A stretch of DNA of 64,000 nucleotides from Trebouxia sp. TZW2008 (lineage: Eukaryota; Chlorophyta; Trebouxiophyceae; Trebouxiales; Trebouxiaceae): NCBI GenBank assembly GCA_002118135.1, contig BDIU01000136.1, positions 558,001 to 622,000 on the forward strand. Direction: 5' to 3'. The notes beneath the pieces were generated by a model. The model saw nothing but the letters and a program-made list of their open reading frames with translations, was not told the DNA's origin and did not search any database. Made by a program: the position numbers and the translations under genes. Numbering within the stretch: position 1 is the stretch's first letter; each line of letters begins with the position of its first letter. This document shows, piece after piece, positions 1-64,000 of this stretch.

Positions 1-3000
1 GCCACAGATTGTGCAGCGTCTGGAGGGCGGCCTTGTTGCAGCAGTCCAGTCTGGGGAGGAGGCTGCCACCCTGCATGCCCGCCGCCTCACCACAGCCCTG
101 CAGGCATGTGTACTACCTTGCCCTCAAGCACACTTTGCAATACCTTGCGCTGAACAGGCTGTTGATGCAGCCATATTTGAGTGCAGTCAGCAGTAATGCA
201 ATACCCCAACAGTCTGTTCCTTGTTGATTGCTTTTTGCTGCAATGACAGCCATTATGTTGCCGTCCAGTAGAAGTGGTGAACATGTGTGGCGTAGACATG
301 CTCTTGTCAGGCTGGCTTCATTTTCGCGTCATGGTATGGACACAGAAGATATCCAGATAACAGAAATCAGCTGACCCTGGCCTGCATGTGACCCTGCAGG
401 CCTGCTCTCCCCAGCAGCTTGCAAAGCTCCTGATGCAAAGCCCAGGAGCCTTGAATTGGGCTGCGACCGTCTGCCGCTGCTTTGCCTTTGAGCGAAGCGC
501 AGCTGCTATCCTGCTGTACAACACCTCACAGGCAGGGCCTCATGCAGCCTTTGGCACCCCTACTCCCTCAGCCCCAATTTCATCACCAGCAGCTTCCAGT
601 GCATCTCCTCAAGCAGACTTGCACCAGCAGCAGCAGCAGCCTTGTACCAAGCGCTCAACAGAAGACGCTCAACACCGAGAGCATGATGCACCAGGCAGTG
701 ACGCGACAGCTGACAATGCCACTGGTTCAAGGGATACAGCAGCTGACAATGCCATTCTGATGCAAACAGCCTCAAGGCAGCCTTCAGCAGCTATCTCATC
801 CAATGATACAGCCCACACTAGCATTTCTCCACAAAAAACTTCAGACAACAGACCCAGTCCTACTGCCATGAAAGCGCCTGAACAGAGGGCAATGCAAGGG
901 CCTGAACAGAGGACATCTGCACAAGCAGCAGTCAGGGATCAGTCTAGCAGCCCTGATGTAGCTGCAGTGCTGCTGCCAAGGATGCAGCTTGGGCTGAAGC
1001 ATATTACTGGAGCAAGCACATACACTGCAGTTGCTGGTGTGGCTCGCCGACTGGCTGTTTCAGCACAAGCAGCAGACCATGTTGAAGCCACCTTTGCAGG
1101 TATGCGATTGTATCACCAGTGTCTTGTCTCATCAGCTTGCATCATCAAACACTGCATACGCAATGTCTGACCTATACAAGCGCATGCGTCAATGTGAACC
1201 TAGTCAAACAGCAAGCTCTGGGGTTACATGGCAGCCGTGTCCACACAATGTTGGATCACACTGCAGAGCATGTCTGTATCATCATGCGTCTGATCAAGAG
1301 CAGCCCATAAGGCAGCGAGCTTGCTCAAAAGTGGCTATTCCATGCTGCACTTTGAACATGCAGCTGTTGACCCCATGCTGTATATATGTACATGCAACTG
1401 GTCATGCTGCATATATGCATATGCAGGCGGTGTGGCCCTGCATGGCATTGCACAGGATCTGCTGCAAGCGTTTGAGGCAGAAGTCCCCCATCACCTGGCT
1501 CAGCACCAAGGCCGCAGAAATCAACTCCCCATAACACGCACACAACCCCAGGCAAAGGTGGGCTGGCAAGGCAGAGCGGCAGCCTCAGTTGTCGCCCTGA
1601 CTGAGATCTTATATGGCGCCTCACCAGCATGGCAAGCTGCACATGCCCAATCCCTCATCAGGACTGCTACTGGAAGCAGCGAACCTAGCACTGGTCACAG
1701 CACGTCTGCTGCACATGACCTTTCCCCCACTCCTGCTACCAAACATAATGAAACCAATGCCAGTCACAGCACTCATGCTGCTAATGGAAGCAGTCCTGCT
1801 AGCCACGACAGCATCAGTGACAGCAGCCCCGGCTGTAGTGTTGGTAGCCATACCAGCAGTCATGCTTCTCTTGAAGGTCAGCTTGTGTCTCATAGCCATG
1901 ATGGCCACAATCCCCTGACTGAAACAGATGATGCTGGACAGCAGCAGCGCGCATGTCATTTTGAGCACCAGATCGCCTCTGCTGATTCTGGTGGGCACAG
2001 TCCCCTGGGTAAATCAGATGCTGCTGAACAGCGGCAGCGTTCAGGCGACGTCAAACTTCAGATGGTAGAGTTGGAGCGCTTGGTGGAACAAGCTGTGGAC
2101 AGCTTTGGCAACAGCGGGGTTTGGCAAGTGCCCACTCATGCTGACCCAGATGCTGCACAGGATGGCCTCACTCCACAGGTATGTTGGTGTAGTCTTGCTG
2201 CACGTCATTTGGCCTTTCTATATTCAATGCCATCTTGAGATACTGCTGGCACTCTGATCATGTGTGCCAGTGCTCTCACTCTGCAGGTATGTCGGTGTGA
2301 TTGTGCTGAATTCTTTCTGTCTGGAAAGAGCCCAAGACGACTTGCAGACTTGACCTTTATGCACTCAGGCGCTTTCATCTGGTGTTAACTTGAGATATCA
2401 AATTTTGCAGCTTGTTGATCTGAGTGGTCTGTTGGGCCTGGTTTCAGACAGGTGCCTGATATGAACAGCAATGTCATCAGCACTGCCTCATATATTATGC
2501 AGGTTTTGAGTGAAATAACAATCTTGATCAGGGCATTGCTGGAGGCCATAGGCACCTGTGCCAGGGTATTGGGCCCCCACTTTGCCAGCAATGGTCTCAT
2601 ACTGCATAAGGTGCTGATTCCGGGATGTCTGTCAACGTGACACCTATCTTATATGCACGCAGGTTTTGGGTGAGAATGCAATCTTGATCAGAGCATTGCT
2701 GGAGGCCATAGGCACCTATGCCAGGGTGTTGGGCCCGCACTTTGCCAGCAATGGTCTCATACTGCGTAAGGTGCTGCTGTTACTGCTGGAGAGGCTAGCT
2801 GACCCCTGTCCCTCTGTGGCTACCAGTGCTGGTGCTGCCCTAGGGTCTGTGTGCCTACATTGCGGTTATGGGTCCAGACAAGACCTGCTGACTGCCAATG
2901 CTGACTACCTTGTAGACGGGCTGTGCCGCCAGCTGCGCCTGCTAGAACTGCATCCCAGGTGCGCCTTGTTCATGAAGACCTATGATTACTGAAAGCTGTT

Positions 3001-6000
3001 GTATTGCCCATATGCCATCATCAAATAACATTCAAGCACATTTGCTTTTTACCATCAGCACATAGCTTCAGGATAAGGTCAATGCGCAGCAATAAGTGAC
3101 AAGCTTGCAGGACTCAAAGCTTCAGCAGCCATCTTGCTCAAGCTTGAAAAAGCAGCAACAGCTGCTCACCCTGCTGGCTCCGTATTTCAGGCAGCAGTTG
3201 CATGAAACCCCTTGACCCTGCTACGTGGGTGCAAGGCTCCTTATCTGCTTGTAGCAGTCCTGCAGCAAACAGGGGCAGGCCCTCGGCTGCCGCCCTCTTG
3301 CCCAGACAGCAGATACTTGTCCCTTGACATAGACTTGACACTGGTTTCCATTTGCAGGGCTCCTTACCTATTTGCAGCAGTCCTGCAGCAGACAGGGGCT
3401 GGCCCTCAGTTACTACCCTTGTTGGCTGACCCAGCCAGGGCAGCATTCCAGGGGCTCTCCATCACAGCTCGCCACAACAGAGCCTTCCACATCTACCCAT
3501 TCCTTCAGGCAAGACGAACAACTGAATCTGAAGCTCATGCCCCTTACCCTGCTCTTGGCTTTGCATGTGGAGTGCTAGTGTCATCGTGCAAAGGTGCGAA
3601 GGGCTATGTGGACAATCTGTTGTTCATGCTGCATTTTCTGGCTACATGCCAACAGTCATGCTGCATCACATCAAATTGATATATCAATTGCTATCGCCCA
3701 GTGTCACAGTGCAACTTACATTGGCCTGGCATTGCTGTCAGCATTGCTGAGGAAAGTTAACATGTTGTGGCTACTCCCAAAATCAGGGCTTTGCAAAGCC
3801 TGTGGGTTGAGTACTCTGAGGATTTGGGGATGTTCTGCCGAGAACTCTGGGCACGGTCATGCCAAATCTGCATCAATTGAATTGTTCGCTGATCGTGCAG
3901 GTCCTGATGCACATTGTGGCCATCTGTGAAGCAGAGGCTGCTGCTCTCTACACTGCCACACAAGCTGCAGCTGAAGAGGTAAAGCAGGCACTTGCAGCAG
4001 TGCGGTCCAACCCCGACGCGGATGATGGTGAAGAGCCAAACGGTGAAGAAGGCCTTTCACGCATTGATGCTGTCAGAGCCTATTTTGTACAGCATCACAG
4101 ACAGAAAGCCCAGTCTGCTGCTGCAGAAGCAGAAACTAGCACAGAATTTGATCCAGGTGAGCTAAGTGCTGATGTCACCAGATTCCTGCACAATGCTTGC
4201 TGATACTTCCACTTCCTCTTGCTGCTGTGACCAAATTCCTCCGCTTTGCTTGCTAATAACTCTGCTAAGTCTTGCCACACCATTTCAAACTCTTGCTGAC
4301 CCTTTTGTAAAGTCTTTGTTTGCTGTGACTGGCTGCCTTTCTTGACAGGGCAAGTTGTGTTGTTAGAGGGCTCTGAGATTGTCATACAGTGCTTGCACTG
4401 TATGCTTCCAGCCTGTCTGTGGTTTATAAGGATGTCTTCCTGCAAAGCCTTGACCAACTGGCTGCACCTGCCATTTGCAGAGCCTGCTGCAATAAAGATG
4501 CCCTGCAGATTGTGAATCGAGGCAAAGCTTAGCCAATTACAAGTCACATTTCACTAGTCTTGGGACTGAACTCTGTGGGTGTTAGGTATCTGTCTTTGGC
4601 CCTACGTATGTAACGTACACCTTCTGGATGCAGGGGAGAGCGCAATGGAAGAGTGGAGTGACAGGCGGCGGCGTGTCCATTCTGTAGCTGTGCTGGCCCA
4701 TGCCAGTGCTGATGTCAGCAACCCACTGCTGCTATCCGCCACTCTCAAGGTCAGGCACTGCCTACCTTGCGTACCAACAACACAGCGCAGCAGATGTGAA
4801 AATGTCTGCTCAGGACTCAGACTAGCGTACCATCTTTGTCATGATGTGCAAATGTTGTTGCCTTGCTGTGATGGACAGCACAAGAGATGCAAATAGAAGT
4901 GCTAAATGCCTATGCAACCCATGCCTGAATGCAAATCAGGGCTGAAAACATACAAACCATTGCGCAGTGCCATTCTGGTGTACATCACAGCTGGCACTTC
5001 ATCTCAAAGAGCTGCTGCTGCTTCAGGTGGCACTGCTAGCCTCAAGGGTAGGGCTGACAGCACTGAAGGCTTTGCACGGCACCACAGCAGCCCTGAAGCT
5101 ATATGAGAATGTATTGACGCCCATCAGCAGCAAACAGGAGGGGGTGGGCCCCCCTGCCCCTGATACCCCTCAGATGCTGCCCAGCGTGCATGCCATGTGG
5201 GGCCCCCTGATGGGCGCTTTGAAAGTGCGTATTTCCAGGCAGTACTTCAGAAAGCGCAGAAGTCAATAGCCGGCCAATCAATCCCCAATTGATTTGATGC
5301 TGTACACGACACACGCATACCATGCTGCTGTACAGCTGTGCAGCATCATTCACAAGGATGGTGGGGCTGTGAATGTTGTGTCTGCTATGCCAAGATGAGG
5401 ACATGTGAACTGTGCTGCTGCATTGCTGCATGACTGTCGGCGCAAGGGAATGCCTCAAGTTCAAGCATACTTGAGCATGCTGACTGAAGCTGATCAATAC
5501 GATATGTTGAGAAGCTGCCCTCCCTGATCTAAGCATAAGCCTGACAATCCTGCAGCTGTGATATGCAGTCAAGCATCGCTCATGCCTCTCTGCGCAGCAA
5601 ACGCAGCCTTGACAGTTGCAATCATCGCTCTGTTCCCAATAGCATAGTGCGTGTCAAGCGCTAAGCCGTAAGCTCACTGCAGGATGGCAGGCCTGTCCTG
5701 TTGGCAGCAGCCCTTGAGAGCCTTGCTGATGTGTGTGGACTGGCAGGACGGCAGTCCATGGTCCCCCGTTGTACAATGCATGTCTGTTGCTGAGTCTGGT
5801 CCCCATTGCAGGACAGCAGACCTGCCTTAGTGGCAGCAGCCTTGGAGTGCCTTGCTGGTGTGTGTGGGCTGGCAGGAGGGCAATTCATGATGCGCCGCCT
5901 GCAGACTGAGGCCTGGCCTGTCATGTGCCACTTGATGAAGCATGGCGTGCATGAACCCCATGGGCCGCCTTACCATGCTGGTAGGGCTGCTGCACTTATA

Positions 6001-7348
6001 GCCTCTTTCGCACAGGCTGTGTGGTTTATGATGCGCCGCCTGCATACTGGGGGCATGTACTGTGCCTATGGCCTGTACCTAATGAACTCCATGCGATGCC
6101 CTACCATGCTGGTACAGCTGCTGTACCAATCAATCCTGTTGCAAAGGCTTTTGCTTATGATGCGCAGCCTGCAGATTGAGGACCTGTACTGTGCCTATGG
6201 CCTGTACCTAGTGAAGCATGGTATGCATGAACATCAGGGGCTGCCCTATCATGCTGGTAAAGCTGCGACCTCATGAATCATGCTGCAGAAGCTGTAACGA
6301 GCATGTCTGACTGTGTCTGATTGCAGTGTCAACCATGTCACAGCAACCATGTCAGGTGCTCTGCAGCTGTTTCACAGGCTAGGCTGTCAGTGGCCAAGCA
6401 GTCACTTGCTTGCTGCAGCGCCTTCTGCCCTGTTCATGTGCTACAGCATGTCATGCAGCAGCATCTGCATGGATGTTGCAGCAGTGTTGTGTGCTGCAGT
6501 GCGCAGACGCTTCGCACTTGTATCACTTAACGCTGTTTGCGTCCAGTCAACACAGGCCAGTTCCTTGCCTGGTGACAACATGACAATATTCCAGCTGTTG
6601 ACTTCTGTTTGCTGTAGCAGGGCGCCAGATGGTGATGGCTCCAGCGGGATTACAGCACATGCGCTTCTATGTCCTACGCTGCATCAGTCAGCTGTCTGAC
6701 ATTGCGCAGCCTCCCACTGTTTGGAAGGGCATGACTGACAAGGTGGCAGAGGCTGCTGCTGTCTACCTGGAAATCAATCAGACTTCTGCTGTGAAGGAGG
6801 CCAGCGTACAGGTCAGCCTGCCCTGTCCAATGCGCTGCTCTCCCCAACTTGCCAGTTGTAAAGTGTAAGTATGGTCATGAGAAAAAGATTGTTGTCTACC
6901 TGGAAAGCAATCAGACTTCTGCTGTGAAGGAGGCCAGTGTGCAGGTCTGCCTGCACTGTCAGATAGGCTGCTCTCCCCAACTTGCCACTGCATTTGCGGT
7001 GATGTGAGGAGGAAGACATCAGTCCTTGTCAAAATCAGCAAGTTGCATGCCTTGCTGACGACTTGTCACCTGATGCACAAGCATTTGCCTGACGTATTTG
7101 CTTGACTGGTGCAGGCAATCCTTGCCATTGCAAGACTGGATCCAGACGCTGTCTGGCTGCTGCTGTACCTGCGCTCAGATCAGAACATGCAAAATCCTGA
7201 TCCAACCCGTTTCCCAGACGCTCAGAGACTATGCAGCCAGACTCAGTCAAAGCAGCTCAGATCTACTACTGACACAAACTTGATTAGAAAACTAATGAAT
7301 CAGGTGGAGCAGATGCAAGCAAGCTGGCATTCCTTATGTGATGATTGA
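1..7348 (+). CDS. TTI1: TTI1 (TELO2-interacting protein 1) HEAT-repeat protein, 5' partial
   Basis: TTI1 is a HEAT/ARM-repeat partner of TELO2 and TTI2. The TTT complex stabilises PI3K-related kinases such as TOR, ATM and ATR. Likely exons: 1-105, 400-1099, 1427-2178, about 2411-2440, 2663-2958, 3358-3508, 3901-4156, 4634-4749, 5027-5224, 5812-5980, 6621-6811 and 7115-7348. The recognisable blocks are the motif GYGSRQDLLTANADYLVDG (2870-2920), which matches the conserved TTI1 'CGYxSxxxLxxxNxDYLVD' region, the block LPSVHAMWGPLMGALK (5178-5224), and the C-terminus DPDAVWLLLYL. Exons 2 and 3 encode long Ser/Ala/Gln/His-rich linkers not seen in animal TTI1. Phases agree at all junctions except between 2440 and 2663, where I could not resolve the donor. 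The first intron and the intron after 3508 fit only GC donors. Tandem copies of exon ends fill several introns. The N-terminus lies off the left edge. Confidence 0.88.
2503..2773 (+). repeat. Tandem duplicate of a TTI1 exon start (copies at 2503 and 2663)
   Basis: About 110 bases beginning with the acceptor-proximal AGGTTTTG are present twice, 160 bases apart, at roughly 90 percent identity. Both copies are open in the same frame (ILIRALLEAIGT). Copy 1 can be read as a 108-base phase-0 exon, 2503-2610, ending at AAG|GTGCTG. Copy 2 continues into the conserved TTI1 exon. Copy 1 may be a duplicated cassette exon or a young relic. Confidence 0.85.
3230..3440 (+). repeat. Tandem duplicate of a TTI1 exon start (copies at 3230 and 3358)
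   Basis: The start of the exon encoding APYLFAAVLQQTGAGP (3358 onward) has a close upstream copy at 3230-3310, offset 128 bases, encoding APYLLVAVLQQTGAGP. After about 75 bases the upstream copy diverges. The downstream copy continues into the conserved LPLLADPARAAF segment, so the upstream one is the likely relic. Confidence 0.85.
5687..6270 (+). repeat. Four tandem copies of a TTI1 exon with its donor
   Basis: Segments beginning near 5687, 5811, 6000 and 6130 are related. The ATGATGCGC core sits at 5887, 6028 and 6158, and the upstream half (VAAALECLAGVCGLAGGQ) is shared between 5700 and 5825. Copies 2, 3 and 4 each end in CATGCTG|GTA, so the splice donor was duplicated with the exon. Copy 2 (5812-5980) is the best match to the TTI1 family and keeps phase with the next exon. 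Confidence 0.85.
6757..6990 (+). repeat. Tandem duplicate of a TTI1 exon end plus donor
   Basis: The end of exon 6621-6811, its donor, and about 45 bases of intron are repeated 133 bases downstream (6894 onward). Both copies encode NQTSAVKEASVQ followed by GT and a shared intronic block ending in CTCTCCCCAACTTGCCA. The copy lies wholly within the last intron of TTI1. Confidence 0.9.
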
Positions 7349-7514
7349 AACCTTCTCTTACCAACAGGTAGCTAGACATTGTTGTTGAGTGCATGAAGGC
7401 CCTATCTAAATGTACACGGAGGCATTGTCAAGCACAAAACCTTTCCAGTGCCAAGGTCTGCACATTATCAGTCAAGAATAAAACACGTGCTGAGTTGCCT
7501 GGCCAGCAGCGTTC

Positions 7515-8727
7515 TTATACTCTGCGCCCATTGGTGGCTAGCTTGAAAGCGTAATCCTCGTACCACACTTTGCCAGAGGCAGCCTCTGCTGCGCAACTGC
7601 AAACCCACACACAGCTTGTTGACATCATGCACCGTCAAGTCAGGGCTCTCGCATTTGAGCAGTCATGTTTTATAGTAGCGGCTTGCTGATATGCAATGAC
7701 CATGCATTAAAACAATGGAGTCTGTACCTGAGCATTGCAGTGCTCTCTTGAGCATTGAAGGCTTCCCCTCTGGAGGACATCAAGTTGCCCAGCAGCTCTG
7801 CATCAATGTATCCTTTTCGCTCAGGGTCTAAGGCTCTGAAGGCCCTCATTAGCTTGTGGTAGTCATCCCTGATCAGATCATTCTTGTTGCTCAAGGCAAA
7901 GGCTGATACTACCTGCATGAACAGCTACCTGATTCCCAAAGACATCCAATGATTGACTCATGAAAGGCGTGGCGTCAGACATGAGCAGTCACAAGCCATT
8001 TTGAGCAAAGACAGTGATGCATGGCATTCATCCTCTATTACTGTCCATAGTTTCAGTTGTCTGCAGCAGGCACTCTGAGTGCATGCATCTTGAGCATCTA
8101 TTTTTGGCGTTCTACTGCATATATATGAAGTGAGTCTGGTGATCGTGGCTAACAGCCTAGCTGACATACAGGACAAAGAGCACAGGACACTTTGCAAAGA
8201 CTCACAGCTTGTGACACACACTCAACAAATAAGGCTGATTCAGTACCACTTGCCGCAAAGGCTAATTGGGACAGGAATATACTTCAAGACTTACTTCGCT
8301 AGGATATGCTACTGCTTTGAAAAAGTCGACGATGCACTTCACCATTGCTTACCAGTTCAAAGCGATCCAAGGGTATCAATGCGCCTTCCTCTGCCTGGTC
8401 GCTTCTTAGCTGTGCTGGCACATTCGCACACAATATCATACAAAGCTCAGGCCGGCAGGAAAATAAATGCAAACTTGCGGTCACTACTGACCTGCTCCAT
8501 CAACCTGGCAAGCTGCGCTCCTGTGGGGTTGATACCCATAGACCTGATGATAGTTGGGATGTCTCTACAAAGACAGCAAAACAGTTAGAAGCTCGCACCA
8601 CACATACTAGTGTGACATCTGCGCCTTACTTTTCATCTACCAACTTGGAGCCTTCTTTGTGCTCGAACACCACGAAAGCTTCGCGAGCGATTCTACGCGC
8701 TTCCTCTTGGGTCGAGTCCAGTGGCAT
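7515..8727 (-). CDS. DRC8: Dynein regulatory complex subunit 8 (EF-hand protein DRC8/EFCAB2)
   Basis: DRC8 is a calmodulin-like EF-hand subunit of the nexin-dynein regulatory complex, the inter-doublet link of motile axonemes. Five exons on the minus strand: 8727-8630, 8564-8492, 8409-8353, 7912-7728 and 7596-7515. All junctions are phase-consistent and give 164 residues, about the length of human EFCAB2. The start ATG begins MPLDSTQEEARRIAREAF. The EF-hand-like helix and loop VFEHKEGSKLVDEKDIPTI is followed by IIRSMGINPTGAQL. A second EF-hand, AFRALDPERKGYIDAELL, precedes the family-typical SSRGEAFNAQE. The first loop looks degenerate for calcium binding. It ends tail-to-tail with TTI1 (166 bases apart) and head-to-head with GDPD. 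Its presence implies a lineage with motile cilia. Confidence 0.9.
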
Positions 8728-9146
8728 CTTGCTACCTGACTGAGCTCAAAGCTTCAGAAGCTGCCACCTGTCTGCTTGCGCAAGCCAAGCTGAGGGGTCG
8801 ATGGCAATACAGTCTCAAGGCTAGACAATATCATGCGCTTATAGCCCTACTATGTGGGCTTGACTTCACAAGTGGTGAATCTGAAAGAGAGTGCAAATTT
8901 TTGTAAATCTCGCCTGAAATCTCGTGTGCCAACATGTGTTCCAGCACGTGCTGGCGCCACGAGGCGTGCGTCGAGCGTTACGACACAATATTATGACTAA
9001 TTACACACACTGTGCGGGCTGTGCAGCATCTTCCCACGATGCCCTTCGTAAAGAGCATCTTATGCGCGTAGCAGGGGAGTCCGCGGCCCAGGGACTGCCG
9101 AAAGGCATAGCTAGACCCATCAGCCAAGCTGGCGTTCCTTTTAGCC
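8728..9146. promoter_or_regulatory. Head-to-head intergenic region, DRC8 / GDPD
   Basis: These 419 bases separate the two divergent start codons. The sequence is richer in CpG near the GDPD side. I see no convincing coding exon and no clear TATA box. A shared bidirectional promoter with the two 5' UTRs is inferred from orientation only. Confidence 0.45.
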
Positions 9147-10571
9147 ATGTCTCAGGCTCCTGGAGTCCCAGGCAGACCGTGGGCAGATGGTCCGGCAAGT
9201 CGTACTATGACGCCCGCCAGCGCGCCGATGATTCCGGCTATCAACTCCAAAAGGGAGATTGCTTCGGTGCTGCAGTCGAGACAGCTTGCACCAGGCAAAG
9301 CTCTGACAGACATCAAGGTAGACCGATCTGTCGATGCAAACTTTCCCGCTTCAGCCTGCATAGCGTCCTGTGTCGATCGCACGCGCGTCTGCTTTCCGGG
9401 TTGCGTGTATATGAATCGATCGGCACATCGGGAGCGCGCCCGTCCAGGACCTCTCTATTTCCTGAGTGCTCAGGCTGTAACGCTTTGCAGGCACCCCTCG
9501 TTCCTCTGCCGAAGGTGCCCAAGTTTGGCAAGCTATTTGACAGCACATCAGACTGCATAGCTGTCGGTGGTCATAGAGGGTAAGTCTCACTGTTATGCTG
9601 CTGCTGTTATCTTGGCAAAGTCTTGCTTGATTTTCATACCTTGATTTCTGCAATTTATGTATATTGCATGTTGCAGGAATGGCCAAAATCTTATCAACGA
9701 GTCCGGTCGAATGATCCCAGACACTAGGGAAAACACACTGTCATCATTCTTTCGGGCAGTTGCTAACGGGGTTACTTTCATTGAGTTTGATGTGCAAGTG
9801 ACCTCAGATGGTATTCCAGTCATTTGGCATGACAACTACGTAGTCACTGGAGACCCACAGGCACCAACATTCCGAAAGATCAGCGAAATCTCTCTTGCTG
9901 AGTTCAAAGGTCTGTGCAGCACAGCAGGGTTTTCAGCAGCACAGCCCTTGCTACGCAAATTTCACAAACAAGATGGCAGTCTCATGCCAAACTACTCCAT
10001 GTGGAGGGTTGTCAACGATGCAGAATTGCCAACACTTGAGGAGCTGTTCTCAGCCTTGCCAGCTGATGTTGGCTTTGACATTGAGGTCAAGCTTACAACA
10101 CCCAATGATCAGGAGTTTACTGCACCTGAAGAGGTGACACGAATGACTGATGCAATTGTGGCCACAGTTCAGTCACATGCAGGGCAGGGCAGGACCATGT
10201 TCTTCAGCTCTTTCTGCCCCTGCACATGCAAGCGGATCAAACAGATGCAGCCTGCCTTCTCTGTGTTGTTTCTGTCTGATATTGGCGCTGTTTGGTACGC
10301 CAATCCTGAGCGAAATAGCCTGCAAGCAGCAGTTCAGCTTGCTGTACAATCAAACCTGAATGGTCTGGTTGTTGAGACAGCTGAGTTGAAGTCTCAGCAA
10401 GACCAGATTGAGGGTGTGCGAGATCAGGGCTTGCAATTGTTGACATTTGGCATTGACAATAATGATCCTGAGTGGGTTAGGAAGCAGTATTATTTAGGTG
10501 TGCATGCTGCTATTGTGGATGACCTGCCTGCAATTGGGTCATCTGATTGGGCCCCTGCCATTACCTTCTGA
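9147..10571 (+). CDS. GDPD: Glycerophosphodiester phosphodiesterase (plant GDPD1-3 type)
   Basis: The enzyme hydrolyses glycerophosphodiesters to glycerol-3-phosphate and an alcohol, a phosphate-salvage and lipid-turnover step. Exons 9147-9317, 9491-9579 and 9677-10571 are phase-consistent and give 384 residues. The catalytic GDPD motifs are visible: GGHRGNGQN with the first His, EFDVQVTSDGIPVIWHDN with Glu, Asp and the second His, and the later GFDIEVKL. ENTLSSFFRAV and TMFFSSFCP follow the plant cytosolic/plastid GDPD1-3 pattern. The N-terminal 60 residues (Ser/Ala/Pro/Arg-rich) could be a plastid transit peptide. An unspliced frame opening upstream at 8924 also reads into exon 2, so the precise 5' end could differ. 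The last exon is unusually long for this window (895 bases, no intron). Confidence 0.92.
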
Positions 10572-11548
10572 GCTGTGTCAGTGCGATCTGCTCTGCAAGG
10601 GTTGGCAAGGGGTCTTGTGTGTGAGGTGTTGTAGTTCAAGACATACTGTCCGGGTGGTTCTTGAGTCTTTGTTCAGAACATGAGACCTTATTGGCTAGCA
10701 AGAGTTAGTCTAGACCTGTGCAGGGCAATATCATGCATTGCATATCCAAACCTGATCCTGTCTCGTCTGAGCAGATCTCGTCTGAGCAGATCTAGACTTA
10801 TGCTTTATGTGTTCAACGAGCTCAAGCAGGCGATGCTCTGTGTTGCCTGTGTGTGACCCCTCTGTGATGTGTAAAATGAACAGCGCAGAAGTTATAATGC
10901 AAAGCTGTGTGCAACTCCGCTTGGTGTCATCATTGCATTGCAAGGTCATCTCGCAGCAGGCCTAGGTACATGAGGTCTTATCCATCAAAAGTCTGACAAT
11001 CACTGATAATGGCCATTCTCTAAGTCTGACAATCACTGATGATGGCCATTCTCTAACATGTGGCATAGCATACAAAAATGCCTGGCACTTGTCCAGCGCT
11101 CAACGCTGTGGCCTTTGGAGCAGATACCAATTTTGTCACAGATGCCATTGCATTCAGGCAGCAAGATGTGGCAGCAGCTGTGTCCACAAGACTTGCTGTG
11201 TAGGGTTGTTGCCCAATGTGGCACCGTTACAGGGCCTGTGCCGAGTTTGGATGTGCACATCTGTTGTTGCTTGTGTGCTGCATTCTTCATGCATTGTAGC
11301 AATACAGGGTGATCACATCGAGTTTGAGCCAAACAACAGATCAGCACTACAATGCACTGCCATACGCAAGCATGAATGTGCCAGCTGAAGGTCAGTCGCA
11401 AAATTCACAACACTGCTGAATGGCTGCATGTCAAGCTGATTGCAGGAGCAGACAAAAGCACAGCCACACTGCGCAGAATTTGTGCTCGACAGAGAAGCCT
11501 CAGCAGACCAGCATGTTGAATTGATTGGCGAGCATGCTGCATACACAA
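10572..11548. other. Tail-to-tail intergenic region after GDPD
   Basis: No exon with recognisable homology was found. It contains a 33-base perfect-but-one tandem duplication (10989-11054) and a small duplication of about 17 bases near 10765-10797. The rest is probably 3' UTR of both neighbours. Confidence 0.5.
10989..11054 (+). repeat. 33-base tandem duplication
   Basis: Two adjacent 33-base units starting AAGTCTGACAATCACTGAT differ at a single position (A versus G). The near identity suggests a recent event. Confidence 0.95.
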
Positions 11549-12011
11549 TCACGCTGACCCAGAGTCCTGGATTTTCTTTTCGCCTCCACCAAGCTGGCCT
11601 ACAACTACCTCATCATAGCTAGTGTTGGCACCGCTCTTGGACGCAACAGGGCCCTTTTGATGAGCAGCGTCGTTCTCTCTACGCTCCGGGTTGCCTTCTG
11701 GGAGCTCGCTCTTGTCTTTTGTGAAGTTACCAGGCTTGTGCTCGCCTGATCAGTCAACACATCAAGCTTACATAGTCTGGCATGTCGACAGCAGCGGGTG
11801 ATATCTATGTTTACAGCCCCTGCTTACCTGTGGCCTTTTGAGTTTCTGGCTCGGGCTCTTGTTTCTCTTCTGAAGGCTTTGTTTTAGGTCGGGAGCCCTT
11901 TGGCATGTCCCTCCATTGCTTTTCACTCATGGGCACCTTGCCGTCCACGCCTTCGACCTGCTGTCCGTGGTCATGACCGACAAAAGCCTTTGTGTCTCCC
12001 TCGTGACCCAT
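11549..12011 (-). CDS. Small hydrophilic, intrinsically disordered protein (LEA/hydrophilin-like composition)
   Basis: I do not recognise a named family. Two exons, 12011-11828 and 11745-11549, join in phase and give 126 residues. The product is almost free of aromatic and large hydrophobic residues. It is rich in Gly, Lys, Glu, Pro, Asp and Ser, with stretches such as KPSEEKQEPEPETQKATG and KDKSELPEGNPERREND. This resembles late-embryogenesis-abundant or hydrophilin proteins in composition, without a clear LEA repeat. No signal peptide or membrane segment is visible. The 82-base intron has GTAAGC and ATCAG ends. It is transcribed toward GDPD. A desiccation or stress role is only inferred from composition. 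Confidence 0.68.
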
Positions 12012-12462
12012 GTTTGCGTGTTATTGCGGCAACAAAATAGCTCGAGCAATGCGCTATGCACAGCAGCCATGTAGGCATGCATGCTACCAAAACCCTAATC
12101 CGATGCCATGTGAGTGCTGGCACTGCAGCTTGCTTGTGCTGATGTGACAGACTTGTCCGAGTGCCTTGCAGCAGCTGCTATCCAGCACAGTAGCAGCACG
12201 CTTCCATTGCATGATCTTTGGACAAATTGCAGGATGATGTGTGCCCTGAACAGCCACTACGCCTTGCAAACGACTGCATCAATCCTGCTTTCATATTGTG
12301 TGCTGATGTCCATGCCCAGACTACATCATGGTATGCTCGCATGGCAACAAATTTCTGCTGCATGCTGTCATTTGCATCTGCTCCTGAGAATTTTGCTATA
12401 GTACTTAACATGTGCGCTATTGAGCACAACCTTTGCATTTGGACGCAAACACTAGCTTAAAG
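12012..12462. other. Intergenic, between the hydrophilic-protein start and the methyltransferase stop
   Basis: About 450 bases with no supportable exon. Orientation implies it holds the promoter of the small hydrophilic protein (-) and the 3' UTR of the methyltransferase (-). Confidence 0.45.
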
Positions 12463-13541
12463 TCACAAATCCAAATGACATAGATAGTCTTCTTGATCCA
12501 TGTGATCGTGCTGCATTGATTCATCTGTGATGCCAGATGGTGCTGCTCCTGAGGCCCTGACTGGCCAACCAAAAGGCACTGGTTGCTCTTCATCTTTGCG
12601 TCTGCCTTTGTGCATGACATACACATAATAATGAAAATTCTCGCCAAAAGTGCAGCTGCTCATGCTCCAAGTAAAATCTTGCGCCAGCAAAAATGGCTTG
12701 CGGAAGTGGGGCTGAGCAAAGGTCACAGAGATAAATGCACCTGTTCCTGTGAGCACCCTGCACTTGGCACAGAAAGTGACAATATAGTGACACCTGTCAC
12801 AAGGATGACTCATAGCACTAAGATCAGCCAGAGCATTCGCACACTGTCAGTACATTCAGCAAGTAGACCATGGACAGTTGCTTCAGCACATCATGAGTTT
12901 TTACCTGTGTGTTTCATGAAGCATCTGGAAGACACGGAGTTTGACATCAGGCTTTGGATCAAAAGCATTGTCATTGTCTACAAATAGCACGTCGAGCGTG
13001 CCCTTCTCTATGATGACATCAAATGATGCATTTGCAAAGGGGAGATCAAGCATGTCAGCCACCTGCAGTAAGACATGGATATCATACTCATCAAGTCAAG
13101 CTCGGAAGATGCACAGCTGGTGCAAAGCAGCTGCTGTAAAGGGTAGCTGGTGCAAAGGAGCGGGTTTGAAAGAGCAATAGAAAAGGGCCATGATTTTCTT
13201 TGGGATAGCTAGTGAAAGCACAAGGAAAGGTGGCTGACCTGCCACTTGATGTCATCCTGATGTGAAGCCGCAGCTTTTGCTTGCATGTGCTGAATGACAA
13301 TGGGAGACAAGTCTACACTTGTCAAGTGCTTGTACCCATCAGCATACAGATCTTGAGTCAGTGAGGAGTTGCCACAACCCAGAATGAGGATTCTGTCCGT
13401 TGATTTTATGTGCGGAGTGACTAGATGACTGAATTGGCTATAACCCTTGAACCAGTCATACTGCTGTTCGCTTTGGAACCTTGCATCCCAATATGCCTTG
13501 TCAAGATATTCTTTATTGCTGTCTGGCAGGTGGTCTCCCAT
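12463..13541 (-). CDS. Class I SAM methyltransferase, EEF1AKMT4/METTL13-like
   Basis: This family methylates lysines of translation elongation factor 1A. Exons 13541-13239, 13062-12905 and 12757-12463 are phase-consistent and give 251 residues. The N-terminus KEYLDKAYWDARF...YDWFKGYSQF is typical of EEF1AKMT4 and the METTL13 N-terminal domain. Motif I is ILILGCGNSSLT. The motif II acidic residue lies in SVDLSP. DVIIEKGTLDVLFVDN and FISVTFAQPHFRKP are the hallmark 'EKGTLD' and 'SVTFAQPHFR' blocks. The C-terminus ending in YYVYVMHKG plus a polar tail matches the single-domain form, not the two-domain METTL13. Its start lies only 65 bases downstream of the MED11 stop on the same strand, so its promoter must be very short or lie inside MED11. 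Confidence 0.88.
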
Positions 13542-13606
13542 ACAGCTGCCTATGCGTCGTTAGCAAGTTGTGCTGAATTGTAAAGTCGCTGCATATTTTG
13601 CACAGT

Positions 13607-14238
13607 CTATGGCTTGTTGGCTGTAGATTGCTTTCTGGCTGACTGCAGCTGTTTCTCTGCAAGCTGTACTTGTTGCTGCAGTAAGCTTGCCTGTATCTGA
13701 GCTGAGTAAGAGTTGCACTGATGAGGCTTATTTGTCAAATTGTTAGGACCCAAAGCAACCAAGGTTTGCTGGACTCCCTGCACAATGAAAGTTGATACTG
13801 GCAATTTTGTGCTTTTCAACCATGCTCCTTCAGCTGCCAGCAGCTTGACTGACCTTCACGCGCTCTAAGAAAGCTATGCAATGATTTCCAAGGGTTTCCT
13901 GGCTTGCCTCACTGCCCTTTGCTATCTCTTCCAGTGTGTCTGCTGCGATATCAAGTGCTGAAATGACTCCCTGCTCATCACAGTTAGCTTACAGTGCTGT
14001 TTGCGGCAGTCGTTGGTGTTCACGCCCTACACAACAGGGGTCTGACCTCTTCAGCCTCTTTTAAACGAAAGAAATCAGGTGAAAACAGGCAGGGTGTCAT
14101 GACTGCCTGTGCACTCTCATTCGTTCGAGGGACATGTGCAGAAAGTTGACCTTCGGTACGCAAGGTCGGGACCACCGCGAACTTAGAAGCCGCTGCAGCT
14201 AAGTGCAAACTTTCCAAGCTCTGCCGAGACAACTGCAT
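13607..14238 (-). CDS. MED11: Mediator complex subunit 11 (MED11)
   Basis: MED11 is a small helical head-module subunit that pairs with MED22 in the RNA polymerase II Mediator. Exons 14238-14047, 13970-13854 and 13777-13607 join in phase and give 159 residues. The conserved core runs RLKEAEEGVISALDIAAD, then NHCIAFLERVKGVQQTL, then CNSYSAQIQASL. It follows the plant MED11 layout, in which an HCLEFMxLIK block is followed by a CDYNSRI-type segment. The first 45 residues or so are an alga-specific extension. The C-terminal coiled-coil-like tail is Gln-rich. A start codon further downstream is not available in frame before the conserved helix. It shares a short head-to-head promoter with RER1. 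Confidence 0.85.
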
Positions 14239-14429
14239 TTTGAATGGGAGTATGTGCGAAGCCTATTTGCAAGTGAGCACCGCGGTTGTGAGCAGCGAAG
14301 TTTGTTCAGATGGCGCTTGGGACCAGAGTTACGTCTGTCCTTCATTCGGTGCCATAGCAAAATTTCTGCCGTGACCTCGTGATTGTGAGATGAGGGCGGC
14401 CTTGTACAAGTGACGGCGTCTGGTCGACG
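14239..14429. promoter_or_regulatory. Short head-to-head promoter, MED11 / RER1
   Basis: Only 191 bases separate the divergent ATG codons, so both 5' UTRs and promoters must fit here. It is CpG-richer than the surrounding introns. No TATA box is evident. Confidence 0.55.
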
Positions 14430-15195
14430 ATGCAAACAAGCTTTGGGGGTCAGGACCAGCCTTCAAACCCTGTTACGGACAGCAACACATTTAAAAAGCT
14501 TAGCAGAACCTACAGATATTGGGTCGACAAGAGCGTGCCCCATATCTGGGCCAGATGGCTGGCACTTTTCGTCCTGATTGTCCTGTATGGCATCAGAGTA
14601 TATTTCGTTCAAGGGTTCTACATAGTGACATACGCCATGGGCATATACAGCCTCAATCTGCTGCTGGGATTCCTGACGCCACAAATAGATCCAGAGCTGG
14701 AGGGACCAACACTGCCAAGCAAAGGCAATGAAGAGTTCAGGCCCTTTGTTCGAAGGCTTCCTGAATTCAAGTTCTGGTGAGCAGGTGCAATTGTTTGGCC
14801 ACGAGCATCCAGTTGCTTGCCAGACAGCTGCAGAAGCTGACGCATCACACCAGGTTGCTGTCTGCTCATTTTCATGGCACATGCAGGTATAATTGCATGA
14901 AGGCAATTCTTACAGGCTTAACCATGACGCTGTTCCCTATCTTTGATATTCCAGTCTTTTGGCCAATACTGCTTCTGTATTGGCTGGTATTGCTATTCAT
15001 CACCATGCGACGGCAGATCCGGCATATGATCAAGTACAGATATATCCCATTCAGCACTGGCAAAAAGGTAAAATGCTGCACTGACTGGGACATACCAGAC
15101 AACCTGAAAGTTTGTGAAACATCCAGCAAGCTAACAGTCTTTGCATTTTGCAGAAGTACAAGGGCTCAGGATCAGCTAAGCGATCTGCAAAGTAG
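14430..15195 (+). CDS. RER1: RER1, ER-retrieval receptor of membrane proteins
   Basis: RER1 is a four-helix Golgi protein that returns ER membrane proteins through COPI vesicles. Exons 14430-14776, 14887-15067 and 15154-15195 are phase-consistent and give 189 residues, the usual RER1 length. Family signatures include [60 protein letters not shown] and, in exon 2, [14 protein letters not shown]. Four hydrophobic segments are visible. The last exon encodes only [12 protein letters not shown], a basic tail consistent with COPI recognition. The predicted protein ends tail-to-tail with USB1. Confidence 0.97.
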
Positions 15196-15400
15196 AAGTA
15201 CCTAGCAACTTGTGCACACTTTGGTCAGATGCTAGCTCTAGATTTGAGCTGTGATAACTAGAAGCATATCAGCCCATATAATGAATGCAATCAGAGGTCA
15301 AGATTGGTGCACATTGGATTGCATTCAGCAGGCGATGCTTTCAAACGAAGCATATTGCTGGCAAGCCGACGTTACACACGCATCAGTTTTGAGCCTAGTT

Positions 15401-17063
15401 TCAGGCGAGTCCATCAGCAGCATTAGGCACGCTATGCCAGACTTTGTTTACACGCTGTCCTATACAACACAGCACGCAATGGACTGCCTGTCCCCAGCTG
15501 ACTTGTGGCAGTTTTGCTGCATTGATCTGCCTCTGCAAGTCATGCTCATGATCACCCAGCAGCCAAGCAACAGATAAATGCGGGGACGGCTCCTGCAAAG
15601 CACAGACAGCAACACCCCTCATACACTGCGATTGTATCACTATATCTTTAGGTACTTCAGATCTCATGTCAGTTGCAACAAGGGCACGACACATGGGCAA
15701 AAGAGCTGGAGGTTGTGGTAACATGCAAGATCCCAAGCAGAACAGATCAGCAGGTATCACATACCTTGTAGAACAACTTCAACTGGTGCTTCTGGAAGGC
15801 TTGATCCACTTGTACAATAGCCTCACAAACCTGACAGTGCATGTGCAATGGTCGAGACTCACTTACATCAACAAACCAGCTCTGCGCACAGCACAGAAGG
15901 GCAAATACGTTCATATTACCTCAGGTGACCCTTGCATCACAGCAACAGCAAGGAACGTACGAGAGCGCTCATCATTCACATAGACTTTCCAGCCCTGAAA
16001 CTGGATCTGAAAGCTGCAAGCAGCAGTAAGTTTGCTAAGTAGTTTAGCAAGTAGCTTATTGCTGTTGGACAAAAGCAAACAGAGTCTAGTCAACAGAGGC
16101 AATGCCTCACCTTACTTGCTGCTTCAAATGGGCCTTAAGAGACTTCAGAAGAGGCTGTATTTGATGAAATCTGATGGGCACTGCTCTGGACAAGCTTAGG
16201 TGCAAGGGCTTCGTGCTTCCCTGCAAACCACAGCTGCATGCCTGCAGGTCTGCAAACCAACAAGAAGCTTCCAGTGACATGAGTTGAGCTGCAGACAGCT
16301 TCAGATCCACTCATTTGCTGAGGCGTGCAATGATCTGCAATGACGTCATGGAAGACCAGCAATCCAGACAGGAAGCTTTGAGTGACACACAGTACCTCCA
16401 GCAATTCGGGGAAGATGTTGAGGTCTGGGACATGGCTCTTGAGCCCTTCCAATGCTGTCAGAATGGCGCACGAAGTTGCATCTGGTATATTGGCTGCATC
16501 AAGAGTAATTTGACTTGTGCGTATGCCAAGATTGCAAAGTTGCATGCATGCATGCATGTCCAGACAATCACCTTCAATGTATACATGTGTTGCAAAGTTG
16601 CCTTCTATATGAGGAAATTGTCTTTTGCGCCCTTGATGCTTGCTAGACTGATCCTGGCTGTTCGGCACGTACTGTGCAGTCAGAAATTCTGCGCAGGGCA
16701 TAAAATATACATCAGCATGCATCCAGCTGCCCTCTGTGTTTGTCTGCTCCAATCGTAAGTAGGGGTTCACCTAAATTGGCCTGTGGCTCTGAGAGCAGCT
16801 CTGCTGCCTGTGGAAACGAATGCCTGCAAGCAACTATGAAGCTGACTGCTTTTGCTCCAATGGTCATATCAGTTACTCAGACATCGGCTGTACCGCTGAG
16901 TGTTACATCCAGCAGGATTGTAGGCTGCTGGTGTGATCCGAGACCGCTTATTGCTGTGCTCAAGTCTTTCTTGCAAAACGACTTCCGGGTGATGGTCTGA
17001 CTTTGATGACTGGTCGTCGTCGCTGCTGCTGTAACCTTGTATGGACTCCAGCACCGTCGACAA
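15401..17063 (-). CDS. USB1: USB1, U6 snRNA 3'-end phosphodiesterase (5' end unresolved)
   Basis: USB1 (Mpn1) trims the oligo(U) tail of U6 snRNA and leaves a 2',3'-cyclic or 3' phosphate end. Downstream exons are phase-consistent: 16770-16572, 16493-16396, 16220-16111, 16013-15920, 15830-15765 and 15592-15401. Both catalytic HxS tetrapeptide motifs of the 2H phosphoesterase fold are present: HLSLSR in exon 16220-16111 and HLSVAW in the last exon. The family block GRKRQFPHIEGNFATHVY is in exon 16770-16572. The first exon (up to about 17063) encodes GYSSSDDDQSSKSD, like the acidic N-terminus of animal USB1. I find no in-frame ATG there before an upstream stop, and its donor phase does not fit the next exon. 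A further small exon or another start is likely. Confidence 0.88.
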
Positions 17064-17600
17064 GGTGAACGGCCCTGCTGACAGGAGCGTTATGCGACCA
17101 AGATCAGCGCGCAGATCGAAGCCGTCAGACCAGACCTGGTCTCACGCTGCGCTGCAGCATGAACTTGGGTCGTTCGAGCTTTTGTGATGAACAGAAGATG
17201 ACGGTGCGTACTCCGACGAGCGTGCACACTTTCGGTGCCGTCTATGCCTGCACAGTGTAGATTCAGAACATGGTTTCGGAGCACCTACTTACAAACTTGC
17301 AGCTCGAGCTTTGCAACATTGCAAAAGACTACCGCGTGACTGCGTCTATCGGGCTTGCATTGGGGCGTAGATCGCGCATCTGGCCTTGCTGCAAAGATCT
17401 CGTTGATTCACTGCGGCCAGTGCGATCGCACTGTGACAGACAGCGAAGTGCTTTAGTTGCTGTGTGGTGTGACGTCGGCGCGCTTCAGCATCGCACATCT
17501 CTTAGCTCAACGGCCGCTGACCCAGCGTGCCACCCATCGCGGGATGTTGGCCTTGCCAGGCCTGGCGGCGCGGCCACATTGTCTTGACCCACAAGTGAAA
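17064..17600. promoter_or_regulatory. Head-to-head region, USB1 / thymidine kinase
   Basis: This stretch separates the divergent 5' ends and probably includes the missing first exon of USB1. It is CpG-rich relative to the window. The minus-strand frame remains open for about 90 bases upstream of 17063 without an ATG. A bidirectional promoter is inferred. Confidence 0.4.
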
Positions 17601-18972
17601 ATGGCAAGCTTTCTTGGCAAAGCCTCAAAGAGTTCATTGCTTGGGTTTCGCGCTCAGCACTTAGCTCTCAGGGTCGCGGATGCTGGATCACGGCAGAAGC
17701 CGCAGCGGCCTTGGACTATCAGGTGCATGGCAGACACAGGTACACTGAGGAATACAACGCAAGCAAAGTCCTGTTGCAAAGGTGTTGTCACTGTCTGAAG
17801 CAAGATCCTCCTTGTGCAGCTCGCCCTTCCACCAAGTTTGAAGTGGTGCAAAGTAAACCAGCATCAGAATGCTCAGTCGGGCGCCTAGACGTCATTTTGG
17901 GTCCAATGTTTGCTGGGAAAAGCAGCGAACTTCTAAGGCGTGTACAGGCATTTGAGGTGAAGCCTGGCTTTGTCAGCATTACAGTCACTGTTATAATGAG
18001 CTCAGCAGTGCTATTCCTGTCATTTGCTGCAATTGGTACCAAGAAAGTTGTCCTTATACCAAATTGTCTGTACTTTGAGTTACCACTGCAGTCAGAATGC
18101 AGTGGTTGCTTCCCGGTTGCCTTGTCTGCAGATTCAGAATATCCTCACATTGAGCGTCTGTGTAAAGCGTCTGTGTAAAGAGTCCTGTACAGGTCATAAA
18201 GATGAGCTTCCTATGCAGGCTGCTCACAAGCAAGTTTTGCTTGTCAAGTCAGATCGAGACACACGATACTCCAAAAGCGAGATCACGACGCATGATGGCC
18301 TGGCAAGGTCCTGTCACGCAGTTGGCTTGCTAGCTGAGCTGCGAGCTGTTCGGCAGTACGGCAGTGCGCACGTCATTGCCATTGACGAAGCCCAATTCTT
18401 CCCTGACCTGTTGGAATTCTGTACTGAAGCATCTGACAATGAAAACAAGCAAATCCTGGTTGCTGGTTTGGATGGCGACTTCAAAAGGCAGCGATTTGGC
18501 CAGGTCAGATTGTTGCTGCTGTGGACAATGCTATGAGCTCTTCAGAAGACAGTATTTTCTGTTGATAACGACTGCGTTCTTCACCAAGACAGTCAACTTT
18601 ATACCAAGTTTTCCTGACTCAGATGTATCATTGCAGTCAGCATGCAGTGATGCTGTGCCATGCATGGTCCCAAATTGCCTTGTCCTTACATTGAGAATCT
18701 CCTTATATCCAGTGTCTGCACAAGGAGAAATTACTGCATTCACTGGCTGCTGTTGACACATTGTGCCTATGCTTGTGCAGGTACTAGATTTGATACCAGT
18801 GTCAGACAGCATCACCAAGCTCAAAGCAGACTGTGCATACTGTGGTCAGCCTGCCTTGTTCTCTCTGCGGATAGCAGCAGATCAGCGACAAGAAGTTGTT
18901 GGCGGAGCAGACAAATATGCACCTGTGTGCAGACATCACTATGTGTCATTGTCACAGCTGCGTGGGCAGTGA
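17601..18972 (+). CDS. TK1: Thymidine kinase (TK1 type II family) with organelle-targeting-like N-terminus
   Basis: Thymidine kinase phosphorylates thymidine for dTTP salvage. Exons 17601-17739, 17820-17956, 18219-18503 and 18781-18972 are phase-consistent and give 250 residues. Key elements are the P-loop GPMFAGKSSELLRR, the DTRYSKSEITTHD segment, the Walker B-like IDEAQFFPDLLEF, the ALDGTF-type AGLDGDFKRQRFG, the lasso VGGADKY, and zinc-binding pairs CAYC and CRHH. The first 45 residues are Ser/Arg/Ala-rich with no acidic residues near the start, as in plastid or mitochondrial transit peptides of plant TK1 enzymes. Introns 2 and 3 each carry a copy of a dispersed repeat. The last 41 coding bases, including the stop, are duplicated immediately downstream. 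Confidence 0.96.
18037..18175 (+). repeat. Dispersed intronic repeat, copy A (TK intron 2)
   Basis: It shares with three other sites a core of CTGCAGTCAGAATGCAGTG, a short hairpin, followed by a TTGCCTTGTC block and a second block resembling AGAATATCCTNACATTGAG. About 130 bases are alignable. No coding potential was seen. Confidence 0.75.
18565..18735 (+). repeat. Dispersed intronic repeat, copy B (TK intron 3)
   Basis: Begins GATAACGACTGC, includes TTGCAGTCAGCATGCAGTG and TTGCCTTGTCCTTACATTG, and ends near CACAAGGAGAAA. Same orientation as copies A, C and D on the plus strand. Confidence 0.78.
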
Positions 18973-19015
18973 AGCGTCATTATGTTTCAGTTTCACAGCT
19001 ATGAGGGCAGTGAAG
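18934..19015 (+). repeat. 41-base tandem duplication of the TK coding end
   Basis: Units 18934-18974 and 18975-19015 are adjacent 41-base copies. The first encodes HHYVSLSQLRGQ and the stop; the second lies entirely in the 3' UTR. They differ at several positions, so the event is not very recent. Confidence 0.9.
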
Positions 19016-19736
19016 CCTAATGGAGGCCTTTGTGATTCCTTTGTCAAGCAGCTGGCACTTGCAGCATGATCCCTCATTGAGGCTCACTGAGGTGCGCAAC
19101 TCAGTGGGTTGCAGCAATGCAGCAGCTACCAACAGCCTGCAGGGCAGTGTGCAAGCCTGAGGCACCACCAATCCTCTGCCATGCTGATGTGTGGTGATGG
19201 CGTTGTGGTCCAGAAGCACACATTGGTCTTGCTTTGCCACTGCTGCAGAGTTTTGCTACCATCCACAAGGTTTCTGTTGGAGTGTCTGAATGCATGATGC
19301 TGATGGCATTCACAGCGAGAGCACTGCACTGAGCATTCACGTGTGCTGTCATGTGCCGAACTTCCAGCAGAACTCAGTTTGTAAACCTAGGTCACTGCTG
19401 GTCAAGTGAAACATCACTCAATGTAGCTACAAATCAGTGGGCGCTTCAGAACAAAACTTAAGCCTGCTGGCCCCACTCAATATCGTGATGGTAAATGTGC
19501 AGTATGTCAGAAGCGTGGAATGGAAATGTCAGTACAAAGTTGGAAAAAATGCGGCCAAAGCAAAGCTGTATCTACTTCTACAGGATACTCAGGTTGAGCT
19601 GGCCCTGATTCAATTGCTGGAACTTGAGGCACCGAGACTAGTCCAATACATAGTGATGTTCAACAACATGTTGCGCATCTGACCCAATAAGCCATTTGAG
19701 AGTACCAGCATAAAATGCCTTGCACCTGTTTATGCA
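18976..19736. other. Tail-to-tail intergenic region, thymidine kinase / Arc1p-like
   Basis: About 760 bases with no supportable exon on either strand apart from the duplicated TK tail at its left end. It is probably 3' UTR of both genes. Confidence 0.45.
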
Positions 19737-22700
19737 CTACTTGACTGAGGCATTAACTAATCGTGAGCTCACAGCACCCTGTGAGGTAGTGAATGGAACG
19801 TCTTTGTACACAGCAACGCCTTCTGCATTTGTTTTTAGATCTGGAGAGATCTTTTCAAAAATCTTCTTCTTTGGGTTGAGCTGCGCCTCAGGCTCTGCTG
19901 TGTACCTGAAAGCAAAGCTGAAAGCTGAAACACATATTGCAAGACAACAGTGACAGTGTGCAGTCACAAGCAGAAACAGTGTGCTGCTACAACACAGGTG
20001 GAATATGGCTGAACGCCAGAAAGTTCTGCAAACAGTATCATGCACAGATATATGCACACCCTCACCACTTAGTATGGACCTGAATGCCAGAAAGGGTTCC
20101 AACAGCATGATGGACACACATATGCATCACCTCACCCCTCAAAAGAGATCTTCTCTCCCAGGTGAACACCCTCTGGGGGTATTATTGGCTCAACTTGATC
20201 ATGCGCATCATTTGAGGCACACAACACCTGCACCCAATCAGCCTGATCTCATCCAACTGACTCAGCAACTGACACAGGCGTGCAGAACAATGTGTTACAC
20301 ATGCTGATCAAGGGAGGCTCAGCAGTGTGTCCATGCAAAGCTCACAGCTTTTTGCGTGCATGCAGATGCACCCAAGTGGTACTTGCAAACACACACTGCC
20401 CCTGTGCTCAACTATTTGACATTGACATGAACAACTTTGCAGCCCAATCTGTTTGCTTCACATGAACCAATATATAATGCTGCGAAAATATGGCTTCAAA
20501 TTGCATCATCTCAACTCAACAGACAGTTGAAGCACAACACCGTGCTGCAGCCAGAAAAGGCATGACAAGCTTCAGCTATTCTCAAACAAAAGCTCATGGT
20601 AATTCACCAAGTTGTCTGTCATCACCAGCAAGTCTATGCCTTGGCCCAGCTGCAAGCTTTCTGAAAGTCATTTGTTTATTCAGTCGAAATGTATCCTAGG
20701 CAGGCTCAGGGACCCCAGCTAGGTGCATTTCAAGTCATGCCCAATGAATGTCAGGTACTGTATACTGTATGCTGTATACAAGCAGCTTACCATGCCATAT
20801 GACATCACATCCCGCATCTTAGCAGGCTTTAAATTGGTGACGACCACCACTCTGCGGTTCTGCATTTGCTCAACAGTGACAAACTTGACCAGACCGCTCA
20901 CTACCTGCATCACAAGGTACACACATGTCATGACGCCTATGCTATCGTCTGTAATTGAAACCCAGCACACTGGTGTAGCTGTTCTGTGCTAGATGAGCAC
21001 ACTACAAACTGCAGCACAGGGTGCACTCATGTCAAGGCGCCTATGCTCTGGTCTATGACACAAAGCTGGCACACTGGTCAAGCTGATGATGTGCTAGATG
21101 CGCACACTACTACCTGCGGCACAAGTTGCGCACATGTCAAGATGCCTATGCTCTGGTGTATGACACAAAGCTGGCATACTAATGTAGCTGTTCTGTGCCA
21201 GATGAGCACACTGCAAACTGCAGCGCAAGGTGCTCACATGTCAAGATGCCTGTGCTCTGGTCTATAACACAAGATTACAAACTGCAACGCTACAAACTGC
21301 AGCACTACAAGCTGCAACGCAAGGTGCATACACATCAAGGTGCCTATGCCCTGGTCTACCACATCAGTCTAGCACACTAGCCTAGCTGCACTGTGCTAGC
21401 TGAGTTCAACACTGCTGATATTTGCTTGACCCATGAGCTCCACCTGACTACGCACTACAATGCATGGCAGTGAAAGACCAGTGTATGTGTAGCAACATAG
21501 CAAAATCTGCATTGCTTGTGTGGTAGTCTTGATAACGACTGCCTTTGTGACCAGGGACCTTGTCCTTACTCAGAGGGTCTACTGCAACCAAAATGCAGTG
21601 AACTACTTTCTGATTGCGTTGTCCTTACAGCAAGAATGTCCTTATACCAAGTGTAGGTATGAGGAGAAACTGTGGCAGCACCTGTCTCGGTTTGTCTTCA
21701 CCCAAGTCAATGTCCTCCACATAGAGGGAGTCTGCGTTTGGATGCTGCTTGACGCTCACAATCTGTCCTACTCTGATGTCCAGTAAATCAACAGTTGGCT
21801 CATCACCCGCCTTTTTAGCAGTGGGCGCAGCCTCTTTGCTTTTCTGCTTTTTGCAGGCTCCGTCCTGTTAGCATGCATGGACAGTCAGCGCAAGCAGCAG
21901 TGAAGAACAGCATGCTTGCCTCGTGTTCCAATGGATAACAATCCCAAATTTGCTATTGTGTTGAATGCACAACTCTGGTGTGAGGGGAGATGAGCACTAT
22001 ACCCCGCAGTCAGCAGAAAGACCAAGAGGGATTGCATGTAAGACAGCAAGCACAGCTTTCACACGATCGCTACACAATGCAATTTGCAAATGAAGCATGC
22101 TAAGACCTGTCTGTTCCAGTACGTAATGCTGAATGTTGTCAGCCATGAAGTGACTGACCTGCTGAGCAGGTGTTGGAGTTGCAGGAGTTGCACCATTTGC
22201 GCTTGTTTTACTTGCAACAGCAAAGAGCAATTTTGAGCATTGCAAGCCAAAACTTTACTGACCTGCTGAGCAGACGTTGCAGTTGCAGGAGCTGCTTCAT
22301 TTGCACTTGCCTCAGCTGCAACAGGTGCCGCTCCATTGGCCGCAGCTGCTGCTTTGTCTGTAGTTGACTGCTTAACCTTAGTCTCAGCAGCAGGCGTAGG
22401 CTTTGCTTTGTCTTTGGCAGCAGGCTGAGCAGTGCTGGAGGATGTAGCTGATGAACTGGGCTTTGTATCTGCAGCTTTGGCCCTTTCAGCCTGCAATACA
22501 GCAGCTGCAGTTGGATCAATGCACATCTTGTATGTTTTGTACATGCAGGCGCAGCCTTTGCTTTGTCTTCAGCAGCAGGCTGGGCAGTGTTGGTGGAGGC
22601 GCCTGATGAGCTGGGCTTCGCATCTGCAGCTTTGGCCTTTCAGCCTGCATGAAACCAGTGCCAAATAGTGCTTTGTCTGCAGGTGTTTCATGCAAGAATT

Positions 22701-25162
22701 TTGATCAATCTTGATATAGCCCAAACCATTCGTGTCATTGAGAAAAGTGACCTTGCTGATTGTCACAACAACAATGCACCTCTTTCTGTGGTCCAGCACC
22801 TCATAAGGAAAGCACAGTGTCAACATAGGCTGCACAACCTCCTTCCTGCTCAATGCTTCCAGCCCGCATGCTGAACTTGTAGTACTTGATATCAGCATTT
22901 GCGTCCTTGCTTGCAGGCTTCAGCTGCACGTTGCAGAATTTGAAAGCTGCAAGCGCAGATTGGAATGCTGATATCGACTGCTACAGCTTCAGCACAGGGG
23001 TCGGGTTGAAAGTATTGAGCAGGAAGGAGGTTGTGCAGCCTGTGTCGACACTGTGCTTTCTTGAAAAGGTGCTCGACCACAAAAAGAGGTACAATGTTGT
23101 TGTGGCGAGCCGCAAGGTCACTTGAGCAAGATTGTTGAATCTCGAGATAGTCAAATCATTCCTGTCATTGAGAAAGTGACCTTGCGGATTGCCACAACGA
23201 CATAGTATGTGTGGTGGTCTGTCAATTCAGGATCTGCAACAGGTCTTTGCAGGTCATTGCTTGGCATACTGAGTAGGGCCATATTGTCAGATCATTGACC
23301 ACTGTAGTGGATTCAGAGGAGCCTGAGCAGAAATTTTCATCATTTTGAGGGTGAGTTGTATCTGTGTATTTGTCTTGCATTGTGACCACACTTTGTGCTG
23401 GTCCATGGATTGCGTAGATGGTGCTGGGAAAAGATGGCAACCCTGACTCTTCCAAACTGGGCAATGACGCCATTGTCACGAAGGCTGTGGACAATGAGAT
23501 CATTGATCACCACTGTAATAAACCTCAAGTGAAAAGGTCTGACCGGAATGTGGCAGGATGAGCATGTTGTCATTATGAGCCCATAGATTGTGCCGAATGC
23601 CAAGTGATGGCCTTACACACAACAAACTTACACACTACAATCCCTTGATGGAACTCATGTGCAAGGAGGGGCAGATTGACCCTATTGTTCATGTGTTGAT
23701 GTTCAGGGCTGCATCTGGGACAGCTGAGTCCTATGAGGCTGACTGCCCTCAGCATGTGGCTGTCAAGGCGTTCTACGATGCCGTCCATACAAGCTTCACA
23801 TGCGGTCTATTTCTCTACGTTGGATTGAAATGTTGTACATTCTGTGCACATAAATAGTTTCATTGTACATGCTGTGCACATGGGCTATATGTGGTGTACG
23901 ATCTGCATAAAATGAAACAGGTGTTTGTCCCTTTGTGTACATGGCACTCAAATATAGACTATGTGATACTGTGAACTCAAGCAAGCTCAGTTGGTGCATA
24001 CAATGCAACATGACTCACCTTTGGCGCCACTGCAGCAGCCACAGGTGCTTGCTGAAATTTGGGTTTCCTAAACGTCACTGTTTTGTACAGACCCGGCGGT
24101 ACAATTGTGTGCTGAAGGAAGTCAAACCAGCGGAACAAGCAAGGGTACTTGTCAAGAATCTGAGCGCTGGGTATGTTTGCCTGCAAGGAAGAACCATACT
24201 GTGCCCAGGTCACTTGCACATCTGACAAAACCCTTGATTACTTTGCTCAAAACACTTGAGCAGAAGCATTTGACAAAACAATGGGAATGAAAGAGCAAAT
24301 TGATGTTACAGAATGACGTACGAGAGCTCTATGAAGCGTGGAAAACAGCACCAAATCTGCCAAAGTCACATGCTGTCCTGCCAGGTACACCTTTGCCTGT
24401 AGCCGCTCATTCACCTGCATGAATGCCATGCTGAAAACATGGGACTGATGCATTGAGCACGCTCAAAACAAGCTTGCCTCTGAAACAGGACTTAGACCAC
24501 ACACACACGTAGCACATGTGCTGGAATTTGTAACTCTTGTTGTGATTTTCCATTGAGGATAGAACAGCTAAGCAAGTTCAGCAGCGAGGCATGAGCGCTA
24601 TGCAATTCTAGCCATGCAACGTAGACCAAGATCACTGTTTGTGTGAAAAGACCTTGCAGTATCAAGCCTGCACAGTGAATGCTGCCGAGGCAGTGTAGTT
24701 TCTGGCCCCTGAACAAACATGAGCATGCATGCTCATGCACATGTCGTCTGAATACCTTCAATAGCTTTGCTTCTGAGAGGCCCAAAAGCTCTGAATTCCG
24801 AAAAGATAGCCATTCCTGCACCTGCAGGCATGCAAACAATAAGTCCGGATAAGTGAGATCACGCTCAGACAGCGTCACAACCGATGTGCTTACAACGTTC
24901 AAGGAGCAAACCGACGTACTGTGGCTCTTTCGATCGGTGTCGCGCCCAGCAGCTGCTGTGACTTGGCATTTGAGCTCGCCAGATACCGGCAAATTGAGGT
25001 GAAAGATGTCAAGTGCTGTCCGTCTGAAGTGGTAAGTTCGACTCCCTGTGAAGCCTGCGCTGCATCGAGCTGATTGTTGAGGCCACAGTAATGTGCGACC
25101 AGCAAAATGCCCGTATGTTCTTCGGGTTGGCTAAACAACAGCTGATGCTTTGCACCGCCCAT
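19737..25162 (-). CDS. Arc1p/AIMP1-like tRNA-binding synthetase cofactor (GST-like + EMAPII domains)
   Basis: This class of protein binds tRNA through an EMAPII OB-fold and docks aminoacyl-tRNA synthetases through a GST-like domain. Exons (minus): 25162-24920, 24821-24756, 24414-24322, 24180-24019, 22490-22263, 21864-21682, 20904-20791, 20227-20136 and 19905-19737. All phases agree and give 449 residues. The N-terminal GST-like part includes [20 protein letters not shown] and [14 protein letters not shown] Lys/Ala/Pro-rich linker follows. The EMAPII domain includes [40 protein letters not shown] and [15 protein letters not shown], and ends [18 protein letters not shown]. No synthetase catalytic domain is present. 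Introns are swollen by tandem copies of exon edges, a foldback element and a dispersed repeat. It shares a 215-base head-to-head promoter with MAK16. Confidence 0.93.
20015..20150 (-). repeat. Tandem copy of an exon end and donor (Arc1p-like gene)
   Basis: The block ending exon 20227-20136 and the intron start (minus sense) recurs about 70 bases further into the intron. Shared plus-strand words are GCCAGAAAG, ATATGCA and CACCCTCACC or CATCACCTCACC. Confidence 0.65.
20900..21375 (-). repeat. Four to five tandem copies of an acceptor-proximal intron block
   Basis: Units of about 100-120 bases repeat from the acceptor of exon 20904-20791 back into the intron. Each contains plus-strand CTGCAGCNCAAGGTGC-like sequence followed by CACATGTCAAG and GCCTATGCTCTGGTCTA. 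Because the first unit overlaps the real 3' splice site, each repeat is an acceptor-like decoy in the minus sense. Confidence 0.85.
21528..21672 (+). repeat. Dispersed intronic repeat, copy C (Arc1p-like intron, antisense to the gene)
   Basis: Begins GATAACGACTGC as in copy B, with CTACTGCAACCAAAATGCAGTG and GCGTTGTCCTTACAGCAAG followed by TGTCCTTATACCAAGTGT. Lies in an intron of a minus-strand gene, whereas copies A, B and D lie in plus-strand genes. Confidence 0.78.
22162..22668 (-). repeat. Tandem copies on both sides of the Lys/Ala-rich exon of the Arc1p-like gene
   Basis: The exon 22490-22263 has a degraded copy of its 5' half upstream (about 22665-22560), again beginning GCAG|GCTGAAAGG. 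A copy of its 3' end with donor lies downstream (about 22228-22162), again ending GCTCAGCAG|GTCAGT. Either copy could be used as an extra exon, but the 449-residue model does not need them. Confidence 0.8.
22715..23205. mobile_element. Foldback (inverted-repeat) element in an intron
   Basis: A left arm (about 22715-22875) and an inverted right arm (about 23000-23120) pair over more than 100 bases, sharing words such as GGCTGCACAACCTCCTTCCTGCTCAA and its complement (shown here split: GGCTGCACAACC and TCCTTCCTGCTCAA). A third, direct partial copy of the left-arm start follows at about 23130-23200 (GTCATTGAGAAA..GTGACCTTGC). No transposase was seen. It could be a nonautonomous DNA element or a local inverted duplication. 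Confidence 0.7.
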
Positions 25163-25377
25163 CCTCAGTACGATACTGCCTGTTATCAGCGCATGGAATT
25201 CCAGCAGCAGTGCCTCGCCTCAGGCAGATGCAGTTGACTTCACATCAACCCTAATCGGGTGGCAGGCCCTAACTGGCGCTTCGTCTACACTTTTTGAGCT
25301 GCAAGCTACATCGCGTCAGTCTTCCATTGCGTTGGTGCAAGAACACAGATCACGAACACAAAGCTCGGAGCTTGAGC
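25163..25377. promoter_or_regulatory. Head-to-head promoter, Arc1p-like / MAK16
   Basis: 215 bases between divergent ATG codons of a translation factor and a ribosome-biogenesis factor. Shared control would make functional sense. No TATA box is evident. Confidence 0.55.
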
Positions 25378-28257
25378 ATGCAACACGACGAAGTCATCTG
25401 GCAGGTGAGAATCGAGATCTGCTCATGAAGCGTTGTACACCTGCTGACCTTTGCATCAAACGCGCGCGCTTGGTCTGCAGGTCATCAATCACGACCACTG
25501 CAGCTTCAAGGCCAAGACCAAGACACAAAACTTCTGCAGAAACGAGTACAACGTCACCGGTCTGTGCAATCGAAGCAGCTGTCCCCTAGCAAACAGCCGA
25601 TACGCAACTATACGTGAAGAAAATGGCAGGATATACTTGTACATGAAGTCTATCGAGCGAGCACACACGCCAAACAAAATGTGGCAGAAGATACGGCTGA
25701 AGAAGCAGTATGCAGAGGCACTCAAGCAGCTGGATGAGCACTTGGAATACTGGCCCAAGTTCCTTGTTCACAAGAACAAGCAGAGGCTCACCAAGATCAC
25801 ACAGTATTTGATACGAATGCGCAGACTAGCCCTCAGAGTCAAGCCAAAGCTTGTGCCGTTAGCCAGAAGGTGAGGCAATCACCATTGCATCAGCATGCAG
25901 GCTGATTTAGTCGTGCCTACAGTCAATACTGACACCTACAATCAATTTATGCATACATTTGCTGCATCAGTCGTTGAACCAGCATGTAGGCAGTATCTAT
26001 CATGACATCAGCATGCAGGCAGTCTCACTTATTGCATCAGCATTCAGGCAGCATTTGTCATTGCATCAACATTCAGGCAGCATTTGTCATTGCATCAGCA
26101 TGCAAGCAGCCTTGTCTGCATCAAAATCATTGTTGAGCAGCACAGGAGCGACGCACAAGCACCGTTGCCACAGTCCATGCGTGTATCGCGTCTATTGCTG
26201 CAGAGACATGCATGGCTGTCATGCAAGGGCGTGACATCGTCTTGCAGCTGAAGGTCATGCGTGGCGCAGTGGCTGTGCGTATTTACTGAAATCCTGCTGC
26301 GAAATGCACAGCCGGTAGTTGTCTGCAATACACAGGCTGGGAAGTTTCTTGCGCGTGTTGGCCACACTCTTGTAGTGAAACGTACCACTTTCTTGAGCTG
26401 ATTGCCTCATGCAGAACTGAAAAGAGGGAGAAGCAGCGGGAGGCGAAAGCAGAAGTTGCTGCACAGCTTGAGAAGAGCATTGAGCGGGAGCTGCTGGAGC
26501 GCTTGCAGAAAGGCGTTTACCCTACTGACATTGTCAACATCAATATGAAGGAATACGAAAAGGCAAGAATGCTGCTTATTTGTCATTGTCATCAATTGTC
26601 ACAGCTCTCGATGACTTGCTGCTCTGCCACAGTCTGGCAGATGTGTGCCCTGGTTGTCACGTGCATGTAACAAACTTTTGTGTCAAACCTGGCACTATGC
26701 TGATTCTGCTCCCACCACTGTGTCATGTTAGACCAAAAGTTGCTGTTACCAAAAATGGCAAAAAGAGCTCAAGCTTATGGCTTTTGCCCTGCAGCTCATG
26801 TTGCATGCTGCGCAAGGTACATATATCCTGCTTGCTTTGACGCTGGCGCTGCAGGCATTTTGATACATTTTGAGAGCATGTAACAGAGTATGTGCACAAC
26901 GAGGACACACAGACATTATTGTTGCTGCAGTACATGCAGCATGTACAGAGTGACAAAAATATGGTAAAATATATACATGTGCTATGCAGGTGCTAGATGC
27001 AGAAGCTCACCCTGATTTAGATGAGGCTGAGGAGTACGTTGAGGCAGATGAAGAGGAGGAAGAGCAAGATATAGATCATGAGAGGGAAATGGAATATGAA
27101 GATGATGAGGTAGGTTGAGTGAATCAGGGCTGCATAAGATAACCCAGTAGCATACTGGGACATGCTGTGTGCTTTGTATGGCATAGCAGCCCTGCAGAGC
27201 ATTTTGCCCAGTTGAAGATGCGATTGTGTAAGCCATGGTACATACACAAGGAACACACTGTGGTCTTTGACGCCAGTGGGAATGCACATGTACACGTGGC
27301 TGTCAAGACACATCATAGTAGCATGACCTTGTGTGCCACTATATTTAGGTGCCAGCTGCATACACTTTGCACACCCAACTGTCTTGATGTCTGCTAAAGC
27401 GACCTGCTTTGCAGCGTTGAGTGCTGTTACATGCGCACATGATGACACATTTTGCACACTTGAGTGGCCTGAGATATGCACGATCTGGCATGTATGCAAA
27501 TTTTTCAAGCACCGTTGCAGGATGAGCAGGTAGAGTATCTGGATGACAGCGAGGTGGACTTCTCCAGTGATGATGATGAAGAAGACATGGAAGACTTTGA
27601 TGCCACTGGAGCTGAAAGGCTTGCGGCGGCACCAAGTCAGAGGGGCAAACGACCACCAGGTCAGCTATTTGGCATTGAGCTTGAAACAGATGTATAACCC
27701 TTCATTGCAATGATGGGATGGCTCAGGCTGAGCTCAAGCTCATGTCAAAGTGCGTCAACAGCATATGCCATAGGAGGCCCTCAGTATGTCTGCTCATGGC
27801 AAATGCATGTCGCTGAAAGGCAAACCACAATAGAGTCTGGCTGTGCATGCTGGTCGCTGCGCATGCGTTAAACTACATTTCTGCTATCTGACTGCAATGC
27901 TGCATTGCCAGCTGTCAATCCTGATCTAATGATAATTCAGTTGTCTTTTGTTCTTAACTGACTTTCTCTTCGCTGCGTCTCAGCTTACTGTAAGGCTTGC
28001 TGGCTCTATTGACATTCGCGTGTGAGTAATTCCAGGGTTCACTGATAGCACAAGCACATGAATGTGCCTGACAGACACGCTGAGCTTTTGCACAGGCAAG
28101 TGTCTTTGATGCCTGGTTGTCATGCAAGTCAATAAGGGGTATGTTGTCTGTAGGTCCAGCAGATGCTGCTGGCAGGAAGGCAAAGCGAAGACAGCATGCC
28201 AATGTGGAGTATGAGGAAGAGCATGAATTTGAACCTGCGCACCCTCAGCTAGCATGA
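25378..28257 (+). CDS. MAK16: MAK16 ribosome-biogenesis protein
   Basis: MAK16 is a nucleolar iron-sulfur-type protein needed for 60S subunit assembly. Exons: 25378-25404, 25481-25869, 26415-26562, 26990-27109, 27521-27659 and 28160-28257, giving 306 residues, close to human MAK16. The start MQHDEVIWQ, the Cys-containing [42 protein letters not shown] and [12 protein letters not shown] are near-diagnostic. The second half is an acidic, Asp/Glu-rich tail, followed by [19 protein letters not shown]. The intron after 26562 fits only a GC donor (AAG|GCAAGA): both flanks are phase 0 and no nearby GT keeps frame. The last acceptor can be used at 28160 or three bases later without a frame change. 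Intron 2 holds a minisatellite. Confidence 0.96.
25955..26115 (+). repeat. Minisatellite in MAK16 intron 2
   Basis: About five degenerate units of roughly 30 bases built on GCATTTGTCATTGCATCAGC and ATTCAGGCA. The last two units are nearly identical. Each unit contains a CAGGCAG or CAAGCAG motif that resembles the local acceptor. Confidence 0.85.
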
Positions 28258-29045
28258 TCTGCCTGTATGCTTTTGTGGCAATTGTGTGTGATTGTATATT
28301 GGCTGGTTTTTGTGGCATGTCAGTGGCATAGTCAAGGTGGCAGTGTGTTGTGTTTTGTTTAGAGCAGGTGATTTTGTGTAGGCACAAATTGTTCTGGGTT
28401 TGAAGCAGCTTAGCGTGCAGTTGACTATTCTCAGCACGGTCATTCAGGCGAATGAGATGACTTTTGAAGGAAGAGACTTTTACAAGAAGTCGTTAAACAC
28501 TTCGATTGCAATCTGTGCTTGCTCATGATTCCAACACCACATTTAATGGAACAATGACGCATCGCTCAGTCGTCATCTGTCCACTCACCAACACTGGCTA
28601 CGATGAACGAAGACAAACAAGACTGAATAAACTGAAGCCATCAGCACAGCTAACTCGAAGTACATCTGATCACAACATGCACGTGAGATATCACGCAAGA
28701 GCAGCTGAGTCCACAACATAAAATTGCAAGCCACATCTCAGTGTGCAGTGAGCCAGCTCTACAAAACTGGACAATTTCTTGCAAACTATCTGCTGAACTG
28801 GATGCACAACATCAATGACATTCCGCATGTCATGTGATACTCATGCAGCCACACATGCCTGCAATTCTTTACTATTCACTCAGCACTCAACTACAAAATT
28901 GGACACCTGACAATAACAAAATCTTGAAGGTCTGCAGACCTACATTGCCGCAGGCTTCATTTGTTGCCCTTTTCTTGCTGGCATTTGTGTCTTCAATGAA
29001 TACGCCACTCTACTGAATGTGACAGCATTTTCCTTTGTCTTTGGC
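28258..29045. other. Tail-to-tail intergenic region, MAK16 / lipocalin-like
   Basis: About 790 bases, AT-richer than average, with no supportable exon. Likely 3' UTRs of the two convergent genes. Confidence 0.45.
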
Positions 29046-30754
29046 CTATTGTTTCTTGTATATCGTGCGGTATTTGACTACCTGCCCCTGCATCAAGAGG
29101 GTACTGTCCACATACAGCAGGCCAGGTGCTGGCATGTAAAACACATCAGTCCCAATGCCGCCTAGCGGGTCATCCCATTCCAATGTGACACAGATAGCGC
29201 CATCTGGAAGCTTCTCAGCTGAGCCTCGATGCATGCCTGCACATGTGCACAACCATGCTGAGCATTACAATCTATACATTTACATTTCTTACTCTATACA
29301 TCTCTGCAGGAGCAGTGCTGCCGGTGCTTCTCACATCTGCTTTATTTGTTTTCGTTCATCGTAGTCAGTGTTGGTGAGTGGACAGATTACGACGGAGCGA
29401 TGCGTTAGCGTTCCATTACAATGCCCAGGGAAGCCCTGACAAAACAGACATGCTTTGGCAGGCTCATCAACATCGTTATGCCATGCAGGATGTGCCACTG
29501 CAGCTTATGCCATGAAATGCTGATTGACGATGTGACTGTCAAATGGCACAAAGCGCAGGCAGTGTCCAGGACAACAATGCAAAACGTGCTGCAGCCTGCA
29601 AGAATTGCACTGGAACAATTTGGCAAGCTGACTACCTTTACGCAGGTCTCGGCGCTTGTAGCGCGTCACCTCTCCATTCAGTGGGTATTTCTCTTTTATC
29701 TGCATACATGTAGTGCCAGTCATTCCTGCCTTACAGCATGTGCTGGTGCAAACAATGGACAGGCACAATGACTGCCAGAATGAACAGGCAGCAAACCTGC
29801 CAGCTTCAAGAACATTGCTTCAGTGCATTTACTGGTGCCAAAGGTATGACGTGTCAATGCAAGCGCTAAACCCACAGGTGTTTCAGGTCAGGACAAGCCC
29901 TTGCTTGTTGCAACAATGCCGTGATGATTACCATGATCCCACACTGCCTCAATAGATAGAGGCTCCTGTTATGATGCCTGAAGGTCTAGACTTTTCTATT
30001 AGTTTCCTATATGCAGGTGAGGCACTTGCCTTGAACCACAGGATGCCTGAAAGTACAGCAATCTCAAAGGAGTCCGCTGTCTGGCGGAGCTCAGTGCCCT
30101 TGACCAGGCGTATCGCTGAGCGTATGAGCCTGTTGACTTGCATCAACTGCATTGTAGGCTCCATACTATCTGAAGCTGCCTTGTCCTGCAATAGCATGTG
30201 CTGTGGTCAGCGGCTTCTCTGTGTCCTGTTCAGTCTGCAATCTGATTCAAGATTAGCTGTGTCCTGTCGAAACTTACAGCAGCAACTAAAATTCAGCAAG
30301 GAAGCATTTTCCCGCTGCCTTATTCTGAATCAGCATGTGCCGCAGTCAGGAGTCTCTTTGAATCCTATTCAGCCTCAAAGCAGCATCTTCTGATCAGCAT
30401 GGCACAACATAACACAAGGACACATGCTGGTTCAGCCATCTCTCTGTGTTTTGTGCAATCTCAAAGCAGTGACGCAAGTTTCAACAAGAAGAGCTTCACA
30501 CTGCTACAGCCTGTGACCGTTTCAAGCGCTTTCGGTATGTGTAGTGTACTGTTGAAGCCAGGGCCTGCTTTCAGAATTTTGACAACTTGACTTAGTTGAT
30601 TGGTTCTGTAGTTCTGCACTAGGTCCACCCTTCAGGGTGTAGGCGGGCGGGTGCAGGGTGTAGGATACAAGACATTTGATGAATTGCCATTTCAAGTGCC
30701 CAAGCTGTGACATGCCTGCTGAGACTATCTGACCTTGATCCACGCTCCAGACAT
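29046..30754 (-). CDS. Small lipocalin/FABP-like beta-barrel protein (predicted)
   Basis: No named family is certain. Exons 30754-30734, 30185-30030, 29699-29636 and 29236-29046 join in phase and give 143 residues, the size of a fatty-acid-binding or lipocalin-like barrel. The start MSGAWIKDKAASDSMEP resembles the 'GxW' opening of calycin folds. Alternating strand-like segments follow: FEIAVLSGILWFK, YPLNGEVTRYKRRDLRKG, GAICVTLEWDDPLGG, and a closing LLYVDSTLLMQGQVVKYRTIYKK. These read like the plant lipocalin-like proteins whose last strands run 'L.V...M..G..V.Y.TVY'. The intron between 30030 and 29699 needs a GC donor (AAG|GCAAGT). A small hydrophobic ligand is inferred from fold only. An upstream exon (31110-31382) might be its true 5' end. 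Confidence 0.74.
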
Positions 30755-31109
30755 GTTTGGCGTCCGTGGATGCCGAGGCTTTGCAGGGCTGTTGGGCTGT
30801 GAAGTGCTGATTGCCAGGCGTGGCGGCGGCTTCTGCACAGCTACGTATTGTTTACCCACCTGCATTGCAGAAAAGGCTTGATGTGTCTTCATGGCCAGTG
30901 CATGGGTGCATGGCGCTCATTCAAAGGCATCGTCTTTGCTTCATGCAAAGTAGAAAAGAAACAAAAGACAAGTCTGTGCTATTTGGCATCGAAATTTGAG
31001 CCTCTGTGCACAGAGGCAGTCCGGGATTGGGTTGGGCACGCAAGCTGTGTAATTGCATGATTGAAGGCATCATGTAGCATTGCTACAGAAAAGCAATGCT
31101 GAGGCTTAC

Positions 31110-31382
31110 CAGGACTCTGGCAATGAGCAAGGCTTGCAGTGCTGTCCCCATCGCCAAGAGAAAGCGCCGGTCTAGCTGTGGTTGGAATGCATATGCCGCG
31201 CACAGGCCACTGAGTAACACCGCAGACTGTTGGGCCAGCCTATGCATGCTGTATGGGGTTGCTGCCTGAGCATGTGTAGACACGCCAAGGCTATCCTCGG
31301 ATCTGTTCTGTAATGATGTGTTCAAGCCATGCTCCTCTAGATCATTTGCTTGAGAGGAAGAGCCTTTGTGCCTTCTGTTCAT
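31110..31382 (-). CDS. Possible membrane-protein exon upstream of the lipocalin-like gene
   Basis: An open frame beginning MNRRHKGSSSQANDLEEHG and ending ALLIARVL before a GTAAGC donor, in phase 0. Two hydrophobic stretches are visible (SAVLLSGLCAAYAF and LLAMGTALQALLIARVL). It could be a separate gene, or the 5' exon of the lipocalin-like gene, since that gene's first exon also accepts a phase-0 join about 30 bases upstream of its ATG. I recognise no family. Confidence 0.4.
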
Positions 31383-31884
31383 ATACAGCACTGCCTGCTC
31401 AAGTGCAATGACAAATGATAGGCCAAAGAGTCAAGTCAGCGAAACTTCCGCAATCAACTTTGGCTATTTGTCCGACAACCGCACATGACGAGGTGCTCTG
31501 CAGCTGGCTGGCAGGTAAACGTAAGTCAACGTTCAGGCGAGTAAGACGTTGCGTGAAGGTTCCTTGTGCTGCCAAAAGAGGGATATACGTCTCTGCAGCT
31601 AGGTAAACACGGGCCTGCAGCGATCACTGTAGTGCTAGAAAGGAACGCAAGCTGCTGGAACTGACGTCGCGAAAGCCAAGCGAGCTCGGAATAGGTCACA
31701 AGCGTTACGAGGCGCGTTTTGGATTGCCGTTACACAACTTGCGGCACGCTTTGCAGCAATTGCAGCGTTCCCACAGCCGCGTCGCGCCCTACAACGTGCA
31801 TATTTGATCGATGTTCAGAGCATGTTAGCCGCACAGTATTGCTCGGCATCACTCGGAAGTGCTGTGCAGTGATCAACACACGCC
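31383..31884. promoter_or_regulatory. Head-to-head region upstream of PUS10
   Basis: About 500 CpG-richer bases between the minus-strand exon at 31382 and the PUS10 ATG. No exon supported. Divergent promoters are inferred. Confidence 0.4.
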
Positions 31885-34800
31885 ATGGACATCAAGTTGC
31901 CATACTTGCAAGCCCTGCAACAGCGACCAAACCATCAAGCAGTTGTGCGTAATTTGCTGGAGAACGAGGTGAGCACATGCAGCTTGCACCGTCATAGTTG
32001 GACAAGATATGACAAAGCTGCGACCTTCAGATATGTTCAAGGTGCTGCTTGCGGTTTGTCGGCATAAGAGACGGCACCTATGCCTTACCTGCGCCGACAA
32101 AGGCAGTATTTCTGCAAGTCCTCAGCCACGCGTCACGTCAAGGATCCCAGGAAGCCGCTGAAACTGCTGCTGGTGCGCTCATAGCTACTCAAGTCGCTTC
32201 CGCAGCTAGAGCGTAAAGTAGTCATGCTGCCTTTTGTCATGTAGTGAAGTATACGCAGTCCACACATCAATTGTGATAGTACAGCAGCATCTCACCTGCC
32301 CTGCCTGCAGGCAATACACAAATGGTTGCCTTGACATCATCAGCCGCACATCCCGCAAATACACAACCCCCAGCAGATGCCCGGCCCTCATCCTCTCACG
32401 CAGACCAACATGCCTTGCATAGCAGCTTGCCACAGGAGTCACAGGTCACAGCTCCCCAGCCACATGTCACAGCTCCCCATCCATGTGTCACAGCTCCTCA
32501 GCCACATGTCACCACTCCAAGCGGCTCAGGAGATGGCATTGCCTCAATGCAGACTCTGCCACCCAACATGCACACAAGCAACAGAGCCTCATCAGCCACA
32601 GCAGACAACACTCACAGCGTACCCGCAAATTCTTTCAGTGAGCGTATCATTGCCTCAGCAGCTGCAGCAGACCACATTCAGGATGTACCCACAAACACTG
32701 ACGAGCACATTGATGGTAGTGCCTCAGCAGCTGCAGCAGACAGTGCTCAGGACCCAAACACTGCCGGTGCTGGAGCGATGTCAGCAGACAGTCCTCAGCC
32801 CGTAGCCACAATTCCTGCTGATCACGATGCTGCAACACTTGGTGAGCGCACCAACGGCCGTGCCTCAGTAGCTGCAGCAGTTCACGCTCAGACCACGAAC
32901 ACTGCTGGTGCTGGAGCGGTTTCAGCACACAGTCCTCAGGATGCAGCCAAAAACACTGCTGATGCTGGAGCTGCAGCAGATGACACTCACGCTGCACTCA
33001 CAAACACTGCTGATGGAGCAGTTGCTGGGCACAGCAGTGGCAAAGCCTTAGCAGCTGCAGCAGACAGTGCTCGTGATACAGTCGGAAGCAGTGTCAGTGC
33101 TGAAGCAGTTTGCCCAGCCTGCCTAGGGGTGCTACAGGCTCCAGAGGGTGGCCTCCAGGCTGTACCTGCAGCCATGCTAGCAGGCCTGCCTGAAGCTGAA
33201 GGCAATGCTGGCACCTGGCTCACCTGTGCCTCAGCCTCCACTCATGCCCTCACTCAGTGTCTCAGGTGAGCCTCCAGCAATTGATGGCTCCCATGGGTCT
33301 AGCATATACACCGGACCACTTGCTGCATTTGGTCAGCAAATAGATGATGCATGCCTTACAAGCTGCCCTTACAGGCAAGTGTCTCCATGAGATAAGCTTA
33401 CCATACTGCAATTCTGTCATAGACAGCAGGGTTTCTTGTCTCACCAAACACTCAGTGTCTTCACAGCGCTTTTCTATCAAGGTGCTCACCTTTCTTACAG
33501 TCAGGAGGGTCATGCGCCAATCAACATTGCGTTGATGTTACAGGCAGGAGGGGCATGTGCCAACTGACATAGGCCTAGACATCACACTGCCGGCAGCCTG
33601 CATCACAAGGCAGCTTGCCCTGTGGCGTCACCTGCAACACAAGTTCAGCAGCCAAGGATTGTACACAAGCTCTCAGATATTCCAGGACGTGGTGGATCTA
33701 AAAGAGGCTGTTAGGCTGACCACTGCCCAGCCACTGGCGCAGCAACTGGGTGTGCAAGCAGAGCGTGAGGGAAATTTGCGTGTCATGCTGGCTTACCTGC
33801 ACCCTGCCTCATCTTCTGAGACAGACTTCCTGTTTGTCGGGGGAGGAGGGGGTAAAGGGCGTGGGTACAAGCGAAAAAGGGGCCGACCCAAAGTGATATA
33901 TGCAGGTATGACGCCTCAGCCCCTGTGCTTGTTCGATTTTAATTTGCGTTTTCTGAGATAGGCTTCCTATTTGTGGGTAAAGAAGGGAGAGAAGGGCGGG
34001 GGTACAAGCAGAAAAGGGGCCAACCCAAAGTCATCTATGCAGGTACGACACCTCAGGCCTTGTAGGCTAATATGGGCCAATCTCAGCATGGAGCACAGTC
34101 TGCCAACTCCATGCGACATCAATGCGTGCAAACTGCTTTGAGCTTGGTGGGCTGATATTGGCTGATTTTATCGTGAAGCACAGTTTTAACATTTGGTGCA
34201 AGATGTTGCTCAGAGCAGGCTCACTTTTGCTTGACAGCAGACTCTTCTTATGTGGACCTTGGCTCCCTGCTTGCTTTGGTCACGAATCTCTTGTCTGACA
34301 TGTTCTTTGCGTCGTGGCTTTCCTGAAGGCATCGGCTTTGCAGTAGCTACACCACAGCTCACTGTGTATGTCAGCATCCCATGGCTTGTCTGAAGCTGTT
34401 TGAACATGTAAAGAGACACGGAAAAGGGAAGAACAGTCTAGTCAGGCGTCATAAGGGGTGCCTCTGTAGGAAGAATCAGCTTGGGGCCATACTGCTTGAC
34501 CATGTTATTGCCAGCCTGAGCATATGACTCCCTTACCAGTTTATGCTGGGAGGTGGTTCATTTTGTTTGTATGCACCCAGCTACGTCACAGACCCTCACC
34601 AAGAATGCATGCCAATGGTAACGAACACGATGTTGCAGGGCGCTCAGCCTCTGACACAGTCGTGCAGCAAGCAGCGCGGCTGAACAAGACTTACTTCTCT
34701 CAGCACTGTAGTTGGCCTCCACCTGTGGCAACCAGAGGCATTCAGCTAGCCTACAGAGTTTGGCGGAAGCCCCTATGTGTGGCAGGACGCTATCTCAAGC

Positions 34801-37800
34801 TCCTCAGAGGTATTGCGCAGGTAGGCTTTCCTCATCAGGCCTAGTTTCCTGTGTGCTGCATACTATACATGTTTGCATTTTGGATTATGCACAGCTCAAG
34901 TCGCAAGCTGCAGCACTCAATGCCTCTGCTGTTGGGAAACCCCTGTCTGGGCATTGCACAAGGGTCAGCACGAGCCTGCCCAATATGTCATGTCAAGCTC
35001 ATTTGCAGCATATATGGCTCATCCTCCTCGCCCAAATGCCCCGAGTCACTACACACAACATCTAGCACCCGCGCTACAATGTTCACTACGTCATGATTAT
35101 TGCTAACATCAATCGGTCATCGAGCACATCAGATCAGCTTAGTCATACAGCACTCCCAGCACCATTGGCCTGCATGCCACCTCCTGACTGCAGACCTTTG
35201 TGCTTCTTCTTGTGCATATTCTTGCCATATTGAGCCTGTCTCTGCCATGCTTTGCAGTCCCCCTGGATCATAGATGGGCAGCGTAAGGGAGTGTCCTCTG
35301 TGGAGGAGCGCATTGCTGATGCTGTGCTACCTGCCTTTCAAGCAGACAGGCATAAGTTTATGACTGCTGGTGAGCAGTGCCGGCATCAAGAAGCATATTC
35401 ATGCAGCATTTCCCAAGGAGGTCCTTGACAGAATTTGATGCTGTTGATCACTTCTACGAACTCATGATTGGTTTGAGAGGAGATATGTTGCATGTTCTGG
35501 TCACAACGCTTGGCAGAGGTCATGCACGCTCATCTTAGCAACTTGCCAACAACCTATGAATGCACTCAACAGCCAAGACCCTCTTCACAGTTGTGACAGT
35601 CTGTTTCACTGAAGTCACGCATATGCCTTGCATCAATCATGCACAGCTGCTTTGGCCATCAGCTTATGTTAGTCTGGATGTGCCAAAGGGTTGTTAGTCA
35701 TTTGTGCTGCCACCATGCACCACAGAATGGCACATGCGGCTTGTCTTCAGTTGCCGTTGCAACCTGCCTGACTGCTGCAGGACGGGAAGACTTCGATGTG
35801 CGCATGCTAGGCTCTGGTAGACCCTTTGTGCTGGAGATTATCAATGCCAGAGCTGAAATTCCCTCACCAGCAGCATTCCATGAGATGCAGTCCAAACTAG
35901 AACAGGTGATTGCAGAAAGGTTTCATGTGTTTCTGACCATGCTGATTGCTGACGCTGTACATTGCAAAGGAGAACATGCAGTGTGGATTTGCACGAGAAG
36001 AATGTCATGATGGATGCAGCGCATGTTAGATGTGCAATGTTGACAGCAGTTTGCAAGAGCGATTCAATCTGCAACTGTCGACAAGTAACGTGTCCCAAGA
36101 GCTTGCAATGCTTCTGACCATCAGCCACCACAACCAAAACATCAAAGCCCTGATGTGTTTGTGACACATGTCAGCATGTTGCAGCAGTGTTTGCAAATGC
36201 TCAGAATCTGTCAAGTGCTGCAGGAAGATCATGGGGTGCAAGTGCAAGCCCTGCAGTCAGTCCCCCGCTCAATTTGTTCCCTCCTCAAGGTGCGTAAATA
36301 TGCTGCTGAGCCTTGAAGTGAGTTGTCCTGTGATTTTATTATGTCCTCAGCTTTTTTACCGGGGCTCTCAATTCTTGTTTTGACATACAAGGCCAGTTGA
36401 TGCTCTGTACTGTCTGTGGAATGCTGTCCACATTACATGTTTCCATTTGTTTTGTAGCTGCCCCAATCAGACTGTGACAATTGCAAGTCCAGCTAATGCT
36501 GCAGGCTGGCGAGTCAGAAAAGCAAAAGTCATACACAGCCATCTGTCAGCTGCCTGTTGCAGTCACACCTGACATGATCAACACCATCAACACCACCAAA
36601 GACTTGGAGCTGCATCAGCAGACACCAATCAGGGTGTCAAGGCGCAGAGCAAATTTGGTGCGGCACAGGACTGTGTACGAGCTCAGCTGTGAACCTGTTG
36701 CGGGCAGTCCCAAGCACCTGATACTGCATTTGCGGACACAGGCAAGCCCCACTTACTGTGTTCAAAACTCGAAGGTCACTTTGGTGTGAGTCCACGGTGT
36801 ACGAGCTCAACTGTGAACCTGTTGCGGGCAGCCCCCAGCACCTGGTTCTGCATCTGCGCATATAGGCAAGCGTTATAAGTGTTCTGGTCACTCTGTGGCT
36901 ACTGTGATTGCTCCTCAGCTCTGTCACATGCATGAAACAAAAAGAACTGTGCAGCACATTCTGCTGTTGGTGTTTGGCAAAATGTCATCACCCTGGTTCT
37001 CAAGCACCTGGTCCTGCGTTTGCCCACACAGGCAAGCCTCACTTACTGTATTTGAAACTCAAAGGTCACTTTGGCATGAGGCTGCAACACAGACTGCACT
37101 CAAGCTGATGCATGTGTTCCTCCGTTTGCGCACACAGGCAGCCTCACTTATTGTGCTCGAAGGTCACTTTGGCATAAGTTTGCGACACAATTCCCACTTG
37201 AGCTGATGCATGTGGCCCTCCATTTGCGCCCACAGAAAAGCCTTATAAGTGTTCTGGTAGCTCTGTGGCTACTGTGATTGCTCCCCAGCTCCGTCACGCG
37301 CATGAATCATGAAGGATTGTGCAGCACATTCTGCTGTTGATGTCTGACAGACATGTCATCATGCTGGCTCCCAAGCACCTGGTCCTACGTTTGCCCACAC
37401 AGGCAAGCCTCACTTACTGTGTTTGAAACTTGAAGGTCACTTTGGCATGAGTTTGTGACACAGATTGCATTCAAGCTGATGCATATGGTCCTCCGTTTGC
37501 GCACACAGGCAGCCTCACTTATTGTGCTTGAAGGTCACTTTGGCATAAGTTTGTGACACAATTCCCACTTGAGCTGATGCATGTGGTCCTCTGTTTGCGC
37601 ACACAGGCAAGCCCCACTTATCGTGCTTGAAAGTCAAAGGTCGCTTCGGCATGAGTCTGCGATGCAAATCGCACTTAAGCTGATGCATATGTCACACGAT
37701 CTGCTGTGCTTGCAGTTTTGCGGCTGCCACGCTTGCTCTCCTTCTGTAGCATTGCTGATGATGTCTGGCACAACTATTACTGTGTTGGCTCATGCATCTG

Positions 37801-38374
37801 GCAATGCAGGCACACTAATCAAATTCTGTGCACCGTGGTTGCAAAAGCATACAAAGCTGGTGGCCATTGTCAATTTGCCTTGTCCAATCTTGTATATCCA
37901 CCTCAGCAGCTTACATCACACTGCACTACATGGGACGTGAGACCATGAACAACGTTTCATACCAGATATAATCTTCTTTTGCACTAGACACAAAGCTGTC
38001 ACAGTGCTTTAGCTACCAAGGAAATTGTCCTTAAATTGAATTGTCCTAACTCAAAGATACCTCTGCAGTCAGAATGCAGTGCTTGGTCCTCTATTGCCTT
38101 GTCCTTACATCAAGAATATCCCTACATTGAGTACCCTTACAACAAGAAGTTATTGTAGTGACCACGGTCCAAGCAATGATTTCTTTTTCTGTCCCTGTAG
38201 GCTGGCACATATATCAAAGAGTTTGTGAACAGTGATGAGGGAAGGACACAACCGCACTTGGCTGCTTTGCTCAGGCTGGATGCCCCTGCGGCCATTCTTG
38301 AATTGAACGTTGATCAAGTTCACATGAGCTTCCTCCATGATCATGCAGATCAGAATGGCAGTAAGGATGCTTGA
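31885..38374 (+). CDS. PUS10: PUS10 tRNA pseudouridine synthase
   Basis: PUS10 makes pseudouridine 54/55 in tRNA and, in animals, also acts in miRNA processing. Exons: 31885-31968, 32031-32192 (or ending near 32167), about 32311-33265, 33544-33905, 34639-34820, 35258-35369, 35781-35905, 36224-36289, 36493-36741 and 38201-38374. Zinc-finger cysteines appear as ICSRCCLRFVG and later CPACLGVLQ, so a very long Ala/Ser/His/Gln-rich insertion of about 250 residues splits the finger. Conserved blocks are SPWIIDGQRKGVSSVEERI, the catalytic REDFDVRMLGSGRPF, AGESEKQKSYTAICQ, and the C-terminal AGTYIKEFVNSDEGRTQPH. Phases agree throughout if exon 2 ends near 32167. The last intron needs a GC donor (CAG|GCAAGC), and that exon end is repeated about eight times inside the intron. 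Confidence 0.93.
32445..32515 (+). repeat. Coding 21-base tandem repeat in PUS10 exon 3
   Basis: Three to four in-frame copies encode TAPQPHV or TAPHPCV. This is part of the longer low-complexity insertion. Further downstream (32640-33080) longer degenerate in-frame repeats carry ASAAAADS and NTAGAGA motifs. Confidence 0.9.
33496..33580 (+). repeat. Tandem copy of a PUS10 exon start with acceptor
   Basis: TTACAG|NCAGGAGGG followed by CATGYGCCAA occurs twice about 44 bases apart. The second copy (33544) is the used acceptor and matches the family frame. Confidence 0.85.
33820..34050 (+). repeat. Tandem copy of a PUS10 exon end with donor
   Basis: The exon end encoding a Gly/Lys/Arg-rich basic stretch (KRGRPKVIYAG) and its donor GCAG|GTA is repeated about 130 bases downstream, inside the intron, with the same GTACAAGC and CATNTATGCAG|GTA pattern. 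The basic stretch itself looks like a nuclear localisation signal. Confidence 0.88.
36650..37690 (+). repeat. Eight-fold tandem array of a PUS10 exon end with a GC donor
   Basis: The end of exon 36493-36741 and following intron bases recur near 36840, 37020, 37120, 37220, 37395, 37500 and 37600. Most repeat units carry CRTTTGCGCACACAG|GCAAGC or a close variant, then CACTTAYTGTG and AAGGTCACTTTGGCATRAG. There is higher-order structure: about 375 bases including a GTTCTGGTCACTCTGTGGCT block occur twice (about 36865 and 37240). Confidence 0.92.
38008..38160 (+). repeat. Dispersed intronic repeat, copy D (PUS10 last intron)
   Basis: Contains the most intact core, CTGCAGTCAGAATGCAGTG, then TTGCCTTGTCCTTACATCAAG and AATATCCCTACATTGAGTA. 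Ends about 40 bases before the acceptor of the final exon. Confidence 0.78.
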
Positions 38375-38773
38375 TGAATCACCAAAACTTGAAATGAAAG
38401 TCACTGTATATCTGTGTTGAGGGGCAGCGCTCGGATTGATGGATCATTGGCAACGCTTCTTGCTCATGCAATTTTGATTAGCAAAGCAAGTGGAGGCCAA
38501 TTTGTAGGAGAGAATGCTGCACAAAATGCGTTCTGTCAGTGCAGTTTTGAGATTTCTTGCACTAGAGAATTCTCTCCAAGTAAATAAAATGCAATTTGTC
38601 GTGAAATTCTGAAGACAACTCGCAGCATGAGCACAGCACGGCAATCTGGCAGAGCAGGTCATCAGACTACTCAAGTAGCTGGGAAATCAGTGCCGCGTCG
38701 GCATGCGTGTCGCCTGGTGGCATCGACGCTTTGATCTCTTTTGTGCGTTCATGCCGTCTTGACTTTCACGGCT
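38375..38773. promoter_or_regulatory. Intergenic region, PUS10 3' end to E3 ligase start
   Basis: About 400 bases between two plus-strand genes. CpG content rises in the last 100 bases. Holds the PUS10 3' UTR and the promoter of the E3 ligase; no exon seen. Confidence 0.45.
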
Positions 38774-41560
38774 ATGCTTTCTCGAGTGAGCAACAGCGGT
38801 GAAGCACCTCGCGTCTATGAACTGAATCGGCCCGAATTGGCCGATAGAGGCTTGAGCTTTGGCAGGAACACAGATTGCGACTTCGTGCTGTTCACCGACG
38901 CTTTACCGCTGCTCATATCCAGAAAGCACGCGAAGCTGGTTGTAGTTGATCGAACACTAAGCATTCAAGACAATGGGAGCACCAATGGAACGTATGTGAA
39001 CGAGGCTCGTCTGCATCGAGCAGAGTCTCGGCAGCTAGCAAATGGAGATGTCATCTCTTTTGGCGGGCCTAAACACATCACAAGGGACGGCCAGCAGCAC
39101 AACAATCCCTTCATCTATACTTTGTCTGGGGTACAGTCTTTGACAGGGCAAAGACACTCAGCATCAGCACCAGACTTGACAGCTGCTGCTGCAGCAGAGG
39201 CTCGATCAGCAGCTGCTGCAGCAGCAGAGGCTCGAATAGCTGCCGCTGCAGCACAGCCAGTGAGAGTCAACGAGACAGCACAGCCAAGGCCTGCACCTGA
39301 ATCTGTTGTAGACCTGACAGGCGGAGGTCCTTTGACGACAAGGCCATCCAACGTTGTAGACCTGACTGACAGTCCAGACCCACATGTAAGCCCTCATTGA
39401 CCGAAACACGCTCCCAGACAATGCAGCTATTTACCATGATGTCCTTCATGTTCTTCTTATGTCGCCCACGCGACTTTCGATTGCACCTTGACTCAAATGC
39501 TAAAAGCTTCCTGAAAATGCGTCAATAGGTGATTTGCCATGTTTCTGACTGTGGCTTGTCCAAATCACAGGTCCCCATCAGGCGCCCCACAGTCAGCCGT
39601 CTGACATCAAACAGGCAGCTACATACTTGTCCTGCCCAGGCACCAGTCCCGCCGCCGCAGCAGCAACAGCCGCAGCAGCAGCAGCCGCAACAGCAGCAGC
39701 AGCAGCAAAAGCGGCAGCCCAGGACAGTGCAATCCAATGCGCTGGTAAGTGATTCCCATTCAGGAGTCATTGGCAGCTCATGCCATACTCTGCATGCAGG
39801 CTGGTCAAATAAATGCCTGAGTTGTTGGCAGCTCTTGAGATGTCTTGCATGCAGGCTGGTCAGAAGAGTTCAAAGTCGGAAGAGCTGGCAGCAGGTGCTA
39901 GCACATCTGCCCCTGACGGCACTGCAAAGCAAGCACTGGAAAATGAATTTGAGTGCACAGTCTGCAGGGTAAGGCTATATGTCTTTGCTGCGCTACTTCT
40001 TCTGACATAGGCTCCTCTTTCAATGCCCAACGGCATAGACTGTGTGTGTTGTTTCCGTTTTCCGGTATGGTCTGCCATCACTAGTACAAGCCACCTGCAC
40101 TTCTGCTGCCAGTCTTGGGACTGTTAACAGATCAACAAGTGCAAGCAAACTGTCTGCTTGTGCCTGCAGGATTTCATGGTTGTCACACACTCTGTGGTAC
40201 CATGTGGGCATATGTTCTGTGGAGAGTGCCTCAGCACATGGTTGCAAAGGAATCCCACCTGCCCCAAATGTAGGTCCGCTGCAACAGCCCCGCCAGTGCG
40301 CGCCATAGCAGTAGACAATATCCTTGAGACCCTAGTAGAGACAACCATGTCAGTGGAGGATTTGCAGCACCGTCAGCAGCGAAAACAGCACTGGCAGTCG
40401 CGTGCAGCGTCTATTGAAGCCAAGATGAAAGCCTTATTTCAGCAGCCGGTTCCAATTGCGTTTCAGCCAGGTCGAGGGCAGCCCTTACCTCCATGGGAGT
40501 ACCAAGCACTAGCTGACCAAGCAAGGCAACAGGCTATGGATGGCATGCGCGGTGAGTCAAACACATTCTGCAGTAAACTTGCAGGAGCCGAGCGACTCCC
40601 ACATCAAAGCAGCTCTGCCTAGTGTGGCTTGGCTACATGTTCCAGAGGTGTAACATGGCATTTAGGCAGTTGCAATCAGCTCGCCAAGTGCAGAGCCTCA
40701 TTGAATCCGGCAGTGACAAGCTCACATGTCACGACGTTGCACTGACTGCCATAGCATCAGCTTGACTCGTTTTGCTGCAGCTGCAGTGAGAGTCAGAAAC
40801 CTGGCATATGTACCTGCCCCATCAGAGTCAACCAGCTATGTGGTTTCAAGACAGCTTTCTGCGCACAGAGTCCTGTGCAAACAGTGTCGTTTGCCAATTG
40901 CTCACAATTTACCACAGATAGGCTACAATTATCGCAATCAAATGCGCTGGTATCATTTGGGCTGCTTGTCACATGAACGATGGCGGGAAGCAGCTGCACC
41001 AGGGCGCCTTGTTGGCCTTCCAATGCTTGAGCCTTCTCAGCAGGTGAATCTCCATTGCTTTGCTTCTGCCCTTTGACACTTGAGACTCGTTGACTGTGCG
41101 TCATCACTGATGACCAACAGTGGCATCTCAGCCGACAGCACAGTAAACCTCAAAACGTCCTCAGCCACCAATAACTTCAGATTTACATGACTCCGCTCAT
41201 TTGCTGAGGTATTCAGTTGCTCATAATACATGTCATGGGGCATCATCAAATCTTCAATGCTGCCTTCATCAGCAGGGCTGTGCTATCTGGTCATAGCATC
41301 GTGCTTGTCGCCCTGCTGCGATGTCTTGCCTGCAATGAAGCCATGGCTTGCAGTCAAGTTATTGCTTGCAATCGATGCAGTGTTTGCATTCAAGCCATGA
41401 CCAGCAATCAGTGCCGTCTTTGCATTCAAGCCATTGCCTGCAATCAAGTCATTGTCTGCGATCAATGAATGCATTGTCTGCCGTGCTCAGCAATGTGGAT
41501 GCTCATGTGAGCACTTGTTGTCTGCAGCAAGATGTGGCTGGGCGGCTCACACGGTCATGA
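38774..41560 (+). CDS. FHA-RING E3 ubiquitin ligase with PARP-type zinc finger
   Basis: Architecture suggests a phospho-threonine-reading ubiquitin ligase of the CHFR/RNF8 kind, probably in DNA-damage or mitotic signalling. Exons 38774-39385, 39571-39744, 39855-39968, 40170-40551, 40781-41043 and 41528-41560 are phase-consistent and give 525 residues. The FHA domain (about residues 5-120) shows FGRNTDCDF, SRKHAKL and NGSTNGTYVN. An Ala-rich stretch and two VVDLT motifs (SUMO-interaction-like) follow. Exon 2 encodes a polyglutamine tract. The RING is C3HC4: CTVCRDF...PCGHMFCGECLSTWL...CPKC, split by an intron after CTVCR. A later CKQC...WYHLGCL pattern is a PARP-type zinc finger. Exon 5 has a six-base alternative acceptor (CTGCAG|CTGCAG|). 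The last exon is only 33 bases and is the least certain. Confidence 0.9.
39655..39715 (+). repeat. CAG/CCG trinucleotide tract encoding polyglutamine
   Basis: A (CAG)n tract interrupted by CCG codons encodes PQQQQPQQQQPQQQQQQQ within exon 2 of the E3 ligase. Such tracts are length-variable hot spots. Confidence 0.95.
41335..41480 (+). repeat. Minisatellite in the last intron of the E3 ligase gene
   Basis: Degenerate units of about 26 bases with GCAATCAAG, CATTGCTTGCA or CATTCAAGCCATGNC words recur five to six times. No coding role seen. Confidence 0.8.
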
Positions 41561-42504
41561 GATGATTGCGCTAGAGCTCTTGGGTCAGGTGAAGAAGATG
41601 GTGTATGGTTCTTTGCCTTGTATTGGACAGCTGCTGCGCTCATCTCAACTGCAACAATACTTCTGAGCGTGAAGTCGATTTTTTCGTGCTCACATCTCAA
41701 AGAATTGCCAAGCTTGTTTACGCAGCTTTGGCCATGCTATTGGTCGTTGCTGCTGCATTTGCTGTCATCAAGCCAGCCTGCCATGCTGTGTGAAGACGAG
41801 TCCCAGGTTCAATGTCCAGCTTGTTAGCAAGTCTTTGAGAGTGAATATTGCTTGCATCAAGTGCAGTTGCTCAGGCCATCAAGATTGTTATAAGGAATAG
41901 ACAGCTGAATTCTTCATCTTGCTGAAATGTTGGCTGTCACATGCAAACCCTTCAACACATTGTACAAGCCTGTGCAACAAGTGAGCAGCGTTTACGAGTA
42001 TAGCCCCAGATCAACAAGAACATCATGATCATATACATGTCGAGCAAAGTTTTCCCTGCAGAATTGCACTTGTATGCCATTGATCATGTGTTTGCACTTG
42101 CAGCAGCAGGCATTTCCTACCATTTCAGGCATCACTGTGATTGTATTGTGTCGACACATGATACAGGCTTGTCTAAACCACTGTCATGCCTGGTTTGCTG
42201 CAGCATCATCCAATCAGGAATGCTCAGCTGGACTTGGTGGTAGCTATCTGAATACAAGAAGCAAAGTCAGACTGTCTTTTCAGTACTTTTGAATCCAAAA
42301 TGCAAAGAGAATAGCTCACCTGAGGCAAGATAGCTTCACTGATTTCCAGGGCACAACTAATGCCTTCTCGTCGCTATACTGCATCCAACTGCAGTTGAAA
42401 ACTGCATGACAAGTGAGCATGATGCTCCCCTGATCCAGCAGCTGTGCACAACTTGCCCACGACAGCGTGGAGTCAGCTAGAATTGTAGCTATTGCTGTGG
42501 CCTA
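41561..42504. other. Tail-to-tail intergenic region after the E3 ligase
   Basis: About 940 bases with short frames only. A hydrophobic run near 41705-41790 (LVYAALAMLLVVAAAFAV) is noticeable but lacks a supportable gene structure. Confidence 0.4.
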
Positions 42505-42950
42505 CTATCTGCTGCGGCTGTGTCTGTGGCGGCTCTGAAAGGCAGCCGTGTGGCTGATTAGATGACTGCGCCTCTGTGCAACAAGAAGGTGGTCTTGCTG
42601 CAGACATTTGGCTGGGTTCTACAGCCAAAAAGCACAGCGTTGTGAGTAGGTAAGCAGACTTTGACTGGGCCACACGTCAGCATCCATGGTTGTTGCCTGC
42701 AAGGAAGCTGACCAGCAGCAGTGATGATATCATTGCCAGAGCCGCCGCGTCTTGTGAATGCGTGGGCCATACCTACCTTCAAGGCAATTGCTAGTTGAGC
42801 TGCCGTCACAGCTTTCTGTGCAGCCTGCTGTGCAGCATGTGCAGTGCTTGCTGTGGAGTCCTCCAGAAAAGCGTCATTTGCAAATTGACCCGCTTGCACA
42901 GTAGTGTTGCCTGAAGTGTCTTGACTTGATTTGATTCCAAGCCCATGCAT
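42505..42950 (-). CDS. Hypothetical small protein (weak)
   Basis: An ATG at 42950 opens MHGLGIKSSQDTSGNTTVQ and an Ala/Gln-rich helix-like HAAQQAAQKAVTAAQLAIALK before an AAG|GTAGGT donor at 42776. A phase-0 second exon 42618-42505 would add about 37 residues, giving 95. The second exon is Ser/Arg/His-rich and unconvincing. No family is recognised. It lies head-to-head with ATPAF1. Confidence 0.32.
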
Positions 42951-43728
42951 GTTGCCTTGTTTCCACGTACCCTTGTAGACCCTGCATCAGACCCTTACTC
43001 ATGCGTTATATGCATCACCAACCCAGATTCGTTGCAGAGTGAAAGCCTACGTCTGGTCGGTCCAGTAATATACGCCAAAGCCGTCCATCTGGTTGTCCAG
43101 AAACTCGCCTTCGTACCTGCTATGAAAGTTTGTTTCTCAGGACAAGTTCTTCTCACGGTGCTACGTGCAGCAGAAATCTCACCTGTGTCCGTCTGCAAAT
43201 GCGGACACACCCCGAATGTGGCATGCGTTGTGTTTGACCAGGCCATCATAACTGCAAAAAGTCGGCGTGAGAAAAGCCACTCTCCGCTAGCCTTGTGTCA
43301 CAAGCGTGAAGAACACAAGCTACCGGGTCCCGTCATCCCATATCGCGCTCTGCCAGAAGGTATCGTCGTTACGGCCACTATGCATGCTGTTCAGCTGCCG
43401 CAGGCGTCAAAGACCCTGGCTGTAAGGGTGACAACTGATGAAGGACCTTTAAGCACAACGCATGCATGTCTGAGCCACAATGTGATGCTTCTATGCGAGC
43501 GCATCCGGCATCAGACAGACGCTGGCATAGGAGATCACATTAGTCACTCGGCCCTATTTATGACTTATGGATGACTTATCAATGACTTGCTACAGGACTC
43601 GCTATGCGCAATCGACACGGGCATGCCGATTTGCCCCCGCAGCTGCATACCATGTTTCGCCCATCTGCATTATCGTCTGTCTGAATGCCGAGTCGAAACA
43701 ACGTCTGAAGCAGTATCTGATCCCAAAC
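42951..43728. promoter_or_regulatory. Head-to-head region upstream of ATPAF1
   Basis: About 780 CpG-rich bases. One plus-strand frame is open for 209 codons (42945-43574), but its translation has no recognisable domain and antisense frames are similarly open, as expected in CpG-rich promoter sequence. Treated as promoter and 5' UTR. Confidence 0.4.
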
Positions 43729-44933
43729 ATGCTGCGGCATTTTGCGCAAAAGACTGCCCACGGTCTCCGCTCTTGCGCTTACTACGACACTTTCAGATGG
43801 CTGCACACGGGCGCACCTGCTGCTGCAGCTTTTGGCAGCACACTGCCATCCCCGACTAAGTTAGCTGCTATCGTCAACATGGACAAAATGTTGCAGCGTG
43901 ACCCGGAACAAATCACTGCTTTGTGGCAAGAGGTGAATCTGCCCACTCAAAGGCTTTGATGCTGTTGAAGAAGCTTTGAGGGCTTTATGCACAAAGAGTT
44001 GTGTGCTGCGACTGACAGAGTCTGCCAGCGGTGACTAAGTGACTGCAGCAACTTGCCCGTGCAGCACCATGCAAAAGATCAGAATGCTGCTGTCTTGAGC
44101 CGCACAGAATGGACAGCATACTCAGCACGAGCCAAAGCTTGGTAGGGCTCACAAAAATGTATGCTTGCATGCAATGCACACAAGATTGCTGCATGATGCA
44201 AAACATTGGTCAGTTTTTTGCTTCAAATGTTGGCCAACATCCTCACCGCTGATTTGATTGCTGCAGTCCATACTTTGTTATACCGCTTCGCAAGCCTCAA
44301 GGAGGATACCTATCACTGGTTTTGCAGCAGCAGTTGCCACTTGTGATCTTCACAACCCTTGAGGAGTTCCGCACGTGAGGATTAGGCTCAATGCTTCATA
44401 ACAGTGTGCTGTGTCATGTCCCGGCACTGATGTTTGTGTGTGAGGAAGTATCTGGAAAGTGTATCAATGCCATAGGCACTGACATTTGCGTACCTTGCAG
44501 ACTGCAGGATCAAGCACCACCTCATCTAGCAATTACGCACTATACAGAGCTTCTGGATGACAAAGGACTAGTTTTGGCCAAAGCTGATGCTATCAGCCCT
44601 CATCTGATCTCAACTGCAGAGGTATAACACATGTGTGACTCTGTGTGATCATATAAATACCATGCTGCTGGACAAGCATGCATGATCCTGGTCTTCCTGT
44701 CAGCTCTGTCACTCTCGACTTGTACGCTGTACGTGTAGAGTCAGCTCTCTCAAGAAGGCAAGCCTTGTCTGTGTCTCTGTGATCTGCAGGCCAGAACATT
44801 GATGACCCTTACATATGCTTTCTACACAGATCCTGTCAGCTTCCTGCATGTTCACAACTTCAACCACAACCCCGCTGAATTCGACTTTGCTGAGCTTGCG
44901 AAAGAGCTGGGCATAGGCCAAGCACCAACATGA
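43729..44933 (+). CDS. ATPAF1: ATP synthase F1 assembly factor 1 (ATP11/ATPAF1)
   Basis: ATP11 binds unassembled F1 beta subunits in mitochondria and prevents aggregation before assembly. Exon 1 (43729-43932) begins MLRHFAQKTAHGLRS, a basic amphipathic presequence, and carries LAAIVNMDKM...ITALWQE, the family N-terminal block. Exons 44267-44374, 44501-44621 and 44790-44933 follow in phase and encode PYFVIPLRKPQGGYLSL, LVIFTTLEEFR, HLAITHYTELLDDKGLVLAKAD and the C-terminus ending FDFAELAKELG, in the plant ATP11 pattern. At least one exon between 43933 and 44266 is unresolved; it must have a length two more than a multiple of three. Ends tail-to-tail with the FAP42-like gene. Confidence 0.88.
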
Positions 44934-45362
44934 CAAACAGCAGATGCTGTTGTTGCACACAAGCCTTCATATCAACGCTCAGCAGAACCTATTGGAACAG
45001 AAACTTCACATCTGTTGTGAAGTATGTGAGACCTCAAACGCTCAGCTATCACATGTTTGTGATACAGCTCATCAGTTGCGCATGCGTCACATCTTGAAGC
45101 CAATGGCTAGCCGGATGATCAGTTCTGTACTTGGTGCTTGAGGGTGTGATTGCAATCAAGGCGCTTCTGTCTCACTCGGAACAGTCGCCGATATGCACTG
45201 AAATACGTTTTGTAAACTCAAATTCAATCACAGATGGGCATTGTGTAGGACAGCAGGATGCATGCCATATTTGAATTGCTAGCCAATGCCTAACATACAC
45301 ATTACAGGGATAACACAAGCAAAAGTATTCTGCCACAAAGAATTCATTCACACAAAGACAAG
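44934..45362. other. Tail-to-tail intergenic region, ATPAF1 / FAP42-like
   Basis: About 430 bases, AT-richer, no exon seen. Likely the two 3' UTRs. Confidence 0.45.
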
Positions 45363-48300
45363 TCAAGTGGACTCTTTGTCTGAAAGACTCAATTGCTGTA
45401 GCTGCTGCTGCCGCCAGCTTGCAAACTCTGTAATGTGAGACTGCTTCCCTGCCTTGAGCGCCGTCTTATTTGCAGCTCTGGCTTGCTTCCACTCCTGCAA
45501 CACGTTTGTACCCACAATTCACTTCCTGAAGAAGTGTTCTGCAGTGAGAATTGGCGTGATCAAGACCAGTACCAGCATGCTGCAGGCATTCGACGTAAAA
45601 GATAATTGCTGCAGACGACTGCAAGCATGGCAAGAGGCATGTGCAAGCGAGAGCAATATCCACTATCACGACATGTTCACCCTAGGCTTGATGCTCATAC
45701 AGGTTGCAAAAGGTGGTGAAGCTGATGATGCTCTCAACTGAGTCATATTTGAGTTCCATCATGGCACTCACCTCAACATCAACAGCTGGCGAGTCAGTCT
45801 CCTGAACAATGGCATCAGCAGGTGTGTTAGCAGCCCCAGGCGACTGAAGAGCCTTGATACGCACAAATCGGTCTGGGTGCAGCTCAAGTGGCTGTTCCTT
45901 CTTGCCTTTGGGTACAGGCTTGACTACAAGCGGCTGTGTCTGCTGCTGAGCTGCGGTAGCTGCAGCAGCAACCCGCGCCTTGTGGGCTTCTAAGGCTGCA
46001 TTGACCTGCTTGGGCCGGTCCTTCTGACCTTCTGTCCACTTTGCAAAAGCGGCCTGTAGTCACACAGCCAGTCAAATGCGAAGCACTGGGAATAGTCTAT
46101 GAACAAAATTCGGCGTCAAAACGACTTCTTGCAGCTTTGGAGGGGTCAAAAGCGCACTCATAGACCAGTGAAACTTTCTGGGTCTGCTTCATCCATCAAT
46201 TGTGCCAAAGGCTGTGACCCACATTCAGCAAGCAAGCAAGCATGCATGCAAGCAGCAAGCAAGCATCACGCAACCGCGTGGACAAGACGCTGCTCATCAC
46301 ACGCAGCTTGAGTTGATGTTGCCACATTGTTGCAAGGGGTACAGTCCTGCAGTCCCACTGCAACAATTTGCCTGCTTACAACAGGGCATACAACAAAGCT
46401 GTGACCTTACAACCCCATCCCAGGATGCATGAGCAGATGCTTTACCGACTGTCCCAACGAAGCACAACGGCGCCATCTGCCAGCAGAAATGAGCAGCATA
46501 TGCCTGTTATCGCTAATGAACATCAGTGCTTGGTCTACAGCAATGACACAAGGTAACACTACGCTTTGTACGCAAACTCTACCTTCAGAGGCTACAGCTG
46601 AGAATCGATGCGGCAGCCGCAGAATCAAGTGTAGTCACTATCCTTTGAGCAAAGTTCTGAGATTGTGCCGTCTTTGCATCAGCTGAGGTGTGAGGTGTGT
46701 CACAGATGCTGTCTTGCGCAAAGTAACCATCGAGTCTCAGATTTTACCTGAGAGTACTTCTGCTTGGAGTCATCAGGCACCACAGGGCACGCCTTTGCTT
46801 CTGCTGTTGGGAGCAGTATCAGCTTCCAGGTGACTTCCCAAGGCAGGCTGAAGTGTTGACCTATCTCAAAGCGACACCTGGCAGGGTCCAGAGCCAGCTG
46901 CAGCAAGTATTTGCCCGGCTGCAGCCATTGTCCAGCCACAGTCACCTGAGCATCCCCAAACCACTGGCCCAAGCTCTGCGAAACCGACAACAAGACAAAT
47001 AATGTTACATATTGTCAGCAAACAGTGTAGCTGATTGCGTGTGGCTCATCATGGCAATGACGAAATGCCTATCATTTCCAGGCCATGCACAATGTAGCAT
47101 ACCAACCTCAGAATATCATGCTTTGCAAAGAGAGAGAGTGCATATTGCACACACTGTCAGTCAGCCAATGTGTGACTTGCAAGGGGTGTCACCACAATTC
47201 ACAATGGTCCAGCTTCTTGGTGTATGAGGTTTATTTGGACAGTTGGGACAGCTGATGCAATAGCTTGCCATGTCTGATTGGTTCTGGAAGTGTTGGTTCT
47301 GGAAGTGTTGTTTCTGATGAGGAGCTGTGGAGCAGCTTGCCTGAAACATGCCTGGACGTGCTTGAATGCACTTTGCATTGGCGTTTATGCCAGGCGTATG
47401 CTGGCATGCTGTCTAGGCCTGCACTGCTTGGTATGTGACTTTTACAAAACTTCACATGCCAGCAACTAAAGGAACAGTCAATCTTTTCATCCAAAATGGA
47501 ACAGTGAGAGAATCAGTGAATTACTTGAACAGCGCTTTGCTGTGCGCTTGCATCTGCCACACGGAGGATAGTCATCTGACATGCCATGTCAGCATTGCCC
47601 CTGCATACAATAGATTGTGTGTCAAGCCCACAAGATGCGATTGCTTTGACCTGCACATCACTTGATACCCATCTAACCTGCACATAATGTCCAAAACATG
47701 TACTTTAGCGGCAATAAGCAAGTTTTCATCAAGTGTGCCCTGCGCCACTGGGAGCAGTGCATGCAGTCAGTATCCTGTTGACAATCAGCAAATGCAGGTC
47801 AAGTGTGCCTTGTGCAACTGTGAGCAACATGCGCAGAAAGCACTGGAACGTGCACCCAGGTTTCCAGATGATCCCCTGACATTGTGCTGATGGAGTGTGT
47901 TGTTGCAGAGCCTGAGAACTTCCAAGGAGTCTGTGACCAATGCAAGGAGCTAGCGACAGCTGTGAGGAGCTAGCATCAACTGAGTCAGAGGTAAAACCCC
48001 TCAGACCCTTGTGACTGCAGAGAGACAGGGTTTACCTGTTGGCCACTTCAGCATGCAGGGTCAGCAGGGTGCGCTGACTTGGACTGATGACATACCTAGC
48101 CAGCACCAGGTGCTGGTTGGGCTCATACTTGCCTGCACCAGCCACCATACCTCAGTGAGCTTGACACAGTTCATTTAAATCTTGGCGCACTGCATGCGTT
48201 GGCGTTGCATCACACCAGATCTCAGCGCACAGGGCGTTCAGGATTCCTAGTCTGCTTGGTAACTGTTATACAAGTTTGTTGTGGGGAGATGGAATGTCAT

Positions 48301-51300
48301 TATGACTGAGGCCACCTAGGGGGACGTAGGTATAACGTACTGATGGGTTGCAGCATGGCACTCCCCCCCATATGTCACTGTTTAGTCTGCAGGACTCAAG
48401 AACATAGGTAGGCAAATCTCAGCATCAGCATGCATGATCACTGGCAGGATCACAGCAACAGAATAGAATTGGCAGCATCATGTATGTGTGTGTGTGTGTG
48501 CTGTTACCTTCAAATATGTCTTGCCGAGTGCCAGGAAGCTGAGTCCAGGCCTGCAGGGGCTGCTGTGAAAGCACACTGAGGCGCCAGCTGTCCTGAGGCA
48601 TTTCCTTGGGGCACCAGGACATGGCCATTACGGTGTAGCCCTCTTTGTTTGGGGCCAGCAGCAGTGGCTGTGTGCGGTGCACCAGGAAACTTGTTTCCTA
48701 CAAGCAGCAAGAACAGCTTGTCAGGACTTGAGACAGCTGGCTGTGTCTGCCTGCACTTCAGGTGCTCATAGCTGCAGGCCTATTGGCCGAGGAGGAAGAG
48801 GGGGGGGGGAGCGCGCACGGGTTCAGACCTGTTGCAGATCAACTGGCTTTGTTTGCTTGCAGCGTAGACCTTCTCAGCTGCAGTTCTTCAAGAGGAGGTT
48901 GCAGCTATTGTGCGCGCACTAGTTGGCATGTTGGCTCAAGTTGTGTCGGCTCGATCGAGAGTTGCATCAGCCCTTTGAGGTGTCATTGTCCAACAGCAGC
49001 AGCAACAACCACAGCAACAACAATGGGAGGTTGCATCAGACCTTTGAGGTGTCATTGTCCAGCAGCAGCAGGGAGGCAGCCTGAGGCAAGATTTCACCCG
49101 GCAGGGCCAAATCCAGGGCCACAAGGCAGGCCTGGGGCAGGTTGAAAGTGTAGCGGAACCAGAGGGCCCAGGCTGCTGCAGGGAATGGCCCAATCCGCCC
49201 CTCACTTCGCTGCACTGCCACTCCCTCCTTCTCCTGCAGCACCTGCAGCCACCATATGGGTCGGCGCATAATACCCACATCAGTGCAAGTTTCCACACAA
49301 GCATCATATACATCAGCACACAATGCTCACATCAACAAAAGCAAACACGATATGAGTGCAAAAACGCATCTCCACCTGACCCTCTGGCCGTAACAGTGGA
49401 CGACCTCTGTTGCTTGTGTGTGCGCTGCACTGCCGTTCAAGACTTTGCATGTTATGTTATCTGTATGACAGCTCCACCAACAAGACTGGAACTGACCTCC
49501 TTTGCACTTCAGACAGTTAGGTTAACTGGCACACAACAACAAGCTCTTTAAGTAGGCATTCTCCAGCGTGAGACAATTCTGGTTGTTGCACCACAGCACC
49601 ATCTTACCTTGCTTGCATCCTCCACCTGGAAGGGAACATTGGCTCTCAGGTCCATAGCATGCAAAGCATGGGGTTTAGTCATGATCATGAGGGGTTACAG
49701 GCCACCTGGCAAACTCGGCGTGAACATCATCCAGCAATATTCAAATTTGACTGTTTTGCATAGGCATTATCCTACCTTGTTTGTGTCCTCCACCTGGAAG
49801 GGAACATTGGCTCGCAGGTCCAGGGCATGCAGGGCATGAGGGTTAGTAATTAGGCGTGCCAGGTGGCGCCCAGCTGGCAGGCTGAGGCGGGCTGCTGCAG
49901 CTGTGGGGGTGTGCAGCTGCAGCAAAGGGCCCTCTGCCCTCCCAGCTGGGGCAGTTCTGCTCCATGCATATGGCTCCGTAACCAGCTGGAACTCTGACCG
50001 CTGCCTGTGTTTGTCAAACCATGTAAGTGTTTTACTGGAACCAGGACTCAGTGTGTTGTCAGATTGAGGTGGGGCTTTGACAGGGGTGGGGGGCAGGTGT
50101 GCAACTGCAGCAAAGGGCCCTCTGCCCTCCCTGCTGGGGCAGTTCTGCTCCATGCATATGGGTCCACAACCAGCTGGAACTCTGACCGCTGCCTGTGATG
50201 TCAACTCACACATGGTCAAGTCAGTTGTCTGGAAAGCACCTAAGCGGGTTGGCCTTGTCTTTCAGAAAAGAAAGCTACAGATGATGGTGGCTGCTGTCAA
50301 GAATGACTGCAACAGAGGGCCCTCTGCCCTTCCAGTTGGGGCAGTTGTGCTCCATTTGTATGACTCCACAACCAGCTGGAACTCTGACCGCTACCTGTGG
50401 TGCCAAACCACGCATGTTAAAGCGATTTATTGTCTTGGTGTATTGCAGCAAATGGCGGTGTGCATAAAGTCAGTGTCAGCGCAATTGAAGCACATTGTGA
50501 GCTTTCAAAGGCATCAGGGGGAAACTGTGGGGTGGCAAAGCTGCAGCAAAGGGCCCTCTGCCCTTCCAGTGAGGCCAGTTCTGCTCCATGCCTACCCAGC
50601 TGGAAGCTCTGACTACTGCCTGTGTCTGCAACAGGTTTTTTGTGCCACTGCATGCGTTTTCCACTGGCATGTGATTGACCAGGCTTTTGGTAAATCTTTC
50701 AATTCTTTAACAGACCAAAGTTGTAATGCATATATATGTGGTTGCCCTTTCACCTAGACATCAAAGGCAGCTTGCTGTGGTGCATACCTGGATGAGGTAG
50801 CAGCAGCAGGCAGGGAAGCTGAGGGGCCCCCTGAGAGGGACACCAACAGCTGCACAGGCTCCTTGCACTCCAGGAACAGGGCAGGGCTGTGAGCCAACAG
50901 CCTCAGGTCTGGCCTCTTCACCTGCTGGCTGTGGCTGTACATGCTTGGGTCCTGCAAAGCATTTGGGCAACTTGCAGCAAGAGCTTTGTCGAATCTGCCA
51001 CTGTAAATGTGTTGACCTTGCAGAACTATATTTGCACACAGCAAAGCTTGGTTGGAGACAGTTGATTGCTTCTGTACGTACCTAGTTGGGCCTGCTGAGC
51101 CTGCCTAGCCCACGTTTGTAATGAGTATAATGAAAGCTTGCAAGTGATACATGCACATGTTGCTTGTTGGTAACTTCAACTTGTCCCACATTGAGACTTT
51201 TCTTACTTTGCTTTTGTATTGGGTTCTGATGTTCCTGAAGCTGTGCAGGGAAGCATAGGCAAGATGACTCTTTGACAGCCAGGGAGAGCAGACCTGAGCA

Positions 51301-54300
51301 AGAGTGATGGATTGGGAGGAGGTGGCCAGGTCATGCAGGTCCACCCAGGTATGAGGGCCATTGCCCTGCGCCACTTTGGCAATTTGCTTGCCCCTCCATT
51401 TGGCCACACTCAACACCTGCAAGTATCATAACAACCATGAAACAGGCTCACAAGCTTGCATGTATCCTACCAATACAAGGTTTTGCTTTTCTGTTGGTGA
51501 AAGGGCTTGAGCAGGAATATGCTATGCAGGCCACATATCAATAGACCGGGAAGATTGCAGCAGAAGTGCATGGTTGATTTGATCACCTGGCAATCGTGAT
51601 ATATGAGGGAGAAACAGGGCACAAGGCTGATGCTCTGACTGAATTGACCTTGCGCCAGGTCAGCTGCTGTTATAGCTGCTGTCCAGCGTCAACGATTGAT
51701 GCAAACAGTGCTATTGTGCGCCTCAATGGTGTGCAGAACTGTGAGTTGATGCGGGCACCTGGCAGTGATGAGAGATGAGGGAGGAGCAGGGCACAAGGCT
51801 GATATCCTGACTGAGTTGACCTTGCGCCAGGACAGCCCCTGTGATAGCTGCTGTGACTTGCGCCATGTCTCCAACTGCAGAGACCTGGCTGGAAGACTCT
51901 GCATACTTCTTGCTCAAAGACCTGAACGTAAAGCAGACACAGCTCAGCCTTGCCCATATGCTGCCAATGCATCATGGTGTCATGAGCCTTCTTATCACTT
52001 ACACGCTGCGCATGTTCACAGGCTAGCTCAGAAACGTAAGAGCAAGAGGGAGAGAGAGATTATTACAAGTTTTGGCCAGCCTATTTAGGCTGATCACTTG
52101 TGCTGAGGTCACTGCAACCCCAGCATGTACCCTCAAAATTGTAGCACTGAGACCAAGGCACATGTTGTGTGTCCTGCTGCTATGCACATTGTGCATGCCC
52201 ATCCAGGTCACTGTTTGCAATGCCCACATGCAATAGGACATGTTTTCTGTGGCAGCTTTTAGGGACACAGGCTCTCTCTACAACATCTAACAGTGTAAAG
52301 TCTTCATTTCCTTGTGCAAGATGGCACAGCAGGCTGCGCTTGCAGACCTTGTACACATCAAGCATATTTGCAAAATCAAAGTTGACTTCAACAGTTGATC
52401 TGCATGCATTACAGCGTCTACATGTGTCATCTGCTGACCTGGCATGCTTGGCCCAGACAGTGAGCCTGCGATGCACATTGGGGGCCGAGTCATCTCCACG
52501 AGGTGTCAAGCGTGCTGCTGCCTCTGTGTCTGGAGAGCCATCAAGCTGCACTGGGGCAATGGTGGCTGATAGTGCCCCAGGGCCTGAGGGCATGTGGTAG
52601 TTACGGTGCGTCACAGGGTCAATGCGGCGGAATTTGGCACGGTCTGTAAGGATTGGCTCAGGCGCATCTAAGATGATGACGTGATCTGGCACGTGGCCAG
52701 CAGCTTGCAGAGTAGTTGCCTGCATGCCAGCTTGATGTCATCAAGAAATCAAAACAGCTGCTGCACGTGCTGATAGTGCGCTATAAAAAGTGTTGCATGT
52801 AAACGTCTCTGGGAGAGGTGCTGAGCGCCTACAGCAGACTAAGTTCGTTCAGAGAGGCAGGCAACAGCATCAAAATGCTTTGTCAAAGCTTGCACTGAAG
52901 CAGAGCGCGCGACTCAAGCAGCAGTATACAACCGAGCCCTTTTCCCTTGCCGCCATCAGCTGCCTGACTTGATGCAACAAGCATAATTGTTGATAACCAT
53001 GTGCAGTCAATACTCCTGCTTGAAAAGCATAATGCAACGAGTGTGCAAAAAGTGGAGTGTCACTTGCCTGAGCAGCTGTATGGGGAAAGCCGTCGAGCAG
53101 CCAGCCTGCCTCCACACAGTCTTGCTGCTGCAACCTGAGGCTGACAACTTCCAGGTAGATGCTGTCGGGGATCAGACCATCCCCAGCAAGATAATCCTGC
53201 AGAAGGGCATCCCCAGCTGCTGCCCTGGCTTGCAGCAGGGGCCCTACTTGGATGTGGGGCATTCCTAGGGAGGCTGACAGGGCCTGGCAGTGGCTTGTCT
53301 TGCCACTCAGTGGAGGTCCCAGCACTACCACCCTGAAAGATCACATTCACAATAGTCACAATGTCAAGAACCTGTACAAGTTGACTGACAACAACAATAA
53401 GGATGATGTGAACAAAAACAAAGACAAATTGTAACAAGAACAACAGCAATAGCTACAGCAATGGTGGTCATCACAGTAAGTCTCAGGAGAGCTGCATGCT
53501 TACTTGAAGCGCTTTTGGCCGTACTGGGTGTGGGGGGGAAGGGGGGGAGGGGCGGGGAGGTCTCAGGAGGGGCGTCCATGACCCCACACCTAGGTCATGA
53601 CGCATGTGCACTGTTCTTCACTCACAACTGGCTTGTCCAAAACAACCTACCACAAAATGCATGCAGGCAGGCTACAGCTCTACTAGAAGGGCTTTTGGCT
53701 ATACCGGCAGCAGAGCTTCATACTTCCTTGCATTGTACTTTTCAGGAGAACTGCATGCTTACTTGAAGGGTTTTTGGCCATATTGGCGGGAGGGCAGGTC
53801 CCAGGAGGGGCGACCATGACCCCACACCTGGGCCATGGGTAGGGCCTTGGGGTAGCGCAAGCTGACCTGCTCCAGCAGCCTGTAAAGGGATTGGCGCAAG
53901 GCAGCAGGGCCTGTTGCTCCTATGGCCACTGTCACATCTAACAGACCAGGGCTTTCCAGTGCTGCCACTTCTGCCTCTGCAGCCTGTCATCAACAACAAA
54001 TACAGCTTTTCACGTCTAGTACATTCGGACTTGATGCATGGCAGAAGAGCCTGGTGTTCCCGATGCTCAATGCGTCCAGCAGACCATGACTTTGCAGAGC
54101 TGTCGCCTCTGCTTTTGAGGCCTGTTGTCAAGAAAACATGCAGTTTGTCAGCAACAACACATGTAGCCTGCTATTGACATCTCAAGCAGCTCTTTGTATC
54201 TATAGTGTTGGGCCAGGTGCAAGGCAGCAGGACCTGTCGCTCCTATTGCTGCTGTCACATCCTGAAGGGCTGGGTTTTGTAGAGCTGCGACTTCTGCCTC

Positions 54301-57300
54301 TGCAGCCTGCCATCAGGAAAACGTGCTTTTCTTGATTTGTCTGATAGCGTCAGCCATGGCACAAGGCACAGGGGCCGGTTGTTGCTCAGCCCGCAAATGT
54401 CACAAAGAGTCAAGAACTAATGCAGTACACAGACCAGACAATAGCAAACATTGCACTTGCTATACTGCAGCAGCATCACACCTGCAGCAGCTGCTGAGCA
54501 GCTTCCTCTGGCTCATAGCCAGGCAGAGGCCTTTTCTGGAGGGCTGCAGCAATGTTGTCCAGCATGCCCTGGCTGCTCTCAGGGGTTAGCCCCACATAGC
54601 ACGCTTCAAAGCCCTGATCCCTGAGGACTTGCACGTCAGCAGCGTGGTCCACATCAAGCACGCACACCTGCATACCATTCTCAACGTCTGTGTGACTCGT
54701 GTAACACCAAGGTCAACAAAGCTGATACCAGTGATATTCAAGCTGCATAGTGGACTTAAAGAGACAACGTTATGTCAAAGCATGGAAACAGGCAACATAC
54801 AAGGAAGAGACAAAGATACTGATCAGCCCAACAGTATTTGCATTCATGACATAATTAGACAGCAGCTGCAGTATATCAAAGCCCCTTCTTGCTCAGTACT
54901 GCTGCAGTGACTGCTGGAAGTGCACTGTGCTTAGGACAAACCCACCTTGTCCTGATACTGCACAGCCTGGACAGCTGCCTTGGTGACACCATACAAATGA
55001 CCACATGCCATCTCAGACAACAGCAGCTGCCCTTGCTGCTGCAGCACTTCTGCTTCCTCCTGGCTGATCACCTGCACATCACTGGAACTGCTTGCAGTGC
55101 AGTATTCCAGCAGCCGTCTTTTGCAGTGCTAATGTTTGCCAGAGGGATGCTACACAATGCACTGTGATCAACTACAGGCATGACTGTTCCTGCTGCCTGA
55201 GCTCTGTCACTGAGACTGACAGCGCTGTGACCACTGCTTGATGTTGCGCAGTGCAGTGGATAAAAGTAGATAAAATAAATGCGCATGCAATGACAGCTTG
55301 CGCTTGGGTCTCAAGAAATGCATGGTAGCAGGAGTTTGTGAGACTGCTCATGCATGATACTGCACTTGCTTCACAGACTCAGCTGCATTCCAGGCCACGT
55401 GCTGAGCAAGCATAGCTAGTCAAGAGTCAGTCTGCTGCAGACTGACCTTGAAGGAGGGGTTGGGGTTTGCACCCTCCGCCCTAGGCTTAGTGGTGAACAT
55501 CTCAGGAGCAGCAAACCTGCTGCCATACTCCTTGAACAGCTGTTGCACCAACTCTCCTTTACGGCAGGCTGCGCCGAAGGGCCCTGCCAGGACCACGGGC
55601 AGGCTGACAGGGGCAATGACTGCAGGGCTGTGCTTGGAAATGGCCTGCTTGAGGGTCATGTACATGTTGTCTATTGGGCCTTCTGGTATGACGGCTGCAA
55701 AGGAGCTTGCTGCTTCCTGCAGAGGCAGCCAGTCGAAGGTGGTGCATTGGTTGATTGCTGCTGAGGAGCAAGAATGCACTCTGTATACATAGGAGCAAGC
55801 TGTTATAAGTGCTGTTTATCGGGGCTTCTGGTATGGTAGCTGCAAATCAGCTGGCTGCGTCCTGCAGAGGCAGCAAGTCAAAGGTGTTGCGGTGACTGAT
55901 TGCTTTTCAGAAGCGAAATGGTGCTCTGTATACGTAGGAGCAAGCTGTTACCAGTGCTGTTTATCGGGCCTTCTGGTATGCTGGCTGCAAAGGAGCTTGC
56001 TGCTTCCTGCAAGATGTGGGCACGTCAAGACTTTGCATTGACTGACTGCAGCTCAGTGGCGCGCTCAGCATGCCGATAAGCGAGGTATGGCTCAAGCTGT
56101 CAACAGAAAGGGGTGGTACTGTGGCTGTGGCTATACAGACACCAATTGTCAACAGTGACTTCAAACCAAACCTCTACAGCACTTCCAGCAATCTCCAACA
56201 GTAACACTGGCTCAGGCTGGCGCATCAAGTTCATGATGATGAGTACCAATACGGAAGTGAGTGCACTGGGCATGGCCAAGATCAAGCAATACGCTGAGCT
56301 GGTGTTTTGGTCGGTAGTCGGATGCCATTGTGGTCATCAAGTGAGCTTTGAACGTAGCAGAGTCAGGAATCAATCAGGCTTCTTTGTCTCCCTCAATCAA
56401 CAAAATTTTGATTTGATTCAATTTTTTTTATCAATCAAAGAGAAAACCCAAACGGATGTTGACATGCTCACAACATGCAGCTCATGCGTTGACACAGCAG
56501 CAGCACTGGACGCCAAAGGTGCTTGACCATGACATGCAGAAGCTGTTCCACCCAAAAAGGCAGCAATGGAAAGCAAGATAGATTAAGCCTTACATTGGCC
56601 TTTTCAGCTTCTGCAGTGGCTGCCTGAATGGCCTGCTGCACTTGCGGCTCCTTATTCGTTGGGGGCAGGGCTGTTCTCACTGCCTGCGCCAGCCCTGCCC
56701 CTGGGGGCAGAAGCACTTTCAGGGCATTGGGCACTTTCACTGCCAGCGTCCTCTTGACATCCAGGGGCAGTAGGCACATCTTGCCCTCAGCTGCCACCTG
56801 CGATCAGCCTCATGGGTCATTGCAAAAGTCTGTCTCTGCAACTGAGCCAAAAGTGCCATTGAGCACAATAGCAGCCTGCTTTGCACTTCAGAGCGCATAT
56901 GGGTACACTATAAAGAGACATGGCATCAGCTTTTCATGCTGCATTTTGTGCACTTGTGGGGTTGTTCAAGAACATGTACCAAGCAAACAAGATTATATGA
57001 AAAGAAGGCCACACACACATCTAACAAAGGTCATCTCGCTTGCACACAGTGCTCATGTCGGTGTTCTCTGAGGACAGGCGAGTGCTTCATCAACACTGCA
57101 CACAAAAGTTTGCCTGCAGGCTTGCACTTGTTGTAGCAAGGAGGCAGTAGCGCCAGTGAGGGCTGTCCCAGGGCCCTCTGCAACCTCCACCACCTGCCCG
57201 CTGGCGACCATCTTGCATGAGACAACTCGAGCAAGCAAGGCCTCGAGGAACAGAACATCGGGCATTGTATCCAGATGCCTTCTTCTTTGCAGACACTCCC

Positions 57301-60300
57301 TTGCATGCAGGGATGCACCTGCTGCAGAGGCATTGCATGCAAGGGCGGCATAGAGTCATTGCATGCAGCCCAATTAGCCTGAAAATTTCTATCATTGCAC
57401 AAATATGTAGATGCACAAAGTAACGAACGAGTGGATGGAACACTGGACTGAACAGTGAATTGCACCTGTTGTAGTGTTGAGGCAGCAGTGCCAGTAAGGG
57501 AGCCACCAGGTGCTTCTGCCACTTCCACCAGCTGTCCGCTGTCTGCCATCTTCTGCATGACCTCCTTCTTGACAAAGAAGAAGTGCACGCCCTCCACCTC
57601 GCCCTTCTCAGGCTTCTTGCTAGTATGCCTGCTCAGCACAAATGCTTTAGCCGAGGCTCAGAGGTAGTGTTGAAGGCAAGCCTTGAAGGTAGAGCTTTAG
57701 CTGAGCCTTAACTCTAGTGGGCACACGCTACCTAAGTGGCTCCAATGTTTGACCTTCTCAATCCCGCTGACTATTTGTGTACTGAGGTGCAATCATCCTT
57801 GGATAATGCCACAACACTTTTGGAAAGGCCAAATCCGTGCATTTCTGTGTCACGCCAGCAAACAGCTCAGACGGCTGAGCAGGCAACTCTCATACATCAG
57901 CTGATGACGCCTCTCCATTTCTCAGGCGTGTAACAGGCAGCATGCAGTATAGTCCGCAGGGTAAGGCGGACTACACTAACCTGACGGCAGTCCCAAACTT
58001 GGTGGGGTACTCTTGCATGAGCTTAACCATGAGGGTGTCCCTGGCTGTGACTGCCACGCTGCAAAGCACTAGGGACATGCAACGCGAGGCGCTGGTCATG
58101 TGTGACTACACAAACCTGATAGCGGTCCCAAACTTGGTGGGATACTCCTGCATGAGCTTGGCAATGAGGGTGTCCCTAGCTGTGCCTGCCACGCTGCAGA
58201 TGACTAAGGGAGCCTGTGGCTGAGCTGATGCAGCTGCATTGCCCTCATCTGGCTCGGCATTGGCAGCCATCAAGTCTGGCCTGTGTCTGCATACCACCAG
58301 CAAGCTGAGCTCATGCGTAAGCGCCACAGTATGAAGTGACCATTCTTGTAGCCCTGCCTTGCCATTAAACAGAGTAAAGCAGGCAGGTCAGATCAAATAT
58401 GTGCTTGTGAGTAGGATGGCAGGTCAAGCAACTGAACAAGCTGTCAAGTGTGAAGTGACGCAAGAGCTGCTGTGTAATTTTAAGATGCTGCAATGCTAAA
58501 GCGATGCTGAAATGCAATGCTGCGATGCAACTATTAGATGCAGTCTCGGCAATCTTACCTTGAAAAAATTTGGGTGAGCTCATCACAGGTTTGCTCCACG
58601 CTCTCGAAGACCTGCAGATGCATGCTGAAATCACGAATTCGTCATGAAGGCAGCAATAGAGCACATTTGACAAATACAACATGGGGTCATAAACAATGGA
58701 GTCACTCCATTGGTGCATTGACGAGGCAAAGTCTAAGTGCAGCAGCCAGCAAGCTATCTTTCTTGTGGCATGCTCAGGCTGTCAGGCAGCAGTCAAGCAG
58801 TGACAGGATATTGCCTGCCAAGCCGTAATGCATGCAGACCAACCTGTGACTGAACAGACCCACGTTTTGGGCAAATTGCCAGTCAGCTTTTGATGCTGCA
58901 ATGCACCTGCCAAGACATGTCTGATTCATACCAGCTTGTGATCAAACACATCCCCTGCTTGGGCAAAGTGCCAGTCAGCTTGCGCTGCTGCAATCTGAGC
59001 CTCCACAAAGTGTGCAGGCTGCCTTAACTGCTCCCTGGTCTCTGCTTCATAGTCCTGACAGCAAACACCATAGACATACTCAAGAGTCAGCATTCAGGCT
59101 GATCCTTATGCACCATTTGCATTGAGTGAAGACAGCATGCAAGCCGCTTGCACAACACCATTGACATGAGATGTAGCTATTGTCTATTGCAGAAAAGTGC
59201 GTGTCATGCACCAACAGATGGCAAGATGCTGCAAGCTGTGCCTGTAGATGTGTGGAGTCCAGGCGATACATAGGTCAGGCCAGATCTTGCAAAAGCAAAC
59301 ATGCAAAGCTACAAATCAAAACGTCACAAGCCAGGCAGCAGTAACAGCAATGATCACAGAAAGTGTAGCTTGAGGCAAAGAGCACAGCTGGCTCTGCATG
59401 CCTGTTATCGTCCACTCAATCTAATGTATGCCCATGAGCACAGCATGCTGTTCTGAGTGCACCTGTGGGGTGTTTGGGGCCAGGAAAACAGTCAGGCAGT
59501 CCAACCCTTTGGCTTTAGCAGCCTCTGCGCCTTGCACATCAGTCAGTATCAAAGGAATCCTGCCCTGTGCCGCTACTGCTGCTATGCTTGCTTGGGTAAC
59601 TCCATAGCGCCGCCTGGCCAGCTCATGCCTGATAGGGTCACAGTGGTGCTCTGCAAGCTCTCCCTGCTGCTCAAGGTGCTGCAGCAAAGGAGCGCAGATT
59701 GTTGGCGACAATGTGCTCAAGATCTGCTCTGCTGATCTTCATCCACTCCCCATGTAAGGGCAGTTCATTACAAGGGGGACCTTGTTTAGTACTGAGCATG
59801 CAATGGCATGTTTTATAGCCATGAGGCGTTGCAGACAAACCAGACAAGACAAGACAAGACAGGACAGGAAAGACCAGCGCAGGGCAGGACAGGACGAGAC
59901 AGGATGGGACAGAAAAAGACACAATTTGAGGTAGTCTGCTCACATTTGCAGCTGCATGGCTGAAGCTGCAATGCAGCAGCAACAAAGCAGCTGCTACATC
60001 ATTGCTTTGGCATCAGAACACTTGGCGATGCCATGCAGCAGAAGAGACAGCGGACACAACTTGACATGCACATACGATCATTTTCTTTGTAAGACACATC
60101 TACAAGCTCAAGGCTGGTTTGTGGTCTGCAATCACAGTGAGCAATGACCTGGCAATGAGCTGCTCGACCTTAGTTGAATTTGGTTCCTACAACATGTGCA
60201 GCATGCCTTGAACTGGATGCTGTGTTCAGTGAAGGCTGTGAGATGATGGGTGCAGGGAAAGATGGGTGGATTTGCTGCTGATGGGCTTGCAGTAACATGG

Positions 60301-63300
60301 GGCCTGCACCTGACACACGTACTGTTGCTGCAGAACACAGCCTACCTGGAAGCTTTCTGCGTTTACAACTGCATCAGCATTGGGCTCGGAGGCTTGCTGA
60401 GAAGCTGGGGCATCTTGGCCATAGACAGGGGTGCCATGGATTGCTGCCAGCTGAAACACTTTTGAAAACTCTTGCAACAGCTTTTGCACCATCTGCTCCT
60501 TGCCTTGCAGGGTGGGCCCTGTGCCAGACAAAGCAAGGTCAGGCTATTGCGCGCCTTGATTGCATTTGGGCTGCCAGGACCAACAGACAATGCAAAAACA
60601 GACACAGGAAGTACTGCAAGTACTTCCATGCTGCTAGCAAATGATTGCGAGCTGTCAAATGTTATCATTCTGAGTGTACAAAAGACAGCATAGAATTGAA
60701 AGCAGGCAAGAGCTCCTGTGCTTTGCATTTCAGCTCTCATGTAGGAAGGATGGAAGGCAAAGCTAGCCGGCCAAAGGTAATTGCACAGCATGGACGTGCA
60801 CACCAACAGGATTTGCGATACCAGCACGTCAAATTGCCTGCAGTCACAATTGTGCACAAACGTTGTATGTGACATAGTTTTTTTTTTCAGAGCACCAGAC
60901 AGTACATACCAGCAATGAGCACTGGCTTGAGAACAGGTGGCTCTACAGAGCTGCTAGCAATGAGGTCAGCATAGTCCAGCACTTCTGCAGGCAGTCCCTT
61001 TAGCTTGTTCCTGACCAGAGGGCTCAAGGCAGCCACTGCATGCTTCAAGCCATCATAGGCAGCTTCAGATGAGCTGTCTGAGATGGTGCAGTTGAACAGC
61101 CCAGGTGCTGCAGCAGCTGATACTTGCCCTTCAGCCCATGCCAATCTCTTCTGGAACACTTCTTCGCTCTCTGTCAGCCTGCACATTGCAGCATGCATTG
61201 GAGCCCAACTCCAATCTGGTCATTCAAACAAGGCAGCATGCTGTGGAGCACATCTTTGCTCGCAGTCAAACTGCACAATGCAGCGTGGTCTACTGTCATT
61301 GCTGCAACAGCTCATGACGCTGGTGTGTTGGTTTGCGCTTTGTTACACCAACAGGTTCACAGAAGACGCCATGGCACTCTTTGCCACAATGCCATAACAG
61401 ACCTACAGGCAGTGCGCAGACAGCAGAAACTGTAAATGAAGTCGCTTGACCGGAGAATGGTTGTCTGTGCAAAAACTTGATGCACAGTCTGCAGCTTGTC
61501 TCAGGAACGGCAGCAGGAGCAGCGGCAGCAGGAGCATCAGCAGCAGGAGCAGCAGCTAAGACATGCAGAAAACCCACTTGAGCCGCTGTTGCTGCTCCCA
61601 GTCTTCCAGGCTTGCTGGGCTAAGGTAAATGTATGCAGCATCAACATTGCTGTTTTTGCGCAAAGCTTGCACGCCCTGTGCATCTACCCTCAACAACCCC
61701 ACACGCCCTGCACATGAAAAGGCACTTATTTGAGCCAGTCAATAGCCCAAACACACCAGGTCTGCAGTTGAAAATCTGCTTGAAGCCAGACCTGTGGACG
61801 ACAAGCTTGGCTGGGCACCACCAGCAGTTCACCATTGCGCATAGCTCAGCATAGCTCAGAACAGCAAGTGCGTTGATGCTTTCCTGTGCCAATATGCTGA
61901 TGCAGCAAGCCAAACAGGAAACGCATCTGCTAGGGTGCAAATCAGGACTTGCGGCAATGTCACTACCCAGCGCTGCGTTCTGAGTTGCTAGTCATGCACA
62001 GCTCATTACCTGTGGCTGCAGTGTCGCAGATGGCAGCAAGACTGATCCCAAACATTCCAGACTCCTCTGGGTTCTGTTGCCTCTTGACCTCAAGGAACTT
62101 GCCAGCAGCTTCATCAGCATGCATACTGGGAAGTGTTGCAAAGATGTAAGACTCGCCTTGAACCTCGTCTGCCTGAAATAACATCGCTGATGCAGCATCA
62201 GGCAGCGTATAGTGGTGCAGTATGACACCACTTGCATCTGGTGTTTGCTGGCTTGCGCCATGGAATATTTGCTGTTATGCCACAAGTTTGTGCATGTAGA
62301 ACATCAGAAAGTGTGCGACAAGGTCGTCATGATTTGTTCTCAATCATGAAGCATCATGAGGATACTCACACAAATAAGCAGCAGGAAACGCCAGCTGCAT
62401 ATTAGAAAGTTGTTTGTGTAAGTGGGCATATGCGAAGGCTGAGAGGCTACTTTATGATGGCTTGTGGTCAAGAGGTCGTGTCGCAAAGTGTGAGTCATGC
62501 TTGCTATTCCCACGTGAGCATAACTGAGTTTTACCCTAGGTGTGCGGCTAGTATGAGTGACAATCCTGCCAAGCTTGTCGGCATGCTGAGCTGCTAGACG
62601 CTGCATGACTTGCTCTACAGGCAAGCCAGCAGGACAGCACAGCACCACAAACTGTGGTCGCAGGACCTTGTCCCTGTCTTGACTGTTCAAGTGAGCCACT
62701 GTCATTGAGCGCCCTGCTGCTGCTGGCTTTTCCTGTTTGCAAGTCTCGCTCAACCTGTCGTACAAGCCAGAGCCCTGCACACAGTGGGAGCAGCTGCAGT
62801 GACATGCTTTTCAAAGTTGAGGACAATGTACTTAAAGGCAAGCCTTGCAGATACTGTATCTTAATGGTCAGGTGGTGCCACAGCCACATTAGAACCGGAG
62901 AGCACTACACCAAGTGTTAATATGATGCGTGCACCAGTTGACTTGAGCTTGTGGTCACAACATTCAGCAATGCAGCAACTTTCAGCCAGGCGGTCCAAGG
63001 CAGGGTGCATTCGCATTGACTGCTTGAAGTTCCTCTTGACAGAAGTTTGATTGACCCACCATCAGAGAAGGACCATGCAGGGGGTCCATCAGGTTTTCTT
63101 GAGGCCAGCCTGTCAGCCAGGTGAATGCTGACACCTCATGCCACAATGGCAAGTCTAGCACCTGCATGCATTGCTTCTACTGATTTTCCCCTCGCAAAGA
63201 TCAGCTTGAAGGCTGAGGCAGTGAAGCTGACTGAGCCAGGGCTTATCACTACTTGCTTTGTAAGCTACCTCATATCAGCAGCACGCAGTGTGGCAGGCAG

Positions 63301-64000
63301 CATGCTTAGCTATCACACAAGCCAAATACAGCAAAGTAGTGGCAGACTGTTGTCAAGCCAGTCCATACATGTACTGCTTGTTGTTATGAGTGTTGGCTTG
63401 ACGCAAGCACTGTCAGCCTTGAGTTGCGCTGCTTCACCTTGAACAGCGCCATGAGCTTGAGGATGGCTTTGCTCAGGATCAAGGGCCACAATTGTGCTGG
63501 CATGCTGCCAACCAGCAAAGGGCATCCAAACATGTCCACAGGAACATGGTCATCCACAGTCACCCTGCGCCAATCATTCATGACAAACAAGCGCACATGG
63601 TACTTGCCAGAGGCTGTCTGAATGGGCTGGCCTGAGGCATCTTGGGGGTAGATCAGTCCCCACAGCAGATCTTTGGGAGGCAATCTGCCCTGCATGGGAA
63701 GCATAGCCACTGTTGCCGACTTTTCAAGTAAGATTCACATGACAATGCACTGCCGTATGGTTTGCATGGCGCAAAAGATCAATCTGACCAACCTTGAGGC
63801 CATACACTGACATGAAACAGGCGCACAGCCATTTCAGTGAGGGGTGTCCCGCAAACAACCTTCCAGCAAAGGCCCTGCTGGAAGTTGCCTTTGCAGTAAA
63901 CATTGAGATTTCTCTGGCTGCTTGAAGCGACTGGGGCTGTTTCCATGATGCAAGTGAGCTTTGTGTGTCCAACAACAGTGCTTCACCATATGTGTCCTTG
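45363..64000 (-). CDS. FAP42: Giant calpain-like / guanylate-kinase-like array / adenylate kinase protein, FAP42-like, 5' partial
   Basis: Domain order matches my knowledge of Chlamydomonas FAP42, a C1b central-apparatus protein; the symbol is inferred from architecture. From the right edge: calpain-like segments (63793-64000, 63438-63689 with YHVRLFVMNDWRRVTVDDHVPVD, and near 63000 with FTWLTGWPQ). Then four guanylate-kinase-like repeats: about 62770-60905, 60530-58555, 58327-56600 and 55725-54475. Matching landmarks are HTSRTPR, HTSKKPEKGEVEGVHFFFV, LTDVQGAEAAKAKGLDCLTVF and VCVLDVDHAADV. All four have lost the GxxxxGK[ST] P-loop. An adenylate kinase follows with an intact GPPLSGKTS (53332-53068) and LID-like RRIDPVTHRNYHMP (52722-52345). 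Calpain-III or beta-sandwich exons come next (51420-46750). The tail exons are about 46053-45690 and 45494-45363, ending LSLSDKEST. The visible calpain part lacks an evident catalytic Cys motif. Full exon chaining was not attempted. Confidence 0.84.
48785..48830 (+). other. G-rich tract in an intron of the FAP42-like gene
   Basis: Includes a run of nine or ten G residues around 48802-48810. In the minus-strand transcript this is C-rich. Confidence 0.8.
48958..49080 (-). repeat. Tandem copy of an exon end, FAP42-like gene
   Basis: The plus-strand block GTTGCATCAG-CCTTTGAGGTGTC-ATTGTCCA occurs at 48961 and 49031, 70 bases apart, separated by CAGCAACAACCACAGCAACA. It corresponds to the exon end encoding LLLLDNDTSKV on the minus strand. 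Confidence 0.85.
49605..49850 (-). repeat. Tandem copy of an exon end with donor, FAP42-like gene
   Basis: TCCACCTGGAAGGGAACATTGG (split here: TCCACCTGGAAG, GGAACATTGG) starts at 49621 and 49789, offset 168. The right-hand copy is the coding exon (LRANVPFQVEDTNK followed by a GTAGG donor in the minus sense); the left-hand copy lies in the intron. Confidence 0.88.
49905..50640 (-). repeat. Four tandem copies of an exon start with acceptor, FAP42-like gene
   Basis: AGGGCCCTCTGCCCT recurs at about 49926, 50114, 50316 and 50550, each followed by GGGCAGTTCTGCTCCAT and AGCTGGAACTCTGACC or variants. Offsets are about 188, 202 and 234 bases. In the minus sense each repeats the exon start reading EFQLVTEPYAWSRTAPAG and its acceptor. 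The left-most copy, which keeps a full open frame, is the likely exon. Confidence 0.9.
51595..51860 (-). repeat. Tandem duplicate, FAP42-like gene intron
   Basis: GGGCACAAGGCTGAT...CTGACTGA-TTGACCTTGCGCCAGG occurs at 51617 and 51790, offset about 172 bases. Confidence 0.88.
53495..53830 (-). repeat. Tandem copies around an exon end, FAP42-like gene
   Basis: The block GCATGCTTACTTGAAG-GCTTTTGGCC and the linked CAGGAGGGGCGNCCATGACC plus CCCACACCT occur twice (about 53500-53590 and 53750-53830), with a more diverged third partial copy near 53665-53710. Confidence 0.82.
53529..53562 (+). other. Potential G-quadruplex tract
   Basis: Four G-runs of 7, 7, 4 and 4 bases separated by one- to two-base loops. 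It lies between two copies of a tandem duplication in an intron of the FAP42-like gene, on the non-transcribed strand. Confidence 0.8.
53925..54325 (-). repeat. Three tandem copies of an exon start, FAP42-like gene
   Basis: Blocks ending GCCTCTGCAGCCTG (or GCTTTTGAGGCCTG) lie near 53985, 54120 and 54312. Each is preceded by GCNGTCACATC-, GGGCTT- and AGAGCTGC-like words. In the minus sense each gives an AEAEVAALESPGLLDVT-like peptide. The copy at 53985 continues into a longer open exon. Confidence 0.85.
55650..56040 (-). repeat. Three tandem copies of an exon start, exact 145-base period
   Basis: TTCTGGTATG begins at 55681, 55826 and 55971, exactly 145 bases apart each time. The linked words GGAGCTTGCTGCTTCCTGC and GGAGCAAGCTGTTA recur too. 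The left-most copy is the coding one (AASSFAAVIPEGPIDN on the minus strand). Confidence 0.92.
57115..57600 (-). repeat. Duplicate guanylate-kinase-like exon end, FAP42-like gene
   Basis: The segment encoding QLVEVAEAPGGSLTGTAAS (about 57480-57545) has a second copy at about 57125-57205 encoding QVVEVAEGPGTALTGATAS, offset about 350 bases. Both are open and both end at a CAG|GT donor, so mutually exclusive or tandem use is possible. Confidence 0.85.
57960..58215 (-). repeat. Tandem duplicate of an exon end, offset 134
   Basis: GACTACAC-AACCTGA-GCNGTCCCAAACTTGGTGGG starts at 57969 and 58103. The right-hand copy is the coding exon (LIAKLMQEYPTKFGTA, minus strand). Confidence 0.9.
58830..59000 (-). 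repeat. Tandem duplicate of an exon end, offset 92
   Basis: GGGCAAA-TGCCAGTCAGCTT followed by GCTGCTGCAAT-like sequence occurs at 58869 and 58961. The right-hand copy belongs to the exon encoding AAAQADWHFAQAGDVF-like sequence on the minus strand. Confidence 0.82.
59841..59920 (+). repeat. Pentanucleotide microsatellite (GACAA/GACAG)n
   Basis: About 14 degenerate five-base units (ACAAG, ACAGG) in an intron of the FAP42-like gene. Confidence 0.92.

Follow-up and report, generated by a model that had tools for sequence, protein, structure and literature searches.

Decaying tandem copies of exon edges in the introns of Trebouxia sp. TZW2008, probably left by ordinary short duplications

Why do introns of Trebouxia sp. 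TZW2008, a relative of lichen algae, contain extra copies of the adjoining exon edge together with its splice site? A sequence-only reading of the window, the whole 64-kb stretch of DNA analysed here, had described about twenty such introns in TTI1, an Arc1p-like gene, PUS10 and FAP42, and had attributed them to an active process that enlarges introns from their junctions. Our analysis covers 304 kb, comprising the window and a further 240 kb of the same genome. The exons of three genes, TTI1, FAP42 and midasin, were fixed by Trebouxia orthologues and delimit 87 introns in total. An alignment whose intron penalty was weak gave micro-exons and was replaced; one 6-nt FAP42 exon and four midasin exons shorter than 75 nt (44 reduced to 40) were left out. 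Two TTI1 exons were merged into one at 1427–2178, where the intervening stretch is open in frame and our gene finder calls a single exon, and the repeat at 1899 was therefore counted as exonic. For the wider set of 304 kb, the exon map consists of predictions by our own gene finder, which tend to call copies exons; its first version drifted to many tiny exons, and a stricter version was used instead. Cluster counts omit low-complexity pairs and offsets outside 20–1000. Codon bias, examined as a compositional start for gene finding, is weak, and the genome uses CAG/GT donors and TGCAG/G acceptors.

TTI1 lies on the forward strand, with its 3′ part at 1–7330 of the window and its first exons up to 6.1 kb upstream. 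Spliced alignment to the Trebouxia C0004 orthologue P0007 yields 19 exons, and identity to Trebouxia proteins is 57–61%. Six of its junctions have copies, five in the window and one lying 1.3 kb upstream. The acceptor junction of the exon at 2663–2958 is copied within the preceding intron at 2488–2646 (offset 159, 89% identical). Two further acceptor junctions, at 3358 and 5812, have copies at 3211–3333 (offset 123, 76%) and 5632–5760 (offset 129), respectively. On the donor side, the junction at 5980 is followed by copies at 5991–6266 with offsets of about 129 and 270, and the junction at 6811 by a copy at 6890–6987 (offset 133, 90%).

FAP42 occupies 45390–63978 of the reverse strand, where spliced alignment to the Trebouxia C0004 orthologue P0001 (64% identity), a protein that matches PDB chain 7n6g_6M, FAP42, gave 33 exons, 32 of them kept. 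Ten of its junctions have intronic copies, all on the gene's strand. Those of donor junctions lie at 48961–49002 (junction 49042, offset 69, 95%), 49557–49682 (49776, offset 168, 75%), 51573–51682 (51759, offset 172, 83%), 53476–53599 (53763, offsets 238–259), 57122–57214 (57466, offset 338, 75%), 57969–58074 (58116, offset 135, 86%) and 58814–58902 (58932, offset 92, 73%). The three acceptor junctions have several copies each: three at 50096–50594 for the junction at 50004 (offsets 188, 390 and 624), two at 54031–54383 for the junction at 53983 (offsets 140 and 323), and two at 55810–56061 for the junction at 55716, with a period of 145.

Six more clusters overlap or border exons predicted by our gene finder in PUS10 and the Arc1p-like gene. 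The latter, recognised by its tRNA-binding domain PF01588, has on the reverse strand an array at 20900–21413 in which a 104-nt unit recurs about 3.5 times, adjoining a predicted exon, and three further clusters at 22125–23202 (22125/22229, 22390/22545 and 22701/23132) at exon edges that are likewise our gene finder's predictions. In PUS10, identified by PF21238 and PF21237 on the forward strand, an exon end and its donor at 33814–34063 have a copy at offset 137 (81%). A second array at 36670–37704, with units of about 100–124 nt and a 370-nt period, lies downstream of the last PUS10 exon found (36505–36789); the gene finder ends PUS10 at 36789, and this junction is putative. With the six junctions of TTI1 and the ten of FAP42, these clusters bear out the figure of about twenty introns, and self-alignment of the window returned 159, 129, 133, 145, 135 and 172 for offsets earlier read as 160, 128, 133, 145, 134 and 172.

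The copies are specific to their own exons. In the three orthologue-modelled genes, a copy of the intron's own exon edge occurs in 29 of the 87 introns, with 30 edge matches. The control proposed in the sequence-only reading, shuffled intron–exon pairs, returned 0 matches in 30 shuffles of 174 comparisons, and the reverse complement of each exon edge gave none against its own intron among the 87. The arrangement is direct and local, as had been claimed: 187 direct pairs against 1 inverted pair were found within 1 kb at E <1e-4 in the 304 kb, where local same-strand repeats form 112 clusters. Within the window, self-alignment picked up 65 direct repeats at local range (offset <1500); of the 7 inverted repeats found locally, 5 are self-palindromes. 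The claimed enlargement of introns is also borne out, with extra units making up about 6,600 of the 41,663 intron nucleotides in the three genes; median intron length is 533 with a copy and 391 without.

Clusters are evenly distributed along the 304 kb, at about one per 2.7 kb, and the counts in 31 bins of 10 kb come close to a Poisson distribution (mean 3.61, variance 4.18). This bears on RER1, DRC8, MED11 and GDPD, which had been singled out as free of copies: no cluster reaches the threshold between about 7.4 and 18 kb, and a gap of this length has a chance of 0.02. Offsets of 100–200 nt account for 57 of the 112 clusters, and across 28 junctions of the three genes the nearest copy lies at an offset of 69–338 (median 157). 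Offsets modulo 3 gave 29, 11 and 35 for remainders 0, 1 and 2 in the wider set; a hand count of the 28 three-gene offsets gave 10, 6 and 12, with no clear pattern.

Break points are near-random. The junction occupies variable places within the unit (exon share 0.09–0.96, median 0.49, 28 junctions), and inspection by eye revealed no common motif at the 28 exonic break points; a donor-like motif at exonic ends was rejected on the same inspection. Several pairs abut exactly, for example a midasin pair at offset 148 and the copies with the 145-nt period. The intron half of the unit retains weak similarity (mean z 2.15, SE 0.44; z >2 at 11 of 26 junctions), which in other pairs is the only trace across that half, and non-tandem insertion with filler was rejected, as the gap is filled by such similarity in many pairs. 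This half has decayed beyond a simple two-to-one rule, for which we can offer only insertions and deletions as an explanation; 22 pairs contain 6 of these in exon-derived parts and 20 in intron parts.

The intronic copies evolve neutrally. Among 37 copies, mismatch at codon positions 1, 2 and 3 is 0.151, 0.138 and 0.212, with 0.226 in the intron part, a codon pattern that constraint on the real exon alone fits. The substitution spectrum is ordinary and transition-rich, and hypermutation of copies at birth was rejected on this ground. Of 30 copies, 25 keep the spare splice dinucleotide (AG or GT) intact, and on that count we rejected selection against spare sites. Ages differ among copies, as the sequence-only reading had it, although none is very young. 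Its description of the process as active is not supported: the least diverged of the 37 copies already differs at 4.7% of codon positions 1 and 2 combined, and the lack of younger copies has a chance of about 0.001 if ages are evenly spread.

We assessed the apparent preference for junctions against a null model in which random tandem duplications were generated, exonic ones removed, neutral decay applied and the detectable repeats scored. In these simulations, 51–74% of detectable repeats span a junction. The observed share in the three genes, 30 of 34 (88%), is above every simulated value, with p from 8e-5 to 0.04 across five simulation settings. Of the 95 clusters classed as junction or intronic in the wider set, 75 span a junction (p ≤0.0125 in four of the five settings, 0.17 in the fifth). 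When the exon map was shifted relative to the repeats, a mean of 52.5 of 97 clusters fell in the junction class, with a maximum of 66 in 400 shifts; the observed number is 67. Geometry gives an expectation of about 47–53% junction-spanning among junction and intronic duplications. An estimate of the detection rate of wholly intronic duplications from scaled intron-part scores (13 of 27 at threshold) gave too much weight to short matches that arise by chance, and simulation took its place. Most null settings predict a smaller exon share in the aligned part of the pairs than is observed. Most of the bias that the sequence-only reading had proposed is thus expected under random duplication, with a residual excess whose strength depends on the simulation setting; a process aimed at junctions is only partly supported.

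Given these properties, we consider it probable that the copies are remnants of ordinary short tandem duplications, genome-wide in the past and now decaying, of which the junction-spanning ones survive and stay recognisable. Such duplications, commonly of 100–200 nt, would once have arisen throughout the nuclear genome. One falling within an exon would damage the protein and would usually be lost. One straddling a splice site would be harmless if the copy joined to the remaining exon is used; the other copy would then be spliced out with the intron, making it longer, and would drift neutrally. Conservation of the real exon should keep junction-spanning pairs recognisable for longer than wholly intronic pairs, and junction-spanning copies should therefore dominate the visible set. 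Orthologue proteins suggest that the surplus copies are indeed spliced out, and we infer break repair as the maker of the duplications. Several points weigh against this explanation: the junction share above the null, the exon-heavy alignments, the strong decay of the intron half, the small number of insertions and deletions in exon-derived parts, and the competition to be expected between real sites and copies whose spare splice signals are intact.

The residual excess speaks for a different origin, in which exon edges or splice junctions would themselves have been the target of duplication, perhaps through chromatin, transcription or splicing-linked breaks, beyond any effect of survival. Only 4 wholly intronic clusters occur in about 41.7 kb of intron in the three genes, and the wider set has 7 exonic against 20 intronic clusters, though the reading frame should purge most exonic ones. 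However, the excess shrinks to p 0.04 under faster decay, the junction has no fixed place in the unit, no motif is visible at the exonic break points, and the wider set depends on a gene finder prone to call copies exons. We regard aimed duplication as unlikely. A more specific version, a past episode of nucleosome-sized tandem duplication preferentially at exon edges, would make splice junctions a mutational target and would have let introns grow from their own borders. The junction excess, the size mode near 120–160 nt and the absence of copies below about 5% divergence are traces to be expected of such an episode; we hold it to be similarly doubtful.

That the copies are kept for use, as alternative exons or as spare sites for robust splicing, appears very unlikely. 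The mostly intact spare AG or GT, the several copies that our gene finder reads as open coding exons and the few insertions and deletions in exon-derived parts would suit such a role. Against it, codon positions 1 and 2 are unprotected relative to position 3, the number of intact spare sites is not above the neutral expectation (0.73, p 0.135), and none of 17 orthologue proteins contains internal repeats of this kind. Dscam reportedly has tandem exon arrays with exclusive splicing, in which repeated exon sequence lies beside an exon and the exons are functional; the Trebouxia copies differ in their unprotected codon positions 1 and 2. Birth of new introns by tandem duplication of an AGGT-bearing exon segment involves mutation of the same kind, and the donor and acceptor consensus would suit it, but under that model the beginning of the intron should resemble the downstream exon and its end the upstream one. 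In the scored pairs the adjoining intron instead contains an exon-edge copy that brings its own splice site, a layout that makes this origin highly improbable. Least probable of all is an assembly artefact. The assembly is in 527 contigs, but the 304 kb used contain no N, and misassembly could not produce 5–30% divergence between copies with a neutral, codon-aware pattern.

The preferred reading, ordinary decaying duplications, has relatives in the literature, and the earlier statement that no named system matches was mistaken: intron change through tandem genomic duplication already has a named model, and a junction-spanning case is published. In that case (PMC4974935), a direct tandem duplication in the potato RdRp gene crosses an intron–exon boundary and includes the intron end and the next exon start. 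It shares the direct tandem form and inherited splice signals with the Trebouxia copies; it differs in being a single event, after which neither copy is idle and a cryptic donor serves a newly formed intron. In Trebouxia, by contrast, the copies appear idle within an old intron, affect donors and acceptors alike and occur in 29 of 87 introns. In the Rogers model of intron gain, an exon segment with AGGT is duplicated in tandem (as told in the same paper; Drosophila cases in PMC2891723). Exon sequence and splice signals are again what the tandem duplication acts on, but the outcome there is a new intron within an exon, whereas in Trebouxia an old intron becomes longer.

Small tandem duplications also arise from repair of 3′-overhang breaks by CST and Pol alpha-primase, a route also proposed for insertions that occur naturally in humans and plants (PMC8355091). 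These are direct, tandem and without a special motif, as in Trebouxia, but are mostly shorter than 100 bp, whereas many Trebouxia duplications, known from sequence alone, are 100–200 nt. Introners, as outlined in PMC9860276, resemble the copies in that one process changes many introns of a genome; they are a dispersed family inserting elsewhere, whereas the Trebouxia copies are local and each derives from its own exon. Sharing among unrelated introns was absent from the shuffled comparison of the three genes. We found no description of genome-wide exon-edge copies in introns in the open-licence literature; among Trebouxia genome papers, a passage search met neither "intron" nor "tandem" in PMC11523091, and "intron" once but "tandem" not at all in PMC12712428. 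The scale of junction duplication seems to be the new part.

Together, the copies provide a large natural collection of duplicated splice sites, with many different ages represented within a single genome. This set allows measurement of how the spliceosome chooses between a real site and a nearly identical spare one, of intron lengthening, and of the size and placement of short tandem duplications before selection. It also carries a warning for annotation: gene finders can take decaying copies for extra exons, as our own did.

We analyzed 304 kb of the 68.5-Mb, 527-contig assembly, consisting of 164 kb of contig C132 (including the window, at 558001–622000), 100 kb of contig C13 and 40 kb of contig C33. 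The closest protein matches came from Trebouxia species (57–64% identity for FAP42 and TTI1, 56% for midasin), and we call the alga a Trebouxia relative. Exon positions in these three genes were set by spliced alignment of Trebouxia orthologues, giving 18 exons for TTI1 after one merge, 32 for FAP42 with the orthologue P0001, and 40 retained of 44 for midasin, which lies outside the window. The identity of FAP42 was confirmed by a match between P0001 and PDB chain 7n6g_6M. GC replaces GT at the start of 8 of the 87 introns predicted by these models, a high share for green plants.

The copies of exon edges that the sequence-only reading had described inside introns are real. Own-edge copies occur in 29 of the 87 introns (TTI1 6/17, FAP42 10/31, midasin 13/39) and represent 12 donor and 18 acceptor edges. 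Exon edges compared with shuffled introns of the three genes gave no matches (30 shuffles of 174 comparisons), and neither did the reverse complement of these edges. Blast pairs recovered the same 30 junctions, together with four wholly intronic clusters and one exonic cluster. In total, the duplicated units account for ~6,600 of the 41,663 intron nucleotides.

Self-alignment of the three pieces (E < 1e-4, one search space, offsets 20–1000) revealed 187 direct pairs in 112 clusters, versus one local inverted pair, with repeats covering 8.8–10.4% of the sequence. They are scattered about evenly, as cluster counts in 31 bins of 10 kb have a mean of 3.61 and a variance of 4.18. The smallest offset is 100–200 nt in 57 of the 112 clusters; the lower flank of the distribution is unsafe because short units are harder to detect, whereas the drop beyond ~220 nt is less affected. 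With labels outside the three genes taken from our own gene finder, the clusters comprise 75 junction, 6 exon-against-intron, 20 intronic, 7 exonic, 3 intergenic and 1 other. As a post hoc observation, when the 75 junction clusters are grouped by their smallest offset modulo 3, residues 0, 1 and 2 account for 29, 11 and 35 of them, a pattern not clear among the 28 three-gene offsets.

Some pairs abut exactly, and intron halves more than 15 nt from the splice site retain weak similarity, above that of unrelated introns (mean z 2.15, SE 0.44, 26 junctions). The junction position within the unit is variable (exon share median 0.49, range 0.09–0.96), and no common motif was apparent by eye at 28 exonic ends. 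These features are consistent with simple tandem duplications whose ends are unconstrained. Small tandem duplications are known to arise when breaks are repaired with fill-in of overhangs (PMC8355091), a route that may also have produced the copies in this alga.

A process aimed at junctions had been proposed from the sequence, and the observed junction share in the three genes, 30/34 (0.88), lies above random duplication followed by loss of exonic events, neutral decay and the same detection threshold. This null, however, already reaches 0.57–0.74 across five three-gene settings (p 8e-5 to 0.04); two-gene simulations gave 0.51–0.60 and, in a second run, 0.58–0.63. Geometry alone places the junction-spanning share of junction and intronic units between 47%, for the introns as they now stand, and 53%, once the copies are taken out. 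For the wider set of clusters, 75/95 junction corresponds to p 5e-6 to 0.17. In a cruder control, 400 displacements of the exon map relative to the sequence gave a mean of 52.5/97 junction clusters and a maximum of 66, compared with 67 for the real map; this agrees in direction with a bias but also limits the claim. The clusters that contain a pair of 85% identity or more comprise 17 junction, 2 intronic and 2 intergenic, but the two best-preserved alignments away from junctions span only 37 and 40 nt. We conclude that the bulk of the junction bias is accounted for, and that a residual excess is real in direction and tentative in size.

Several results run against plain duplication with survival. 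Intron halves show more decay than a simple two-to-one rule, and aligned parts are heavier in exon than most simulation settings predict. Among 22 pairs, exon-derived parts contain 6 indels versus 20 in intron parts, the latter dominated by long intron alignments. All three could reflect intron decay faster than modeled, in which case the residual junction excess would disappear; alternatively, exon-derived copies could be preserved or made differently.

Comparison of 37 intronic copies with their exons gave mismatch rates of 0.151 (codon position 1), 0.138 (position 2) and 0.212 (position 3), and of 0.226 for the intron part. Such values characterize a neutral copy set against a constrained exon: changes accrue on both sides in the intron part, and nearly so at position 3, and on the copy side only at positions 1 and 2. 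The mutation spectrum shows nothing unusual. At positions 1 and 2, divergence ranges from 0.047 to 0.333, and the chance of finding no copy below 0.047 under evenly spread ages is ~0.001; the process, previously described as active, thus looks past or slowed rather than ongoing. An intact spare splice dinucleotide is retained by 25/30 copies, with 0.73 expected from neutral decay (p 0.135). None of 17 orthologue proteins contains internal repeats, which supports a predicted protein without the spare copies.

The suggestion that no named system matches does not hold: a tandem duplication crossing an intron–exon junction has been described in a single potato gene (PMC4974935), and intron gain through tandem duplication of exon sequence is a standing model (PMC4974935; PMC2891723). 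Searches of the open-licence literature listed no paper on idle exon-edge copies across a whole genome. The kind of event is therefore already known, and what seems new here is its scale and outcome.

The window also contains other repeats. Its self-alignment revealed a long imperfect palindrome of ~380 nt at 22745–23123, with a 77% match to its own reverse complement. A dispersed repeat of ~80–130 nt, unlike the local copies, occurs at 18028–18154, 18583–18743, 21560–21669 and 38005–38162 (67–79% alike). A 77-nt inverted repeat (28544–28620 and 29342–29418; 90% alike, ~720 nt apart) possibly marks the ends of a small mobile element. Repeats also lie within coding sequence of TTI1 (1899–2039) and PUS10 (32445–33072), and are possible exonic duplications tolerated in low-complexity protein regions.
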